In this document: positions 1 to 64,000 of the stretch, in pieces
How positions within the stretch are numbered: the stretch's first letter is position 1
Layout of the letters: every line of letters starts with the position of its first letter
NCBI RefSeq assembly: GCF_017104565.1
Contig: NZ_JAAGPD010000002.1
Coordinates: forward strand, 62,001 to 126,000
From: Paraburkholderia sp. Tr-20389
Lineage (GTDB): Bacteria; Pseudomonadota; Gammaproteobacteria; Burkholderiales; Burkholderiaceae
Reading direction: 5' to 3'
Length of the DNA stretch: 64,000 nt
Notes under the pieces: model-generated
What the model saw: the letters and a program-made list of their open reading frames with translations, nothing else
What the model was told of the DNA's origin: nothing
Database searches by the model: none
Translations under genes and position numbers: made by a program

Positions 1-867
1 CACGCGCACATGCTCGGCGAGGCTCTCACGGTATGAATGGATCGCTTCCGCGTAACCCGACTGAAGACCCGGGGCGATCTCTTCAGTGGGATGAAAGATG
101 AGCGGCGGCTCGTCTTTGATACGTGGCCGCCCGCCTTCCTCCGAAACCAGTTTCGGATAGAAATGATCGGGCATGGTCTTGCGACGTTCGACTTCGATCC
201 GCTCTCCTATACGCTTGCGGACTGCTTCAATGACAGCGGGATCGCCTGAGCGGTCCTGGTATTTCTGCAGATCGATTTTGTCGTACCAGACGTCCAGCGC
301 ACGCATGGATGCGTAGTCGTGCATGCGCTCACGGTATTCGCGAACGAGTTCCGTCGCTACGCGGGTTGCGTCGCTATACGGCAGTTCCAGATGCTGCGCC
401 GCGATAACGACACTCGTTGCGAGCCGTTTCAGATCCCATTCGAACGGTGCAGGAAGCGTTTCATCAAGGTCGTTGATATCGAAGATCACGTTGCGCTCAG
501 GCGTTGCAAAGCCACCGAAGTTCATCAGGTGAGCGTCACCACACGCCTGCACGCGCAACCCGCTCGTCGGCGTTGCAGCGAGGTCGGCCGCCATGACAAT
601 GGCGGCGCCACGATAGAACGCAAACGGAGAAGTCGACATTCGCCCGAAGCGAATAGGAATCAGGCTCGGCAGTCGTCCAACGTTAGACATGTCGAGAAGT
701 TCCATTGGATCCTGGCGTCGCTCAGAAGCCTTCCAGCCGGCCTGCGACGACCTGGGCACAGCTTCACGTACAAGCCGTCCTTGTGCAGCCCTTTCGTCGG
801 GCGTTCGATACGAAACAGGCGCTGTATGTGCATTGCGCGTTGCCTTGTGCGAAACGGCTTTGTCCAT
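1..867 (-). CDS. DUF2252 family protein (C-terminus outside the window)
   Basis: Open on the minus strand from ATG 867 to the window edge (289 codons). The start follows TAGGAG by about 8 nt. The translation contains GDAHLMNFGGF near residues 110-120, followed by a D-I-N-D-(L/F)-D-E-T segment and W-D-L-K-R-L. These are hallmarks of DUF2252, a family with a kinase-like fold and no firmly assigned reaction. An FNR box at 942-955 with a TATGGT hexamer 21 nt downstream lies just upstream, so oxygen-limited expression is likely. The gene is divergent from the outer-membrane protein at 1061. Family assignment is firm; function is unknown. Confidence 0.88.
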   Translation of the reverse strand, partial: MDKAVSHKATRNAHTAPVSYRTPDERAAQGRLVREAVPRSSQAGWKASERRQDPMELLDMSNVGRLPSLIPIRFGRMSTSPFAFYRGAAIVMAADLAATPTSGLRVQACGDAHLMNFGGFATPERNVIFDINDLDETLPAPFEWDLKRLATSVVIAAQHLELPYSDATRVATELVREYRERMHDYASMRALDVWYDKIDLQKYQDRSGDPAVIEAVRKRIGERIEVERRKTMPDHFYPKLVSEEGGRPRIKDEPPLIFHPTEEIAPGLQSGYAEAIHSYRESLAEHVRV

Positions 868-941
868 CACATCGCTCCTAATGGCAATCAGGCTTTACCA
901 CCCGTATGCGATTTACCATACCCGGGCGGCGCTCCGTCAGA

Positions 942-955
942 TTGACTCAGGTCAA
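942..955. promoter_or_regulatory. FNR box, shared by two divergent genes
   Basis: TTGAC-TCAG-GTCAA, a perfect palindrome. A TATGGT hexamer (915-920) sits 21 nt away on the DUF2252 side and CACCAT (977-982) 21 nt away on the outer-membrane-protein side, so the box could serve both genes. Confidence 0.85.
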
Positions 956-1060
956 CGCTTCGAGAACCTGAAGATTCACCATAAGCGCGGATTTCTTCGC
1001 GATGGCCTCAGTTGTGAATGAATGCGGTCGGTATCAAACTGGATTCACCCGAGGATACCC

Positions 1061-2041
1061 ATGGCAGCTGATTACCGATTCGCGGCGCAGTCACGCGCAA
1101 GCCCAACTCGTGGTACATCGTGTTCGTTCCGCGCGCGCGACTGGCGCGCAACGTCCGTCGCTTCGTGCTTTTTCCTCATCGTCATACAGGTATCGGCTCA
1201 GGAACTGGAGCCGCGCGCGTATTCGCCCGCACCGGTGGGCACCAACTTTATTGGACTCACCTATTCGTGGCTGGGTGGGCAGGTCCTCGTCGATCCGTCG
1301 CTTCCCATCAGCGATGTCCATGCACACATCAATTCCGCGTCCGTTGGATACGTGCACGTATTCAATCTTGCCGGCCGCGCCGCTTCGCTTGCACTGCGTG
1401 CGCCTTTCATCAGCGGAGACATCTCCGGCAACGTCTTCGACGCACCCAATCAGGTGCATCGCGCCGGTCTGGGCGACCTCCGCTTCAGGCTTTCGATCGA
1501 TCTTCTTGGTGGTCCTGCGCTGACACCGGAAGAATTCGCGCGCCGCACACCGGACACCATCGTCGGCACGAGCCTGATGGTCATTGCGCCGACGGGACAA
1601 TATGAATCGGCACATCTCGTGAATGTTGGCAGCAATAGGTGGGCGTTCAAACCGGAGTTCGGCATTTCGCAGCCGCTCGGCAACTGGTTCGCGGAAGCAA
1701 CAGCAGGCGTTTGGTTTTTCACGGACAACACGTCGTTTCTCGGTGGCAAGCGACGTGGTCAGGCGCCGCTCGGCGTGCTCCAGTTGCATGGCGGATACAT
1801 GTTCCGCCCTGCTCTGTGGTTGGCTGCCGATGTGGGCTTCTATACCGGCGGTGCGACTTCCGTCAACGGGATCACGAACGACGACTCTCAAAACAATGCG
1901 CGCTATGGGCTTACGCTTTCACTTCCGGTTACGCGCGACTGGTCAGCCAAACTCGCCGTGTCGAATGGATTCATGGTCAGGGCCGGAGGAAACTACAAGT
2001 CAATCTCACTGACATTGCAGTATCGATGGTTCAACCACTAG
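1061..2041 (+). CDS. Outer-membrane transporter-like protein
   Basis: 326 aa from ATG 1061, preceded by GAGGA at 5 nt; an upstream in-frame ATG at 1022 lacks a comparable ribosome site. There is a long positively charged N-terminus, then a hydrophobic segment ending SAQ, consistent with an export signal. The rest has alternating aromatic/polar strands and a final aromatic segment (LQYRWF) typical of outer-membrane beta-barrels. It resembles the putative phenol meta-pathway/transporter barrel family, judged from pattern only. Shares the FNR box at 942-955 with the DUF2252 gene. Substrate unknown. Confidence 0.7.
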   Translation: MAADYRFAAQSRASPTRGTSCSFRARDWRATSVASCFFLIVIQVSAQELEPRAYSPAPVGTNFIGLTYSWLGGQVLVDPSLPISDVHAHINSASVGYVHVFNLAGRAASLALRAPFISGDISGNVFDAPNQVHRAGLGDLRFRLSIDLLGGPALTPEEFARRTPDTIVGTSLMVIAPTGQYESAHLVNVGSNRWAFKPEFGISQPLGNWFAEATAGVWFFTDNTSFLGGKRRGQAPLGVLQLHGGYMFRPALWLAADVGFYTGGATSVNGITNDDSQNNARYGLTLSLPVTRDWSAKLAVSNGFMVRAGGNYKSISLTLQYRWFNH

Positions 2042-2120
2042 GCATTCGTAGCAAAGTCTCGCTATTCACAGCTTTACTTTCTTCCGCGCGATCTCTGAAC
2101 CTCGAAACCCAGACCATCCA

Positions 2121-2134
2121 TTGACCAAAGTCAA
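2121..2134 (+). promoter_or_regulatory. FNR box upstream of arcD-arcA
   Basis: TTGAC-CAAA-GTCAA, with a TATGCT hexamer at 2156-2161 (21-nt spacer). Start codon of arcD is 186 bp downstream. The 2042-2319 gap holds nothing else I can recognise. Confidence 0.88.
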
Positions 2135-2319
2135 CTGACAACCTTCGACCGTTCCTATGCTGAGTATGCGTGAAGAGTCCATCCCGTCGGCGGTAAATGA
2201 CGGCATAAGTCGGACGAACAGGCGCGCATTCTGGTCCGCAGCACACGACGGTCGCTGTTCAATTCGTTGAACAGCACGGATCCTGGTTGCGGATTCCAAT
2301 CAGGTGAAGGAGAGGTTAC

Positions 2320-3801
2320 ATGTCTGATTCAGTATCCCAACCGGCATCCGGCTCGCAAGCGGGTCCGTCTATCACTTCCGCCGCCGCTCCCAAACTGCAT
2401 CTCGGTGCACTGACCGCGCTGGTGGTGGGCTCGATGATAGGAGGCGGCATCTTCTCATTGCCGCAAAACATGGCTGTCAGCGCCGGCGCGGGAGCGGTGC
2501 TGATCGGATGGGCGATTACCGCAGTGGGCATGCTGACGCTGGCCTTCGTGTTCCAGACGCTCGCGAATCGAAAACCAGAACTGGATGGCGGCGTCTATAT
2601 CTATGCAAAGCAGGGTTTTGGCGACTATATGGGTTTCTCGTCGGCCTGGGGCTACTGGATCAGCGCATGGCTCGGGAACGTCGGCTACTTCGTCCTGCTG
2701 TTCGGCACTTTCGGCTATTTCTTTCCGGTCTTCGGCGAAGGTAATACACCCGTCGCGATTGCCTGCGCCTCCGTGTTGCTGTGGGGCGTTCATTTCCTCG
2801 TTCTACAGGGCATCAAGGAAGCGGCGTTCGTCAACATGGTCACGACCATCGCCAAGGTTGTACCGATCGTTCTGTTTATCGTGATCTGCGCATTTGCGTT
2901 CAACGCACACTTCTTCACGAATGACTTCTTCGGCTTGAATACACCAAAACTTGGAAGCGTAGCGAATCAGGTACGAGGCTCAATGCTCGTGACAGTCTGG
3001 GTTTTCATCGGCATCGAAGGCGCGAGCATCTTCTCTGCGCGCGCAGAAAAACGGACGGATGTCGGCAAGGCGACGATCATGGGATTCATCGGCGTACTGC
3101 TCGTTCTCGTACTCGTCAACGTGCTGTCGCTCGGAATCATGTCGCGCCCCGATCTTGTCGCGCTGCAAAACCCGTCGATGGCCGGGGTACTCGAGCGTGT
3201 CGTGGGTCACTGGGGTGCAATTCTGATCAGTGTCGGCCTCGTCATCTCGCTGTTGGGCGCCCTGCTCTCGTGGGTCTTGCTTTGCGCCGAGATCATCTTT
3301 TCGGCTGCGCGGGACAGCACGATGCCGAGCTTCGTTCGCAAGGAGAATGCGAAGAAGGTTCCAGCGAATGCACTGTGGCTTACCAACGGTCTGACGCAGG
3401 CTTTCCTGCTCATCACGCTTTTCTCGAAAGGGACCTACCTCTCGCTGATTTATCTGGCGACCTCGATGATTCTGCTGCCTTACTTCTGGTCTGCGGCCTA
3501 TGCGTTGCTCGTCGCATGGCGCCGTGAAACTTATGAGCAGGAGCCCGTTCAACGCAACAAGGACCTGATGATTGCTGCCATTGCAGTGATCTATGCCGTA
3601 TGGCTGCTCTATGCCGGAGGACTCAAGTACGTGTTGTTGTCGGCGCTTTTATACGCGCCCGGCGCCGTACTTTTTGCCAAGGCAAAGCGCGAAACTGGAC
3701 AACGCGTGTTCACCCTTGTCGAAAAGCTGGTCTTTGCGGCGGTCGTGATGGGTGCACTGGTTGCGGCATTCGGCCTTTACAAGGGTTTCCTCACGCTCTG
3801 A
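2320..3801 (+). CDS. arcD: Basic amino acid antiporter, arginine/ornithine type
   Basis: 493 aa, start preceded by AAGGAGAGG. It is an APC-superfamily permease: the first transmembrane helix carries the GSMIGGGIF signature (residues 33-45), and about 12-13 hydrophobic helices follow. The gene ends 16 bp before arginine deiminase in the same direction, the usual arcD-arcA pairing, so exchange of external arginine for ornithine or citrulline is the probable role. Located in the inner membrane. Expression should follow the FNR box at 2121. Substrate is inferred from the neighbour and the family. Confidence 0.88.
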
Positions 3802-3817
3802 TGACAGGAGACACATG

Positions 3818-5074
3818 ATGACCACGGAAACCATGAAGTACGGTGTTCATTCGGAGGCGGGCAAACTGCGCAAGGTGATGGTCTGCTCACCAGGACTTGC
3901 GCACCAGCGACTGACGCCGAGCAATTGCGACGAACTGCTCTTCGACGACGTCATCTGGCTCAGCCAGGCGAAACGCGATCATTTCGACTTCGTCACGAAG
4001 ATGCGCGAGCGCGGAGTCGAAGTACTGGAGATGCACAATCTGCTGACCGAGACGGTACATGTCCCCGAAGCGCTTAAGTGGATTCTGGACCGCAAGATCC
4101 GCCCCGACACCGTAGGCGTGGGACTCGCCAACGAAGTGCGCGCATGGATCGAGGGCCTTGAACCGCGCAAGCAGGCCGAGTTTTTGATCGGTGGCGTCGT
4201 GGCGGAGGACATACCCGATACCGACGAGTCCAACGCGCTGAAGATGTACCGGCAATACCTGGGCTATTCCGGCTTTGTATTGCCGCCTCTGCCCAACACG
4301 CTGTTCACGCGCGACACGACCTGCTGGATCTATGGCGGCGTGAGCCTCAACCCGATGTACTGGCCGGCTCGCCGGCAGGAGACCTTGCTGGCGACGGCGA
4401 TCTACCGGTTCCATCCTGACTTCGCGCACAAGGAATTCGAAGTCTGGTACGGCGATCCGGACCGCGATCATGGCATGGCCACACTCGAAGGCGGCGACGT
4501 CATGCCGATCGGAAAGGGACTCCTGCTCATAGGGATGGGAGAACGCACATCGCGGCAAGCCATCGGAGAACTCGCGCAGAATCTGTTCGCGAAGGGAGCG
4601 GTCGAGCGCATCATCGTGGCGGGGCTGCCGAAGTCTCGCGCCGCAATGCATCTGGATACGGTATTCACTTTCTGCGACCGGGACCTCGTCACGGTATTCC
4701 CCGAGGTGGTCGACGAGATCGTCGCGTTCTCCTTGCGGCCCAGCGATTCGGGAGCGACGCGGATCAATATCCGCCGCGAAGACAAGCCATTCGTGGATGT
4801 CGTGGCCGACGCCCTGGGACTTGCGAAATTGCGCGTCGTCGAGACGGGCGGCAACACCTTCGCCGCGGAACGCGAGCAGTGGGACGACGGCAACAATGTA
4901 GTCTGCATCGAACCCGGCGTCGTGGTCGGCTATGACCGAAACACCTACACCAACACCTTGCTGCGCAAAGCCGGCGTGGAGGTAATCACGATCACGGCGA
5001 GCGAGTTGGGCCGCGGCCGGGGTGGCGGACATTGCATGACTTGTCCGATCGTGCGCGATCGTATCGACTATTGA
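3818..5074 (+). CDS. arcA: Arginine deiminase
   Basis: 418 aa; converts L-arginine to citrulline and ammonia. Family landmarks are visible: F-x-R-D-T around residue 164, LEGGDV near 225, MHLDTVF near 277, and the terminal GGGHCMTCP block in which the catalytic Cys falls at position 406, the same number as in Pseudomonas ArcA. AGGAG at 3806-3810 lies 7 nt before this ATG; an ATG at 3815 is the alternative. It is second in an operon with arcD, but no ornithine carbamoyltransferase or carbamate kinase follows. The operon ends at a strong hairpin, so ATP formation would need genes elsewhere. Confidence 0.96.
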
Positions 5075-5104
5075 ATGAGTGGCGCCTGCCGCGCGGCAGG
5101 CAGG

Positions 5105-5136
5105 CGAGCGTCCGCCGCTTGAACGGCGGACGCTCG
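5105..5136 (+). terminator. Terminator-like hairpin after arcA
   Basis: A perfect 13-bp GC-rich stem (5105-5117 with 5124-5136) around a 6-nt loop, 30 bp after the arcA stop. There is no U-run after it, so it may act as an mRNA-stabilising or Rho-assisted end. The remaining gap 5137-5457 shows no credible gene on either strand and no FNR box. Confidence 0.65.
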
Positions 5137-5457
5137 GTGCTGTTCATGGGTCGCGGCGCTTTATTTCACAGAGCCAGCATCGAGTCGATCCGCAGGCGTC
5201 TGCTCCTCACATGCAGATGATCGGCTGGATTCAGGAACACGTTGCACACGCTCTCCAGTTCGAGTTCGAGCGATTGCTCTGGCGTTCTGAGGCTCGCAAG
5301 TGCACGTGAATTGTTCTCGATCTCTGCATGGAAGCAGGCCTGCCACGTTTGACTTGTATCAATGCGGATACGAGGTCGCCGGAATGCACGCGTGCATTGA
5401 AATGGTTCGCTCAATTTCCATCGTGGCAGAACAGAGATTGCCTGTATGCAACAGTCA

Positions 5458-6948
5458 TCAGCGGCGAACGATCGCGTCGATCGGAAATTTGATCCCAACT
5501 CGATATCCGCCGTCCGGTTTATTTCCCAGCCATGCGATACCGTTGAGTTGCCGGACGCGCTCGCGTATGCCCAGCAGACCAAATGAGTTGGGCTTGTCGC
5601 CGGACGCGGGAGCGGCCCCGCGTCCGTTGTCATCGATACGGACTTCACACTCGTTATTTCCGAACTCGATGGTGACGACGACTTCCGTCGCGCACGCATG
5701 ACGCGCCACGTTCGTCAGCGCCTCCTGAACGATGCGAAAGATCGCGGTTGCCGCCGTATCGCTGAACTCCAGTTCGCCCGCCGACAAACGGGTGCTTACC
5801 TTGATCCCGTAGCGCCGACTGAACTCATCCGCCAGCCACTCTACGGCAGGCAGCAATCCCAGATCGTCGAGCATCGTGGGACGTAGATCCGACGCGATGC
5901 GTCGCACCGCGCTCATCGTATCGTCGGTCTGCATGACCAGGCCACGCGCCTTCGCAGCTGTCTCCGAAGTGTGGTGGCCTGCTTCGATTTCCTGCTGCAG
6001 GATGACGGCGCTCATTTTCAAGGCGGTCAACTGCTGACCGAGGTCGTCGTGCAGTTCCCTGGCGATTCGCTTCTTTTCCTCTTCCCGCGCCCGTTCAGTC
6101 GCCGCAGCGAGTTCGCCGACATGCTCGAGCTGTTCCAGCCGTTTATGCTCGGTCAGATCACGCGTTACTTTGGCGAAGCCCTGAAGCGCTCCCTTTTCGT
6201 CGCGGATGGGACTGATGATAGCGTCTGCCCAGAAACGCGAGCCATCGCTCCTGATACGCCATCCTTCGGCTTCGGACCGGCCCTGCGTGGATGCTGTCTC
6301 GAGCATGCGTTCGGGCAGACCCGCTGCCCGTGCTTCTGGCGGATAGAAGACAGAAAAATGGCGGCCGATGATTTCATCTGCGGAATAGCCCTTGATTCGC
6401 TGCGCTCCCGTATTCCAGGAGGTGACGTCACCCGTCGGACTCAGCATGAAGATCGCGTAGTCTTCGACGCTGTCAATCATCGCCTGTAACCGCTGCTCGC
6501 TTCTGCGAAGCTTCGCCTCCATCAGATGACGCTGCGAAAAATCGTGCGTAATGGCTGCAAAACCAGCCAGATCGCCCTGCTCACGTCGCTGCGCAATGAC
6601 GAGTACGCTGGCCCAGAACCGGGTTCCGTCCTTGCGTGCGTGCCAGCCCTCGTAATAGGCCCGCCCAGTCGTCGCCGCTCGGGCCAGGATGTCCGACGGA
6701 ACAGGAACGTCAGCCGCAACCGTCGGATAGAGTACGGAAAACGGCTTACCAAGGATTTCACCCGCACCATATCCCGTGATGTGTTCCGCTGAGGTATTCC
6801 ATGTCTCGACCTGACCATGCGTGTCGAGCGTAAAGATGGCGAATTCGCCGTCGATATCGATGGCGAAATGATAGCGGTGTTCGCCGGATATATTGCCTCC
6901 GGAAACCGGATTCGCGTCACTCCTGCCTGGTGCGCTCATGCTGCTCAC
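5458..6948 (-). CDS. PAS-PAS sensor histidine kinase, NarX/HisKA_3 type
   Basis: 496 aa from a GTG preceded by GGGAGG at 5 nt; ATG 6939 is an alternative. No membrane segments, so cytoplasmic. PAS domains lie at about 28-140 and 155-270, then a HisKA_3 dimerisation helix with ARELHDDLGQQL (His300) and a C-terminal HATPase with N, G1 (DDNGRG) and G2 (GLLGIRERV) boxes. Such kinases phosphorylate NarL-type regulators; the only one in this window is at 56736. The H-box is nearly identical to that of the truncated kinase at 62995, so the two may share a partner. Likely the last gene of an operon from the CBS-BON gene. Confidence 0.93.
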   Translation of the reverse strand: MSSMSAPGRSDANPVSGGNISGEHRYHFAIDIDGEFAIFTLDTHGQVETWNTSAEHITGYGAGEILGKPFSVLYPTVAADVPVPSDILARAATTGRAYYEGWHARKDGTRFWASVLVIAQRREQGDLAGFAAITHDFSQRHLMEAKLRRSEQRLQAMIDSVEDYAIFMLSPTGDVTSWNTGAQRIKGYSADEIIGRHFSVFYPPEARAAGLPERMLETASTQGRSEAEGWRIRSDGSRFWADAIISPIRDEKGALQGFAKVTRDLTEHKRLEQLEHVGELAAATERAREEEKKRIARELHDDLGQQLTALKMSAVILQQEIEAGHHTSETAAKARGLVMQTDDTMSAVRRIASDLRPTMLDDLGLLPAVEWLADEFSRRYGIKVSTRLSAGELEFSDTAATAIFRIVQEALTNVARHACATEVVVTIEFGNNECEVRIDDNGRGAAPASGDKPNSFGLLGIRERVRQLNGIAWLGNKPDGGYRVGIKFPIDAIVRR

Positions 6949-7035
6949 AGGCGCCTCCCGTCATCAACTTCAAGTCTGGTTCTCCGAGCGGCCGGAAAAA
7001 CCGTTCGGGTTCGCGTTGGCACAGCAGGAAGCCAC

Positions 7036-7299
7036 TCACAGCACGGGGTCGCCCAGTTCAGGATATTCGGCAACGAGAATGTCGAAAACATTGGCGGCTC
7101 GTGCAGGCAAATTGTGTATGAGGTGCCGCTGCAGGTACTCGTCCGACCTGAGCCACGAATAGGCTCGACCGACGTCGTCGACGGTAGGTTTGATCCGCAT
7201 GATCTTCATCACGACGTCGTCTTCGAATGGCCCGATGACCGCACGGATTTCATTGGCCGTCGCCGCTTCCGGCACTACTTGCTCGGATGATGCATTCAT
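7036..7299 (-). CDS. Small conserved-looking protein of unknown function
   Basis: 87 aa; start preceded by AAGGAG at 8 nt. No signal peptide or membrane helix. The sequence has the character of a soluble helical domain (repeated V/I/L spacing, R-x-x-D-E-Y segment) and no cysteine. It lies between the CBS-BON protein (216 bp upstream) and the PAS-PAS kinase (87 bp downstream), all on the minus strand, and so is probably cotranscribed. I do not recognise the family. Confidence 0.68.
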   Translation of the reverse strand: MNASSEQVVPEAATANEIRAVIGPFEDDVVMKIMRIKPTVDDVGRAYSWLRSDEYLQRHLIHNLPARAANVFDILVAEYPELGDPVL

Positions 7300-7515
7300 G
7301 ATTTGCGCTCCTTGGCGAGAATTTCCTCTATGAGGTGTATTTGCCGGCCTTTGGGTATCGAACCCGACAGCGTGGCGACGCCTTGAACTGCCTGAACGGC
7401 AGCTTGGCGCTAATCGATCCGTGCACTGTCGCCGAACATTCGCTCGACCATTTTCTTCAATGTCTGGTCGTGTTTCATTACGGTCCCCGTCGCACAGCGT
7501 TTCGCGGCACTTGTT

Positions 7516-8208
7516 CTACATTCCCGGCAGCACTGCCGGATATTCAAGGTGACTATTCACCTCCTTCACCCCGGGCACGTTTTCCGCTGCCACGCGAATC
7601 GCTTTGCCTTCTTCATCACTTGTGACGACACCCCAAAGGTGCACGACCCCGTCTCTGACCAGAATGCTTTCGCGCGGCAGCGACCACCGGGTATTCTTCA
7701 GGGCGATCACGATGCCTTCTCGAATCGCCTGATCATCTGCCACGGCGGATTCATTCGGCTCGGTAATGATGCTGGCGAGCGCGCGGATCAGATTCGCGCG
7801 GCTCACGAGACCCGTCACCTTGCCGTCCTTCACCACCGGCACGCGTTTGATCCGATGCCGTTCGAGCAACTCCGCGATTTCAGAAATGGGCGCGTCTTCG
7901 GTTATGGTAATCACGTCCGTCGTCATCAGATCGCTCACCTTGTGCGAGTGCTCCCTGACATATTCGCTCGCCAGTTCCCGAGTCGACGCCAGAAAATCCA
8001 GCCACCACGCACGCTTGCCCACCCCAGTGCCAATCTCGGCGCGGTGCAGCAGGTCGCCCTCCGTAACCATGCCGACCAGCTCGCCCTTGTCGTCGACGAC
8101 AGGCATGCCGCTAATGTGCTTCTCGACCAACGCCCTGGCTGCTTCCTGCACCGTCGTATCGGGGTGTGCAAATACGACGGACGTGGTCATGACATCGATT
8201 GCGCGCAT
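7516..8208 (-). CDS. CBS-pair protein with C-terminal BON domain
   Basis: 230 aa. Two CBS motifs occupy about residues 1-57 and 75-135, separated by an insertion rich in charged and aromatic residues. A BON-like domain (V-R-D-G-V-V-H-L-W-G-V-V) fills about 150-225. CBS pairs bind adenosyl nucleotides, so an energy-sensing role is plausible. ATG 8208 is chosen because GGAGG lies 8 nt upstream; ATG 8223 would sit ahead of that site. The FNR box at 8315-8328 is about 107 bp upstream. Likely first gene of the operon containing the 87-aa protein and the kinase. Confidence 0.9.
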   Translation of the reverse strand: MRAIDVMTTSVVFAHPDTTVQEAARALVEKHISGMPVVDDKGELVGMVTEGDLLHRAEIGTGVGKRAWWLDFLASTRELASEYVREHSHKVSDLMTTDVITITEDAPISEIAELLERHRIKRVPVVKDGKVTGLVSRANLIRALASIITEPNESAVADDQAIREGIVIALKNTRWSLPRESILVRDGVVHLWGVVTSDEEGKAIRVAAENVPGVKEVNSHLEYPAVLPGM

Positions 8209-8314
8209 CCTTGTTTCCTCCATGAGGGTGACGTGAACGGCAAGCAGCCGGAAATCCGGCCGCCATGAACCGTCAACGCATAAGCGAATCTTCGACTGGC
8301 GCGGCCGCTTTCAA

Positions 8315-8328
8315 TTGATCGATATCAA
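8315..8328 (-). promoter_or_regulatory. FNR box upstream of the CBS-BON gene
   Basis: TTGAT-CGAT-ATCAA, a perfect palindrome. GAAGAT (8288-8293) begins 22 nt downstream in the gene direction. Confidence 0.85.
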
Positions 8329-8424
8329 GCGAGTTCGGATATAGAAGACTCTTGTGCAAGGGACGGCTTTCTGGCGCACGTCCTGTAGCTTCCTGAGCAC
8401 CTTTCGCTCGACTTGCTTTAATCG

Positions 8425-8438
8425 TTGACACACGTCAA
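8425..8438 (+). promoter_or_regulatory. FNR box without an obvious adjacent gene
   Basis: TTGAC-ACAC-GTCAA. On the plus strand CTTAAT (8460-8465) begins 22 nt downstream. The nearest plus-strand gene is the LOG-family gene at 9100, about 660 bp away. The stretch 8439-9099 has no open frame I can support on either strand: candidates are arginine-rich and lack ribosome sites. It may be a long leader, a small RNA or a decayed gene. Confidence 0.75.
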
Positions 8439-9099
8439 CCGCAAAAGGCGGCGCACGCGCTTAATGAGTAGCTGGGGCCGCAAGTAGAGCGGCGGATCAG
8501 AGTCTTGCAACCTTCGAAGGTCACTCTCATCATGCACCCTATCGACTCCGGTTATCCGCATCGCCGACTCGCTGATCCAGCCAGGTTCTGCTTTCGCTAT
8601 CGACAACATCGGCACCACGCGCGCGCATATGATGTTTTCATCGAACTGGCCGGCCCGGAAGCGGATTGCCGCATCGAGATTCACCACGCCAGTGGTTTCG
8701 TGGAAGAGCGGCAACCTTTTACCTCAGGCTCGTTGAACGCGCGTCGCTTGGGAAGCGCTGTCGCCTTGCTTGGACTTGTGGATCGGGTGGCGAGAAAAGA
8801 CAGAAGCCGCGTCGAGCCGGGCAGCCTCGTGTTTTCGGCTCGTCTGAAGCGACCCTATGTCCTGCGGCCCACGGTAGCGACACGTCTGCATGCGCGCCCC
8901 GTCGAGGAAAAAGCAAGGAAAGCCTCCGGTACCTGGCCGCCAGCCAGGGCGCTGCGCGCGAGTCCGATCGATTCCGTCCACTACAGCGGAAGTCTTTGCG
9001 CAGCACGCCATTCGCCGCGTGCGCGTACTCGTCATCGTTATCCGTTGCGCAGCATATAAGAGGCAGCCCCAAGGCTTATCGCACAGACATGATCGTTAC

Positions 9100-10041
9100 A
9101 TGAAAGATCACCTACCTCACGATAGTGCGTCCGTTGAGGTCGAGTCGGACGTCGGGTCGGGCCGTCTCCAGCCGGGCCCCGCCAGGCACAGCGCAACGGG
9201 ACGCGCTTCGCGCGTGCGCGGTCTGATCGAAAGTCCGACCTATCTTCAGGCAGACGAGGATCTCGCCTTCCTGAGACGTCCAGAGATGTGCGGCGTCCGG
9301 TTGCAACTCGACTACTGGAAAACGGAGGAGTCACTGCAGCGCCATGCGATCGACCACACGATAGTCGTGTACGGCAGCACCCGTATCCCCGCGCCCTCTG
9401 TCGCGCGCCAGCGAATCCGGCACGCCCGGCGCCTGCTCCGAGAAAAATCCGGCGAAACGGAAGGACTAGACGCGCTGAAAGTAGCGAAAGCTCAACTTCA
9501 ACGAAGCCACTACTATGACGTAGCGCGAGAATTAGGCCGCATTGCAGGTACCGCGCGATGCGGCGGCGTACTGTCGTCCCTTGCGCTCGTGACGGGGGGC
9601 GGTCCGGGGATTATGGAAGCTGCGAATCGTGGCGCTTACGATTCCGGGGCGCCGAGTATTGGTTTGAATATTTCCTTACCTCGCGAACAAGAGCCCAATC
9701 CGTATCTCACCCCTGAGCTCTGCTTCAGGCTGCATTACTTCGCCATCCGCAAGCTCCATCTGCTGGAGCGGGCGCGCGCTGCTGTGTTCTTTCCCGGCGG
9801 ATTCGGCACGTGTGACGAACTGTTCGAAGTCTTGACGCTGCTGCAAACGCAGAAAATCCGGCCCTTGCCTGTCGTCCTCGTCGGAGAGTCGTACTGGAAG
9901 CGCGCGATCGACTTCGACTTCATGATCAGCGAAGGAATGATCTCGCAGGACGACATGCGGCTATTCGTTTTCCGCGAGACGGCTGAAGGCGTATGGGAAG
10001 CGATCGTCCACTGGCACGAAAATCACGGAACCCAACCGTGA
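9100..10041 (+). CDS. LOG-family (Lonely Guy) Rossmann-fold protein
   Basis: 313 aa. The C-terminal 215 residues hold the LOG signature: GGGPGIMEAANRG (about residues 166-178) and PGGFGTCDELFE (about 232-243), the nucleotide-binding and phosphoribohydrolase motifs. An N-terminal extension of about 85 residues is unlike the short plant-type LOG. Family members hydrolyse nucleoside monophosphates to the base and ribose phosphate; the substrate here is unknown. Start is uncertain: no clear ribosome site precedes ATG 9100, though the frame stays open upstream. Possible control from the distant FNR box at 8425. Confidence 0.82.
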   Translation: MKDHLPHDSASVEVESDVGSGRLQPGPARHSATGRASRVRGLIESPTYLQADEDLAFLRRPEMCGVRLQLDYWKTEESLQRHAIDHTIVVYGSTRIPAPSVARQRIRHARRLLREKSGETEGLDALKVAKAQLQRSHYYDVARELGRIAGTARCGGVLSSLALVTGGGPGIMEAANRGAYDSGAPSIGLNISLPREQEPNPYLTPELCFRLHYFAIRKLHLLERARAAVFFPGGFGTCDELFEVLTLLQTQKIRPLPVVLVGESYWKRAIDFDFMISEGMISQDDMRLFVFRETAEGVWEAIVHWHENHGTQP

Positions 10042-10237
10042 CCGCTGGTAACGCCGGACGTCGTCCCCTAGGAAAATTCTGATAGCTCGGCGCCACATCC
10101 CTAACCCATGTTCATCCCGCGCTGATAGCCGTTCTGCCCGCGACCATCGATACTGAAATCATGGACTTCGAGTCTTTTCAGGTACGCGGGAACAGAAGGA
10201 CGAGCGCACTGAGCCTGGCCTGTTGTGGAGAACGATC

Positions 10238-10504
10238 ATGTCATCCGACGCCGTTGCACAAATGTGTTCTGAAAACCTTTGCGAGTGCGCGTGCAACGTC
10301 GCCTGCGGACGCCCGTCGAAGCCTGAGGCATCCGTGCTTTCCGACGACACCATCCTCGCTATCGCCCGTCGCGCCGGCATGCTCGTGATGCTCGATGGGC
10401 GGATCGGACGTGAAACCTATCAGAGCGTGACTGGCTCGGTGTCGTCACTCCATCGTTTCGTAGCCGATATGTACAACCTGATACTTGACGGGACGCCGCA
10501 ATAG
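10238..10504 (+). CDS. Small Cys-rich-N-terminus protein, unknown function
   Basis: 88 aa; GGAG lies 7 nt before ATG 10238. The N-terminus contains four Cys in a short span (C10, C15, C17, C21; C-x4-C-x-C-x3-C), suggestive of metal or redox chemistry. A helical tail follows with no membrane segment. The gene sits 61 bp before the FNR box of the MgtA-type ATPase and has no FNR box of its own. I do not recognise the family. The 10042-10237 gap before it contains nothing else I can name. Confidence 0.6.
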   Translation: MSSDAVAQMCSENLCECACNVACGRPSKPEASVLSDDTILAIARRAGMLVMLDGRIGRETYQSVTGSVSSLHRFVADMYNLILDGTPQ

Positions 10505-10565
10505 CCACCGTCCCATCAAGCCCGCATTCAACACTTCGATAAAAGCGCCCTTCTCCTCATCGAGA

Positions 10566-10579
10566 TTGACGCATATCAA
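10566..10579 (+). promoter_or_regulatory. FNR box upstream of mgtA
   Basis: TTGAC-GCAT-ATCAA. CAAGCT (10601-10606) begins 22 nt downstream, a weak match to a -10. The box overlaps an in-frame ATG at 10579, which argues that translation starts later, at 10639. Confidence 0.78.
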
Positions 10580-10638
10580 TGGCTCGCGGTTGGCGTGCAC
10601 CAAGCTCTGTAATTGTCTATGACGAAAGCGTGCTCGCG

Positions 10639-13308
10639 ATGCAGACGACCGACACACACAGCGTTCGATCACCCCCAACGCTTCTGGAACGCCTTTGGCG
10701 TTCCTCGCGTAGCGCAGCGCATCAGAAGTCTACGGATGTCAGCTCGCTAGCCGACTGTGCTCGACTGTCTGCTGACGAGGCGATGGCACGGCTGCATAGC
10801 ACTGCAGGCGGGCTGTCCGCCGAAGAAGCCGAACTCCGGCTCCGTGTCTCGGGTCCGAACCGCGTAGTACACGACGCGCACCACACGGTAATCGGCGAAC
10901 TCATTAACAGAACGCTGAATCCCCTCAATCTGCTGCTCCTGGTGCTGGCCACGGCCTCGTACGCCCTTGGAGACCCGCGTGCAGCGATCATGATCGGCGT
11001 GATGGTCTTCCTTAGCACTTCGCTCAGTTTCGTGCAGGAGCATCGATCGAACAAGGCGGCAGACGCTCTGCGCAAAATGGTGCGCACGACGGCGACCGTC
11101 GTACGCAGGATCGGCCGGGATGATCCCACACATGTCGACATTCCCATCGAACAGATAGTGCCCGGCGATGTCGTGCTGCTTTCCGCCGGCGACATGGTGC
11201 CCGCCGACCTTCGATTGATTTCCGCGCGCGACCTGTTCGTCAATCAGTCGGCGCTGACGGGTGAATCGATGCCGTGCGAAAAGAATGCGAATACCAGTAC
11301 AACGTCCGTCGACTCGCCATTCGAACTCGCGAACATCTGCTTCATGGGCAGCGCAATCATCAGCGGCGTGGGCTGCGGGGTTGTGGTAACGACCGGCAAG
11401 ACGACGATATTCGGCGGGATCGCCGATGTGGTCGCGACGCAGCGCGTGCAAACCAGCTTCGACAAGGGCGTCACCCGGTTCACCTGGCTGATGATCCGTT
11501 TCATTCTCGTGATGGTGCCTCTCGTCTTCGTGATCAATGGTCTCACGAAAGGGAACTGGTTCGAGGCCGTTCTTTTCGCGGTTGCCGTGGGCGTCGGACT
11601 CACGCCCGAAATGTTACCGATGATCGTCACTGTCAACCTTGCGAAAGGCGCGATCGACATGTCGCGCAAACGGGTAATCGTGAAGCGTTTGAATGCGATC
11701 CAGAACTTCGGCGCGCTCGACGTGTTGTGTACCGACAAGACGGGAACCCTTACCCAAGACCGGATCATTCTGAAGCGGCACCTCGATATTCACGGCAACG
11801 AGTCGGATCGGGTGCTTGAATATGCCTACCTGAACAGCGCACACCAGTCGGGACTGAAGAATCTGCTCGACGTCGCCGTGTTGAAGCACGTTGAATTGCA
11901 TGAGCAGCTCAAGGCACACGAGAACTTCACCAAAATCGACGAGATGCCCTTCGACTTCGAGCGCCGCCGTATGTCGGTCGTCCTCGCGAGGGACGATGGC
12001 GCCCATATCATGATTTCGAAGGGCGCAGTCGAGGAAATGTTCTCGGTCAGCACGCGCTACGCGATCGACGGCGACACCGGCACGCTCGACAAAAGCCACT
12101 ATGCGGCAACGAAAGAGATTACCGACGCGCTCAACGCGGACGGTTTTCGCGTTGTCGCAGTCGCATACAAGGAGATGCCGCCCGAGCAGACCGCTTATTC
12201 GGTTGCCGACGAGCGCGAATTGACGCTGCTTGGATTCATCGCGTTTCTCGATCCGCCCAAGGAAACGGCGGCAGCGGCACTTGCGGCACTGAAGACGAGT
12301 GGCGTGCAGGTGAAGATCCTGACGGGCGACAACGACAGGGTCACCCGAAAGATCTGTTACGACGTGGGAATCGAAGTGGACCGGATCGTGCTCGGCAAGG
12401 AGCTTGAAGCATTGACTCCAGCCGAACTCGCAGATCTGGCCGAAAAGGAGTGCGTGTTCGCCAAAGTCTCGCCTTCGCAGAAGGCATCCATCGTGAATGC
12501 CTTGCATAGCAAGGGCCATGTCGTCGGCTTCCTGGGCGACGGCATCAACGACGGACCTGCCCTCAAGGCGTCGGACGTGGGCGTATCCGTCGATAGCGCC
12601 GTGGACATCGCGAAAGACTCCGCCGATATCATCCTGCTCGAAAAGAGCCTCGCGGTACTCGGCGAGGGGGTTCTCGAAGGCCGCAAGGTGTTCGGCAACA
12701 TCACCAAGTACATCAAGATGGGCGCAAGCTCGAACTTCGGCAACATGTTCAGTGTGCTGGGCGCGAGCATATTGCTGCCATTTCTGCCGATGGCGCCGAT
12801 CCAGGTGCTCACCAACAACCTGCTTTACGATTTCTCGCAGACCAGCATTCCGACCGATAACGTCGATGCTGAATATCTTGCCGTTCCACGCCGTTGGGAT
12901 CTCGGCAATATCGTGAAGTTCATGCTTGTGATCGGCCCCGTCAGTTCACTGTTCGACTATGCGACCTTCTTCATGATGCTGAAGATATTCGACGCGTGGG
13001 ATAAGCCGGCCCTGTTCCAGACCGGCTGGTTCGTTGAATCGCTACTCACGCAGACGTTGATCATCCATATCATCCGCACCGCCAAAGTACCCTTCGTGGA
13101 AAGTCGGGCAAGTTCGGCTCTCATAGCGACGAGCGTCGCAGTTGCCGTCGCGGGAATCAGCCTGCCCTTTAGCTCCGTCGGCAGGATGCTCGGATTCACG
13201 CCATTGCCGTGGACATATTGGCCCGCCCTTCTCCTGATACTGCTCAGCTACGGCGCATTGACGCATTTCACCAAGACCTGGTTTGTCCGGCGATTTGGAC
13301 TCGGTTGA
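10639..13308 (+). CDS. mgtA: Mg2+-importing P-type ATPase (P3B, MgtA/MgtB family)
   Basis: 889 aa. P-type ATPase landmarks in order: TGES actuator loop (about residue 210), PEMLP in M4 (the form typical of MgtA rather than the PEGLP of Ca2+ pumps), phosphorylated Asp366 in DKTGTLTQD, GDGINDGPA hinge, and about 10 membrane helices. It would import Mg2+ using ATP. ATG 10639 is chosen because the FNR box ends at 10579. No mgtL-like leader was recognised in the short gap, so oxygen control may replace Mg2+ control here. Convergent with pfkB. Confidence 0.92.
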   Translation: MQTTDTHSVRSPPTLLERLWRSSRSAAHQKSTDVSSLADCARLSADEAMARLHSTAGGLSAEEAELRLRVSGPNRVVHDAHHTVIGELINRTLNPLNLLLLVLATASYALGDPRAAIMIGVMVFLSTSLSFVQEHRSNKAADALRKMVRTTATVVRRIGRDDPTHVDIPIEQIVPGDVVLLSAGDMVPADLRLISARDLFVNQSALTGESMPCEKNANTSTTSVDSPFELANICFMGSAIISGVGCGVVVTTGKTTIFGGIADVVATQRVQTSFDKGVTRFTWLMIRFILVMVPLVFVINGLTKGNWFEAVLFAVAVGVGLTPEMLPMIVTVNLAKGAIDMSRKRVIVKRLNAIQNFGALDVLCTDKTGTLTQDRIILKRHLDIHGNESDRVLEYAYLNSAHQSGLKNLLDVAVLKHVELHEQLKAHENFTKIDEMPFDFERRRMSVVLARDDGAHIMISKGAVEEMFSVSTRYAIDGDTGTLDKSHYAATKEITDALNADGFRVVAVAYKEMPPEQTAYSVADERELTLLGFIAFLDPPKETAAAALAALKTSGVQVKILTGDNDRVTRKICYDVGIEVDRIVLGKELEALTPAELADLAEKECVFAKVSPSQKASIVNALHSKGHVVGFLGDGINDGPALKASDVGVSVDSAVDIAKDSADIILLEKSLAVLGEGVLEGRKVFGNITKYIKMGASSNFGNMFSVLGASILLPFLPMAPIQVLTNNLLYDFSQTSIPTDNVDAEYLAVPRRWDLGNIVKFMLVIGPVSSLFDYATFFMMLKIFDAWDKPALFQTGWFVESLLTQTLIIHIIRTAKVPFVESRASSALIATSVAVAVAGISLPFSSVGRMLGFTPLPWTYWPALLLILLSYGALTHFTKTWFVRRFGLG

Positions 13309-13370
13309 CGGAATCGATGCTGGCTGGTTTTACGCGAGGATCGACGCGTTCGTGACGACGAAGCGCTTTA

Positions 13371-14372
13371 CTACCTCGACGATGCCGGCTCGCGGTGCGC
13401 GATGCGAAGGCCTGCGGGATCTTGCGCCCGGACAGCACGCTCGCCCTCGGCATACACGCGCGCCACGTCTTGTGCATCGCAAAGCCGCGTACCTGTTTGC
13501 TTCATCGTCGCGGCGGCGGCCGCTGTCGCGTATGCGAGCGCTTCGCTCGCGACGGCTCCATGGTCCAGCGACCAGATCAATCCGGCGAGGAAGCTGTCGC
13601 CCGCGCCGATTGCACTTCGGACTTCCGTTTTCAGCGCGGGCATGAACCACGTCTCGTCGTGCGTCGTGAGCACGGCGCCTTGTTCGGCCAGCGTGAGCGC
13701 GACCATCCTCGCCTTGCGCTCCGCGATCAACATGCGTGCGGCTTGGATCTGCTCCCCCACGTCGTTCAACGGCAGCGCCGTGAGCTCGCGCAGTTCGTTC
13801 AGGCTCGGCTTGACGATGTCGACGTGCCCGCCATCGAGTGCCGCTGCGAGCGTGGGGCCCGACGCATCCACGGCGACGCGGATGTTCGGCCGCGCGACGG
13901 TGGCGGCGTGGGCGATCTGAGCGTAGGCGTCCGGCGGTGCGCCCGGGGGCAGGCTTCCGCTCAGCACGAGAAAGCGCGCAGAGCCAACCTGCGCAGACAC
14001 GCTGCGCAGACAATCACGCCACTCCGCGGGCGTGAGAGTCGGCCCGGGCAACACGAAACGGAACTCACGCCGGGTCGACGTTTCGATCACCGAGAAGTTC
14101 TCTCGCGTCTCTCCCTCGATGTCGATACAGCGAGTCCGAAGTTTCTCGCTATCGAGCATTTCGGTGAGCATGCGGCCCGTCACTCCACCCACGGCAAACA
14201 GCGCAACGCATTCGCTGCCGAGGCGATGCAGCACCCGCGCAACGTTGATCCCGCCGCCGCCCGGATCGCGCTGTGCGGCTTCGCATCGCAACTTGTGCGT
14301 ACCGACGATGCGGTCGACAGACGTCGATAAATCGACCGCGGGATTCAGGGTGACTGTAAGAACGTCGATCAT
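13371..14372 (-). CDS. pfkB: 6-phosphofructokinase II / 1-phosphofructokinase-like PfkB-family kinase
   Basis: 333 aa ribokinase-fold sugar kinase. It shows the N-terminal TLNPAVD start, GGGGINVARVL substrate loop (about 38-48), and the C-terminal GAGDSFLAGL anion-hole motif whose Asp is the catalytic base. Closest in layout to E. coli PfkB and phosphofructokinase/tagatose kinases. Stop of ppsA is 9 bp upstream, so it is the last gene of a BON/hypothetical/ppsA/pfkB operon. Pairing a glycolytic kinase with a gluconeogenic enzyme is unusual. Substrate (fructose 6-phosphate) is inferred. Confidence 0.9.
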   Translation of the reverse strand: MIDVLTVTLNPAVDLSTSVDRIVGTHKLRCEAAQRDPGGGGINVARVLHRLGSECVALFAVGGVTGRMLTEMLDSEKLRTRCIDIEGETRENFSVIETSTRREFRFVLPGPTLTPAEWRDCLRSVSAQVGSARFLVLSGSLPPGAPPDAYAQIAHAATVARPNIRVAVDASGPTLAAALDGGHVDIVKPSLNELRELTALPLNDVGEQIQAARMLIAERKARMVALTLAEQGAVLTTHDETWFMPALKTEVRSAIGAGDSFLAGLIWSLDHGAVASEALAYATAAAAATMKQTGTRLCDAQDVARVYAEGERAVRAQDPAGLRIAHREPASSR

Positions 14373-14381
14373 GATAAGACC

Positions 14382-16820
14382 CTACCGCACCATGTCAGAA
14401 AGCATCGATCCGCGCGTCTCGTCGCCGCTCGAACCATGCGCCGCTTCCGCCTGCGCGACGTGCCGCTTGACTGCTATGAAACTGTCGGGACTCACCGATA
14501 TCGAGTCGATGCCGCATTCCACGAGAAAGCTTGCATACTCAGGATGCACGCTCGGCGCTTCGCCACACAGGCTGACTTTCGCTCCGGCACGATGTGCCCG
14601 TTCGATGACCTCGCGAATCATCCACCGGACGGCTTCGTTGCGCTCGTCGAACAGGGATGCCAGTTCTGCGGAGTCACGGTCGACGCCCAGCGTGAGTTGC
14701 GTCAGATCGTTGCTGCCGATCGAGAACCCATCGAACCGCTGCGCAAAGGCCTCGGCCAGGATGACGTTCGACGGAATCTCGCACATCACGTAGATCTGCA
14801 ATCCGTCCTCTCCACGCCTGAGGCCATTGGCCGCCATCGCGTCGAGGACGCGATCTGCCTCGTCCGGCGTCCGGCAGAACGGCACCATGACAATCACATT
14901 GTTCAGGCCCGTTTCCATTCGCAGGCGGCGCAGTGCGCGGCATTCGAGTGCAAAGCCCGGGCCGTAACGCGGCGAGTAATAGCGCGACGCGCCGCGAAAG
15001 CCGAGCATCGGATTCTCCTCGACCGGCTCGAAGGCCTTGCCACCTGTCAGGTGAGCATATTCATTCGTCTTGAAGTCGCTCAGACGCACCACCACGGGCC
15101 GCGGATAACAAACGGCAGCTATGCGGCCGAGTCCGCAGGCGAGCCGGTCGACGAAGTATTCCGTCTTGTCGCCGTACCCTTCCGTCATCGCAGCGATCGT
15201 CCGGGCCGCTTCGGCATCGTTCAACTGGTCAAAGCATGCAAGCGCCATCGGATGAATCTTGATGTGATTGCTGATCACGAACTCCATTCTCGCCAGTCCG
15301 ATGCCGTCCGCCGGCATGCGCCACCAGCGCAGCGCGGCGTCGGGGTTCGCGAGATTTAACATGACCTGGGTGCGCGTATGCGGGATCGCCGCGAAGTCGA
15401 TCTCGTCGACCTGATAGTCCGCAATGCCTTCGAATACGCGTCCGACTTCGCCCTGCGCGCACGACACCGTCACTTCCTGCTCGTCGTGCAAAACCCGCGT
15501 GGCGTTACCCGTGCCGACGATGGCAGGAAGTCCGAGTTCGCGGCTGACGATGGCCGCGTGCGACGTGCGGCCACCGTGGTCCGTCACGATACCGGCGGCG
15601 CGCCGCATTACGGGCACCCAGTCGGGATCCGTCGCGGCCGTCACGAGAACCGAGCCGTCGATGAAACGCTCCCGCTCGATGGGGCTATCGATCACGCACA
15701 CGTTCCCGGCAGCGATCGCCTGGCCGACGCTCACGCCCGTGACGAGTTCGCGTCCCGCCGATTTGAGCCGGAAGGTCTTGACGGCGGTCGCCTCGCGCCT
15801 CGACTGAACGGTCTCGGGCCGCGCCTGAACGATGAAGATGTTTCCCGTCAGTCCGTCCTTTGCCCATTCGATATCCATCGGCTGCCCGTAGTGCGATTCG
15901 ATTTCGCATGCCCAGCGCGAAATCGTGAGCACGTCGCGGTCGGAGAGGACGAATGCAGCGCGCTCGGCTTTCGAGGTCGGCACATTCTTCGTCGGATGTG
16001 AGCCGCCTTTCGCATACACCATTTTTTTCAGCTTGCTGCCGCGCTTCTTGCCGACAATCGGCGCACAGGCTTCGTTTTGCAACAGCGGTTTGAATACTTC
16101 ATATTCGTCGGGATCGACGGCACCTTGCACGACGTTCTCACCGAGTCCCCACGCCGCGCTGATCAATACGATCTTGTCGAAGCCCGTTTCGGTATCGATA
16201 GTAAACGCGACGCCCGCGCCACCCAGATCCGAGCGCACCATCTGCTGCACCCCGACCGACAGTGCAACTTTCATATGGTCGAAACCTCGCGCTTCTCGAT
16301 AACTGATTGCGCGATCGGTGAATAGTGATGCATAGCACCGGCGGCACGCATCCATCAACGCATGCGTGCCATGAATGGCAAGCAAGGTCTCCTGCTGTCC
16401 CGCGAAGCTCGCATCGGGTAAATCTTCGGCCGTGGCGCTCGAGCGCACCGCGACACCCGGATCATCGACGCCGACGCGGCGTCCGAGTTCGGCATACGCG
16501 TCGCAGATGGCGTGCGTCGTGTTGGCGGGCCATTCGCCCCGAAGGATTGCCCGGCGGATCGTTTCCCCTGTATCGGCAAGCGAGCGGCGATTGGTGCGGA
16601 ATTCCGCGAGCACCGTCGAGATGCTTTCGCGTAACCCGTTCGCGTCGATGAACTGCCAATACGCGTCGGCTGTCGTCGCGAACCCGGGTGGAACGCTGAT
16701 GCCCTTGCCGGCGAGGCAACCGACCATCTCCCCGAGCGACGCGTTCTTGCCACCTACGGACGGCACATCGGTACGGCGCAACACGTCGAACCAGACGACC
16801 TCCGTTTCATTGCTGCTCAT
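14382..16820 (-). CDS. ppsA: Phosphoenolpyruvate synthase
   Basis: 812 aa; pyruvate + ATP + H2O gives PEP + AMP + phosphate. N-terminal ATP-grasp nucleotide domain (about 1-340), then the swivelling domain with the phosphohistidine in GGRTSHAAIVSREL; His421 has the same number as in E. coli PpsA. The C-terminal PEP/pyruvate barrel ends with SLCGEAPS, holding the conserved Cys. Full length for the family. Third gene of an operon starting with the BON protein at 18036, under the FNR box at 18121. Expression under anoxia would suggest carbon flow from pyruvate back toward sugars or glycogen. Confidence 0.95.
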   Translation of the reverse strand: MSSNETEVVWFDVLRRTDVPSVGGKNASLGEMVGCLAGKGISVPPGFATTADAYWQFIDANGLRESISTVLAEFRTNRRSLADTGETIRRAILRGEWPANTTHAICDAYAELGRRVGVDDPGVAVRSSATAEDLPDASFAGQQETLLAIHGTHALMDACRRCYASLFTDRAISYREARGFDHMKVALSVGVQQMVRSDLGGAGVAFTIDTETGFDKIVLISAAWGLGENVVQGAVDPDEYEVFKPLLQNEACAPIVGKKRGSKLKKMVYAKGGSHPTKNVPTSKAERAAFVLSDRDVLTISRWACEIESHYGQPMDIEWAKDGLTGNIFIVQARPETVQSRREATAVKTFRLKSAGRELVTGVSVGQAIAAGNVCVIDSPIERERFIDGSVLVTAATDPDWVPVMRRAAGIVTDHGGRTSHAAIVSRELGLPAIVGTGNATRVLHDEQEVTVSCAQGEVGRVFEGIADYQVDEIDFAAIPHTRTQVMLNLANPDAALRWWRMPADGIGLARMEFVISNHIKIHPMALACFDQLNDAEAARTIAAMTEGYGDKTEYFVDRLACGLGRIAAVCYPRPVVVRLSDFKTNEYAHLTGGKAFEPVEENPMLGFRGASRYYSPRYGPGFALECRALRRLRMETGLNNVIVMVPFCRTPDEADRVLDAMAANGLRRGEDGLQIYVMCEIPSNVILAEAFAQRFDGFSIGSNDLTQLTLGVDRDSAELASLFDERNEAVRWMIREVIERAHRAGAKVSLCGEAPSVHPEYASFLVECGIDSISVSPDSFIAVKRHVAQAEAAHGSSGDETRGSMLSDMVR

Positions 16821-16862
16821 GGACTGACTCCTCGCTGGTGATTCACGCGTGTTCCCGTCCGC

Positions 16863-17333
16863 TCAGATGCTGACGTATCCCGCGAACATCCACGGAAGCT
16901 TCATCTGGCCGGCGCGGAAATAGTCGTCCGAGTCCGGCATAGCCACGCCGACGAAACCGGGCGTGCCGTCGGCAGCAAACAGCGGCGTGAACGAGAATGC
17001 ACGGTTGATCACGATGACGGCTTCGCCGTTCAGATACGAGGGCGCGAAAATGGAAACCTCGCGAAAGAAGTTCGCATCGTCTTTTGCTGCCGCCGGCGCT
17101 GTCTCGGTGATCGGACCTGTGCTGTCGTATCGTGCAGGAAGCTCGTAGGCCCTATCGCCGTGCCGGGCTTGCCCCGCAGGTGAAAACACGAGTTCGATAC
17201 CCGGATACGGAGCGCACAACGCGGCCGACTGAACGACGGGACCATCGGGGCCCATCACCGCCGGTGGATAGGCCCACAAGGAAAGATTCAATTTCCGGGT
17301 CCCTTGTGCGAAGTATTCCGTCAGCCAGTTCAT
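16863..17333 (-). CDS. Conserved-looking protein of unknown function
   Basis: 156 aa from ATG 17333, with GGAGG 5 nt upstream; an in-frame TTG at 17345 precedes the ribosome site and is rejected. No signal peptide or membrane helix. The sequence is rich in aromatic and proline residues (W-A-Y-P-P, F-A-P-S-Y) and reads as a compact beta-rich soluble protein. It lies 42 bp before ppsA and 52 bp after the BON gene, so it belongs to that operon. I do not recognise the family. Confidence 0.75.
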   Translation of the reverse strand: MNWLTEYFAQGTRKLNLSLWAYPPAVMGPDGPVVQSAALCAPYPGIELVFSPAGQARHGDRAYELPARYDSTGPITETAPAAAKDDANFFREVSIFAPSYLNGEAVIVINRAFSFTPLFAADGTPGFVGVAMPDSDDYFRAGQMKLPWMFAGYVSI

Positions 17334-17385
17334 ATGTGCCTCCAATCATTGCCTGTCACTTCATCGATGCCGGGCCGGTGTTCCA

Positions 17386-18036
17386 TCAAGCGATCACAAG
17401 ACGATCGACAACGGTCTTGACGCCCGCCGTAGCGCGCGCGGCACCCCACACGATCGTCCGTTCGACCGTGGAACTGAGATGGCCCGACAGGGTGACGCTT
17501 CCCCCGTCCACCTGAACGTCGAGATGCTTCATTTCCCGATCCGTATGACGCTGGATGGCCTTGCGGATGTTGCACTCGATATCGGTTGGAGAAGCGGAAC
17601 CCGAGATTCTGATGTTGTTCGTGATGCCCGTGACGCCGCGCATATGCCCGATATGTTTCTCCGCGATATGGCTGCGGTAGCCATCCTTGACGTTACCGCT
17701 CAACGTCACCCAACCTTGCTCCACCTTGATCCTGATGGAATCCTCTTCAAGACCCGAGATCCAGTCGAGCACGGCCCGCACGCTCAACGCGATGTCTTCA
17801 TCCGTTCTTTGGTCGGTTTCGCGAAGCGTCACGTCCATATGCGCGACTACCGCGACCACACCTGCAATCCGCAGTACCGATTTTTCAGCGGCGACCTTCT
17901 GTGCATAGTCCGAAACGTGACCACTGAGGGTGACGATGCCATCCGCGACGGCAACGCCTATGCGGTTGGCGTCGATAGCCGGATTGTTCGCCAGGTCTTC
18001 TTCCACTTCGCGACGCAGCTGACTGTCCGATTTCAT
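17386..18036 (-). CDS. Triple BON-domain protein
   Basis: 216 aa. Three BON repeats of about 60-70 residues each carry the V-x-V-x-x-G-x-V-T-L-S-G core (about 30-41, 104-115 and 180-191). No signal peptide is visible, so it is cytoplasmic despite BON domains often being described as periplasmic. ATG 18036 follows AGGAGGA at 8 nt. First gene of the ppsA operon, 85 bp from the FNR box at 18121-18134. It is a paralogue of the protein at 26263: both begin MKSD-x-QLR-(R/K)-EVE. Function unknown, probably stress or membrane association. Confidence 0.9.
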   Translation of the reverse strand: MKSDSQLRREVEEDLANNPAIDANRIGVAVADGIVTLSGHVSDYAQKVAAEKSVLRIAGVVAVVAHMDVTLRETDQRTDEDIALSVRAVLDWISGLEEDSIRIKVEQGWVTLSGNVKDGYRSHIAEKHIGHMRGVTGITNNIRISGSASPTDIECNIRKAIQRHTDREMKHLDVQVDGGSVTLSGHLSSTVERTIVWGAARATAGVKTVVDRLVIA

Positions 18037-18120
18037 GGCAACGTCCTCCTGATGTGCTTCCGTTCGCGAACTGAACACCCAGTTCACACGGTCAGACTAA
18101 TCCGCACACATCCCGCGCGG

Positions 18121-18134
18121 TTGATCGAAGTCAA
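18121..18134 (-). promoter_or_regulatory. FNR box for the BON-ppsA-pfkB operon
   Basis: TTGAT-CGAA-GTCAA, with TAGTCT (18094-18099) beginning 22 nt downstream on the minus strand. Confidence 0.88.
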
Positions 18135-18186
18135 TCAGGACGCTGTGCAGCCACTGGATCGGACGATAGGGCTGCGTCCTTCTCAA

Positions 18187-18200
18187 TTGATAACGATCAA
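18187..18200 (+). promoter_or_regulatory. FNR box for the tandem Usp gene
   Basis: TTGAT-AACG-ATCAA, with GAGAAT (18222-18227) beginning 22 nt downstream. The start codon is 62 bp from the box. It is back-to-back with the box at 18121, so the divergent units have separate sites. Confidence 0.88.
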
Positions 18201-18262
18201 TCGAAAGGGCTCTTTTCGAAGGAGAATCGATGTAATCCTCTCGCCCGATACGGAGAAGCATC

Positions 18263-19228
18263 ATGGCGCAAGCATCCAGCGTAGAGTCAACCGTCGGCCG
18301 CGCGTTCCAGCGCATCATGTTGGCGGTCGACGATTCAGAAGCGACGACACGGGCGGCCGAGTACACGAAGGCCCTGTTCGCCGATCGCGCGACAATCAGG
18401 GTCGTCACGGTTGCACAGAACCCGCGCACGCTATTTCCACTCGGCGCAACCACGCAAGACTTTCTCGCCTCTGCAAGAGATGAAATCGTGGGCGATTCGC
18501 GCGCTGCGCTCGCGAGGATCGAGGCCATGTTTGCCGGGACGAAGCTTGAATTCGGCCTGGTGGATCTTTCCATGCACCGCGGAAACACGGCCGACGCTTT
18601 GCTCGACACTGCGTCGCACTGGAACGCCGATCTCATCGTAATGGGCATGCGGCATCATCAGGGCCTGCTGCGCTGGGTCGAAGGCACTGTGTCCGAGCCT
18701 GTTGCGCGCCGCGCGAACTGCTCGTTGCTGCTGGTTCCCGAGGAGAGTCGCGTTCCAACGGACAAGCCCGCCCAACGTGTGGTCTTCGCGCTGGATGGCA
18801 GCGCCTGCTCCATCGTGGCGTTGCGGACAGGCCTTCAGTTGGCAACGCCTGATACCCGTTTGCGCGCGATCTTTGTCGTAGATCGCGCGAGCAATGTGAT
18901 AGACGGAGACGCCATCAACATACTGGAGAGCGCCTACCTCGAAGAGGGTTGCACAGCACTTGATCGGGCGGCGCGGATATGCGCCGAACAGGGGCGCTAT
19001 GCGGAGACGGCACTGCTCAAGACACATATACACCGGGACGACATCCCTCACGCAATCGTACGCGACGTTCAGGACTGGAAAGGCGACCTGCTCGTTCTCG
19101 GCACTCACGGCCGGCGCGGCTTCGAGCGCTGGCTTGTCGGCAGCGTCGCGGCCCGCGCGGTGCGGCTCGCCGACACGCCCGTATTGCTCGTGCGCGACAG
19201 TGGAACAACGGCTGCTGCCATGACCTGA
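18263..19228 (+). CDS. Tandem-domain universal stress protein
   Basis: 321 aa, two Usp folds (about 16-160 and 170-312). The C-terminal domain has the ATP-binding signature G-x2-G-x9-G-S (from GTHGRRG to VGS). In the N-terminal domain the second Gly is replaced by His (GMRH), so nucleotide binding there is doubtful. ATG follows GGAGAAG at 4-7 nt. Cytoplasmic. Divergent from the BON-ppsA operon, each with its own FNR box. The family supports survival in stasis and anoxia in related bacteria; partner unknown. Confidence 0.92.
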   Translation: MAQASSVESTVGRAFQRIMLAVDDSEATTRAAEYTKALFADRATIRVVTVAQNPRTLFPLGATTQDFLASARDEIVGDSRAALARIEAMFAGTKLEFGLVDLSMHRGNTADALLDTASHWNADLIVMGMRHHQGLLRWVEGTVSEPVARRANCSLLLVPEESRVPTDKPAQRVVFALDGSACSIVALRTGLQLATPDTRLRAIFVVDRASNVIDGDAINILESAYLEEGCTALDRAARICAEQGRYAETALLKTHIHRDDIPHAIVRDVQDWKGDLLVLGTHGRRGFERWLVGSVAARAVRLADTPVLLVRDSGTTAAAMT

Positions 19229-19317
19229 CAGCAGAACAGGGCGACGTCGCGGTTGCCACGGCGCATTTCTCACCGATACTGCATGACGGTCGCGCCTTCT
19301 CCATCACTCGCCTAACG

Positions 19318-21768
19318 TCACATCAGGCCAGCCAGCACCGCACGCACGCCGAATACTGTCGCGATCGTGGGTATTGTCAGCAGCAGGGCTAACGCAATGA
19401 CCGCAAACCCGGCAACAGCCCATCCGTATGGGTTCGCATCCCGTGGAAGGCGCGACGTCGCGCCCGTCGCGAGCAGGCGCACGCCGAACATGATGCCGAG
19501 GTTACCCAATACGAGCAGCGGAAAGGCGACCGTGCGCGCGCCAACGGCATCGAATCCGAGCGAGAACGCCATCGCATAGGCGACCACGACGACACTGCCG
19601 ACGGCACATCCCAGCATCACGCTGGTTGCAAGCATCCGGTTGGTCATCAGCCTCTCGCCGACGCGCCGTGGCCGTTCCTGCATCACGGTGGGCTTCTCCC
19701 GCTCGTTCTCGAACACGATCGAACAAACCGGGGTGATGATCAATTCGAGCGCGACGATGTGAACGGGCCCGAGCATCGGCCGCCAATCCATAAGAATCGG
19801 AATGGTTGCTGCGGCGACCATCGGAATGTGCGCGGCAACGGTAAAGCTGAGCGCCTGTTTCAAGTTATCGTAGATTCGGCGGCCAAGCCGGATGGCCGAC
19901 ACGATCGGCGCGAAGTCGTCCCGAAGCAGCACCAGCGACGCGACTTCGCGCGCCACTTCGGCGCCGCGGCGACCCATCGCGATGCCGATATGTGCTGCCT
20001 TCAGCGCGGGCGCGTCATTGACGCCGTCGCCCGTCATCGCAACGACTTCGCCGGCGCCACGGAACGCCTCCACGAGCCGCAACTTCTGTCCTGGTGTCAC
20101 GCGTGCAAACACATTCGAGTCGCGTATCGCGCGCTGCAACGCAGAATCGTCCATTCCGGCGAGTTCGGCACCCGTTACGACGCGTGCTGCGTCGATGCCG
20201 ACTTCCGTGGCAATCGCACGAGCGGTCGACGGATAGTCGCCTGTAATCATCACCACTCGCACGCCTGCCGCCCTGCATTCGGCGATCGCACCCGTGACAT
20301 CCGGGCGTACGGGATCGAGCAGGCCAACCAGGCCGACGAACGTGAAATTGAAATCGCGCTGTCCGTCGGGCCAACTTTCCCCGGCATGGCGCGCCTTTGC
20401 AACACCGAGCACGCGCAACCCTTGCCCGGCCATGCGCGTCGCGCGCGCCATCAACGCGTCCACGACCTCGGTCTGCATGTCACACAAGGCACAGATCGCT
20501 TCGGGTGCCCCCTTGCATGCGACCAGACTTTCCCCAGGTTCGGACGTTCGCCATACATGCGACATGGCCGGCAACTCAGGCGTCAACGCATACTCTTGCA
20601 CGAGTGACCAATGACGATGCAAGCGGCCCGTGTTTGCCAGGTACTGGTGGCCCGCTTCATGAAAGGCGCGCTCCATCGGATCGAGCGGCTCGATCTCGCT
20701 CGCCAGCACGAGATACTCGATCAATTCATGAAACGCCTGCGTGATGGACCGTTCGCCATCCTTCAGCCACGTCTCCTCGCCGTTTGCATGGAGCGCGCGA
20801 ACCGACATGCGGTTCTGCGTCAGCGTGCCCGTCTTGTCGACGCACAGAACGGAGGTCTGGCCCAGCGTCTCGATCGCGCTTAGCCGCCGCGTCAACACGC
20901 CTTCATTCACGATACGGCGGGCACCCAGCGCCATGAAAACGGTCATGATGACGGGCAGTTCCTCGGGCAGGAGGCTGATGGCAAGCGTGATACCCGCTAA
21001 CAGGCCGGGGAGCCATGCGTCGGTGCGCCAGCGATACGCAAGTACCAACATGGCGCAGATGATCAGCGCCAGTGTCGCAAAACGCCTGACAAACGTGCGG
21101 ATTTCGAGCTGCAGCGGCGAGGGAGGTTCCCTGACTTCGGCAAGCTGCGTGCCGATCCGTCCGAGCTGCGTTTGCGGCCCAATCGCAGTGACGGTCATGC
21201 AGCCCTGGCCGCGGACCACCATGGTCCCCGAAAACAGCAGACTGGACGTGGCGCCTTCCGGCATGCCGCCGGTGCCGTGGGGACTCTTGTCGACTGCGAT
21301 GGACTCTCCCGTCAGCAGCGATTCGTCGACGCTGAGTTCGTGCGCTTCCATCAGCGTGCCATCGGCGGGCACCTTCGCGCCTTCCTCGACGAACACGATA
21401 TCGCCCGGGACAAGTTGCGCCGCCGACACCGAATCACGCTTTCCGTCGCGCAACACGTAGGCGCGTGGCGCCGACAAATCGCGCAGCGCGCGCAGCACGC
21501 TCGCCGTCCGATGACTTTGAAAGGCGGTCAGCAACACCACCGCGACGACGAATGCGAGCAGCGTCACCGCCTGTGGTGTATCGCCCAACAGGCCATACAG
21601 CGCGGTGGCAATGAGCAACAGAAGAAACATCGGCTCCGTGAGCACATCATGCACGGTGCGCCACCACAGCCTGTCCGACGACGACGCGACGACGTTCGGC
21701 CCGTACTTCGCCTGCAACGCGGCCACTTCGACGGCCGTCAGACCCGATACCGTGTCCTCGCGTCTCAT
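19318..21768 (-). CDS. Cation-translocating P-type ATPase (P2-like)
   Basis: 816 aa. It shows an N-terminal cation-ATPase segment, a TGES actuator motif, PEELP in M4 (P2-type Ca2+ pumps usually have PEGLP), phosphorylated Asp311 in DKTGTLTQN, TGDGVNDAPALK, and about 10 membrane helices. Ion specificity cannot be read from this; Ca2+, Na+/K+ or polyamine-like substrates are all possible. ATG 21768 begins 4 nt after the stop of the upstream secreted protein, so translation is probably coupled. Under the FNR box at 22459 through a three-gene operon. Convergent with the Usp gene. Confidence 0.9.
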   Translation of the reverse strand: MRREDTVSGLTAVEVAALQAKYGPNVVASSSDRLWWRTVHDVLTEPMFLLLLIATALYGLLGDTPQAVTLLAFVVAVVLLTAFQSHRTASVLRALRDLSAPRAYVLRDGKRDSVSAAQLVPGDIVFVEEGAKVPADGTLMEAHELSVDESLLTGESIAVDKSPHGTGGMPEGATSSLLFSGTMVVRGQGCMTVTAIGPQTQLGRIGTQLAEVREPPSPLQLEIRTFVRRFATLALIICAMLVLAYRWRTDAWLPGLLAGITLAISLLPEELPVIMTVFMALGARRIVNEGVLTRRLSAIETLGQTSVLCVDKTGTLTQNRMSVRALHANGEETWLKDGERSITQAFHELIEYLVLASEIEPLDPMERAFHEAGHQYLANTGRLHRHWSLVQEYALTPELPAMSHVWRTSEPGESLVACKGAPEAICALCDMQTEVVDALMARATRMAGQGLRVLGVAKARHAGESWPDGQRDFNFTFVGLVGLLDPVRPDVTGAIAECRAAGVRVVMITGDYPSTARAIATEVGIDAARVVTGAELAGMDDSALQRAIRDSNVFARVTPGQKLRLVEAFRGAGEVVAMTGDGVNDAPALKAAHIGIAMGRRGAEVAREVASLVLLRDDFAPIVSAIRLGRRIYDNLKQALSFTVAAHIPMVAAATIPILMDWRPMLGPVHIVALELIITPVCSIVFENEREKPTVMQERPRRVGERLMTNRMLATSVMLGCAVGSVVVVAYAMAFSLGFDAVGARTVAFPLLVLGNLGIMFGVRLLATGATSRLPRDANPYGWAVAGFAVIALALLLTIPTIATVFGVRAVLAGLM

Positions 21769-21772
21769 CGAT

Positions 21773-22261
21773 TCACGCAGACGGCCGGGAAGACGTCGAT
21801 ACGGGGCAATCTCCGCGGCTCGCGTCCGTGTCGCGTCGCGCGCGCTCTTCCACCGAAAAGTGCAGATCCACGCCGCCACGGCGCGGCACATCCACCCACT
21901 TACCCACATCGGATCGCCCTGCATTGGCGACGATACGGTAGCGCCCAGCGGGCAACATGATGTACAGGAACGGACCCTCGGTGCGCGTATCGAGAACCGG
22001 CTTTCCGTTCGCCTGTGCAATCCGGACATCCACATCCGCGAGATAGCCGCCGTTTGCCGACGTGAACATCATGCGCAGGCTGTAGCGAGGTGCGAGCGAC
22101 AGAAATGCCTTCGCCTCGTCTTGTCCGATTCCGCCCGTCATGTACAACACCCCGTTTGTACTGACCGCCTCGGGCAGTGACTGCGCAGAGACCGCAATGG
22201 CCGCCGCACCGAAGGTGAGAGCGATAGACAGACGAAGAATGATCTGTTTTGGGATTTGCAT
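21773..22261 (-). CDS. Exported carboxypeptidase-regulatory-like protein
   Basis: 162 aa with a clear signal peptide (hydrophobic stretch about 9-24, cleavage after AVSA). The mature part has a beta-sandwich-like pattern (DVDVRIAQANGKPV...LPAGRYRI), reminiscent of carnitine/carboxypeptidase regulatory-like folds. Probably periplasmic. It sits between a 32-aa membrane protein and a P-type ATPase in one operon, which suggests an accessory role for the pump. AGGAGG lies 11 nt before the start. Function inferred from context only. Confidence 0.78.
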   Translation of the reverse strand: MQIPKQIILRLSIALTFGAAAIAVSAQSLPEAVSTNGVLYMTGGIGQDEAKAFLSLAPRYSLRMMFTSANGGYLADVDVRIAQANGKPVLDTRTEGPFLYIMLPAGRYRIVANAGRSDVGKWVDVPRRGGVDLHFSVEERARRDTDASRGDCPVSTSSRPSA

Positions 22262-22300
22262 ATCGGCGTTTGCCTCCTGCCAATCGGGAGCGGCGACGGA

Positions 22301-22399
22301 TCAGTCGGCGTTCTTCCAGATGACGTAGTACATCACCGCAAGTGCAGCGACGGCCAGTAATGCAATGAAGCCACATCCCAGTGCAATCAATCTGACCAT
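22301..22399 (-). CDS. 32-aa single-helix membrane protein
   Basis: 32 aa; one predicted transmembrane helix covers about residues 3-27, followed by a short WKNAD tail. GGAG lies 6 nt before ATG 22399. First gene after the FNR box at 22459-22472 and followed by the exported protein (40 bp) and the P-type ATPase. Size and position resemble small regulatory subunits of membrane pumps such as KdpF, but there is no sequence match I can claim. Confidence 0.65.
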   Translation of the reverse strand: MVRLIALGCGFIALLAVAALAVMYYVIWKNAD

Positions 22400-22458
22400 T
22401 GCCAACTCCACAGACAACTTTTACTGACATCAAGCTAACACTCGCATTGGGCATGCGA

Positions 22459-22472
22459 TTGACCCAGATCAA
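22459..22472 (-). promoter_or_regulatory. FNR box for the P-type ATPase operon
   Basis: TTGAC-CCAG-ATCAA, with TAGCTT (22432-22437) beginning 22 nt downstream on the minus strand. Confidence 0.87.
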
Positions 22473-22536
22473 GCGCGTCCGTAGCGCAGCGGCGCATAGC
22501 GATTTCGCTCGTGCCGCCAGTTCGACCGAACGGCAA

Positions 22537-22550
22537 ATGACCTAAGTCAA
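22537..22550 (+). promoter_or_regulatory. Imperfect FNR box for the beta-CASP nuclease gene
   Basis: ATGAC-CTAA-GTCAA, one mismatch at the first base. TGCAAT (22572-22577) begins 22 nt downstream. Start codon 59 bp from the box. Confidence 0.62.
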
Positions 22551-22608
22551 TGGCCTCGAACTCAAATCAGTTGCAATTGACGAACACGTCGGCATGCATG
22601 GAGACCTC

Positions 22609-23973
22609 ATGAAACTCACCTTTCTTGGCGCGAGCGAGACCGTTACCGGGTCGAAATATCTGCTCGAGGAACCCGGTGTCCGCATCCTGGTCGATTGCGG
22701 ACTATTTCAGGGCGTAAAGAATTTGCGGATGCGTAACTGGACGCCGCTGCCTGTCGCTGCCGATTCGATCGATACGGTGATACTCACGCACGCGCACATC
22801 GATCACAGCGGCTATCTGCCGCTGCTAGTGCGCAATGGCTTCAACGGTCGCGTGTACTGCACGCCAGGCACCGCCGCACTCTGCGAAATCATGCTGCGCG
22901 ACAGCGCACGGCTGCAGGAAGAGCAAGCAGACTTTGCGAACCGGCACGGGTTTTCGAAGCATCACCCGGCGCTGCCGCTCTACACGATGCAGGACGCGGA
23001 GCGTGCGCTGCGACTGATCGTGCCGTGCGCTTTCGACCAGCCCGTCGAACTGAAGCACGGACTGGGCTTTCGTTTTCTGCCGGCCGGTCACATCCTCGGC
23101 GCGGCGAGCGTCGTCATCTGCCGTCATCACAAGGTGCTCGCGTTTTCAGGCGACGTGGGCCGGCCACATGATCCCATCATGCGTCCACCCGCACCGCTGG
23201 CGCACGCGGACTATCTCGTCGTCGAGTCGACTTACGGCGACCGCTTGCACCCGGAGTCGAATCCGGAGGACGAGCTTGCGCAGATGTTCGCCAGGACCTT
23301 CGCGAAAGGCGGCGTTGTCGTGATGCCTTGCTTCGCCGTCGGGCGCGCGCAGGAGATTCTCTATTACATCGCGAAGCTGAAAGAGACGGGACGCATGGCG
23401 AACGTCCCGGTGTACCTGGACAGCCCGATGGCGACGAACGTCACGGAGGTTTACCGGAAACATCTCGACGAACATCGGTTGACCATCTCCGAGGCCCAGG
23501 CGATCGACAAGGTGGCGATCATGACGCGAACCGTCGATCAGTCGAAGGCGATCGCGTCGCATCACGGTCCAATGGTTATCATCGCGGGCAGCGGCATGGC
23601 GACGGGCGGCCGTGTGCTCCATCATCTGGGTCTGTACGCGCCGGATCCTCGCAACACGATCGCGCTGGTGGGCTTCCAGGCGGCAGGCACGCGCGGCGCC
23701 GCCCTCGCCGCTCACGAGAGTTCAATCAAGTTGCACGGCGAGTATGTACGCGTGCGGGCCAACGTCGAGTCGATCGCGTCGCTTTCGGCTCATGCCGACT
23801 ACCGCGAACTGCTGCAGTGGCTGTCTTATCTGACCGACCCGCCCGTGCGCACTTTCGTGACACACGGCGAGCCCGCAGCGGCGGACGCGATGCGGCGAAG
23901 AATCTCCGAAACACTCGGATGGACGTGCGAGGTGCCCGTCTATCAACAAACGGTCGAACTCGAAGCGCTATGA
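22609..23973 (+). CDS. Metallo-beta-lactamase / beta-CASP RNA nuclease
   Basis: 454 aa. HAHIDHSG (about residues 63-70) is the zinc-binding MBL motif; further His/Asp ligands occur in AGHILGAA and SGDVG. A beta-CASP insertion (YGDRLH to GSGMATGG) and a C-terminal RMMBL segment (SLSAHAD...THGEP) complete the CPSF73/Ysh1-like architecture. It probably cleaves RNA in the cytoplasm. ATG 22609 is preferred over 22594 because GGAG lies 5 nt upstream. Monocistronic, controlled by an imperfect FNR box. An anoxia-induced RNase could remodel the mRNA pool; this is inference. Confidence 0.9.
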   Translation: MKLTFLGASETVTGSKYLLEEPGVRILVDCGLFQGVKNLRMRNWTPLPVAADSIDTVILTHAHIDHSGYLPLLVRNGFNGRVYCTPGTAALCEIMLRDSARLQEEQADFANRHGFSKHHPALPLYTMQDAERALRLIVPCAFDQPVELKHGLGFRFLPAGHILGAASVVICRHHKVLAFSGDVGRPHDPIMRPPAPLAHADYLVVESTYGDRLHPESNPEDELAQMFARTFAKGGVVVMPCFAVGRAQEILYYIAKLKETGRMANVPVYLDSPMATNVTEVYRKHLDEHRLTISEAQAIDKVAIMTRTVDQSKAIASHHGPMVIIAGSGMATGGRVLHHLGLYAPDPRNTIALVGFQAAGTRGAALAAHESSIKLHGEYVRVRANVESIASLSAHADYRELLQWLSYLTDPPVRTFVTHGEPAAADAMRRRISETLGWTCEVPVYQQTVELEAL

Positions 23974-24004
23974 TGTGCGCGTCGCTGGCGGCGCAGTCGG
24001 GCAG

Positions 24005-25861
24005 CTATCGTTCGAACACGTACGTCCCCGGCGCGTCATCCAGTCCGTCGACGATCGCGCGACCCACCACCTCGCCGTCGGAATGATCGCGCAGCCACGC
24101 ATTCCACCTCGGCCACCATGAGCCGTCGACGGGTTCGGTGGCTGAGAGGAACTCCTGTCTGCCGCGATACGGCTCTCCGGCTGCTCTCGTTGCGCAACGG
24201 TAATACCGGTCCGGATGGCCCGGCTGCGAGACGATGCCGGCGTTGTGCCCGCCCGCCGTCAGCAGGAACGTCAGATCGTTGTGTGTGAGCAGATGAAGCT
24301 TGTAGACGGAGCGCCACGGCGAGACATGGTCGCGCTCGGTGCCGACGACGAACATCGGCGCTTCGATGTCGGACAGCGCAACAGGCCGTCCACCGACGCA
24401 ATAGCGCCCTTCCGCAAGATCGTTGTTGAGAAAAAGCGATGTCAGATACTCGCTGTGCATCCGGTACGGCAGACGCGTCGTGTCGGCGTTCCATGCCATC
24501 AGGTCGTTCGGTTGCGAACGGCGGCCGAGCAGATACTCGCTCATCATTCGTGACCAGACCAGATCCCGCGCCTTGAGCAACTGGAACGCCGCCGACATCT
24601 GCGAACCGTCGAGATAGCCTTGACGCCACATCAGCGCATCGAGTGCCGCGAGTTCGCTGGCATCGATGAAAAGCCCGAGTTCTCCGGGTTCGGTGAAATC
24701 CGTTTGCGCGGCAAGCAGCGTCACGGTTTTCAGTTCATCTCCTCTGCCGTCGCGAAAGAGCGCCGCCGCCGCGATGGCGAGCAAGGTTCCGCCAAGACAA
24801 TAACCGACCAGGTGTACCCGCTGAGCGTCACGCTCGCGCACTTGCGCGAGGGCTGCGAGCAGCCCTTCCCGCAGGTATGCTTCGAGTCCGACGTCACGGA
24901 ATGCCTCGCCGGGGTTGCGCCACGAAATCGCGTAGACGGTATAGCCACCGTCGACGAGATAGCGGATCAACGAATCGTGCGGCTGAAGATCGAGAATGTA
25001 GTACTTCATGATCCACGACGGCACGATCAGGATCGGCTCTTTCGCCACCGTTGGTGTCGTCGGTGCGTACTGCAGCAATTCGCACAACTCGCTGCGCCAG
25101 ACGACCTTGCCGGGTGTGATCGCGACGTGCTTGCCTGGCAGCCATTCAGATGGATGCGCGTGCTGGTCGCCCGAACGGCCCTGCACGAGATCGCGCAGAT
25201 CGGCGAGCCAGTGCAGCGTCCCCGTGACAAAGCTTGTTCCCCCACTCGACCATGCTGCCCGCTGCACCACCGGATTGGTGGCGATGAAATTGCTGGGAGC
25301 GCACGCGTCCAGCCATTGGCGAGCCAGGAAGCGCACCAGTTCCTCGTGATGTCGTTCGACGCCTGGTATGGCCGTTGTCGCAGTCTCCCACCAGTGCTGG
25401 ATTCGAAGAAATCCTTCTCGATACACATGAAACGGCCAGGCCGCCCATGCATCATCTGCGAAACGCGGATCCTCGGGCGCGTGTCCATGCTTTGGAGGGG
25501 CCACGTTTGTACGCATCGTGCCATGCACAACCTCGGCGCTCGCCAATACGGCCTCGCTAGAAAGCTCCAGTAGCCTTCCCGGCGCGACTGCCATGTGCAG
25601 CGCCCAGTCCATGAAGGCAAGCGCCACGGACGTCGGGGACAGGCCGCCCGTTAGAGCGGCTACGCCTGCATGCGCCGCGCGGTCAAGCGCGTCGCGCGTA
25701 AGCACGGGGTGAGAACTGCCCTCTCCGTGACAACCGATCGGGACATGGCCCCGTGCATTGGCTCGCGAAAGGTCAATCGAAGAGGTGGGCGTCGTGAGCC
25801 GAGCCGTATGCTCCGGCAATGGTTGAGGCTTGTCGTCGGCCGTGAGAGGTAGTGTTGCCAT
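24005..25861 (-). CDS. phaC: Class I poly(3-hydroxyalkanoate) synthase
   Basis: 618 aa, usual class I length. N-terminal PhaC_N segment, then an alpha/beta hydrolase core with the lipase-like box GYCLGG, catalytic Cys355, Asp511 (ERDHVSPW) and His539 (GGHN). It polymerises (R)-3-hydroxybutyryl-CoA on granules. No clear ribosome site precedes ATG 25861. It is alone downstream of its own FNR box at 25924. This is probably a second, oxygen-regulated synthase, since no phaA is adjacent. It pairs functionally with phaZ (32838), phaB (52098) and phasin-like proteins in this window. Confidence 0.94.
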   Translation of the reverse strand: MATLPLTADDKPQPLPEHTARLTTPTSSIDLSRANARGHVPIGCHGEGSSHPVLTRDALDRAAHAGVAALTGGLSPTSVALAFMDWALHMAVAPGRLLELSSEAVLASAEVVHGTMRTNVAPPKHGHAPEDPRFADDAWAAWPFHVYREGFLRIQHWWETATTAIPGVERHHEELVRFLARQWLDACAPSNFIATNPVVQRAAWSSGGTSFVTGTLHWLADLRDLVQGRSGDQHAHPSEWLPGKHVAITPGKVVWRSELCELLQYAPTTPTVAKEPILIVPSWIMKYYILDLQPHDSLIRYLVDGGYTVYAISWRNPGEAFRDVGLEAYLREGLLAALAQVRERDAQRVHLVGYCLGGTLLAIAAAALFRDGRGDELKTVTLLAAQTDFTEPGELGLFIDASELAALDALMWRQGYLDGSQMSAAFQLLKARDLVWSRMMSEYLLGRRSQPNDLMAWNADTTRLPYRMHSEYLTSLFLNNDLAEGRYCVGGRPVALSDIEAPMFVVGTERDHVSPWRSVYKLHLLTHNDLTFLLTAGGHNAGIVSQPGHPDRYYRCATRAAGEPYRGRQEFLSATEPVDGSWWPRWNAWLRDHSDGEVVGRAIVDGLDDAPGTYVFER

Positions 25862-25923
25862 CGTCGTTCGGTTGATCGCGCTAGTGACCCATGCCTACGT
25901 TACGCGGGCATGGACTCGAACAC

Positions 25924-25937
25924 TTGACCTGCGTCAA
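25924..25937 (-). promoter_or_regulatory. FNR box for phaC
   Basis: TTGAC-CTGC-GTCAA, with TAACGT (25897-25902) beginning 22 nt downstream. Located between the 79-aa gene and phaC, so phaC is an independent unit. Confidence 0.88.
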
Positions 25938-25959
25938 GCCTGAAAAAGACCCGCAACTT

Positions 25960-26199
25960 TCACACCTTGATGGTCCGTGCCATCTTCAAACCGATCCACA
26001 TCATTCCTTCGCGCAATCCCTCCAGTACGGCGTCGCGTTCCGTGCTGCATTTCTTGCCCTGCCGAAAGGTGCGTTCGAAGTCACCGTCCGGCGACCAATG
26101 CCTGACATGGATCGTCGACCGATATCCCCCGTCTTCGGCTTCTTCCGTCTGCACGTTCACTGACCATTCTCCTTCCTGCACGTTTCCCGACAAGGTCAT
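25960..26199 (-). CDS. 79-aa protein of unknown function
   Basis: 79 aa from ATG 26199 (GGAGG at 5 nt); an in-frame GTG at 26202 is less likely. No membrane segment. Two Trp and a charged, beta-then-helix pattern suggest a small soluble domain. It follows the second BON gene by 63 bp and is probably cotranscribed from the box at 26987. Family not recognised. Confidence 0.66.
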   Translation of the reverse strand: MTLSGNVQEGEWSVNVQTEEAEDGGYRSTIHVRHWSPDGDFERTFRQGKKCSTERDAVLEGLREGMMWIGLKMARTIKV

Positions 26200-26262
26200 C
26201 ACAGCCTCCTTTTGCTTCGCCGCCGCGGACTACGGAGAGGCGCGCCGGCGAGCGACGGTATG

Positions 26263-26913
26263 TCATTCGACAACGAGATCGTCGACCACGGCACGAACAC
26301 CCGGCGCGCTCCACGCGGCCCCTCGCGCGACGGCGCGTTCAGCGTAAGAGCCGACCTTGCCTGTCAGGGTGACGGTTCCGTCCTTGACCTCGATACCGAT
26401 GTGTTTGACTTCGCGCTCCGCATGGCGCTGCATCGCCTGCGCGATCTGCGCGCCGATGTCTTCCGACGCGACATGGCCGCGCATTTCAACGCGGTTGATG
26501 ACGCCGAGCACGCCGCGCATATGGCTGATCGCGCGCGCGACGATGTGAGCCTGGTACGCCCAGTCCACGGTGCCCGTCAACGTGACCCACCCTCGTTCGA
26601 CCTGCACCTTCACGGAATCGTCAGGCAGGCCGACTGTCCAGTGCACGATATCGTGTACGGCACTGGCGATGTCTTCATCCGTGCGTTCGTCCTTCTGCGG
26701 CAGCCGGACCTGCATATCCACCACGACAGCCTTGACGCCCGCCACACGGTGCGCCGCCTTTTCAGCGGCGAGCTTCTCGGCGTAGCTGGGAGGATGACCG
26801 GAGAGCGTGACCACGCGATCCGTCACCTCCACGCCGATGTCCGTCGCTGTCACGGCGGGGTCCCACTCGAGTTCATCCTCGACTTCCTTCCTCAACTGGC
26901 GGTCTGATTTCAT
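26263..26913 (-). CDS. Triple BON-domain protein, second copy
   Basis: 216 aa. Three BON repeats with V-x-V-x-(D/R)-(G/R)-x-V-T-L-(S/T)-G cores at about 29-40, 103-114 and 179-190. Same length and architecture as the protein at 17386, with a closely similar N-terminus, so the two are paralogues. AGGAG lies 7 nt before ATG 26913. No signal peptide. Operon with the 79-aa gene; imperfect FNR box 74 bp upstream. Confidence 0.9.
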   Translation of the reverse strand: MKSDRQLRKEVEDELEWDPAVTATDIGVEVTDRVVTLSGHPPSYAEKLAAEKAAHRVAGVKAVVVDMQVRLPQKDERTDEDIASAVHDIVHWTVGLPDDSVKVQVERGWVTLTGTVDWAYQAHIVARAISHMRGVLGVINRVEMRGHVASEDIGAQIAQAMQRHAEREVKHIGIEVKDGTVTLTGKVGSYAERAVARGAAWSAPGVRAVVDDLVVE

Positions 26914-26986
26914 CACGCATCTCCTCGATGTGAATCGTGGCTCGTGCCATCACAAAGAAGCTTCGGCCAGCGGTTGCACGATGGGA

Positions 26987-27000
26987 CTGATACAGATCAA
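26987..27000 (-). promoter_or_regulatory. Imperfect FNR box for the second BON gene
   Basis: CTGAT-ACAG-ATCAA, one mismatch at the first base. No good -10-like hexamer at the position used by the other sites. Confidence 0.6.
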
Positions 27001-27092
27001 GCGTGCGGGTCTTCCCCGCGTTAACCTGACACGCGTCTTTTCCGCAGACCCGCGCTCTGGAAAGTCGCAAGACAATCCACATCGCAATGCGC

Positions 27093-27106
27093 TTGACTGA
27101 AGTCAA
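27093..27106 (+). promoter_or_regulatory. FNR box for the nitroreductase gene
   Basis: TTGAC-TGAA-GTCAA, with TATCCT at 27129-27134 (22-nt spacer). Start codon 90 bp from the box. Confidence 0.87.
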
Positions 27107-27195
27107 CGGTCGCACTTCAGGCCGCCTCTATCCTGGAAGCGATGCACTTGCGCCGCCTGGGCGAATGCATCGATCCATCCACGAAGGAGTCGATC

Positions 27196-27864
27196 ATGAG
27201 CGACACGCAACTGCTGACTTACGAACCTGCGCACGGTCGTGCGCCGGCTCATGCCCGGGGCGACAGCCCTGCCGTTATCGAACTGCCGAAACCGGACATG
27301 TCCTCAGGCGCGCCGCTGATGAAAGCCCTTGCGTTACGTGCCAGCACGCGCGAGTTCTCCGATGCGCCGCTTGCGCCGGCCACGCTCGGCGCACTGCTGT
27401 GGGCTGCCGATGGCATCAATCGGCCGCTCAAACGAGGCCGTACCGCGCCATCGGCGAACGCATTCAATGAAATCGACCTCTACGCCGTGATGCCGAATGG
27501 TGTCTATCGATACGATGCGCCCGCGCATCGGCTCGTCCTGAAACAGGCAAGCGATGCGCGCAATCTGACGGGGTATCAGGACTTCGTCGGTGCCGCACCG
27601 CTCGACCTGGTCTACGTGGTCAACATGTCGCGTCTGCTCGACATGGCGCCCCAGCAGCGCGATATCTTTTCCGCAGTCGCGGCAGGCGCAATGGCACAGA
27701 ACGTGTCGCTGTATTGCGCCTCCGAAGGACTGGGGTGCGTCGTGCGCGGCTGGATCAATCATCGCCTGCTGAGCGACGCGCTGAAGCTGAACGAGGACGA
27801 ATTGCCCATTCTTGCGCAAACGGTCGGCGCGCCGGGCACGACGCTGACCTCGCTCGCGGACTGA
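27196..27864 (+). CDS. SagB-type nitroreductase-family flavoprotein
   Basis: 222 aa; AAGGAG lies 6 nt before ATG 27196. The core has S-T-R-E-F (FMN phosphate contact, about residue 50), GLLWAADGINRP-like and PSANA segments, and a C-terminal SLYCASEGLGC helix, all typical of the nitroreductase fold with FMN. Substrate unknown; such proteins reduce nitro compounds, quinones or act in redox balance with NAD(P)H. Cytoplasmic. Monocistronic, ending at the hairpin at 27945. FNR control suggests a role as an electron outlet under low oxygen. Confidence 0.88.
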   Translation: MSDTQLLTYEPAHGRAPAHARGDSPAVIELPKPDMSSGAPLMKALALRASTREFSDAPLAPATLGALLWAADGINRPLKRGRTAPSANAFNEIDLYAVMPNGVYRYDAPAHRLVLKQASDARNLTGYQDFVGAAPLDLVYVVNMSRLLDMAPQQRDIFSAVAAGAMAQNVSLYCASEGLGCVVRGWINHRLLSDALKLNEDELPILAQTVGAPGTTLTSLAD

Positions 27865-27944
27865 CGTCATTTCTTCTCGCCGGACAGCGCATAACCATGC
27901 GCGTCCGGGCCTGCTGAATCCTCTCTCATAGCGCCAACAAAGGA

Positions 27945-27967
27945 ACGGGCCTGAAATTCAGGCCCGT
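27945..27967. terminator. Bidirectional terminator-like hairpin
   Basis: A perfect inverted repeat (ACGGGCCTGA paired with TCAGGCCCGT) around a 3-nt loop, between the convergent nitroreductase and hsp20 genes. No U-run follows on the plus strand. Confidence 0.65.
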
Positions 27968-28070
27968 CTCCCACTCCCCACGCCTCCGTAGATCGGTTCA
28001 CTGCGTATTTTTTCGCGACACCAAGACCGTCGAAAGCGCGCCATGACAGCCAGGACGCACCCTGCTCCCA

Positions 28071-28508
28071 TTAGCCGATCGTCAGGCGCTTCTGGTCGGT
28101 TGGCGCCTTTTTCGGCAGTCTCAACGAAAGGACACCGTCCTTGTACTCGGCCGTCGCATTGGCGTCATCGACCTCGCCCGCAAGCGAGAACGAGCGGCTG
28201 AACGCGCCCGAATACCGCTCGCGCCGGATCACACGCTCGCCTTCCTTTTCTTCCTTGTTCCGCTCGACCTTCGCGTTGATCGACACGATCCGCCCGTCGA
28301 TATGCACGTCGATATCCTTCTTGTCGAGGCCCGGAAGCTCGGCCTTCACCGTATAGGCGCCATCGTTTTCCGTCACGTCGATCTTCATTGACGCAAGCTC
28401 GGCGTCCTGAGGAGTCGCCATCGACCGCATGGGCCGGAAGAAACCCTGAAACAGATCCGAAACGACCGGGTCCAGCGAGAACGGATCAAAACGCGTCAGA
28501 TTGCTCAT
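28071..28508 (-). CDS. Small heat-shock protein, Hsp20/alpha-crystallin family
   Basis: 145 aa. N-terminal F-D-P-F arm, an alpha-crystallin domain at about 38-135 (ELPGLDKKDIDVHI...FSRSFSLAGEVDD...DGVLSLRLPK), and a C-terminal tail ending R-L-T-I (an I-x-I-like anchor). It is an ATP-independent holdase. AAGGAG lies 6-7 nt before the ATG but is predicted to be sequestered in a small hairpin (28516-28532). Its only nearby FNR box is 236 bp upstream, leaving a leader of about 200 nt. Convergent with the nitroreductase gene. Confidence 0.95.
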   Translation of the reverse strand: MSNLTRFDPFSLDPVVSDLFQGFFRPMRSMATPQDAELASMKIDVTENDGAYTVKAELPGLDKKDIDVHIDGRIVSINAKVERNKEEKEGERVIRRERYSGAFSRSFSLAGEVDDANATAEYKDGVLSLRLPKKAPTDQKRLTIG

Positions 28509-28515
28509 TGCACTT

Positions 28516-28532
28516 CTCCTTCAGGTAAGCAG
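28516..28532 (-). promoter_or_regulatory. Candidate ROSE-type RNA thermometer over the hsp20 ribosome site
   Basis: In the hsp20 leader, CUGCUU (28532-28527) can pair with AAGGAG (28521-28516), which is the ribosome site, across a 5-nt loop. The pairing includes a central G-G opposition. A (U/C)-U-G-C-U strand facing the Shine-Dalgarno with a G-G pair is the hallmark of ROSE thermometers of small heat-shock genes. Further upstream hairpins (28585-28602, 28683-28705) fit the multi-hairpin layout. Not folded computationally. Confidence 0.5.
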
Positions 28533-28571
28533 GCCAGGACATGGCCCCGTTTGTCCGACCTCGATAGCCGG

Positions 28572-28637
28572 CTAACAGCGTGTCTGAGGCCCAACGGCCT
28601 CGGCAACGCGATTCTTCAATCGCATGTCACTCTTCAT
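28572..28637 (-). pseudogene. Possible remnant of a BON gene start (21 codons)
   Basis: AGGAG lies 7 nt before ATG 28637, which opens a 21-aa frame starting MKSD-M-RLK. Both intact BON proteins in this window start MKSD-x-QLR. The frame stops quickly and no BON core follows. It lies between the FNR box at 28744 and hsp20. It could instead be a short leader peptide. Short similarity, so tentative. Confidence 0.35.
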
Positions 28638-28743
28638 CGAATCGCTCCTGCTCCGATGGAAGATGGTGACTGCCATCCCGCTTTCACGATTTGCTGCATC
28701 GTGAAGTCACGCTTTCAGCGTAGCCGCACCCGGCACCGCGCCG

Positions 28744-28757
28744 TTGATTCATGTCAA
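28744..28757 (-). promoter_or_regulatory. FNR box upstream of hsp20
   Basis: TTGAT-TCAT-GTCAA, with TACGCT (28717-28722) beginning 22 nt downstream. This predicts a transcript start near 28710 and a leader of about 200 nt before hsp20. Confidence 0.85.
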
Positions 28758-28861
28758 TCGCACTTGTGTGATGCAAGCGTGAAACGTCGCCCCCAAGGCA
28801 AAGTGCCTGCACTGTCCCCTCCGGCGCAAGACGTCCGTCGACACCAAGCGCGTGAAGGCTT

Positions 28862-30823
28862 TCATCCCGAACACGATTCCTCGTCCTGTCCGGCATCGAC
28901 ATCTGCTTCAGTGGGCTTGACCTCGGTTGGCTCACCCGTCTTCGAGGCACCGTCGATCGCGCGTTGCAGCATCTCGTGATCGAGCACTTCGCGCTCGAGC
29001 AGCAACCGGGCGATGCGCTCGAGCGTCGCGCGCTGGGTAGAGAGCGTGGCTTTGACACGTTCATGTGCATCGTCGAGCATCCGGCGGATTTCCTCGTCGA
29101 CAAGACGCGCTGTGTCGTCGCTGCAAGACGAACCACGCCAGCCATCGAGACCCGGCACGGCGAACTGGTTCATGGATTCGCCGATCGTCGCAAGCCCCAT
29201 GCGTCCGCTCATGCCGTAGCGGCTCACCATGTGCCGGGCCATCGCCGTCGCACGATCCAGATCGTTTTCCGCGCCAGTCGAAACATCTCCGAAGGCCAGT
29301 TCTTCTGCGACCCGGCCCCCGAGCAGTGCATCGAGCCGGTCGAGCAGTTCGCTTTCGCGCAGCACGTACCGGTCTTCGGTCGGTACCTGCTGCGTGTAAC
29401 CGAGCGCGGCGACTCCGCGCGGAATGATCGACACCTTCTTGACGGGATCGCAGTGCTTGCGGCTACGCGCGACTAGCGCGTGCCCGGCCTCGTGATACGC
29501 GATCGTGATCTTTTCCTGCGCGTTCATCACGCGGCTCTTGCGTTCCATGCCCGTCATCGCGCGGTCGATTGCTTCATCGAAGTCGGACATATCGACGGCC
29601 TGCTTGTCGGCTTCGGCGGCATGCAACGCGGCTTCATTGACGACATTCGCGAGGTCCGCGCCGACGAAGCCCGGGGTGCGAGACGCGAGTTCGCTCAGAT
29701 CGACTTCGTCCGCCAGCTTCACGTGGCGCGTGTGCACCGCGAGAATCTGACGGCGGCCATTGAGGTCGGGCCTGTCGATGGCGATATGCCTGTCGAACCG
29801 GCCGGGGCGCAGCAATGCGGGATCGAGCGTTTCGGGGCGGTTCGTCGCCGCCATGATGATCACGCCCGAATTGGAATTGAAGCCGTCCATTTCGATCAGC
29901 AACTGGTTGAGCGTCTGCTCGCGCTCGTCATTGCCGGAAGTCAGGCCCGCTCCGCGCACTTTGCCGAGCGCATCCAGTTCGTCAATGAAGATGATGCAAG
30001 GCGCTTCCGCTTGCGCCTGCTCGAAAAGATCCCGCACGCGGGCCGCGCCCACGCCGACGAACATCTCGACAAATCCGGCGCCGCTCACCGAATAGAAGGG
30101 CACGCCTGCTTCGCCCGCAACGGCTTTTGCAAGCAGTGTTTTGCCCGTGCCCGGCGCGCCGACGATCAGCACACCCTTCGGAATCTTGCCGCCGAGCCGA
30201 CGATACCGTTCGGCGTCGCGCAGAAACGCGACGATCTGTCTGAGCTCCGCTTTGGCTTCATCGATTCCAGCGATATCGTCGAAGGTAATGCCTGTTTCGT
30301 TCTGCACGAGAATATGGCCGTTGCCACGGCCCATCTTCGTGTACTGCTGTAAGCCGCCCGCGCGCCGCGATAGCAGATTCCACACGACGAACATCATCAG
30401 CAACGGCACGACCCAGGAAAGCAGCATGCCCGGCCAGGCACTGTCGACACCACCCGAATAGCGGATGCCCGCTGCGGTGAGTGTGCCAGCCAGGCGGTCA
30501 TCGGCGACGCGCATCGTCGTGAAGTGCCACGGCTCGCCGTTCCTGTTCACGGCTGTGGCGTCGGAGGCCGGCAGTAGCGAAGCGGCGCCCGGCATTTTGA
30601 GCGTACCGGTGATGCGCGTGGGGGTCACTTCGAGGTCGGCGACCTGCCCAGCGGCAACGAGCTGCTGAAAGTCGCTATATGCGATCTCCGTCGTCATGCC
30701 TTGCACCGTCAGGAACTGCAGCACAACGGCCATCACGAAGAACATCGTGAGCGCGATACTCACCAGGTCGAGCCATCGAGGCGATTTGCGCGCATCGCGC
30801 GAAGGACGCTGTGTGGGCATCAT
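28862..30823 (-). CDS. ftsH: FtsH-family membrane AAA+ zinc metalloprotease (paralogue)
   Basis: 653 aa. Two N-terminal membrane helices (about 18-40 and 132-151) flank a periplasmic domain. An AAA+ module follows with Walker A GAPGTGKT (222-229), Walker [10 protein letters not shown] and SRH ([17 protein letters not shown]). The M41 protease has HEAGH at 444-448. It degrades membrane and short-lived cytosolic proteins. Start is ATG 30823 or 30820. The context (GroEL, Hsp20, PHB genes) differs from the housekeeping ftsH, normally near rlmE/folP, so this is probably an extra, FNR-regulated copy. Confidence 0.94.
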
Positions 30824-30892
30824 GGTCTCTCTCGGGGACGAGGAGTGGCGTGTCCGGTTTCATGATGTTCTGCCGCCATCGCCCCGGAGCGA

Positions 30893-30906
30893 TTGATGCA
30901 GATCAA
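30893..30906. promoter_or_regulatory. FNR box between divergent ftsH and groEL
   Basis: TTGAT-GCAG-ATCAA, the only box in this gap. On the groEL side TTAAAT (30929-30934) follows with a 22-nt spacer; the ftsH side has no good hexamer at the usual place. It may serve one or both genes. Confidence 0.85.
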
Positions 30907-30936
30907 TCGGCCTCCCGCCCGCGGCGACTTAAATAG

Positions 30937-32729
<1,793 letters not shown>

Positions 32730-32837
32730 GATCAACTGAAATCTGGGCTGATATCGGGCGAGGCCGCCATGAATACGGATGCGTTCTGGCCGGTGCGGCA
32801 GCGTTCTCTGCGCTACTGACAGCAGACGGAGGCGATG

Positions 32838-34136
32838 ATGTGGTACGCATTCATCGATGCACAGCGGCGCCTCGCTCGCACGATTGCGGGTCAAATGCAG
32901 TGCGGGGAAGTCTGGAGTATGGCGACGCAAGCACGTGCGACGGGTCCAGGTGTCGCGGTGAATGCGTTCAGTCACTGGCTCCTCAGGTCGACATGCGCAT
33001 ACGGGCAAGCTCCGTCATTTGGAATTCGCGCTGTGACGCACAGAGGAAACAGGATAGACATCGAAGAAACCGTTGTCGATTCCCTGCCGACGGGCACGCT
33101 ACGCAAGTTCACGCGGAACGGTACTGCGCCTCACGCTGATGACAAATGGCCCGTCATGCTTTGCGCGCCGCTCGCGGGTCATCACGCCGTCATGTTGCGC
33201 GAAACCGTCGAGACGCTGCTTCAGGAGCGCGACGTGTTCGTTACCGACTGGGCCGACGCACGCGATGTGCCAATCGATGCCGGTCCTTTGTCGCTGGACG
33301 ACTATGTGCTTGCACTCGAACGCTTCATGACTGCGGCCAGTGCACACGGACCTCCGATACACCTCGTCGCCGTTTGCCAGGCAGCCGTACCCGCACTCGC
33401 CGCCGCGGCGTTGCTCGCAAGCGTGCGCGCTGTGCCCTTCGCCAGCATCTCGCTGATCGGCGGGCCCATCGATACCCGGATCAGCCCGACCGTCATCGAT
33501 CGATTCGCCACATCGCACACGCTCACATGGTTTCGCGACCATGTGATCGACGTCGTTCCCCCGCTGTATCGCGGCGCAGGAAGGCGCGTCTATCCCGGAT
33601 TCATCCAGCAGGGCGCCATCTTCGCGGCGCATCCGGAACGGCACGTCCGTCTTGAATCGGCCTATTGGACAAACTGGCTGACAGGTGACATGCGCGCCGC
33701 CGCCCGGGCGCTGCGATCATTGAACGAATACGCAGCCGTACTCGACATGGCGGAACGCTACTTCCTCGACATCCTTCACATCGTCTTCCAGGCGCATTGG
33801 CTGCCGCGCAATACATGGTGGGTTCAGGGCCGGCACGTCGAACCGAACGCGCTCTGCCGCATACCGTTGTGCACCGTCGAAGGCGAACTCGACGACATCA
33901 CCGGCGCCGGCCAGACGCACTGCGCGCACACATTGTGCGGCACTTCATCTCCACCGCGCGACCGGCAGATAACCGTTCCTGCTTGCAATCACTATGACCT
34001 CTTCACCGGACCGCGCTGGCGCGATGCCGTCCATCCCGCTCTGTGCGGCTTCTGGTGTCAGGTCGAGGACGCGGCGTCGAGCATGCCTATCAGGCAAGAC
34101 AAAGACAGGCCAACCCGTAGCAGGAGGCAGGCGTGA
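32838..34136 (+). CDS. phaZ: Intracellular poly(3-hydroxybutyrate) depolymerase
   Basis: 432 aa from ATG 32838 (GGAGG 5 nt upstream; ATG 32835 is too close). Alpha/beta hydrolase with the V-A-V-C-Q-A box: catalytic Cys180 in place of the lipase Ser, as in Ralstonia-type PhaZ. The acid and His lie in the C-terminal PHB_depo_C region (GELDDITG and PACNHYD). It releases 3-hydroxybutyrate or oligomers from granules. Located 215 bp after groEL and overlapping the next gene by 4 bp (GTGA). Together with phaC it allows PHB cycling. Confidence 0.9.
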   Translation: MWYAFIDAQRRLARTIAGQMQCGEVWSMATQARATGPGVAVNAFSHWLLRSTCAYGQAPSFGIRAVTHRGNRIDIEETVVDSLPTGTLRKFTRNGTAPHADDKWPVMLCAPLAGHHAVMLRETVETLLQERDVFVTDWADARDVPIDAGPLSLDDYVLALERFMTAASAHGPPIHLVAVCQAAVPALAAAALLASVRAVPFASISLIGGPIDTRISPTVIDRFATSHTLTWFRDHVIDVVPPLYRGAGRRVYPGFIQQGAIFAAHPERHVRLESAYWTNWLTGDMRAAARALRSLNEYAAVLDMAERYFLDILHIVFQAHWLPRNTWWVQGRHVEPNALCRIPLCTVEGELDDITGAGQTHCAHTLCGTSSPPRDRQITVPACNHYDLFTGPRWRDAVHPALCGFWCQVEDAASSMPIRQDKDRPTRSRRQA

Positions 34137-35917
34137 TCCAACCGTTCAGCCGCAGGCCGATTAGACGGCGCACCCGTTCAACGGATTCCAGCACACAGCA
34201 TGGCGCAAACCGCATTCGAGCCGCGCAACGCCAGGTTCGCGGAGTCGACTCGGCGATGCAGCGAGCGCGCATCTATCGCCATCCGGCCGGCGCGATCACC
34301 AGAATAGAAACGCATATCTCGATCGTGTATCTCGCGGGCCGCTTCGCTTACAAGATCATCAAGCCCGTCGCGCCGGGATTCGCCGATTTCACGTCGCCCG
34401 AAACCCGGCGGCGTTGCTGCGAAGCCCAGCTGAGTCTGAACCGACCGCTCGCGCGTGGGATTTATCTCGGCGTGCACCCGATCATGCGCCGCGGACGTTC
34501 GCTAACGCTCGAATCGAGGGGCCGCGCCGTCGAACACGCGGTCAAGATGCGGCGCTTTGACGAATCCGGGCTCTTTTCCAGTCTCGCCCGAAGCGGAGCG
34601 CTGTCGCCGCGCGATGTCGACCGTGCGGCCGATAGGCTTGCTGCCTGGCATCGGCACGCACCGCGAGACGCGCCTCTCGTACGGTACGGCGGCACCGCGT
34701 TACTCAAGGCTCAAGTCGACGCGGTCAATGCATCCCTTCAGGCAGGCTGCAATGAGCCGGCTCTGCGTGAAATCGGCATCTGGTGCGCACGGCAACTCGC
34801 GCAGCACACGGACGCAATAGACAGGCGTCGTGCCGACGGCTTCGTACGTGCCTGTCATGGCGATCTGCACCTCGACAACGTGATGCGCTGGCGCGGCGAG
34901 GTATCGATGTTCGATTGCATCGACTTCGACGACGCGCTGCGCTGGATCGATATCGCCAACGACATTGCATTCCTCGTCATGGATCTGCGGATGCGGGCAG
35001 GAACCCGTCTGTCGAACCGGCTGCTGAACAGGTGGCTTGAGGTAACGGGCGACTATGCGGCACTCGAACTGATGCCGCTCTACGTCGTATATCGTGCGCT
35101 GGTTCGTGCGCTCGTGGCCTCTTTGTACGGTCAGTGCGGCTCGCACCCAAAAGCCGCTGCCGCAGCGCGCGACGCCGCACGCTACATAGAGATTGCCACG
35201 GCCGAGACGCGTAAACCGCCGCCCGTCCTGCTGCTGTGTCATGGCTTCTCTGGATCGGGAAAATCCGTCGCCAGCCGCGCTCTGGCCGCTCTGAGCGGCG
35301 CGGTATGTCTGTCGAGCGACGTCGAACGCAAGCGTCTGGAGTCCACACCCGCGGCGAATACCCGCCTCGACGCAACGCACTACACACACGAGGCGCGACA
35401 CGCCGTCTACCACCACTTGCTTCGCCTCGCATCGTCGGTTCTACAGGCGGGCTACAGTGTGATCGTCGACGCGACGTTCCTTGAGCATGACCATCGCAGT
35501 GCCTTTTTCGCGCTGGCGGAACGCCTTGGCGTGCGGGCGCGCGTGCTGGATTTTCAAGCCGCTCCCAACATCCTGGCGGAGCGCATCGTCACACGTCAGC
35601 GCAACCGTCGCGATGCCTCCGACGCCGATACATCCACGCTGTCACTGCAACTCAACACTGCCGAGCCCTTGAGATCCGACGAAATGGCGCGGACCCTCGC
35701 CTTCGACACCACCGTTGCCGCGGAGGCCTTCGACGAACCCGCCTTCTGGAAACCCGTACTTGATCTGATGTCTTCGCCCGCCGGCGAATCTGTACCCGAT
35801 ACCTGCCGCATCATGTGCAAAAGCGAAAGTAGCCGCTATGCAGCAGAACCGGATTTCCACCTACCTCGTTCAGCATCCGCCGGGCGGCAACCTCGATATC
35901 AGGACGATGCGCAGTGA
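34133..35917 (+). CDS. Aminoglycoside-phosphotransferase-like / AAA ATP-binding fusion protein
   Basis: 594 aa from GTG 34133 (AGGAGG 5 nt upstream), overlapping the phaZ stop. The N-terminal half is a kinase-like phosphotransferase domain with catalytic CHGDLHLDN (241-249) and a D-F-D metal segment (264-266). The C-terminal half is a P-loop kinase with Walker A GFSGSGKS (371-378). This bifunctional layout is widespread but its substrate is not established. The last 36 codons overlap the DUF1488 gene on the other strand by 107 bp, which is unusual. Probably cotranscribed with phaZ. Confidence 0.85.
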   Translation: MIQPFSRRPIRRRTRSTDSSTQHGANRIRAAQRQVRGVDSAMQRARIYRHPAGAITRIETHISIVYLAGRFAYKIIKPVAPGFADFTSPETRRRCCEAQLSLNRPLARGIYLGVHPIMRRGRSLTLESRGRAVEHAVKMRRFDESGLFSSLARSGALSPRDVDRAADRLAAWHRHAPRDAPLVRYGGTALLKAQVDAVNASLQAGCNEPALREIGIWCARQLAQHTDAIDRRRADGFVRACHGDLHLDNVMRWRGEVSMFDCIDFDDALRWIDIANDIAFLVMDLRMRAGTRLSNRLLNRWLEVTGDYAALELMPLYVVYRALVRALVASLYGQCGSHPKAAAAARDAARYIEIATAETRKPPPVLLLCHGFSGSGKSVASRALAALSGAVCLSSDVERKRLESTPAANTRLDATHYTHEARHAVYHHLLRLASSVLQAGYSVIVDATFLEHDHRSAFFALAERLGVRARVLDFQAAPNILAERIVTRQRNRRDASDADTSTLSLQLNTAEPLRSDEMARTLAFDTTVAAEAFDEPAFWKPVLDLMSSPAGESVPDTCRIMCKSESSRYAAEPDFHLPRSASAGRQPRYQDDAQ

Positions 35918-36086
35918 ACGCGTCGTACAGGTCTTCTTCTCGCAGCGACCGCGCGCCAAAATGATCTTCGAGCGCTTCTGCCGTAATCGCACATTGCACG
36001 GACTGGTGATCGACGAGCGCAGGAAACGTCAACACGAGGTCTCGCGCGCAATAGTCAGGGCGACAGCAAGGAAACGATATTTGCAT
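35811..36086 (-). CDS. DUF1488 family protein
   Basis: 91 aa from ATG 36086 (GGAG at 8 nt). The block V-Q-C-A-I-T-A-E-A-L-E-D-H-F-G-A followed by L-x-x-A-F-x-x-x-R-x-x-I-x-x-x-A-R is the DUF1488 pattern; function unknown. The FNR box at 36150-36163 with TAATCT 21 nt downstream supports this strand. The 3' end overlaps the convergent fusion-protein gene by 107 bp. Confidence 0.8.
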   Translation of the reverse strand: MQISFPCCRPDYCARDLVLTFPALVDHQSVQCAITAEALEDHFGARSLREEDLYDAFTAHRPDIEVAARRMLNEVGGNPVLLHSGYFRFCT

Positions 36087-36149
36087 GGCAACGACTCCAC
36101 ATGGACGCAAAAGCACAACCCCAGATTAGCCCCACGCTTGCCCGTCCAT

Positions 36150-36163
36150 TTGATACACGTCAA
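36150..36163 (-). promoter_or_regulatory. FNR box for the DUF1488 gene
   Basis: TTGAT-ACAC-GTCAA, with TAATCT (36123-36128) beginning 22 nt downstream on the minus strand. Confidence 0.87.
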
Positions 36164-36195
36164 CGTCTGCAAGACGGACATCAACCATGCGCCCG

Positions 36196-36209
36196 TTGAC
36201 CTGCATCAA
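36196..36209 (+). promoter_or_regulatory. FNR box for the 147-aa protein gene
   Basis: TTGAC-CTGC-ATCAA, with AACGAT (36231-36236) beginning 22 nt downstream. Confidence 0.83.
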
Positions 36210-36297
36210 TGCCGTCTGTCCGGCGCATGCAACGATTGATGTGAGGTCTTCAAGACGTCGAAGGCTCACGAGTTCCATAGGCGGATGGGGTGCACAG

Positions 36298-36741
36298 ATG
36301 ACATTGCGGGTCGATCTCGACGATGTGGGCAACGTCTACCGCCTGTGCTTCGTGCGCGGGCCGTGGGCATATTTCACCCGGATCGGTCTCGATGAACAGT
36401 GGGGTGAAGGTTGGGACAAGGCGCCGTATCAATTTCATGCGCATCTGCCCTACGGTGACAACACCGGTCAGATCCTGAAGATCGCTTTCGACGGCCCGCT
36501 TTTCCCGCCCGAGTCCGGACTCAATGGTCGCTCGCTAAGCGTGCTCGAACTCAACACCGGCGCGTCGCCCTGGCTGCGCACCGAAAGCTACTTTCACGGG
36601 ACGCAGATTCATGTCATGGCAGGCGTTACGCTGCTGCGGTTCACCGAGCTGATCGAACTGGCGGGCGGCACCGTTTTTGCGCCAATTGGCTGGGGCGAGT
36701 TGCCCACCGCCTCCGCGCCCCTCTCCGAGAAGGCGGTGTAA
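36298..36741 (+). CDS. 147-aa protein of unknown function
   Basis: 147 aa from ATG 36298; the frame is open upstream but the FNR box at 36196-36209 lies inside that extension, so a later start is required. GATGGGG is a weak ribosome site. Beta-rich, with many aromatic residues and no signal peptide or membrane helix. Family not recognised. Directly controlled by its own FNR box and convergent with the efflux operon. Confidence 0.7.
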   Translation: MTLRVDLDDVGNVYRLCFVRGPWAYFTRIGLDEQWGEGWDKAPYQFHAHLPYGDNTGQILKIAFDGPLFPPESGLNGRSLSVLELNTGASPWLRTESYFHGTQIHVMAGVTLLRFTELIELAGGTVFAPIGWGELPTASAPLSEKAV

Positions 36742-36789
36742 TCACATCGCGATATCACTGACTTGTGGCGCGGGCGTTGCAGGCAGCGA

Positions 36790-38271
36790 TCAGGAGTCGG
36801 AAATCAGACCGCCGCCCAACGCCGCATAGAGTGCAACCGTGTCCTGCAGGCGCTGGGCGATGGCCTGTAGCCACGCAATCCGGGCCTGATGATATTGACC
36901 ATCGGCGACGAGGATTTGCAGATAGCCAACGGTCCCCGCGCGATACGACTCCTTGATCAGCCGCAGCGCCTCGCCGGCGGCCTGGACTGCGCGGGTCTGC
37001 GCCTCGACCGTCTGTGCATCGTGTTCGAGCGCCTGCAGCGCGTCGGCGACCTGTGCAAACGCCGAGAGCACGACTTCGCGATACGCGGCGCTCGACTCGT
37101 TGTAGGCTTCCACTGCGGCCTTACGCTGGAACCACAATGCGCCCCCATGAAACACAGGCGCCGTCACACCCGCAGCAACGCTCCAGACTTGTCCAGCCGG
37201 TGTTCCGAGGGAATGAAGCACCGCGCTTTCGAAACCACCCGAAGCGGACAACGTGATCTGAGGGAACATTGCCGCCGTAGCCACGCCGATATCGGCGCTC
37301 GCCACATGCAGTGCGGCTTCCGCCTGCAAGATGTCGGGGCGCCGCCGGACGAGCGAAGATGGCAGCGTCTGCGGCAATACGCCCGGCAATGCGATCTCAC
37401 CGAGCGACAATGCCGATGCGCTCCACTGCTCCGGATACATCCCCGCAAGCAGCGCAAGCAGATGCTCGGTTTCGATGCGCTTCTGCTCGAGTCCGGGCAG
37501 CGACGCCTCGAGCGTCGCCAGTTCGTTCTCAAGCGACAGCACGGCCGACCACGCGCTCGCGCCCGCCGCAACCTGGACTTCCGTAATGTGGACCTGCTCG
37601 CGCACGAGTTCGATCATTTCGTGCGTCGCGCTGATTTCGTCGCTATAAGCGGCCCGGGCGATCATCGCATTGACGACATTCGCGGCCAGCGTAAGGTAGG
37701 TCGCGACGAGCGCATACCGTTGCGTTTCCGTTTGTGCGGCGAGCGCCTCGACCTGTCTGCGCTCGCCGCCCCAGATGTCGAGTGTGTAACTGACAGTCGC
37801 GGACAGCGTAAACAGATTGAAGATCGACGCCGGCGCATCGATGCCTGTACGCAAGGGCGAGAACCGCTGACGGGACGCATCCCCCTGTGCATCGACCTGA
37901 GGGAAAAAGACGCCAGCACCTGCGCGCAACAGGTGTTCGCTTCGCCGCAACGTCGCCTCCCCGTGTTCCAGCGTGACGTTGCCTGTCAGTGCCTCGTCGA
38001 CGGCCATGTCGATCGCGTGACAGCCGAACGCCGTCCACCAGTCGTCGCGCAACTGAACGGCGGGTGACAAGGTCTGCTGTTGTCCTTCGGATGCCGTGCT
38101 CAACGCGTCCGATCTGTCGTAGCGATCGACACGCGGTGTGGCGGGTCGCGAAAAATTCGGGCCGACCGTGCACGCCCCGGCGAGCACGACGCCCGCCGCC
38201 AATGCCACGGCTCGCGTAATGCGCGCGACCGTACGGTGCCCGCGGCGCTCAACTGGCGGCAATGTAGACAT
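36790..38271 (-). CDS. NodT-family outer-membrane efflux lipoprotein
   Basis: 493 aa from ATG 38271, overlapping the upstream gene by 23 bp. Signal peptide with lipobox LAGAC (Cys about residue 33), then two OEP/TolC repeats with long coiled-coil segments. It forms the outer-membrane channel for the ABC exporter encoded just upstream. Last gene of a five-gene unit: usp, permease, ATPase, membrane-fusion protein, channel. A start at 38352 is possible on frame alone but has no ribosome site. Confidence 0.88.
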   Translation of the reverse strand: MSTLPPVERRGHRTVARITRAVALAAGVVLAGACTVGPNFSRPATPRVDRYDRSDALSTASEGQQQTLSPAVQLRDDWWTAFGCHAIDMAVDEALTGNVTLEHGEATLRRSEHLLRAGAGVFFPQVDAQGDASRQRFSPLRTGIDAPASIFNLFTLSATVSYTLDIWGGERRQVEALAAQTETQRYALVATYLTLAANVVNAMIARAAYSDEISATHEMIELVREQVHITEVQVAAGASAWSAVLSLENELATLEASLPGLEQKRIETEHLLALLAGMYPEQWSASALSLGEIALPGVLPQTLPSSLVRRRPDILQAEAALHVASADIGVATAAMFPQITLSASGGFESAVLHSLGTPAGQVWSVAAGVTAPVFHGGALWFQRKAAVEAYNESSAAYREVVLSAFAQVADALQALEHDAQTVEAQTRAVQAAGEALRLIKESYRAGTVGYLQILVADGQYHQARIAWLQAIAQRLQDTVALYAALGGGLISDS

Positions 38272-39334
38272 CGACGATCTGCCCTGGAAACAGACGTGTC
38301 GGCTGCTGCGTGACCACCCGGAAAAGCACGGGCAAGACGCGCACGTCGACACGCTCCGTACGCTGGTCCGTCAACTGGATTTTCGGCGTCACATACGGCT
38401 GCACACGCATGAATTGCAGATCTGCCTGCACCGAAGTGCCGCGTATGAACATGCGCGCCTTCAATCCATGCAGATCCGGCAACCGGCTGATCAGAATCTC
38501 GTCGACATAGCAGCGCACGGCCAGCCGGTCCGACGGCGTGCCAAGCACCAGCACGGGTGCGCTGCCTTGCGCATACGTGTCATACACGCCCTGAGGCGAC
38601 AGATACGCGCCGGGCGCCGCGTTCACCGACAGCACCACGCCGTCGGCTGGCGCACGCAACGTGTATCGATCGAGCTGCGCCGATGCAGATTCGGCGGCCT
38701 TGCGCAGCGCTTCGACCTGGCGCTCCTGGTTGTGCACGTCGTATGTCCACGCGCCCGCGCGGATTAACCGGTACTGCCGCGTGACCACGTCCAGATTGGC
38801 GCGCGCAACGGCGACTCCATTCGCGGCATTGTCGAGCGTGTCGCGGCTGACGGCCTTCGGGTCGATCTCGTATGCATGCTTCTGTTTGTCGAACTGATCC
38901 TGCGCCATCTTGAGGCTGGCTGCCGCCGCGCCGACCTGCGCGCTCGCCACTTCAAGCGTTTCGGGACGCGGCTGCGCGCGCAGTTCGTCCAGCAGAGATT
39001 GCGCTGCCTCCGCCTGCGCTTCGAGTTGCGCGACCGTCGCCCGCTGCACGGCGTCATCGATGACCAGCAACACGTCTCCACGGTGAACGGTGTCGCCGTC
39101 GTGCACGACCAGCCTGGTCACCGCACCGGACACATCCGGGTAAATATTGATGTTCGCGCCGGCGGGTTGATCGCTCTCCACGATGCCCGTCGCGTACACG
39201 CCGTGTGCATAAGGGTTCGACGCGGGATCGAACACGGGCGGCTGGGGCGGTTGCTGGATACCGTAGACCCACGCTGCCACGATGCTCGCGGCGAAGCCCG
39301 CGAACGCGAGCAGAAACAGGAGACGCTGTTTCAT
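38249..39334 (-). CDS. HlyD/DevB-type membrane-fusion protein
   Basis: 361 aa. N-terminal membrane anchor (about 5-24), a lipoyl half-motif (VHDGDTVHRGDVLLVIDD), a long alpha-helical hairpin (about 95-215), a second lipoyl half and a beta-barrel segment. Start overlaps the ATPase stop by 4 bp (ATGA). It links the inner-membrane ABC transporter to the outer-membrane channel. Substrate unknown; related DevBCA systems export glycolipids or heme-like and lipid molecules. Confidence 0.88.
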   Translation of the reverse strand: MKQRLLFLLAFAGFAASIVAAWVYGIQQPPQPPVFDPASNPYAHGVYATGIVESDQPAGANINIYPDVSGAVTRLVVHDGDTVHRGDVLLVIDDAVQRATVAQLEAQAEAAQSLLDELRAQPRPETLEVASAQVGAAAASLKMAQDQFDKQKHAYEIDPKAVSRDTLDNAANGVAVARANLDVVTRQYRLIRAGAWTYDVHNQERQVEALRKAAESASAQLDRYTLRAPADGVVLSVNAAPGAYLSPQGVYDTYAQGSAPVLVLGTPSDRLAVRCYVDEILISRLPDLHGLKARMFIRGTSVQADLQFMRVQPYVTPKIQLTDQRTERVDVRVLPVLFRVVTQQPTRLFPGQIVDVYIAAS

Positions 39335-40029
39335 TTCCCGCCTCCCGCGTCGATGGTCTTGAGCTTGCCATCCTCCATGTGCATGACGCGATCGGCGTAG
39401 TCGAAAATCCGGCTGTCGTGCGTCACGATCACGATGCAGCGATGGTCGTTGAGAACCTTGTGCTTGACGAAATCGATGATCGAACGCCCGGTTTCGCCGT
39501 CGAGCGACGCCGTCGGTTCATCGAGAATCAGGATGTCGGGCTGGCTGACGATCGCGCGCGCAATCGCAACACGCTGCTGCTCTCCGCCCGAGAGCTTCAT
39601 AGGCGGCAACGCAGCACGGTTGCGCAGGCCGACCACGTCGAGCCACGTCATGGCCTCGGTGATCGAATCGTCCCAGTCGCGACGTCGAAGGATCAGCGGA
39701 ATGGCTACGTTCTCCACCGTGGTAAGGCGAGGAAACAGGTGATAGTCCTGAAATACAAACCCGATTCGCTTGAGACGGAAGTCCGCGATCGCGTTGTCGT
39801 CCTGTTGCCAGAGATCGACGCCTTCGATCGACACCGCGCCTGAATCCGGCCGCAGAATGCCGGAGATCACGCTCAGCAATGTGGTCTTGCCACTGCCCGA
39901 CGGGCCGACTATCAGAAGCATTTCGCCGAAGCGAGCCTGCATCGCCACATCCGACAGCGCTTGCGTGCGCGCGTCGCCTTCGCCGAACCACTTGTTCAGC
40001 CCCCGCGCGTCGATCGCAATGGCTGCCAT
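39331..40029 (-). CDS. ABC exporter ATPase, DevA/LolD type
   Basis: 232 aa from ATG 40029, 2 nt after the permease stop. Walker A GPSGSGKTT, Q-loop FVFQDYH, ABC signature LSGGEQQRVAIARA, Walker B ILILDEPT, and switch His (VTHD). Energises the FtsX-like permease. Frame is open upstream but those codons overlap the permease gene. Confidence 0.93.
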   Translation of the reverse strand: MAAIAIDARGLNKWFGEGDARTQALSDVAMQARFGEMLLIVGPSGSGKTTLLSVISGILRPDSGAVSIEGVDLWQQDDNAIADFRLKRIGFVFQDYHLFPRLTTVENVAIPLILRRRDWDDSITEAMTWLDVVGLRNRAALPPMKLSGGEQQRVAIARAIVSQPDILILDEPTASLDGETGRSIIDFVKHKVLNDHRCIVIVTHDSRIFDYADRVMHMEDGKLKTIDAGGGK

Positions 40030-40031
40030 GG

Positions 40032-41168
40032 CTAGCCCCGGAATATATCGAACGGCTCGATGCGCAGCACCCGGCGCACACCAAGGTAGCTCGACGAGGC
40101 TGCAATCACCACGACCATCGCGAACGCGAGCGCGAGATTGCCAAAGGTGATCATTGCCGCGTAGTCCGGTATCCGCAACCGGACGAGACTGATCGACGCC
40201 GCGCACAGCCCCACGCCGAGTCCGTAGCCCGTCAATGCGGTAAACGTTGCCTGAAACAGGATCATCGCGACCAGCTCGTGGCCCTTTGCGCCGATCGCCT
40301 TCAGTGCGCCGAACTTCTCCAGGTTTTCGAGGATGAACGTGTAGAAGGTTTGGCCGGAGATCGACAGACCCACAACGAAGCTGATCGCCGTCATCAACAG
40401 AATATTCGTGCCCAACCCGGTTTCGTATTTGTAGAAGTGCGAGATACGCTGCATGAACTCTTTCTTCGTGTACGCAACGTAGCCGAGCGAGGCGACAACC
40501 TGCTTGATATGTGCGACGTCCGCGAGCGATTTAGGCTCGACGAGAATATAGGACGTGGTGTAGCGCGTCGACGGAATGTATTCGACTGCCCGCTTGTACG
40601 TCGTGTAGAGCGTCGGCGTGCCGAACAGGCCGCTGCTGGTCACGGTCGCGATACCGACCACGACGCCGCGATGGTCGTTGAGTTCGAAGTCCGTGCCGAG
40701 CCTGGGATTGTGCAGCTTGACGAATTCCGCGTCTTCGATGGCAATAAAGCCGTTCTCCGCGTAGATGTCTTCGATCCGGCCTGCTTTCATCTTGGGCCAG
40801 CCGAACAGGCTCGCATCGTCCAGGCCGATCACCGTGACGGCCTGATACGCGCCGTCGCGCAGACGCACCAGCGCGACACCTGAGTAGAGCGGCACGGCAT
40901 ATTTGACACCGTCGATGCTGCGCACGGCGTCGAGCACGTAGTCCGGCATGCCGATGCTGCTCGCTATCGTCTGTACGGCGGGATCCATCACCCACATCTT
41001 GGCGCCGACGTTGATCACGGTAGACGAGGACTTGTTGAGGATGCCGGCGAACAGCGAGGTCATTTCGATCATCAGGAACACCGCGAACGTGATGCCGACG
41101 ATCAGCGCCGTGAACTTGGCGCTGTCGTTGACGAGCAGCTTGAACGCGAGCCTGAGGATGCCTTTCAT
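40032..41168 (-). CDS. ABC exporter permease, DevC/MacB-like FtsX fold
   Basis: 378 aa, four membrane helices: one near the N-terminus (about 20-42) and three at about 262-375, with a large periplasmic domain between. The GALKAIGAKGHEL loop is the coupling-helix region of FtsX/DevC permeases. Works with the adjacent ATPase and membrane-fusion protein. The gene lies 68 bp after a Usp gene and is probably in the same transcript from the FNR box at 41809. Confidence 0.9.
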   Translation of the reverse strand: MKGILRLAFKLLVNDSAKFTALIVGITFAVFLMIEMTSLFAGILNKSSSTVINVGAKMWVMDPAVQTIASSIGMPDYVLDAVRSIDGVKYAVPLYSGVALVRLRDGAYQAVTVIGLDDASLFGWPKMKAGRIEDIYAENGFIAIEDAEFVKLHNPRLGTDFELNDHRGVVVGIATVTSSGLFGTPTLYTTYKRAVEYIPSTRYTTSYILVEPKSLADVAHIKQVVASLGYVAYTKKEFMQRISHFYKYETGLGTNILLMTAISFVVGLSISGQTFYTFILENLEKFGALKAIGAKGHELVAMILFQATFTALTGYGLGVGLCAASISLVRLRIPDYAAMITFGNLALAFAMVVVIAASSSYLGVRRVLRIEPFDIFRG

Positions 41169-41236
41169 CTCGTTTCCTCTTAGGGGCGGCGGACGAGGAC
41201 GTTGCCGCGCCGTCGACCGCCGACGGACCTCAGGCG

Positions 41237-41707
41237 TCAGCCCTGCTCCCCATGTTCCGGCTCGGTGCTACGCACCAGCAGCACAGGACACTGCGCGAAC
41301 CGGACAAAGCGCTCGGCTACGCTACCGAGCACGATGCGGCGCACGCCTCGCCGCCCGTGTGTGCCCAGGATCACGAGATCCGCACCGAGGCGCTCGGCGC
41401 AATGTTGCAACGTCGTCGCGACGTCCTCGTTCAGCCGCTCGGTCTCGACCATCTCCGCATCGCAAGCGACACCTGCCTGACGGCAGGCTGCTTCCGCCTT
41501 CTCGAGCGTGATGCGGCCATCTTTACGCAATGCATCGACGAGTGCGATGGGATCGTAGTACCCCGCGTAACTGAACAGGGGTGTCTTGTCGACCACGTAC
41601 ACGGCCTGAATTTTCCCGCCCGTGAGGCGCGCCATCTTCACTGCCTCGTTCAGCACCCGCTCCGACGTCTTGCTACCGTCCAGTGCAATCAGAATCTGCT
41701 TGTACAT
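41237..41707 (-). CDS. Universal stress protein, single ATP-binding domain
   Basis: 156 aa from ATG 41707 (AAGGAGG at 9 nt). Starts MYKQILIALDGS and carries G-x2-G-x9-G-S (GTHG to LGS), so it should bind ATP. First gene of the exporter operon, with the FNR box 102 bp upstream. Very similar in design to the Usp at 54410. Confidence 0.94.
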   Translation of the reverse strand: MYKQILIALDGSKTSERVLNEAVKMARLTGGKIQAVYVVDKTPLFSYAGYYDPIALVDALRKDGRITLEKAEAACRQAGVACDAEMVETERLNEDVATTLQHCAERLGADLVILGTHGRRGVRRIVLGSVAERFVRFAQCPVLLVRSTEPEHGEQG

Positions 41708-41808
41708 GGTGAAAGCCTCCTTGAAATATTCCTGCACCACGACTCGCCGCGCTCCATCACGCGTCGCATGGCATGTTTCTTATCTTCGGTGCTTGCGCGG
41801 ATACGCGC

Positions 41809-41822
41809 TTGACTTGAATCAA
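41809..41822 (-). promoter_or_regulatory. FNR box for the Usp/exporter operon
   Basis: TTGAC-TTGA-ATCAA, with GAAGAT (41782-41787) beginning 22 nt downstream. Confidence 0.83.
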
Positions 41823-41874
41823 GGCTCCACGTCTCGCAGGGTCAGCGTATGTTTTGCTGGAATCGTCCCGTCGA

Positions 41875-41888
41875 TTGACGTGCCTCAA
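41875..41888 (+). promoter_or_regulatory. Near-perfect FNR box for the phasin-like gene
   Basis: TTGAC-GTGC-CTCAA, one mismatch. TACAGT (41910-41915) begins 22 nt downstream; start codon 70 bp from the box. Confidence 0.75.
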
Positions 41889-41957
41889 CGGATTGAGGCG
41901 TGGCCGTCATACAGTCAAACGGGACAGCACAGTTCCCGAATCGAACAGGAGACACGG

Positions 41958-42374
41958 ATGGATACCTTTTCGCCCGAGCCCTTCGGCTCCGCAACGATGC
42001 AGGCGCTCGCGCTGGCCAACACCGAAGCGTTCGCAAACTGGATGGCGCTCTGCCAGGAAACATGGGTGCGTGCGGCGGCCGTTCGCAATCCGCTCGAATA
42101 TGCCGCGATTGGAAGCTTGATGTTGCCTGCCTGCGCGTCCCAGGCGATGCTGTATTGCAAGCGCATTTCGGACATCGCGGCGTGCGCGCAGGCGGCGAGC
42201 GTGCCGCATCCTGCCCCGGGGATCTCTACGCCCGCATCCGCCATCGAAGTGCCAGTAAGCACCTTATCGAACTCCACCGTGACGGATTCTCCCGACGTCA
42301 CGCATGCGCAAACGCCGTCCACCCGAGGTGCTGCCAAACGATCGATACCCGTACCGCGTTTTCGCGGCGAGTGA
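41958..42374 (+). CDS. Phasin-like protein
   Basis: 138 aa; CAGGAG lies 7 nt before ATG 41958. The N-terminal 85 residues form amphipathic helices with R-N-P-L-E-Y-A-A-I and P-A-x-A-S-Q-A-M-L-Y-C-K, resembling granule-binding phasins of Burkholderiales. The C-terminal 50 residues are Pro/Ser/Thr-rich and probably disordered. Likely coats PHB granules. The assignment rests on pattern and on phaC, phaZ and phaB in the window. Confidence 0.55.
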   Translation: MDTFSPEPFGSATMQALALANTEAFANWMALCQETWVRAAAVRNPLEYAAIGSLMLPACASQAMLYCKRISDIAACAQAASVPHPAPGISTPASAIEVPVSTLSNSTVTDSPDVTHAQTPSTRGAAKRSIPVPRFRGE

Positions 42375-42387
42375 TTCAGGACGCGCC

Positions 42388-43227
42388 TTATCCCTGCTCG
42401 CGCTGGCCTTGACGGGTTGTCTGGCCAGTTGCGACAGCCGAGCTTGCCAGCGTGTCACGCAACGCATGAAGCTCACCGTGCAGTCGGGCGATTTCATCAT
42501 TCAGATGCTTGATGTCCCGATGCATCTCACGCCGCAGCGCGCGTTCCTCTTTTCCGATGAAAGCCGCTGCGATACTGGCAAAGACCAGCGACAGCATGCC
42601 GTACCCAAGCAGAACGACGAATACAGCGAACACGCGCGAGGCGGGTGTAGTCGGTGCGATGTCGCCGTACCCAACCGTTGCGCTACTCTCGAATGCGAGC
42701 CACAAGCCCTCGGCGTAGGTGTGCACTCTGGGCTCGAGCCACATGAAGCCCCCGCCCGCCAATGCGAGGACGGCAGCGCCTGCCGCCAACAGCCAGACGA
42801 TCCGGTTCGGCGTAAAGAACTCATGCAGGGACAACACGATCCGCACCGCAACGAGGCTCACGAACAGTAGCCGCAACACCCATTCGGCCGTCTGCCACGG
42901 CGGCGCGCCCCAAGCCGAACTCAACGCCGCGCCAGCGGCGATCAGAACATCCAGGCGATTGTGCAAAAGCAGCGTCTTGCGCTTCTTGCTGAGATACAGC
43001 AAACGAAGGATAGAGAGAGCGAAGCCCGCGAACATGCACAAATACAGCGAGCGAGCGGCGAAAAGCGCTGCATCGGTGGTTGCTGTGAGTTCGCCGTAGA
43101 AAGCCGGGATGGCGAGCAGACTCCAGGCGCACAGGAACCAGCGGATGTGATGCCACGCGCGAACCGCCCGCGGATTGTCGTGCGAGTCCACGCCACCGAT
43201 TGAGAAGAAGCCGAGGCTATTGGCCAT
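42388..43227 (-). CDS. Ion channel protein with K+ selectivity filter
   Basis: 279 aa from ATG 43227; a GTG at 43260 is an alternative and neither has a clear ribosome site. About four to six hydrophobic helices precede the pore loop TVGYGD, the K+ channel filter, followed by the last helix and a coiled-coil tail (about 235-265). Inner membrane. Controlled by an imperfect FNR box at 43356. A role in K+ flux or membrane-potential control under anoxia is inferred. Confidence 0.88.
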   Translation of the reverse strand: MANSLGFFSIGGVDSHDNPRAVRAWHHIRWFLCAWSLLAIPAFYGELTATTDAALFAARSLYLCMFAGFALSILRLLYLSKKRKTLLLHNRLDVLIAAGAALSSAWGAPPWQTAEWVLRLLFVSLVAVRIVLSLHEFFTPNRIVWLLAAGAAVLALAGGGFMWLEPRVHTYAEGLWLAFESSATVGYGDIAPTTPASRVFAVFVVLLGYGMLSLVFASIAAAFIGKEERALRREMHRDIKHLNDEIARLHGELHALRDTLASSAVATGQTTRQGQREQG

Positions 43228-43355
43228 TGTGCGATGGGAAGAACGAAGCGGACTATGCACTGGGCCGGTACGCCGTCAACGAGACAGAGCGGTCCGGCGG
43301 ACAAGTTGAAGTGGTGTCTCCGCCTGTCAGGCTATGCTACGTTTCGATGCAGGCC

Positions 43356-43369
43356 TTGACACAGATCAG
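43356..43369 (-). promoter_or_regulatory. Near-perfect FNR box for the ion channel gene
   Basis: TTGAC-ACAG-ATCAG, one mismatch at the last base. TAGCCT (43329-43334) begins 22 nt downstream. Confidence 0.75.
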
Positions 43370-43405
43370 CCGCCGACCGCACCCGCTTCCCGCTACCCGT
43401 ACGAA

Positions 43406-43654
43406 TCACGCAGCGAAAAGGTGTGTTCCCATTGCAGGCGTATGCGGCACGGGTGGAAAGACATCCCAGGCGCCTTGACCGTGCCGGAAGAAAACGATGC
43501 TCAATGGACCATTCGACACCGCGCCCTCCAGACGAACGAATCGCACGCCGCTGGCGCCGAAACGCCCGATCTGGGTCACCCTCGCGGGAATGGAACGCGT
43601 CGGCGCGAGCCATTTGTCGACGAGATCTCTGAGGGAAATGCCATTGCCGTTCAT
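43406..43654 (-). CDS. 82-aa protein of unknown function
   Basis: 82 aa; AGGAG lies 6 nt before the ATG. Soluble, two Trp, no Cys. No FNR box precedes it. The 209-bp gap upstream (43655-43863) instead holds a short element, TAGGAATACTCC at 43795-43806, that resembles one upstream of fnr. Family not recognised. Confidence 0.6.
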   Translation of the reverse strand: MNGNGISLRDLVDKWLAPTRSIPARVTQIGRFGASGVRFVRLEGAVSNGPLSIVFFRHGQGAWDVFPPVPHTPAMGTHLFAA

Positions 43655-43863
43655 GTCGTGCTCCTCGTTCGTCCTGCACCCATGACCGAGCGTGAGTCTG
43701 TTTGTCGGCAGCGGGTTAAGTACATTATTGAGGGCACCTGCTTCGATTGAAATCGGCGCGGGTTTAAACGTTGGTAGTCGATGAAGTCATGACGTAGGAA
43801 TACTCCGAACAGCGTTCGCCGTTTTATCCCGCCCGGTGACGCGCGCGGCCACCGCAGGGACCG

Positions 43864-44316
43864 TCAGCGGTTTCCTTTCACCCATACGTGAAATTCCGCC
43901 TCGGCCGATTCGATCGACCTGGCGCAGGTCGAATACAGCAGCCCCGCGCCGCCGTCGCTGTCATACATGCCCCGGCACATCGCCTTGAGACGAATGACGA
44001 TATTGCCCGCATCGTCGGCGCTTTTCGAGGCCGCGAGATAGACGAAGCCAAACGCATGTGGAAATGCGGTCTGGATCGCCGAGTCATCTGCCTGCACGAT
44101 CCGCGTTGCCGAGTGTGTCTGGACGAACGTCCGGGTTCGCACCCATGCCTCGTCGCAAGCGGCCGTCGTTGCGCACGCGATGCTGGCCTCCTGGCGAGCA
44201 CGGAAAAGTTCGACCTCCTCGTTTCGGAACGCCGCATCCCGGGATGCCGTCGAGCACGCGATCAGCAGTATCGAACCCGACAGAGCGGCACACAGCAGGA
44301 CTGGAGCATGCGTCAT
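43864..44316 (-). CDS. Small lipoprotein coupled to the N-ATPase operon
   Basis: 150 aa from ATG 44316, overlapping the atpG stop by 4 bp (ATGA). Signal peptide with lipobox LLIAC (Cys21). The mature part has six further Cys and a helix-rich pattern; family not recognised. Its position as the tenth gene of the atp operon is not part of the usual N-ATPase set. Upstream open frame within atpG is rejected because it has no lipoprotein start. Confidence 0.75.
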   Translation of the reverse strand: MTHAPVLLCAALSGSILLIACSTASRDAAFRNEEVELFRARQEASIACATTAACDEAWVRTRTFVQTHSATRIVQADDSAIQTAFPHAFGFVYLAASKSADDAGNIVIRLKAMCRGMYDSDGGAGLLYSTCARSIESAEAEFHVWVKGNR

Positions 44317-45194
44317 GACACATCCTTCCCGCTTGCGCTCCCCGGCACCGGAGCCGCCGCGACCGCGAGTTCGACGATTTCGGTGGTGATCTCGTCCTGG
44401 CGGACGATGCGAGCCTCGCGCGTCAGCGCTTTCAATGTTTCGCCGACGTGATCGCTCGCCGCGAGCATCGCCGTCATGCGCGCCGCGTTTTCCGCAGCAA
44501 AAGACAACATGAGACCTTCGCATAGCTCGACATACACGTAACGCTCGGCGAGCCCGGTCAACATCTTGTCTATCGGCAACATGAGCAACGGTGGCCGCAC
44601 ACGTGACGCAATCTTGAAACGGTCGAAATCGAACGGCACGAGCCGCCTCGTCACGACCGCCAACTGCGCCCCTTGCGCCGGCAACGCATGTATCAGCCAT
44701 ATCGCCGATGCGGGATGCGCTTCAAAGCGCGCAAACACGGCATCGCTGATGCGCCCGGCCACACGCATCACGTCGTCGGCATGACTGGCCATCGGCACGG
44801 ACCAGTCGTACGCGAGTCCTCGTTCATCAGCCAGCACCGCACCGCGCGTGCCGACCACGAACAGAGCAGCCGCCTCACGCGACGGCCAGCTTTCGACGCG
44901 CTCCAGCAGCCGCTCGTTGAATCCGCCGACAAAGCCCTGCTCCGTACAAAGCACGATCAGGACGGGGGCCAGGTGGCGCTCCCGCAGAGAATCGTGGGGG
45001 TCTTGATGTGCAGTTGCCGCGAGCACCATGCCGATCGCCTCGCCAACCGTCGCCGCGACAGAACGTATCCCGGCGAGCCGCGCCTGCGCCTCGCGCTCGC
45101 GCGCCGCTGCGATCCCTCGCATCGCGCCGATCACGGCATCCAGTTGATGGGCGGTTGCCATCCGGCCTTCGATTTCACTGAGCCGGCTGGTCAT
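44313..45194 (-). CDS. atpG: N-type ATPase gamma subunit
   Basis: 293 aa from ATG 45194 (AGGAG at 7 nt). N- and C-terminal helices of the F1 rotor ([11 protein letters not shown]... and [31 protein letters not shown]) bracket a Rossmann-like middle. More divergent than the housekeeping gamma, as usual for N-ATPases. Overlaps atpA by 20 bp. Confidence 0.9.
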
Positions 45195-46752
45195 CGGCGT
45201 GCTCCTGTCGGGCAAGGTCGCCTGCCGAACCCGGTTTCGCGCGTTCGACGATTTCCCGTACGAGATCGATCAGGCGCTGACGCAGCGCATCGTCGAGCGG
45301 CGCCGAAAGCGCTTCGGCATCGTGTGTGTCACCCGCCAGCCGATGCGCTGTACCGGATGCGACGAGTCGCTGCCGCACCTGTGCAATCGCCTCGACGGAC
45401 ACGCCGTCGAACAGGCCGTCAGCCAGCGCGGAGAGCAACGCGACCTGATCGATGCCACGTAGCGCGCTAAAGCGCGGCTGCGCGAACAGCGCACGGATGC
45501 GTCTGCCTCGCTCGACCTGCGCGACCACGCGGGTGTCGGCGAGCCCGCCGAAGCGGCTGAACACTTCCAGTTCGAGAAACTGCGCATAGTCGAGCCGCAA
45601 GCGGCCCGCTACATCGCGCAGCGCCGGATATTGCGCCTTCCCGCCCACGCGGCTCACGCTCAGGCCGACGTCGACGGCAGGTCGCTGATTGGCCGCGAAC
45701 AGGCCCGCGTCGAGCACGATCTGGCCATCCGTAATCGAAATCAGGTTGGTCGGGATGTAGGCGGACAGATTGCCGGCGTCGGTTTCGGCAATCGGCAACG
45801 CCGTCAGCGAGCCGCCTCCCAGATCCGCAGAGAGCCGGGCCGCACGTTCGAGCAGACGCGCATGCAGATAGAAGATATCGCCCGGATAGGCCTCGCGCCC
45901 CGGCGGCTCGCGTGTCAGCAACGCGAGTTCGCGATGCGTGGCCGCGTGTTTGGTCAGATCGTCGATGACGATCAATGCGTGCTGCCCGCGATCCCGAAAG
46001 AACTCCGCTATCGAGAAGCCGGCAAACGGCGCGATCCATTGCAATCCAGGCGGCGAGGCCGACGATGCCACCACGAAGACGCAGCGCTCGGGCGCGCCGT
46101 ATTGCCGTATCGCATCGATCGCGCGCTGAACGGCCGTCGCACGTTGACCGATCGCGACGTAGATGCAGATCACGTCGCTATGTCGTTGATTGACGATCGT
46201 CTCGATTGCAAGCGAAGTCTTGCCGGTCGCGCGGTCGCCGATAATCAGTTCCCGCTGTCCTCGCCCGATCGCAAACAACGCATCGACGACCAGCACACCT
46301 GTTTCGAGCGGCTCGCTGACGAAGTCCCGCTCGACGATGGCGGGCGCCGGGCGTTCGATGGGTAACCGGCTTTCCGTTCTGATCGGTTCGCCGCCGTCGA
46401 GCGGCCGTCCCAGTGGATCGACCACGCGACCAAGCAACGCATCGCCGACGGACACGTCGAGCACGGTATGGCGGGGCGTCACGCGCATGCCCGCCTGCAC
46501 GGAGCCGCTGCTATCGAGCATGACGACACTCGCGACGTCCACGTCGAGCGAATGCACGTAGCCCGTGACGCCACTCTCGATGTCGACCAGTTCATCGAGC
46601 GCGACGTCGGGCAGGCCCGACACGAAAGCGATGCCGTCGGCGATGCGCTCCACGCGGCCCATCGCGATCGCGGGCGTTTCCAGCTCGATCGCCGCGAGCG
46701 CGCTGCGCTTGCAGGCCAGCCAGCCATCGTTCGTGTCGTCAAGCGTGTGCAT
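45175..46752 (-). CDS. atpA: N-type ATPase alpha subunit
   Basis: 525 aa. P-loop GDRATGKT, a ring-interface Arg region, and the alpha-specific [17 protein letters not shown] signature (S-V-S-R-V-G). Catalytically silent nucleotide site in F1. Overlaps atpF by 14 bp and atpG by 20 bp. Order in the operon (after atpF, before atpG) matches N-ATPase clusters. Confidence 0.95.
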
Positions 46753-47482
46753 CGTCGTTCAGCAACCCGTTGTGAACCTGCTGCAGTTGATCGCGCCAGC
46801 TGTTGCGCACGATGCCATGCCGGCCGCCCAGTTCGAGTCCCGCGACCAGCGTGCCGTCGATTCGCGTGTGCCACGCGACAGCATGTCCGAACGCGGCGGA
46901 AAGCGCGACCTCGCACGCGCGCTGCTCGTCGGCCGTCAGTGCGCGCGGCGCCGTCAATTCAAGCGAAGCGTCCCCGGTCAACTCCTGTCGCGCCGCCGAA
47001 GAAAGCCGGTTCACGCCGTCTACGAGTCCGTCGATGAAAGGCTCTACCCGTATCGAATCGGGCATGCGCGCCAGCAGCTTGCACGCGATGTCGACGGCCA
47101 GCCGGACAGCACGCGCGGATGCCTCGTCGGCCAACGCGGCACGGTCGCGTTGTATTTCAACGATGGCCTCGGCGCGCAGTCTGTCGGCGTCTTCATGCGC
47201 CGCCGCGAGCAGCGCGTCGCGCTGCTCGCTCGCGTCGTGTTCGATCTGCGCAAGGGCGTCGGCTCTTCGCGCGGCAAGCTGCGCACGCTCGGCCGTCATC
47301 GAGTCGAGTTCCTTGCGGGCAGCGAGCTTCGCGGCTTCCGCATCGCCGATGAGTGCCCGCGCCGCGGCCTGGCGCTCCGCTATGATTCTGGCGACGGGAC
47401 GGAACAGGTAGCGCTGCAGCAGCCACAGCAGCACCAGCAGATTGACCGTCTGCAACGCCAGCGTCGACCAGTCGATCTTCAT
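46739..47482 (-). CDS. atpF: N-type ATPase b subunit with delta-like C-terminus
   Basis: 247 aa. One N-terminal membrane helix (about 8-28), a long charged coiled coil (about 35-140), and a C-terminal domain of about 90 residues ending [15 protein letters not shown] that looks like the F1-binding part of delta. No separate delta gene exists in the operon, so this fused stalk subunit supplies that function, as in other N-ATPases. Confidence 0.9.
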
Positions 47483-47489
47483 CGCCGCG

Positions 47490-47735
47490 TCACTTCACGA
47501 AAGGATTGGCGAACAGCAGAAGCAACGCGACCACGAGGCAGTAAATGGCCATCGTCTCGATCATCGCGAGGCCCACGAACAGCGTTCGGGACAACGTGCC
47601 CGCAGCATCGGGCTGCCGCGCAATCGCGTCCATCGCGGCCGCCACAGCACGGCCCTCCGCAAGCGCCGGACCTATCGCGCCGAACGACACAGCGAGTGCC
47701 GCGGCGGCAATGCTGATGATTTCGATCACATTCAT
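47490..47735 (-). CDS. atpE: N-type ATPase c subunit with Na+-type ligand set
   Basis: 81 aa hairpin of two membrane helices joined by the ARQPDAAG loop. Aligned by eye with the Na+-binding Ilyobacter c subunit, E27 takes the place of Gln32, and E60, T61 and Y65 match the Glu65, Ser66 and Tyr70 ligands. This supports Na+ rather than H+ binding, as proposed for N-ATPases generally. Start overlaps the atpB stop by 4 bp. Confidence 0.93.
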
Positions 47736-48430
47736 GCATGCTCCTTCTGGTTATTGTCAGCCGGATGCCTCGTGTCGCCGACGGCCGCGCCGATGAACAC
47801 CATCGCGAGCACGGCGAAGATGTAAGCCTGCACGGCGCCCGTCAGCAGATCGAGCGCCATCAGCGGAATCGGCACGAGCAGGCCCGCGAGCGACAACACG
47901 ATGCCGATGACGAACACACCGCTCATCACATTGCCGAACAGGCGCACGACAAGCGAAAAGGTTCGCGTGAGCTGTTCGACGATATTCAACGGGATCATCA
48001 CCCACGTCGGCTCGGCGAAGGTAGCGAGGTATCCGCGCACGCCACGCGAGCGAACGCCGTACGCCACTGTCGCTAGCAGCACGAGCAAGGCAAGCGCGGC
48101 ATCGGTTTCCAGATGTGCCGTAGGCGGCTCGACGCCTGGCACGAGCGACGACCAGTTGGCGACCAGCACAAACAGGAAGAGCGTGCCGATCAGCGGGCGA
48201 TACGAGGCAGGATCGGTTTGCATGGTGTCGCGAATCTGGGCATCGATGGTTTCGACCAGCAGTTCGAGTACCACCTGCACTCTGGAGGGCGCGATGGCCA
48301 GCTTGCGCGTCAGCAGCGCAGCGCCGATCGCGAGGCTCGCAACGATCGCCCAGCCGACGATCACGGGCGCGCTGATCGCGATCGGCCCGACATGCAGAAG
48401 GGGTTCGGTGGTCAATGGCGAATGGATCAT
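47732..48430 (-). CDS. atpB: N-type ATPase a subunit
   Basis: 232 aa from ATG 48430, overlapping the atpR stop (ATGA). Five to six membrane helices; the essential stator Arg is in [12 protein letters not shown], and the last helix follows [10 protein letters not shown]. Forms the ion half-channels opposite the c ring. Confidence 0.93.
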
Positions 48431-48720
48431 GGTTCGGCTCGCCGGAGTGTGAGCGCGATGCAGCGCGTCCACATGAAGCCGCCCGATCCGCCGAGCAAGA
48501 CCAGCACGCCCGCCTTCGCCAATACGACGAACACGGCCGCCGTCAGCGCGAAACGCGACAGTTGCAGCAGCAGCGCACCGAACGGGCGCCCTGCAACGAA
48601 GAGCGCGGCGTTCCTGCGCAGCGAGGCGAAGTGCACTGCGCCCACCAGCAGCCCGACTGCGAGCCCGGCGACGAACAGCGCCAGTGCACTGTGCAGATGA
48701 GCGAAAGCGGCATCAATCAC
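48427..48720 (-). CDS. atpR: N-ATPase-specific AtpR membrane protein
   Basis: 97 aa, three predicted membrane helices, with Arg residues (S-L-R-R-N) after the first. AtpR occurs only in N-ATPase operons and is thought to help assemble the c ring or stabilise it. Overlaps atpQ by 8 bp. Confidence 0.85.
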   Translation of the reverse strand: MIDAAFAHLHSALALFVAGLAVGLLVGAVHFASLRRNAALFVAGRPFGALLLQLSRFALTAAVFVVLAKAGVLVLLGGSGGFMWTRCIALTLRRAEP

Positions 48721-49027
48721 GATCTCTCCTTTGCTGCCGATGCATCCATTTCCATGCCGACCAGAATCCGATCGCTGCGCCGAGCATCAGAAGCGGCGCT
48801 GAGAAAAACACTCGCGTTCCCATCAGCCGGTCAAGCCAGCGACCCAGCGCGAGGCCGACAAGCGTCGGCAACACGATCGTCCAACCCAGAATGCCGATCT
48901 GCCCGAGCCGCGCGGCGAGAGACGGTTCCCGGTCTTCGCGTCCCATCGCGTCGCGATTCGCGGCGCGCCGGGCTGCTTTGGCGACGGGATCGTCCGGTGT
49001 GGCGTGTCCGTTCCGCTGCCTCGTCAT
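48713..49027 (-). CDS. atpQ: N-ATPase AtpQ (AtpI-like) protein
   Basis: 104 aa with a charged N-terminus and two membrane helices (about 44-62 and 74-92); AtpI/AtpQ family, linked to c-ring assembly. Overlaps atpC by 4 bp (ATGA). Confidence 0.85.
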   Translation of the reverse strand: MTRQRNGHATPDDPVAKAARRAANRDAMGREDREPSLAARLGQIGILGWTIVLPTLVGLALGRWLDRLMGTRVFFSAPLLMLGAAIGFWSAWKWMHRQQRRDRD

Positions 49028-49455
49028 TCGGGTACTCCGCGCGCCATTTGTGGACGCAGGTAACGCAACATCTGCCGAACAGCATGAGCGTGCAGGCGTG
49101 TCTGCTCGACACGTGCTCGCCGCATCGCATCCAGTTGTGCCGCACGTACGTCGTGCACCTCAGCCTCCAGCCGTGGAAGCGACTCGCCCGGCACCGCTTC
49201 CCGGCATGCGATCGACACGGCCGCGCCGTTCGACACGATCAGCACGCCGCCATCCACGGCGCAAAAATGCGCGATGCCATCCGGCGTGATCCACCTCACG
49301 ACGGAAGCGCTGAGGAGCGTCACCATGTCCTCATGTCCGACGTGAATGCCGAATCCTCCGCCTTCGTCTTCCGCGCGCAACGAGGCGATCGGCAAGCCAT
49401 CGACCACGACCTGCGCCGGTGTCGCGATGGTCAAATTGAGCGATACGTCCGTCAT
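49024..49455 (-). CDS. atpC: N-type ATPase epsilon subunit
   Basis: 143 aa. N-terminal beta-sandwich (P-A-Q-V-V-V-D-G, G-x-x-G-I-x-x-G-H-x-D-M-V) and a C-terminal helical arm. Located directly after atpD as in N-ATPase clusters, 12 bp gap. Central stalk subunit. Confidence 0.9.
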   Translation of the reverse strand: MTDVSLNLTIATPAQVVVDGLPIASLRAEDEGGGFGIHVGHEDMVTLLSASVVRWITPDGIAHFCAVDGGVLIVSNGAAVSIACREAVPGESLPRLEAEVHDVRAAQLDAMRRARVEQTRLHAHAVRQMLRYLRPQMARGVPE

Positions 49456-49467
49456 GGGCGCACCTCC

Positions 49468-50946
<1,479 letters not shown>

Positions 50947-51005
50947 TTATGCTCCACACCGAATTCCTGAACCCTTTCAAGATAACGGCCGGCGCCTTGT
51001 CACAA

Positions 51006-51019
51006 CTGATCCTGATCAA
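51006..51019 (-). promoter_or_regulatory. Near-perfect FNR box for the N-ATPase operon
   Basis: CTGAT-CCTG-ATCAA, one mismatch at the first base. TATCTT (50979-50984) begins 22 nt downstream. Confidence 0.78.
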
Positions 51020-51085
51020 TGACTGCACGCATGGTCCGCATCGCGCGAACGACATCCAGCATGTCCCTCTGAAAATGTGAGTCGA

Positions 51086-51099
51086 TTGACAGCGATCAA
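51086..51099 (+). promoter_or_regulatory. FNR box for the LemA-like gene
   Basis: TTGAC-AGCG-ATCAA, with TACGCT (51121-51126) beginning 22 nt downstream. Back-to-back with the atp box. Confidence 0.87.
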
Positions 51100-51162
51100 T
51101 CCGATATGTGCGGACCCGTCTACGCTCGATCTGATGGACAACACACCGGGAGCACGGTCGAC

Positions 51163-51777
51163 ATGATGAAAGCCATCCTGATCATCCCCGTCCTGTTTGC
51201 CCTCCATGCACTGGCAGGCTGTGGAATTGCTCCGTCGCTCCATGCGGATGACCAGGTCAGGGCAGCTTTCTCCGATGTCATCGCGATCTATGACGAACGT
51301 CTCGGCCTGGCCGACGAGGCCACCGCCCTCGCCCGCCACTATCTGCCCGCAGAGGCATCCACACTCAAAGACATAGTCGACGCCCGTTCAGCCATCGAAG
51401 CCTTGCATGCGACACCTGCTGTCGTGGACGAGCCCGCGTTGTTCGAACGCTTCGATGTCGCGCAACGTCAGATGACGGAGGCGATCTCGCAACTCATGGT
51501 CGTGTGCGAGTCCGTGCGCCGGCTCGACACATCGCCCCGCTTCCGGACGCTGCAAATGCGGCTTGCGGCGTCGGCGGCCCGCATCGCGGCTGCGCGAGAG
51601 CGCTACGACGATGCGGCGCTTCAATACAATGCGTCGCTGCATCGCTTTCCGCTCGATCTGGCTGAAGCCCTTCATGCCGATCAGGACAAACCCACCTTCT
51701 CCACCCCGGACAGCTCGCCAGTGCATCGCCGTCCGCGCACAGACTTCGGTACGCTGCGCGGCTCGCTGCGTGTCTGA
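51163..51777 (+). CDS. LemA-like lipoprotein
   Basis: 204 aa from ATG 51163 (or 51166). Signal peptide with lipobox LAGC (Cys about residue 20). The helical core with V-D-A-R, an F-x-x-L-Q-x-R segment, and A-R-x-R-Y-D-D-A-x-x-x-Y-N follows the LemA bundle pattern, though R-x-D-L-I-P-N-L is not conserved. Probably an envelope lipoprotein of unknown function. The 51778-52097 gap after it shows no supported gene; a short start-less open stretch near 51885-52010 could be a remnant. Confidence 0.62.
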   Translation: MMKAILIIPVLFALHALAGCGIAPSLHADDQVRAAFSDVIAIYDERLGLADEATALARHYLPAEASTLKDIVDARSAIEALHATPAVVDEPALFERFDVAQRQMTEAISQLMVVCESVRRLDTSPRFRTLQMRLAASAARIAAARERYDDAALQYNASLHRFPLDLAEALHADQDKPTFSTPDSSPVHRRPRTDFGTLRGSLRV

Positions 51778-52097
51778 TCGGGCAAGGCAAACGGGCACGC
51801 CGATTTTCCGGCTCTGCGGACGAAACCCGTCGATCTGAATCGATCGCGCGCTGTCCGCTTGCACAACACGGCACGTACCCTTCTCCGAGGAGCATCACAC
51901 GACCCGCGACCTACCTGAAAACCGCTGTCGTTCGAGAGTCCGGAGCACCGACTTCCGAGGCCAGCATTTCGGCGGCGATACGTCAGGCCCTGCTGCTGCG
52001 CGGCGAGTAGCACACGACAAGAAATGCGCTGCGAGCCTCCGACATGCGTGTCATCTCCATCTGGAAGCCACCGTGCAATCCGATGAGCCCGAAGCCG

Positions 52098-52844
52098 TCA
52101 TTCCATGTGCATGCCGCCGTTGATGGCCAGGTCGGCTCCTGTGATGAAAGCCGCGCTATCGGAACATAGAAACGCGACGAGAGCAGCCACTTCCTCCGGC
52201 CGTCCAAGACGCCCAACGGGAATCTGCGGCAAGATTTTCGCTTCCATGATCTCGCGCGGCACCGCTTCGACCATCGCCGTTGCGAGATAGCCCGGCGATA
52301 CGGTGTTGACCGTGACGCCGCGCTTTGCGACTTCCAGCGCGAGCGCCTTCGTAAAACCATGAACACCCGCCTTGGCCGCCGAATAGTTAGTCTGTCCGAA
52401 CGCACCCCGCGACCCGTTCACCGATCCGATGTTGACGATACGTCCAAACCCGCGTTCGACCATGCCCGGCAAGAACGGCTTCGTCATGTTGAACAAACCG
52501 TCAAGATCCGTTCGCAGCACGCTGTCCCAATCGGTCTTGCTCATGCGCGCGAAGGTCGTGTCACGCGTGATGCCCGCATTGTTGACGAGGATGTCGACCG
52601 AACCGAGTTCGTCGAGCACGCGGCGCGCGCAGCGCTCGCATGAATCGAAGTCGGCAACGTCGGCTTCGTATGCATGAAAGTTGCGGCCAGCGTCGCGCTC
52701 CTTCATCAGCCATGTCGCGACGTGATCGTTTCGTGCCGAATATGACATCGCCACGTTGATTCCCGCGTCGTGAAGCGCCTTGCTGATCGCTGCGCCCAGG
52801 CCGCCCATGCCACCCGTGACGAACGCCACACGGTCTGTTTTCAT
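52098..52844 (-). CDS. phaB: Acetoacetyl-CoA reductase
   Basis: 248 aa short-chain dehydrogenase. TGGMGGLG nucleotide loop, NNAG, catalytic Ser in NIGSVNG and Y-x-x-x-K in NYSAAKAG, and the PhaB-type C-terminus GADLAINGGMHM. Reduces acetoacetyl-CoA with NADPH to the (R)-3-hydroxybutyryl-CoA used by PhaC. Start lies 1 nt after the stop of the phasin-like gene, so the two are cotranscribed from the FNR box at 53422. No phaA is present in the window. Confidence 0.94.
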   Translation of the reverse strand: MKTDRVAFVTGGMGGLGAAISKALHDAGINVAMSYSARNDHVATWLMKERDAGRNFHAYEADVADFDSCERCARRVLDELGSVDILVNNAGITRDTTFARMSKTDWDSVLRTDLDGLFNMTKPFLPGMVERGFGRIVNIGSVNGSRGAFGQTNYSAAKAGVHGFTKALALEVAKRGVTVNTVSPGYLATAMVEAVPREIMEAKILPQIPVGRLGRPEEVAALVAFLCSDSAAFITGADLAINGGMHME

Positions 52845-52845
52845 C

Positions 52846-53340
52846 TCAGCCTCCTGTCGTTACCGTACTGGCCGGCACGCGCGACTGCGCCGCAGACGAG
52901 CGCACGACGCTCAGCATTTCGTCCTGACAGGCACGCAGCCATGCGCTGAAAGTTCCCGGAGGGGCATCGGCACCGGGCAGCTTTTGCAGCGGAGCGAAAC
53001 AGAACACCCGCCATGCGCCCGAAAGTTGCGTGAGTTCGTCGATCAGTCGAGCCTGATGCTGTGCGGTGTTCAACGCAGCGTCGCCCCAGATTGAAAGGGT
53101 CTCGTTCGCATAGGCCTGCATCGCGCACTGCAGGGCGGACGTAAACGCATACAAGTCGCCCGATTGCGCCAGCGCCGCCTCGATGCGACGTACGGCATCA
53201 CGATCCCGTCTGATGCTACGGCTCTCCAATGCGTTCAGATCACGCCGCCAGTCTTCCGCGAGTTCCGTCAGCCGGATCGGCTCAGCGAGTTCGGCCCGGC
53301 AAATCTCTAACGGTGCAGCAGCGTCCGGTAAGCGGTTCAT
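52846..53340 (-). CDS. Phasin-like, PHB-associated protein
   Basis: 164 aa, almost wholly helical, with heptad-like hydrophobic spacing (about 20-110) and a C-terminal W-L-R-A-C-Q-D-E-M helix. AGGAGC lies upstream of the ATG. Immediately precedes phaB. Helical character and context suggest a granule-associated protein; sequence support is modest. Confidence 0.55.
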   Translation of the reverse strand: MNRLPDAAAPLEICRAELAEPIRLTELAEDWRRDLNALESRSIRRDRDAVRRIEAALAQSGDLYAFTSALQCAMQAYANETLSIWGDAALNTAQHQARLIDELTQLSGAWRVFCFAPLQKLPGADAPPGTFSAWLRACQDEMLSVVRSSAAQSRVPASTVTTGG

Positions 53341-53421
53341 GATCCATGCTCCTTATGGAGAGCGGTCCGTGAGTCGGCACACGCTTCGATGTCCACTCTA
53401 GTCGCGCGTACTACATCGCGA

Positions 53422-53435
53422 TTGACATGTATCAA
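53422..53435 (-). promoter_or_regulatory. FNR box for the phasin/phaB operon
   Basis: TTGAC-ATGT-ATCAA, with TAGAGT (53395-53400) beginning 22 nt downstream. Confidence 0.88.
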
Positions 53436-53458
53436 GCTGGACGGGGACCGGTGGACGG

Positions 53459-53472
53459 TTGATCTGCATCAA
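53459..53472 (+). promoter_or_regulatory. FNR box for the three-gene Usp operon
   Basis: TTGAT-CTGC-ATCAA, with TAGACT (53494-53499) beginning 22 nt downstream. Confidence 0.88.
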
Positions 53473-53553
53473 CGGACATGGCCGACCGGGTCATAGACTC
53501 GATTGCACCACGGGCACTGCCCGTCAATCCGCCTTCCATCGGGAGTCACGGCG

Positions 53554-54393
53554 ATGAGCTACAAAAGCATTCTTGTTCATCTCGATACCAGCACGCATGC
53601 ACGCGCGCGGCTCGAACTGGCACTGCAGTTAGCGCACCGTTTCCAGGCGAGACTGACGGGTGTGTTTTCGGCATACGTTCCGGACTCGCACGCCCTCTTC
53701 ATCATGGCCGGCACGGCCAGCTATTACGTCGAACACGAGCGCCAACGGCAGGAGCGGTGCGACGAACTCAAACGTCTCTTTCATGCCGAGCTGACCCGGC
53801 TGGAAGTCGACGGCCAGTGGATCTCGGCGCAAGGCTATCCAAATGAATCGATGCCGCCCTACGCGCGCCTTGCCGATCTCGTCGTCGCGGGTCAGACAGA
53901 CGTGGACGATCCTGAGTCGTTCATCGCCGAGCAGTTTGTCGAGAATCTGATCATGGCGGCTGGCCGGCCCGTCCTTCTGATGCCGTCGAGCGGTTCGTTC
54001 ACTGATTGCGGCAAGCATGTGCTGATCGCATGGGACGGCAGCCGCGAAGCGACGCGCGCACTCCACGACGCGATGCCCTTTCTGTCCCATGCGGCAAACG
54101 TCACCCTGCTCACGGTCAATGCCGATCGCGACGAGCCGCCGGGACAACGTATTCCCGGCGCCGACATTGCGCTCACGCTTGCGCGTCACGGTGCGAAGGT
54201 CGAGGTGCGTGAGGTCAACGTCGAACGCTTCGCGCCCATCGGGGAGGTGCTGTTGTCCCAGGCGGCGGATCTTGGTTCCGATCTGATCGTAATGGGTGCC
54301 TACGCACATACGCGTCTGCGTGAACTGGTGATGGGCGGCGCCACGCGAACGCTGCTTCGGTCGATGACCGTACCCGTTCTCTTCTCGCACTAG
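53554..54393 (+). CDS. Tandem-domain universal stress protein
   Basis: 279 aa from ATG 53554; GGGAG lies 11 nt upstream. Two Usp folds (about 1-145 and 150-279). The C-terminal nucleotide loop is GAYAHTR...MGG: the second Gly is Ala and the terminal Ser/Thr is Gly, so ATP binding is doubtful. Paralogue of the protein at 54910 (both start MSYK and share the IAWDGSREA-R linker). First gene of a Usp trio. Confidence 0.9.
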   Translation: MSYKSILVHLDTSTHARARLELALQLAHRFQARLTGVFSAYVPDSHALFIMAGTASYYVEHERQRQERCDELKRLFHAELTRLEVDGQWISAQGYPNESMPPYARLADLVVAGQTDVDDPESFIAEQFVENLIMAAGRPVLLMPSSGSFTDCGKHVLIAWDGSREATRALHDAMPFLSHAANVTLLTVNADRDEPPGQRIPGADIALTLARHGAKVEVREVNVERFAPIGEVLLSQAADLGSDLIVMGAYAHTRLRELVMGGATRTLLRSMTVPVLFSH

Positions 54394-54409
54394 TCGTCGA
54401 AGGTTTGCC

Positions 54410-54913
54410 ATGTATAAGCGCATACTCATCGCACTTGACGGCAGCGACACCGCATCGCGCGCCCTCGATATCGCTCTGGACCTCGCCGCCGAGCACGGTG
54501 CTCAGGTCCTGCCACTCTATGTGATCGACGTGCCCGTGATCGCTTACGACGTCCCCGGTTTCGATCCTTCCATCATCCGTGACGCTTTCGAGGAAGAAGG
54601 CAAGCGCATCGCTTCCGATGCGAGCGCTCGTATCGCAAGACGTAGCATCGCAGGTGCGCCGCGCGTCGTCGAAGTCGCTCCGCCCGGAGAGGACGTCGCC
54701 CATCGCATCAATGAAATGGCTAGCGAGTGGCATGCCGATCTTATCGTCATGGGCACGCATGGACGGCGGGGCTTCCGCCGGATGGTGCTGGGGAGCGTCG
54801 CCGAACGCGTGTTGCGAGGCGCGACCTGCCCCGTCCTGATGATTCCGGCGCGTACCGTCGGCTTGACCTCAGAAGCGGCGCCCGGCATCCCAATCGAAAA
54901 GGAACTGACATGA
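54410..54913 (+). CDS. Universal stress protein, single ATP-binding domain
   Basis: 167 aa, 16 bp after the previous Usp. Starts MYKRILIALDGS and has an intact G-x2-G-x9-G-S loop. Near-copy in design of the Usp at 41237. Its stop overlaps the next gene by 4 bp. Confidence 0.94.
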   Translation: MYKRILIALDGSDTASRALDIALDLAAEHGAQVLPLYVIDVPVIAYDVPGFDPSIIRDAFEEEGKRIASDASARIARRSIAGAPRVVEVAPPGEDVAHRINEMASEWHADLIVMGTHGRRGFRRMVLGSVAERVLRGATCPVLMIPARTVGLTSEAAPGIPIEKELT

Positions 54914-55743
54914 GCTACAAGACTCTGCTCGTCCACATTGACGATAGCCGCCACAGCGCAGCCCGGATCGCGCTTTCCCTCGATCTCGCGAAGCGCTGGG
55001 ATGCCCATCTCATTGGGCTTTATGCCGTTTGCTCCGACCTGCTTCCCGGCGCGCTCAGGAAGAGCGAAAGCCGCCCGTTCGCGGAACTCGAAGCCCGCCA
55101 CACCGCACTTCGGCAGAAAGCGCATGACAGCTTTCTCGGTGCTGCGGAACGGGCGGCTCACCGCAGCGTCGAATGGCGCGCGCCGCGCGGAACTGCGCAG
55201 GAAGTCGCGATGCTCCATGCCCGTCATGCCGACCTGCTGATCCTGGGTCAGGACGATTCGAAAGACGCTGCTTCTTATGTCGCGCCCAATTTCGTCGGCA
55301 ACCTGATCCTTGATGCGGGCCGCCCCGCGCTCGTCGTTCCTCACGCGGGCACTGTGCCAGCGCTGGGCGAAAATGTCCTGATTGCCTGGGACGGCAGCCG
55401 CGAAGCCGCTCGCGCAGTGGCCGACGCAATGCCGCTGCTCGAGAGCGCCCGTTACGTGACCGTCGACCTTGTGCAACACGCTGACGGAGCTCGTGAGGCG
55501 CCCGTGGGAATCGATGTCGCTGCGTGGCGCGACACGCATGGCGTGAGCGCATCGTTCTCTACAACTCGCACGCACATCGGTGCGAATGCCGGCGTCACCC
55601 TGCTCAACAGGACGTCGGATATGCACATCGATCTGCTGGTCATGGGCGCTTACGGTCACTCCCGCGCGCGGGAACGCGTGTTCGGCGGTGTAACCCGGAC
55701 CATGCTGGAATCAATGACATTGCCTGTGCTGATGTCGCATTGA
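54910..55743 (+). CDS. Tandem-domain universal stress protein
   Basis: 277 aa from ATG 54910, overlapping the upstream stop (ATGA). Two Usp folds; the C-terminal loop GAYGHSR...FGG keeps both early Gly but has Gly in place of Ser/Thr. Paralogue of the 53554 protein. Last gene of the trio; the 150-bp gap to the convergent Usp gene shows no clear terminator. Confidence 0.92.
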   Translation: MSYKTLLVHIDDSRHSAARIALSLDLAKRWDAHLIGLYAVCSDLLPGALRKSESRPFAELEARHTALRQKAHDSFLGAAERAAHRSVEWRAPRGTAQEVAMLHARHADLLILGQDDSKDAASYVAPNFVGNLILDAGRPALVVPHAGTVPALGENVLIAWDGSREAARAVADAMPLLESARYVTVDLVQHADGAREAPVGIDVAAWRDTHGVSASFSTTRTHIGANAGVTLLNRTSDMHIDLLVMGAYGHSRARERVFGGVTRTMLESMTLPVLMSH

Positions 55744-55894
55744 GCGCCAGTGAGCGACAACAACAACCAACGTGACGCAATAATGGTGTGCCCCCGACGT
55801 AGATCGCGGCGGTGTCACACGACTGCCACGTCGGAAAGACGCTAGAAGAATCGCGAGCGGCATCCGCATGGGCAAGACGCCGCGTCGTGACCGG

Positions 55895-56362
55895 TCATGC
55901 TCGTGTGTGCGCACCCGAACCGTCGTACCGGAGCAGCAGAACAGGCCGCTGCGTCGAGCGCACGAGCGACTCCGCGACACTACCGAGCAAGAACCGCTGG
56001 GCGCCGCGCCTTCCATGCGTACCGATCACGACGATGTCGGCATCGCACTCTTCAGCCGCGCGCGCCAATACCTCCGATACGTTTTCACCATAAGCATCGA
56101 TCGCCCGCGTCTTCCCGCTGACGCCCGAATCGCGGAATAGCGCAGTCGCCAAGTCGAATATGCGAGTGGCAGCGTTTGAAGCGGCTGTAGGCTCAGGTTC
56201 GAACTCGAACCGTGGGCGCACTTCCTCCGGCCATCGGCCACGGTCCACCACGGACAGCGCATATACCACACCTCTGGACTGTTTCGCGAGCCTGACCGCC
56301 TCGCGGAGCGCCATCTCCGCGCTGGCGCTATCGTCTAGCGCAACAACGATTCGATCGTACAT
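55895..56362 (-). CDS. Universal stress protein, single ATP-binding domain
   Basis: 155 aa from ATG 56362 (GGAGG at 6 nt). MYDRIVVALDDS start and G-x2-G-x9-G-S loop (GTHGRRG to LGS). Separate unit with an FNR box 88 bp upstream; convergent with the trio. Confidence 0.94.
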   Translation of the reverse strand: MYDRIVVALDDSASAEMALREAVRLAKQSRGVVYALSVVDRGRWPEEVRPRFEFEPEPTAASNAATRIFDLATALFRDSGVSGKTRAIDAYGENVSEVLARAAEECDADIVVIGTHGRRGAQRFLLGSVAESLVRSTQRPVLLLRYDGSGAHTRA

Positions 56363-56449
56363 GATGAGCCTCCAGTCGCGATGCACGGGCTACTGAAACA
56401 GCAGCGAAGCTGCATGAATTGCAGTGTGTTACTGCGCCCGGTTCGCTGA

Positions 56450-56463
56450 TTGACTCAGGTCAA
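56450..56463 (-). promoter_or_regulatory. FNR box for the Usp gene at 55895
   Basis: TTGAC-TCAG-GTCAA, identical to the box at 942. CACACT (56423-56428) begins 22 nt downstream. The rest of the gap, 56464-56735, has no recognised element. Confidence 0.84.
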
Positions 56464-56735
56464 TCCAATTAACGCCTGTCTCTCAGGACGCGGGAGGCCA
56501 GAGTTTTTATGTAAGCGCACAAGAACGGTGAGATGAAGGACGTCCGCAGTCAGCCTGCGATTGTTTTCTGGAGTCACGCGGGCGACATAAGAACGCGTAG
56601 AATAAAAAATATCGGTCATCAATCGTGCCAGGCAACGCCTGTGAAGCAGCAATACGTTGTCGTCGCGACCGACGGCGGCTTCGCGAGAAAGGTCAAGTTT
56701 CCCCTGCAATTTGTCAGACAGGAAGAAACCCACCC

Positions 56736-57380
56736 ATGATCAAGGTACTGTTGGCCGATGACCATGCGCTCGTACGCGACGGCTTGCGCCACATTCTCCA
56801 GAGCGCCAGCGGTTTCGAAGTGTCCGGCGAAGCATGGGACAGCATCACCACCATCGCGCTCATTCGCTCTACGCAAGCGCAAGTGCTGGTTCTCGACCTG
56901 ACCATGCCCGGTCGCAACGGCATCGAACTCATCAAGCAGATCAAGGACGAGCAACCCGCCTTACGCATTCTCGTGCTGACCATGCACGCCGAGCAGCAGT
57001 ACGCGGTGCGCGCATTCAAGGCAGGCGCATCCGGATATCTCACGAAGGAAAGCGCAAGCGTGGAACTCGTCAACGCCGTCACGAAGATAGCTGGCGGAGG
57101 TGTGTACATCAGCCTGGCGATGGCCGAACGCCTGGCGCAAACCCTGAACGAGCCGGTGGAGGCCCTACCGCATCAGCGGCTCTCGGACCGCGAGTTCGAT
57201 GTCTTCAGACGAATCGTCGCCGGTCAGAGCATTACGGAAATCGCTCATGAACTATGTGTGAGCGTAAAGACCGTTAGCACGCACAAGACACGCGTACTCG
57301 AGAAAATGCAGTTGCCAAATGAGAACGCACTCGTACGTTATGCGATTCGTTACAAGATCATCGAGGACGACGAGCTGTAA
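56736..57380 (+). CDS. NarL/UvrY-type LuxR-family response regulator
   Basis: 214 aa. Receiver domain with DD (8-9), phosphoacceptor D54 (VLDLTMPGRNG) and Lys near 104. A C-terminal LuxR HTH follows at about 148-205 (LSDREFDVFRRIVAG...VSVKTVSTHKTRVLEKM). It is the natural partner for the HisKA_3 kinases at 5458 and 62995. No FNR box upstream. Located just before fnr, so the two may form a local control node. Confidence 0.93.
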   Translation: MIKVLLADDHALVRDGLRHILQSASGFEVSGEAWDSITTIALIRSTQAQVLVLDLTMPGRNGIELIKQIKDEQPALRILVLTMHAEQQYAVRAFKAGASGYLTKESASVELVNAVTKIAGGGVYISLAMAERLAQTLNEPVEALPHQRLSDREFDVFRRIVAGQSITEIAHELCVSVKTVSTHKTRVLEKMQLPNENALVRYAIRYKIIEDDEL

Positions 57381-57406
57381 ATAGGCTTTCTGACGTCAAC
57401 GTTGGT

Positions 57407-57424
57407 AGGACTATTCCTAGTCCT
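57407..57424. other. Palindrome between the response regulator and fnr
   Basis: AGGACTA-TTCC-TAGTCCT, a 7-bp inverted repeat 26 bp after the regulator's stop. It could be a weak terminator, or an operator for fnr. The element GGACTATTCCTA resembles GGAGTATTCCTA, read on the minus strand upstream of the 82-aa gene at 43654. Confidence 0.4.
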
Positions 57425-57549
57425 GCTGCCCTACCTCCTATCTCCTCTTAAAGCACCGCCGATACTTTTTTGCGATACGAGCGCCGATACTTGATTCATC
57501 GCTAGTCGCCGCGCACATGCGCGCGCAGACGAGGATTGAGGAGACAAAG

Positions 57550-58332
57550 ATGCTTGCCGCAAACACGTTGACTTCCAATCAAGTCTCGGGCCGCGCCGCC
57601 GCGGTCATTCCAATCCGGCCAGTGCAACACAGCGATTCGCCGCGTCAAGGGACGACACGTTGCTCGTCGTGCTCGATGCGCTCGATCTGTATGCCGCCAG
57701 ATCTGAGCGCCGAAGATCTGGCGAAACTCGATACAGTCATCTGCTCAACGAAGGCCGTTAAACGCGGAGACACGTTGTATCGCGCCGGCGACTCTTTCAA
57801 GAGCATCTACGCGATACGGGCTGGATCGTTCAAAACGGTCGTCATGCACCGTGACGGTCGCGAGCACGTGACAGGATTCGAGATCGCGGGCGAAACGCTT
57901 GGCCTCGATGGTGTCTGTGCCGGCCAGCACAACTGCGACGCGATTGCGCTTGAGGACAGTGTCGTCTGCATCATTCCGTTCGCGCAGCTCGAGATCATCT
58001 GTCGCGAGGTGAAATCCATGCAGCATCACATCTATCAGATGATGAGCGGCGAAATCGCGCGGGATTCCGTGCAAATGATGCTGCTCGGCACCATGTCGGC
58101 AGAGCAGCGCGTGGCGACGTTCCTTCTCAATCTCTCCAGGCGCTTCAAGGCGCGCGGATTCTCGGCCGCTGAATTCCACTTGCGCATGACACGCGAGGAA
58201 ATCGGTTGCTACCTCGGAATGAAACTCGAAACCGTGAGCCGCATGTTTTCGAAATTTCAGCGTGGGCATCTCGTCCATGCCAACGGAAAGACGGTTCGGA
58301 TCGTCGACCCGGAAGGGCTCGCGAACGTATGA
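57550..58332 (+). CDS. fnr: FNR-type oxygen-sensing CRP-family regulator
   Basis: 260 aa from ATG 57550 (GAGGAG at 6 nt). Cluster cysteines C38, C41, C47 (C-x2-C-x5-C) and C140; the 93-residue distance from the third to the fourth equals that in E. coli FNR (C29 to C122), so a [4Fe-4S] switch is expected. A cyclic-nucleotide-binding fold follows, then an HTH with MTREEIGCYLG and E-T-V-S-R, the residues that read TTGAT half-sites. No FNR box precedes it, so it is probably not self-activated by the motif it reads. Likely activator of most units in this window. Confidence 0.95.
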   Translation: MLAANTLTSNQVSGRAAAVIPIRPVQHSDSPRQGTTRCSSCSMRSICMPPDLSAEDLAKLDTVICSTKAVKRGDTLYRAGDSFKSIYAIRAGSFKTVVMHRDGREHVTGFEIAGETLGLDGVCAGQHNCDAIALEDSVVCIIPFAQLEIICREVKSMQHHIYQMMSGEIARDSVQMMLLGTMSAEQRVATFLLNLSRRFKARGFSAAEFHLRMTREEIGCYLGMKLETVSRMFSKFQRGHLVHANGKTVRIVDPEGLANV

Positions 58333-58409
58333 CCGGGCACGACGGGAAGCAGGTTGAGCCCCCTTGGTGGCACTGAGGCGTGCCGGCCGACAACGCCAAA
58401 ATATAGACG

Positions 58410-58423
58410 TTGATTTGCCTCAA
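58410..58423 (+). promoter_or_regulatory. Near-perfect FNR box for the Acg-like operon
   Basis: TTGAT-TTGC-CTCAA, one mismatch. CACGAT (58445-58450) begins 22 nt downstream; start codon 78 bp from the box. Confidence 0.75.
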
Positions 58424-58500
58424 GGATGAGTCGCTGTGACATGCCACGATAAACACAAAGCGAAGGACGTGCACGTCGTACTGGCAAAGGAATATCTCAC

Positions 58501-59532
58501 ATGAACATCGCGACAACCCCGTCCGCGTGGGAGCTGAACGAAACGGATTTCGATGCGCGAGCGCCACTCGACCAGCAGTTGCGATTCGCGCTGCGGTACG
58601 CGGTTCTCGCGCCCTCCAATCACAACACGCAGCCGTGGCGATTCATCATCGACGGACCTGCTGTTCAGGTATGCGCGGATTGCACGCGGGCGTTGCCCGT
58701 CGTCGACCCGTTCGATCGCGAGCTGCTCATTGGTTGCGGTGCAGCGCTGCTCAACCTGAGGGTCACACTGAGCCATTTCGGGCTGTCCTATGCAATCACC
58801 GTCTTTCCCTCCGAATCCGATCCCGACATCGTTGCTCAGTTGCGAGTCTCAAGAGACGGTCATCTCGACAAGGAGCTAGCCAATCTCTTCGCTGCATTGA
58901 CGACCCGCGTGACAACCCGGGCGCCATTCGTCGACGCCCCCGTAGACCCGCGCCTTCAGTCCGATCTGGCCGCCGCCTGCGACGCGGAAGGGGCCATTGC
59001 GACCTGCGTCGAAGCCGAGACTACCCGCCACGCGATTGCTCGGTTGATCGCTGAGGCGGACCACGCGCAATTCGCCGATGCGCGCTTTCGGCGGGAGCTC
59101 GCGAGCTGGATTCATCCACATCGCCGGGACGACGGCATGCCCGCGTATGGCGCGGCTGTCGGCGGGCTGCTGAATTTCGCGGCGCCCCTGGTTTCGTCGG
59201 TCGTACGTGTGTTTGACGTTGGCGCCGGCGCCCCGGCCACGCATCAGCGGCTTGTCGAAGGGTCGCCGCTGTTTGTCGGTATCTCCACGGAACGCGACGA
59301 CCGCGAAGCGTGGCTGGCGACCGGACAGGCGCTAGAACGGATGCTGCTGCTCGCGGCGTCCAAAGGACTGACAGCGTCGTACCTCAATCAGCCTATCGAA
59401 GTCACGGCGCTGCGCGAAACGCTGAGAAGCCTTCTGAAAGTCGATGCAATGCCGCAGTTGCTGCTGCGCATGGGCCACGGTCCGCAGGTCGATCACTCGC
59501 CGCGACGATCTTTGTCGGACGTCGTCGACTAA
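58501..59532 (+). CDS. Acg-family putative nitroreductase
   Basis: 343 aa. A fused nitroreductase fold with A-P-S-N-H-N-T-Q-P-W near residues 37-46, typical of the Acg family (mycobacterial Rv2032 and relatives). Mycobacterial Acg binds FMN but has no established reductase activity. Probably cytoplasmic. First gene of a unit with a cytochrome c and an unknown protein. Acg is a well-known dormancy-regulon product in mycobacteria, which fits the FNR control seen here. Confidence 0.9.
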   Translation: MNIATTPSAWELNETDFDARAPLDQQLRFALRYAVLAPSNHNTQPWRFIIDGPAVQVCADCTRALPVVDPFDRELLIGCGAALLNLRVTLSHFGLSYAITVFPSESDPDIVAQLRVSRDGHLDKELANLFAALTTRVTTRAPFVDAPVDPRLQSDLAAACDAEGAIATCVEAETTRHAIARLIAEADHAQFADARFRRELASWIHPHRRDDGMPAYGAAVGGLLNFAAPLVSSVVRVFDVGAGAPATHQRLVEGSPLFVGISTERDDREAWLATGQALERMLLLAASKGLTASYLNQPIEVTALRETLRSLLKVDAMPQLLLRMGHGPQVDHSPRRSLSDVVD

Positions 59533-59567
59533 TGGGAAATCACCAGAATCGAAGAGGAGCGTCTACC

Positions 59568-59912
59568 GTGAGCCATCCCAGTTGGTCCATCCTGATTGCC
59601 TTCACCTCAGGTCTCTTCGCTGTCGGACTGAACACGGCCAATGCGCGCGTCGATGAACCGACCGAACTAGTCGATCAACAGCATTGCATGTTCTGTCACA
59701 CGTCGGATGCGCCCTTTCTTGCGCCGTCGTTTCGACAGATCGCTGACCGCTATCGGGATGTTCCCGATGCGAGGGCGATGCTGGAAATCAAGCTCAGAAA
59801 AGGTGGCCGTGCGCATTGGGGGGACACGCCCATGCCACTGCCGCCCGAACGCGGCGGTCCGCTGTCCGCCGAAGACGCACATAAGCTGGTCGAGTGGGTG
59901 ATGTCGCAATGA
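59568..59912 (+). CDS. Small monohaem c-type cytochrome
   Basis: 114 aa from GTG 59568 (GAGGAG at 8 nt); ATG 59532 is possible but precedes the ribosome site. Signal peptide (about 1-26), haem site CMFCH, and a probable Met ligand in T-P-M-P-L-P-P. Class I cytochrome c size. Periplasmic electron carrier. 35 bp after the Acg-like gene, so probably the same transcript. Confidence 0.87.
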   Translation: MSHPSWSILIAFTSGLFAVGLNTANARVDEPTELVDQQHCMFCHTSDAPFLAPSFRQIADRYRDVPDARAMLEIKLRKGGRAHWGDTPMPLPPERGGPLSAEDAHKLVEWVMSQ

Positions 59913-59955
59913 GTGTTTCAACGTTTTTACGCCTTTGCCGATCAGGGAGATACCA

Positions 59956-60324
59956 ATGAGAATTACCGTTCACCTCGATACATTTCAATGCGCTGACGCA
60001 GCTTATGCCGTTCTTTGGCTCGACCGCGAATCGCGTAAATGGTCACGGGAAGGACATGCAGTGATCGATCTGCCGGAATGGGGAAGCCTGGCGTCCCCGA
60101 AAGGAAACACGCGCATTCATGGCGCCGACCATGACCGTGCAATCTGTGAACTCACGGGACTCGATCTCGGCTCCGTCAGCGTTCCGAGTGAGGGCGAGTC
60201 GGGGCAAGCGTTGTGGTACCGCCATGCTCATCACGCGCCGATCATCGGTAAGTGGCACATTCAATGTGTCGATAACACCGAATCGGACCCGGAGAACGGT
60301 GTGTTCGCCGAGGGTGGCCTCTGA
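59956..60324 (+). CDS. 122-aa protein of unknown function
   Basis: 122 aa; GGGAG lies upstream of ATG 59956. Soluble, four Trp, four Cys and several His (H-x2-D-H, Y-R-H-A-H-H), so metal binding is conceivable. Third gene after the Acg-like protein and the cytochrome. Convergent with the HPF-like gene, 23 bp apart. Family not recognised. Confidence 0.7.
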   Translation: MRITVHLDTFQCADAAYAVLWLDRESRKWSREGHAVIDLPEWGSLASPKGNTRIHGADHDRAICELTGLDLGSVSVPSEGESGQALWYRHAHHAPIIGKWHIQCVDNTESDPENGVFAEGGL

Positions 60325-60347
60325 AACTGCGTCTTCCCGTAGACGTG

Positions 60348-60668
60348 TTACTGCCTCCGCTGCTTCGTCGTATTCTCGGTCGCCTGAAGCTCCTTTTCCG
60401 CGGCATCGAACGCAGAGCGGACAGCCTGTTCCGCATCTTCGCTCGAACAATGTTCGATGGGTTTGAGGTCGCGTGTGCGAGTGATCAGATCGAGGCGAAC
60501 GTCATAGGTTGGTCTGTCCGACCGCGAATGAATCTGCTCGATTGCCAGATGGCAATTTGAAAGAAGTCCGCTGTACCGTTCCAGCCGCACCAGTTGCGCG
60601 GCAGCCTCGCCTTCCAGCCGCGCCGTCCCACAGAAGCCTAGATAGACGATCTGCATGCCAATGCCCAT
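60348..60668 (-). CDS. HPF/RaiA-like ribosome-associated protein
   Basis: 106 aa from ATG 60668 (GGAGG at 5 nt). The pattern M-Q-I-V-Y...L-V-R-L-E-R-Y...I-E-Q...Y-D-V-R-L-D-L...E-D-A-E-Q-A-V-R-S-A-F-D matches the beta-alpha-beta fold of hibernation-promoting factors: a helix, three strands, and the D-x-x-x-A-I/V-x-x-A-F/I-D helix. It lacks the long C-terminal dimerisation domain. Probably helps store inactive ribosomes under anoxia. FNR box 89 bp upstream. Assignment by fold pattern only. Confidence 0.65.
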   Translation of the reverse strand: MGIGMQIVYLGFCGTARLEGEAAAQLVRLERYSGLLSNCHLAIEQIHSRSDRPTYDVRLDLITRTRDLKPIEHCSSEDAEQAVRSAFDAAEKELQATENTTKQRRQ

Positions 60669-60756
60669 CTTCGCCTCCGTCCGATGTTCAAACTCAACGC
60701 GCCTTGCCAATCGCTTGTGTCACCCTGACATCATCGCGTGCGCCGGACTGCCGTCG

Positions 60757-60770
60757 TTGACTTGTATCAA
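60757..60770 (-). promoter_or_regulatory. FNR box for the HPF-like gene
   Basis: TTGAC-TTGT-ATCAA, with GATGAT (60730-60735) beginning 22 nt downstream. The 260 bp from here to the kinase at 61031 contain no other recognised element. Confidence 0.84.
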
Positions 60771-61030
60771 CCGGCTTCACCACGCGTACTCGCGCGTACC
60801 AGAGAAGTTCCGCCTCGGCCCCTACCTTAAACAGTCGCCGCGGGAAAGGGAAAATCCGGATGCCTATTCCGTCTGTGTGAAGTTGGCGGCGGCACACACT
60901 GGGGCAGAAACGAGCGATCATATTCCGTACGTTAGTAAGCTATAAATGAGTTATCGCCGTCACGGAACGAACGCTGCCGCAGCAAGGCAGCGTCGGTGCG
61001 GCGGTTGCATCGCTAAACGACGGGAATCAA

Positions 61031-62542
61031 ATGGAACCGAACAGGCAACTGAGCAGCTTGACTCACGAGCTCTTCCGCCAGGTCGTCGAAGCCGCGCCCA
61101 ACGCGATGGTCATGGCCGACCGCGAAGGCCTCGTCGTTCTCGTTAACGTGCAGGCGGAAAAGCTCTTCGGATACGCACGCAACGAACTTATCGGAAACAG
61201 TGTGGATATGCTCGTGCCCGAGCGCATGCGCCGCGCGCATCCCGAGTTCCGTCGCATGTTCTACGGCGACCTGCGAAGCAGACCGATGGGGACCGGTCGC
61301 GATCTGTTTGCGCTACGAAAGGACGGTACTGAAGTTCCCGTCGAAATCGGGCTGAACCCCGTTACGACAACCGAGGGCATATTTGTACTTGCCGCTATCG
61401 TAGACATCACAGAACGCAGACGCCTGGAGGAACGCTTCCGGCAAGTGGTGGAAGCTGCGCCGAATGCGATGGTAATGATCGATCAGGAAGGAAAGATCGT
61501 CCTCGTGAACGCGCAGACCGAGAACCTGTTTGGCTACAACCGCGAGCAGCTTTTCGGGAAGACGATCGAAACACTTGTGCCGGAACGCTTTCGGGCAGGT
61601 CATGAGGTTTCCCGGGCTGCCTATCTGCATGACCTGAAACCGCGCCCGATGGGCACGGGTCGTGATCTGTACGGCCGTCGCCAGGATGGCTCGGAGTTTC
61701 CCGTAGAGATCGGGCTCAACCCCGTCAGGACCTCCAATGAAGCCTTCGTGCTCGCCGCCATTGTCGACATTACGGAGCGAAAGCGCGCGGAGCAGGAACT
61801 CATACGCCGGACCGAAGAACTCGCGCGCTCGAACCAGGATCTCGAACAGTTTGCATACGTGGCGTCCCACGATCTACAGGAACCGTTACGCGCCGTCGCG
61901 GGACCGCTGCAACTGCTTCAGCGTCGCTATCAAGGGCAACTCGATGCGCGCGCGGACGAGTTCATCACGCACGCGGTAGATGGCGCCACGCGAATGCAAA
62001 AGCTGATCGACGACCTGCTCTCCTATTCCCGTGTCGGACGGTCGGGCGCAGTTCAGCAGTTGACTGAGTGTGCTGCCGCACTTGATCAGGCACTGAAGAG
62101 CTTGAGCGTCGTGCTGCAGGAGTCCGGCGCGCAGATCACTCGGGATGCACTGCCTTCCGTCATGGCGATTCCTTCTCAACTGGCGCTGCTGTTTCAGAAT
62201 CTGGTCGGCAACGCAGTCAAGTTTCGGCAGGTCGATCGGGCGGTATGCGTCGACATCGGTGCACGCCGTGAAGGCGACAGTTGGGTGATTTCAGTGCAGG
62301 ACAATGGTATCGGTATCGACCCGCAATACTTCGACCGCATATTCATGATCTTTCAGCGACTTCATTCCCGGGCCGACTACCCCGGAACGGGAATCGGCCT
62401 CGCGCTATGCAAGCGTATTGTCGAGCAGCATGGAGGAAGCATCTGGATTGAGTCCCAACCGGGCGTCGGAACGACGGTCTTCTTTAGCCTGAAGGCGGAA
62501 GCTGAAGCCCGTATCCCATCGCAGCACAATCCGCAGGAGTAG
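61031..62542 (+). CDS. PAS-PAS sensor histidine kinase, phytochrome-kinase-like HisKA
   Basis: 503 aa, soluble. Two very similar PAS domains (about 14-130 and 135-250) each begin FRQVVEAAPNAMVM and end FVLAAIVDITER, evidence of a recent tandem duplication. A coiled linker leads to HisKA with ASHDLQEPL (His280) and an HATPase with DNGIGID and GTGIGLALCK. This class often pairs with single-domain Rcp1-type receivers; exactly such a gene follows 3 bp later. Start has a weak GGGAA site. Confidence 0.93.
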   Translation: MEPNRQLSSLTHELFRQVVEAAPNAMVMADREGLVVLVNVQAEKLFGYARNELIGNSVDMLVPERMRRAHPEFRRMFYGDLRSRPMGTGRDLFALRKDGTEVPVEIGLNPVTTTEGIFVLAAIVDITERRRLEERFRQVVEAAPNAMVMIDQEGKIVLVNAQTENLFGYNREQLFGKTIETLVPERFRAGHEVSRAAYLHDLKPRPMGTGRDLYGRRQDGSEFPVEIGLNPVRTSNEAFVLAAIVDITERKRAEQELIRRTEELARSNQDLEQFAYVASHDLQEPLRAVAGPLQLLQRRYQGQLDARADEFITHAVDGATRMQKLIDDLLSYSRVGRSGAVQQLTECAAALDQALKSLSVVLQESGAQITRDALPSVMAIPSQLALLFQNLVGNAVKFRQVDRAVCVDIGARREGDSWVISVQDNGIGIDPQYFDRIFMIFQRLHSRADYPGTGIGLALCKRIVEQHGGSIWIESQPGVGTTVFFSLKAEAEARIPSQHNPQE

Positions 62543-62545
62543 CGC

Positions 62546-62998
62546 ATGCCGACTCAGCCAGCTGACGATCTGATCCACATACTTCTTGTCGAAGATAGCC
62601 CGACTGACGTCATGATCACGCGTGAAGCGTTCGATTACTACAAGCTCCTCAACCCTTTGCACGTAGCCGAGGATGGGGTTGCGGCGATGGAATTTCTGCG
62701 GCGGGAAGGCAAAAATAGCGACGCGCCGCGGCCCGGCTTGATCATTCTCGACCTCAACCTCCCGAAAAAGAGCGGGCGTGAGGTTCTACAGGAACTGAAG
62801 GCAGATCCCGATCTGATGAACATCCCGGTCGTCGTGTTGACGACTTCCAAGTCAGAAGAAGATGTGGCGAGGACATATGGCCTACATGCGAATTGCTACA
62901 TAACCAAGCCGGTCGACTTCACCAGGTTTGTCGAAGTCGTGCGCAGAATCAGTGAGTTCTGGTTCGGCGTGGTGACTTTGCCTCCCTCCAGATCATGA
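62546..62998 (+). CDS. Single-domain response regulator, Rcp1-like
   Basis: 150 aa receiver only. Acidic pair E16-D17, phosphoacceptor D69 (LIILDLNLPKKSG), Thr near 98 and Lys (ITKPVD). No output domain. 3 bp after the kinase and overlapping the next gene by 4 bp, so the three form one translational unit. Confidence 0.94.
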   Translation: MPTQPADDLIHILLVEDSPTDVMITREAFDYYKLLNPLHVAEDGVAAMEFLRREGKNSDAPRPGLIILDLNLPKKSGREVLQELKADPDLMNIPVVVLTTSKSEEDVARTYGLHANCYITKPVDFTRFVEVVRRISEFWFGVVTLPPSRS

Positions 62999-64000
62999 AT
63001 GCGCCACCGGAAGTCCAGGTCCTGCTCGTTGAGGACAACCCGACGGACGCCCTGCTCATAGAGGAAGCACTGTCTGATGTGCTGGAGTTTCAGCACCGCT
63101 TGTTCCATGCAACCCTTCTGTCCGGTGCGCTCGATCGCATTCAATCGATGCAATTCGATATCGTGCTGCTGGATTTGGGACTGCCGGATACACAAGGAAT
63201 CGGCACCTTCAGAACCTTGCAGCAGCATGCCACCGATCTGCCCGTACTGGTGCTAACGGGACTTGAAGATATGTCGGTGGGCCTAAAGGCTATTCAGGAG
63301 GGTGCACAGGACTATCTGTCGAAACGGGATATCAACCCGTCGGAGCTGGGCCGTGCCATACGCTATGCAATAGAGCGTCATCGCATCGCGATGGCGCTCA
63401 AGGAAAGCGAGGAACGGTTTCAACTCGCAGTCAGGGGTGCAAGCGCCGGGCTGTGGGATTGGAACCCGCAGACAGGCGCCGTTTATCTGTCGACTCAATT
63501 CAAGGAAATCATGGGGTACGAGGGGCATGAACTGTCCGACGACAGCCAGCTTATTCTCGACTTTATCCATCCAGACGACATCGAACGAGTCAGGGCGCAC
63601 CTCGCAGCGCACCTCGCGCAAAAATGCGGCTACGAGATCGAATACCGGATACGTGTAAAGACGGGGGAGTACCGCTGGATGCACGCGCGAGGCCAGGCGC
63701 TGTGGAATCCGTCGGGCGAACCCTACCGCATGGTCGGATGGATCATCGACGTGACCGAACGTCGACTGGCCGACGAAGCATTGCGAGAATCGCGCGAAGA
63801 ACTGAAGCGGCTGTCAGCAAACATTCAGCGTGCCCGCGAGGAGGAAAAAACCCGGATTGCGCGCGAACTGCACGACGATCTCGGTCAACAACTGGCTGCG
63901 CTCAAGATCGAATGCGCGAAAAATGGCAATCGCGCCGGAGATGGCGGCGCGCCGAAATCAAGCGCCGACATGAGCAATATCTATGCGCTAATCGATCAAC
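62995..64000 (+). CDS. REC-PAS-HisKA_3 hybrid kinase (cut by the window end)
   Basis: 335 codons visible, open at the right edge. Receiver domain (D60 in DIVLLDLGLPD), a PAS_3 domain at about 138-258 (W-D-W-N and Y-R-W-M-H-A-R), then HisKA_3 with ARELHDDLGQQL (His293). The HATPase should lie beyond 64000. The H-box closely matches the kinase at 5458, suggesting a common NarL-type target. Start overlaps the upstream stop (ATGA). Confidence 0.93.
   Translation, partial: MNAPPEVQVLLVEDNPTDALLIEEALSDVLEFQHRLFHATLLSGALDRIQSMQFDIVLLDLGLPDTQGIGTFRTLQQHATDLPVLVLTGLEDMSVGLKAIQEGAQDYLSKRDINPSELGRAIRYAIERHRIAMALKESEERFQLAVRGASAGLWDWNPQTGAVYLSTQFKEIMGYEGHELSDDSQLILDFIHPDDIERVRAHLAAHLAQKCGYEIEYRIRVKTGEYRWMHARGQALWNPSGEPYRMVGWIIDVTERRLADEALRESREELKRLSANIQRAREEEKTRIARELHDDLGQQLAALKIECAKNGNRAGDGGAPKSSADMSNIYALIDQ

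Follow-up and report, generated by a model that had tools for sequence, protein, structure and literature searches.

The lxa locus of Burkholderia cenocepacia is induced at low oxygen, where its own FNR gene rises 17-fold (PMC4505428). It has been likened to the DosR dormancy regulon of M. tuberculosis, whose 48 genes include 10 for universal stress proteins; alpha-crystallin and phosphofructokinase are likewise shared (PMC6127331). Herbaspirillum seropedicae has three Fnr orthologues, and several Cys-bearing Fnr proteins have targets in common; fnr1 has a class II site and universal stress proteins are among the strongly induced targets, although the excerpted account (PMC5934665) describes no comparably dense island. 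At E. coli nirB and narK, an identical 21-nt gap runs from the box to TAAGGT. Both are class II FNR promoters, and of seven E. coli K-12 promoters examined these two fit the strict form while five do not. In the DosR regulon, the response regulator reads a different DNA motif and the genes are scattered over the genome.

Here we describe a 64-kb stretch of DNA (the window) from a Paraburkholderia close to P. caribensis; it very probably covers most of an enlarged lxa-type low-oxygen island, in which most units would have a class II FNR promoter of their own. By our own operon grouping it holds about 45 genes, which fall into about 22 transcription units. The island type and the class II geometry are known already; what is added is the enlarged Paraburkholderia member. 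Compared with the E. coli class II promoters, the window packs some 22 such promoters into 60 kb.

The likeness to lxa, proposed in an earlier note on this DNA, is borne out. Of 64 window gene calls, 31 match the B. cenocepacia pieces searched (E<=1e-8), some of them at the level of domains or paralogues, and 27 of the 31 match best in the lxa region (L117-L119). Both loci encode universal stress proteins, DUF1488, Hsp20, nitroreductases, BON proteins, PHA synthase, acetoacetyl-CoA reductase, a beta-CASP nuclease, FtsH, a PfkB-family kinase, a response regulator and FNR, and both use the same box-N21-hexamer promoters. The lxa region has 15 perfect boxes in 58 kb, with nAnnnT at 21 nt in 13 but full TAnnnT in only 5 of the 15, which counts against the promoter model; genome-wide, 14 of the 21 composite nAnnnT places in B. 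cenocepacia fall in a 44-kb stretch of this region. The same spacing is found there and, in E. coli, before nirB and narK: the geometry is ordinary class II, and no new promoter logic is involved.

The two loci also differ. Gene order is not the same, and the window FNR appears to branch with other Paraburkholderia, apart from the lxa FNR. In the B. cenocepacia pieces searched, no match was found for the arginine antiporter and deiminase, PEP synthase, Mg-type P-type ATPase, GroEL, PHB depolymerase, ion channel, LemA or probably alternate-type F1Fo ATPase operon. Relative to lxa, the island appears to add arginine deiminase, PEP synthase, GroEL and that ATPase operon.

Boxes, spacing and conservation

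A pattern scan of the 64-kb window for TTGAYN4RTCAA found 21 perfect copies and nine with one mismatch, so the abundance noted earlier stands while the exact figures (20 and six) do not. Dinucleotide shuffles (n=100) gave 4.83 perfect and one-mismatch boxes together (sd 2.09, maximum 12), and none of the 100 reached 30. Two of the nine one-mismatch boxes lie inside genes, at 14467 (PEP synthase) and 45962 (atpA), and for them the statement that boxes are always between genes fails, though it holds for most. Four further box sites overlap the weak ORF calls g08, g28 and g48, which we judge spurious.

The boxes are concentrated in the locus. The 9.0-Mb genome has 54 perfect boxes, 21 of them in the window, which makes up 0.7% of the genome; a reversed-pattern control occurs 14 times genome-wide, so some perfect boxes outside the window are chance. 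The composite box-N21-TAnnnT occurs 18 times, 10 of them in the window, and from these counts its density is 0.156 per kb inside and 0.0009 elsewhere, about 174-fold. The putative regulon extends beyond the window: composite sites also lie 5 kb leftward of it, immediately to its right and, on contig C19, in two clusters. A matrix trained on 168 sites from relatives' FNR-gene loci gave 28 window matches of at least 10 bits, and none on the reversed window.

Spacing was tallied over 28 sites (21 perfect and seven one-mismatch), leaving out the two in genes. Exactly 21 nt past the box, nAnnnT stands at 22 of 28 and TAnnnT at 14 of 28, which keeps the pattern reported before and corrects its tallies (21 and 13 of 26). 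Among perfect sites, counting at least one orientation, TAnnnT is found at 10/21 and nAnnnT at 17/21; among one-mismatch sites outside genes the figures are 4/7 and 5/7. TAnnnT at offset 21 occurs in 10 of the 42 orientations of perfect sites (binomial p 2e-17 against a window background of 0.26%), whereas at the other offsets, 5 through 49, it occurs once or not at all, the background level. Measured to the predicted -10, the box centre with this 21-nt gap agrees with the class II position (about 21-22 nt, centre near -41.5).

The geometry is kept in relatives. In 37 aligned pairs of 19 sites from close relatives, box arms are identical at 296/296 positions and the hexamer A and T are unchanged at 74/74, while the spacer is identical at 589/777 (76%) with 0 indel columns. 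Around relatives' FNR genes, 374 oriented sites carry TAnnnT at 21 in 96 cases, at 22 in 11 and at 20 in two; remaining offsets have 0-3 each, except 42-43. Three altered control motifs occur 0, 4 and 1 times in these loci, against 194 for the real motif. Across 118 same-genus genomes the composite occurs 699 times, with counts of 0 to 29 in individual genomes, compared with 13 for the reversed pattern. The sharp peak at 21 and its retention in relatives support the fixed class II geometry that the earlier note had read here as real, and it is enriched in the locus and conserved.

Promoters along the locus

The hexamers of the 22 sites that obey the rule point toward a gene, operon or open frame; spans below run from box through N21 to hexamer. 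Leftmost, 915..955 (-, TATGGT) faces g01 (DUF2252) and has CACCAT on its + side toward g02. Next come 2121..2161 (+, TATGCT), toward the arginine-ornithine antiporter (2320-3801) and arginine deiminase (3815-5074); 8288..8328 (-, GAAGAT), toward a CBS-BON protein (7516-8208); and 10566..10606 (+, CAAGCT), toward the Mg-type P-type ATPase (10783-13308). The unit of BON protein, g14, PEP synthase and PfkB-family kinase (13371-18036) is faced by 18094..18134 (-, TAGTCT), and a universal stress protein (18263-19228) by 18187..18227 (+, GAGAAT). The site at 22432..22472 (-, TAGCTT) points toward the P-type ATPase g17 (19318-22035), whose predicted leader is long, about 390 nt or more, which counts against the promoter model. 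Then follow 25897..25937 (-, TAACGT), toward a PHA synthase-family gene (24005-25705); 26987..27027 (+, one-mismatch box, TAACCT), toward a nitroreductase (27142-27864); and 28717..28757 (-, TACGCT), toward Hsp20 (28071-28508).

In the right half, 36123..36163 (-, TAATCT) and 36196..36236 (+, AACGAT) face a DUF1488 gene and g29 (36298-36741). The site at 41782..41822 (-, GAAGAT) faces universal stress protein and exporter-like genes (36790-41740); the latter comprise FtsX permease, ABC and HlyD-like genes, the domain scan having excluded g30. One-mismatch boxes lie at 41875..41915 (+, TACAGT), toward a 138-aa ORF, at 43329..43369 (-, TAGCCT), toward an ion-channel protein (42388-43227), and at 50979..51019 (-, TATCTT), toward the probably alternate-type F1Fo ATPase operon. 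Beyond these, 51086..51126 (+, TACGCT) points toward a LemA-family protein (51163-51777), 53395..53435 (-, TAGAGT) toward g51 and acetoacetyl-CoA reductase (52098-53340), and 53459..53499 (+, TAGACT) toward a run of three universal stress-type proteins (53554-55743), so named from inspection and from blast against their counterparts in B. cenocepacia. Another such protein (55895-56362; named by eye) is faced by 56423..56463 (-, CACACT), the nitroreductase/cytochrome c/DUF3564 genes (58501-60324) by 58410..58450 (+, one-mismatch box, CACGAT), and a short protein whose S30AE match is borderline (60348-60668) by 60730..60770 (-, GATGAT). At five divergent gene pairs each gene has one oriented box (18121/18187, 36150/36196, 41809/41875, 51006/51086 and 53422/53459).

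Six of these 28 sites break the rule, lacking nAnnnT at 21, which counts against the promoter model. The perfect box at 5349..5362 lies between convergent genes, upstream of no called gene, and has no aligned copy among the relatives searched. The perfect box at 8425..8438, with CTTAAT at 21 on its + side, possibly serves g09, and that at 27093..27106 has TATCCT at 22 on its + side. One-mismatch boxes lie at 22420..22433 and at 22537..22550, the latter with TGCAAT at 21 on its + side, upstream of a beta-CASP nuclease-family gene (22609-23973). The sixth, a perfect box at 30893..30906, stands between ftsH (28862-30823, -) and groEL (31000-32622, +); its + side sequence, CTTAAATAG, is kept in two relatives.

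Two promoters aimed at no called gene led to two open frames that the caller had missed. One is the DUF1488 gene (35811..36116, -), 101 aa as listed but probably starting at an internal ATG, and 68% identical to its B. cenocepacia counterpart. The other is the 138-aa ORF (41958..42374, +), which has no Pfam match and competes with the minus-strand call g35. PGU19 keeps its start and stop codons but has an 18-nt deletion in the stretch that precedes the start codon, and the P. caribensis sequence aligns over the 41875 promoter but not over the frame behind it; both points count against the model.

The regulator and rival readings

An FNR-type regulator is encoded at 57550..58332 (+; ORF open from 57517), and the cysteine numbering given earlier (C38/C41/C47/C140) fits the gene read from 57550. 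It has C-x2-C-x5-C, a fourth Cys and LETVSR: CSSCSMRSIC and the cysteine of VVC line up with 9qll and 5cvr, two FNR regulator chains, the LETVSR recognition helix fits E-x-x-S-R, and the protein scores 233 bits with the NCBIfam Fnr model (cut-off 228). Directly upstream lies a NarL/FixJ-type response regulator (56736..57380, +), an order also kept in B. cenocepacia; PAS kinases are encoded in the window as well. No box with at most one mismatch was found within 450 bp for the window FNR gene, which counts against the model.

FNR binding, the oxygen response, the transcript starts and the acting paralogue are predicted from sequence. As oxygen drops, a [4Fe-4S] FNR protein would gain DNA binding; its dimer would sit on TTGAYN4RTCAA, with 21 nt between this box and the downstream -10 hexamer (box centre about -40.5 or -41.5), replace the -35 element and recruit sigma-70 RNA polymerase. 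FNR would then switch on about 45 genes jointly, in about 22 units, and the co-induced products would include universal stress proteins, Hsp20, PHB synthesis, arginine deiminase, PEP synthase, nitroreductases, BON proteins, ion pumps and the extra F1Fo ATPase, with GroEL and FtsH sharing one rule-breaking box.

A regulator lies inside the locus, as the earlier note held, but as reader of the boxes it is one candidate among at least three FNR-type proteins in the genome that carry C-x2-C-x5-C and the ETVSR helix (window, C19 and C40). Another of these, C19 or C40, may be the main reader, alone or with the window copy and possibly below a FixLJ-type system, leaving the window FNR a modulator; we regard this as a serious contender, a little short of an even call. 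By tblastn the window FNR is 68% identical to the lxa FNR and 64% to the C4 FNR. The tree joins it closely, as a paralogue, to the C19 FNR, within a clade of Paraburkholderia C19-type FNR (100/99), deep forks being open and some branches long; the C19 gene likewise sits within a box-rich cluster. In B. cenocepacia H111, which has no lxa (PMC3759415), anr2 (BCAM0049 type) is important for surviving anoxia (PMC9104464), and B. dolosa fixK is driven by FixLJ (PMC5234846). Against this, the window FNR sits in the densest box cluster, the order of response regulator and FNR is kept in lxa, and the lxa FNR is itself 17-fold induced in low oxygen (PMC4505428).

That the reader is a CRP-family protein other than FNR (of the DNR/NO or FixK type), answering to nitric oxide or a phosphorelay rather than oxygen, seems improbable. 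The window does encode a response regulator and PAS kinases, and six HTH_Crp_2 proteins score above cut-off in the genome. CRP-family relatives also have TTGAT-type half sites in common, which counts for such a reader; yet the island's own CRP-family protein carries all four FNR cysteines, and the homologous B. cenocepacia island is reported as oxygen-responsive. Boxes so many and alike, with a reversed pattern found 14 times genome-wide, could in principle be a repeat family or composition artefact, but the letters in common are the arms and hexamer only, the inner N4 and spacer vary between sites, the spacer drifts between species without indels, and altered motifs occur 0, 4 and 1 times against 194 in relatives' loci; we give this reading almost no weight.

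Modularity and the extra ATPase

In N-type ATPases, atpD and atpC stand at the operon front. The F1Fo ATPase operon of the window (44313..50943, -), in the order beta-epsilon-AtpQ-(AtpR?)-a-c-b-alpha-gamma, opens with beta then epsilon, as in the N-type (alternate) order. Two models score above cut-off, TIGR03166 for epsilon and TIGR02230 for ATPase gene 1; the alternate-type models for alpha, beta, a, b, c and gamma give matches that stay below their cut-offs, and the AtpR candidate has no match to N-type subunit models. The box facing this operon has one mismatch, which counts against the model. For N-type ATPases, atpD and atpC are named as the exception to the usual gene order, and the cellular function of the type is termed largely unexplored (PMC5376962).

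Tentatively, and with more doubt than confidence, we suggest that Burkholderiaceae hypoxia islands are modular: each gene may bring or acquire its own class II FNR promoter with near-invariant 21-nt spacing, so that units such as the ATPase, arginine deiminase and PEP synthase come and go while one oxygen-controlled regulon remains, and the extra F1Fo ATPase may be a low-oxygen energy device. If true, a pre-set promoter for each gene would let an island swap units between species and stay one regulon, and this little-explored F1Fo ATPase type would gain a role. The extra operon is linked to likely oxygen control. A 'stress island' becomes a quantitative prediction, namely that some 22 promoters share a single geometry that can be measured; the composite motif offers a sequence rule for locating such islands, and the promoter rule improves gene calls, as for DUF1488. 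The host is a soil bacterium, in which the island forms a long run of stress-survival genes, operon after operon.

FNR boxes and a fixed 21-nt spacing

The FNR box TTGAYN4RTCAA occurs in the window 21 times without mismatch and nine times with one, close to the 20 and six of the earlier note. Its further claim that the boxes always lie between genes stands for all except two of the nine one-mismatch boxes, which lie within genes. The window spans 62001–126000 of contig C32. The 9.0-Mb genome holds 54 perfect boxes, against 14 matches to a reversed-pattern control, and 21 of these 54 fall within the window (0.7% of the genome), which by arithmetic makes them about 89 times denser there than elsewhere. 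Another 33 boxes lie elsewhere in the genome; of the 29 examined, six sit within genes.

We looked for a candidate -10 hexamer at all offsets between 5 and 49 nt, on either side of the 21 perfect boxes. TAnnnT stood at exactly 21 nt in 10 cases and at each other offset in at most one; the looser nAnnnT occurred 18 times at 21 nt, versus 0–4 times at other offsets. Counted per site, nAnnnT stands at 21 nt behind 17 of 21 perfect boxes and five of seven one-mismatch boxes outside genes, and TAnnnT behind 10 of 21 and four of seven. The fixed class II geometry previously proposed is thereby borne out, with nAnnnT at 22 of 28 sites outside genes (earlier 21 of 26) and TAnnnT at 14 of 28 (earlier 13 of 26).

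Of 18 genome-wide copies of the composite of box, 21 nt and TAnnnT, the window holds 10. Eight more lie at 305–309 kb (two) and 639–646 kb (three) of contig C19, at 57 kb and 126.6 kb of C32, and on C51; the two C32 sites are in the flanks of the island itself. Most window sites are, with high confidence, class II FNR-family promoters. We infer FNR binding and a response to oxygen; the boxes may be read by the window FNR or by a paralogue. One perfect box (5349–5362), identical to that at 60757, lies between convergent genes and was not found in the aligned relatives.

Conservation of the geometry and alternatives to it

A 22-kb query had its nearest DNA match in the plasmid collection in Paraburkholderia caribensis, over 76% of its length at 87%. 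We compared 19 window sites that carry nAnnnT at 21 nt with 37 aligned copies from P. caribensis (13), PGU19 (14), LEh10 (7) and E7m39 (3), leaving out two in-gene sites, six without nAnnnT at 21 nt and three incompletely aligned (22459, 28744 and 43356). The box arms were identical at all 296 bases and the hexamer A and T were kept in 74 of 74 cases; the first hexamer base was scored only as same as the window. The spacer was identical at 589 of 777 positions (76%) with no indel columns, while the 45 nt upstream of the box (70% identical) had 72 and the 18 nt downstream (77% identical) had 26. In the L040 copy of site 51006 the aligner placed 11 gap columns within the box at a local duplication, the box itself being intact. 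Drift of spacer sequence at constant length is expected if selection acts on the distance between protein and DNA contacts, although the 37 pairs are not independent because the relatives are close.

The same spacing recurs around 73 FNR-type genes in genome contigs, nearly all from Burkholderia and Paraburkholderia, with one Bordetella MAG. Perfect boxes there numbered 194, whereas three altered motifs used as controls gave 0, 4 and 1. Among 374 distinct oriented sites, 96 had TAnnnT at 21 nt, 11 at 22 nt and two at 20 nt; remaining offsets had 0–3 each, except 42–43 nt with 14 in total. The 96 sites give the -10 consensus TA[CGT][AG]CT. Twelve of 15 sites with the hexamer at 42–44 nt, a class I distance two helical turns farther out, represent a single promoter that recurs with TATGCT or TACGCT (L092, L094, L096–L098, L107 and L108, at about 11.5–13.6 kb; L049, L050, L052, L054 and L099, at about 13–20 kb). 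In three of four such loci read, a zinc alcohol dehydrogenase-like frame, judged by eye, follows it. Across 118 same-genus genomes composites total 699, versus 13 for the reversed pattern; since single genomes have between 0 (36 genomes) and 29, with at least 10 in 35 genomes, box-rich genomes are common, not universal.

Several alternatives fail against these data. That the boxes are a repeat family or an effect of composition is rejected by the footprint in relatives, by the altered control motifs and by shuffles of the window, which gave a mean of 4.83 boxes (sd 2.09; perfect and one-mismatch pooled) and reached at least 30 in none of 100; Rfam had no matches in the window at gathering thresholds. 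Equal density of boxes or composites across the genome is rejected by the whole-genome scan. Nor do the boxes double as -35 elements: each begins 35 nt ahead of the hexamer, and no -35 consensus shows in the aligned spacers of the 96 sites. The earlier observation is confirmed overall and its class II interpretation supported.

A gap of 21 nt is the canonical class II arrangement. In E. coli, box and TAAGGT are likewise exactly 21 nt apart at nirB and narK, and in Sphingopyxis most induced genes have their Fnr box centred at or near -41.5 (PMC7713065). TAnnnT at 21 nt after a perfect box was not found at five other K-12 promoters (dmsA, narG, nrfA, fdnG and ansB), so 21 is not a law.

The lxa region and the regulator

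The likeness to the lxa locus of B. cenocepacia suggested earlier is upheld by gene content and promoters. In strain NCTC13227, which we take to be J2315 and which underlies locus L064, the box with nAnnnT at 21 nt occurs in 21 places, 14 of them inside 44 kb. That region (58 kb) has 15 perfect boxes, with nAnnnT at 21 nt in 13 and full TAnnnT in only five. It shares with the window universal stress proteins, DUF1488, Hsp20, nitroreductases, BON proteins, PHA synthase, acetoacetyl-CoA reductase, beta-CASP nuclease, FtsH, a PfkB-family kinase, a response regulator and FNR. The hexamer is shared across the genera at Hsp20 (TACGCT), at stress protein g52 (TAGACT) and at nitroreductase g58 (CACGAT), where a different ORF call overlaps the box in B. 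cenocepacia. We identify the region as lxa because its run of stress protein, DUF1488, Hsp20 and BON corresponds to BCAM0276, 0277, 0278 and 0280 (PMC6127331). The lxa locus is reported to comprise 50 genes whose expression rises in low oxygen, its FNR BCAM0287 being induced 17-fold (PMC9733578, PMC4505428). The abstracts and passages searched, a scope outside which the 2013 lxa description falls, gave no FNR motif for lxa; one Anr box is named, at a cytochrome bd cluster (PMC9104464). The window is a system of an already known kind.

The window FNR (57550–58332) carries CSSCSMRSIC, a fourth cysteine and LETVSR, so the four cysteines and E-T-V-S-R noted earlier are indeed encoded inside the locus. 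FNR-type proteins on C19 and C40 have the same cysteine cluster and helix; six HTH_Crp_2 proteins in the genome exceed the cut-off, three of them resolved. In the tree, the window FNR falls, together with two near relatives, inside the C19-copy clade (100/99), apart from the lxa FNR, with deep forks open. A NarL/FixJ-type response regulator precedes the FNR gene in both genera. No FNR box lies within 450 bp of the window FNR gene, and no class II site is aimed at the response-regulator/FNR genes (56736–58332) in the window or at their B. cenocepacia counterparts. The box at 56450 beside them faces away, toward a universal stress-type protein, as does its B. cenocepacia counterpart.

Genes behind the predicted promoters and neighbouring clusters

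Gene prediction from promoter orientation worked in part, at 36150 and only likely at 41875. Site 36150 aims left where no gene had been called, at a frame that encodes a DUF1488 protein (E 8e-23) with a 68% identical B. cenocepacia counterpart, and reading the conserved promoters rejects the call at 36126–36278. Site 41875 aims right, into a minus-strand call (41915–42301) that the conserved promoters probably reject. The plus strand carries a 138-aa frame with AGGAG ahead of ATG, only likely a real gene; PGU19 keeps its start and stop, with an 18-nt deletion ahead of the start, and P. caribensis gave no alignment of the frame.

Beyond the B. cenocepacia pieces searched, the window adds an arginine antiporter and deiminase, PEP synthase, a Mg-type P-ATPase, GroEL, PHB depolymerase, an ion channel, LemA and an F1Fo ATPase operon of nine genes, which only partly matches alternate-type subunit models. 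The operon's promoter box at 51006 (one mismatch, then TATCTT) is kept in three relatives. An N-type ATPase paper has neither 'oxygen' nor 'anaerobic' in its main text, the part searched (PMC5376962).

Boxes also cluster on a smaller scale at C19:631000–650000, a region that has an FNR gene of its own and holds homologues of window universal stress proteins, a CBS-BON protein, nitroreductase, kinase and S30AE-like protein. About 64 kb right of the window (C32:186000–197000), near-copies of g55 (81%) and g59 (86%) flank a box oriented to the g55 copy. On C15 a perfect box (L005:6517) lies upstream of a gene resembling hemN, a usual FNR target, with no nAnnnT at 21 nt. Finally, a short minus-strand window protein (60348–60668), with a conserved box above it, borderline matches Pfam S30AE, a ribosome hibernation family (23.5 bits, cut-off 23.7).
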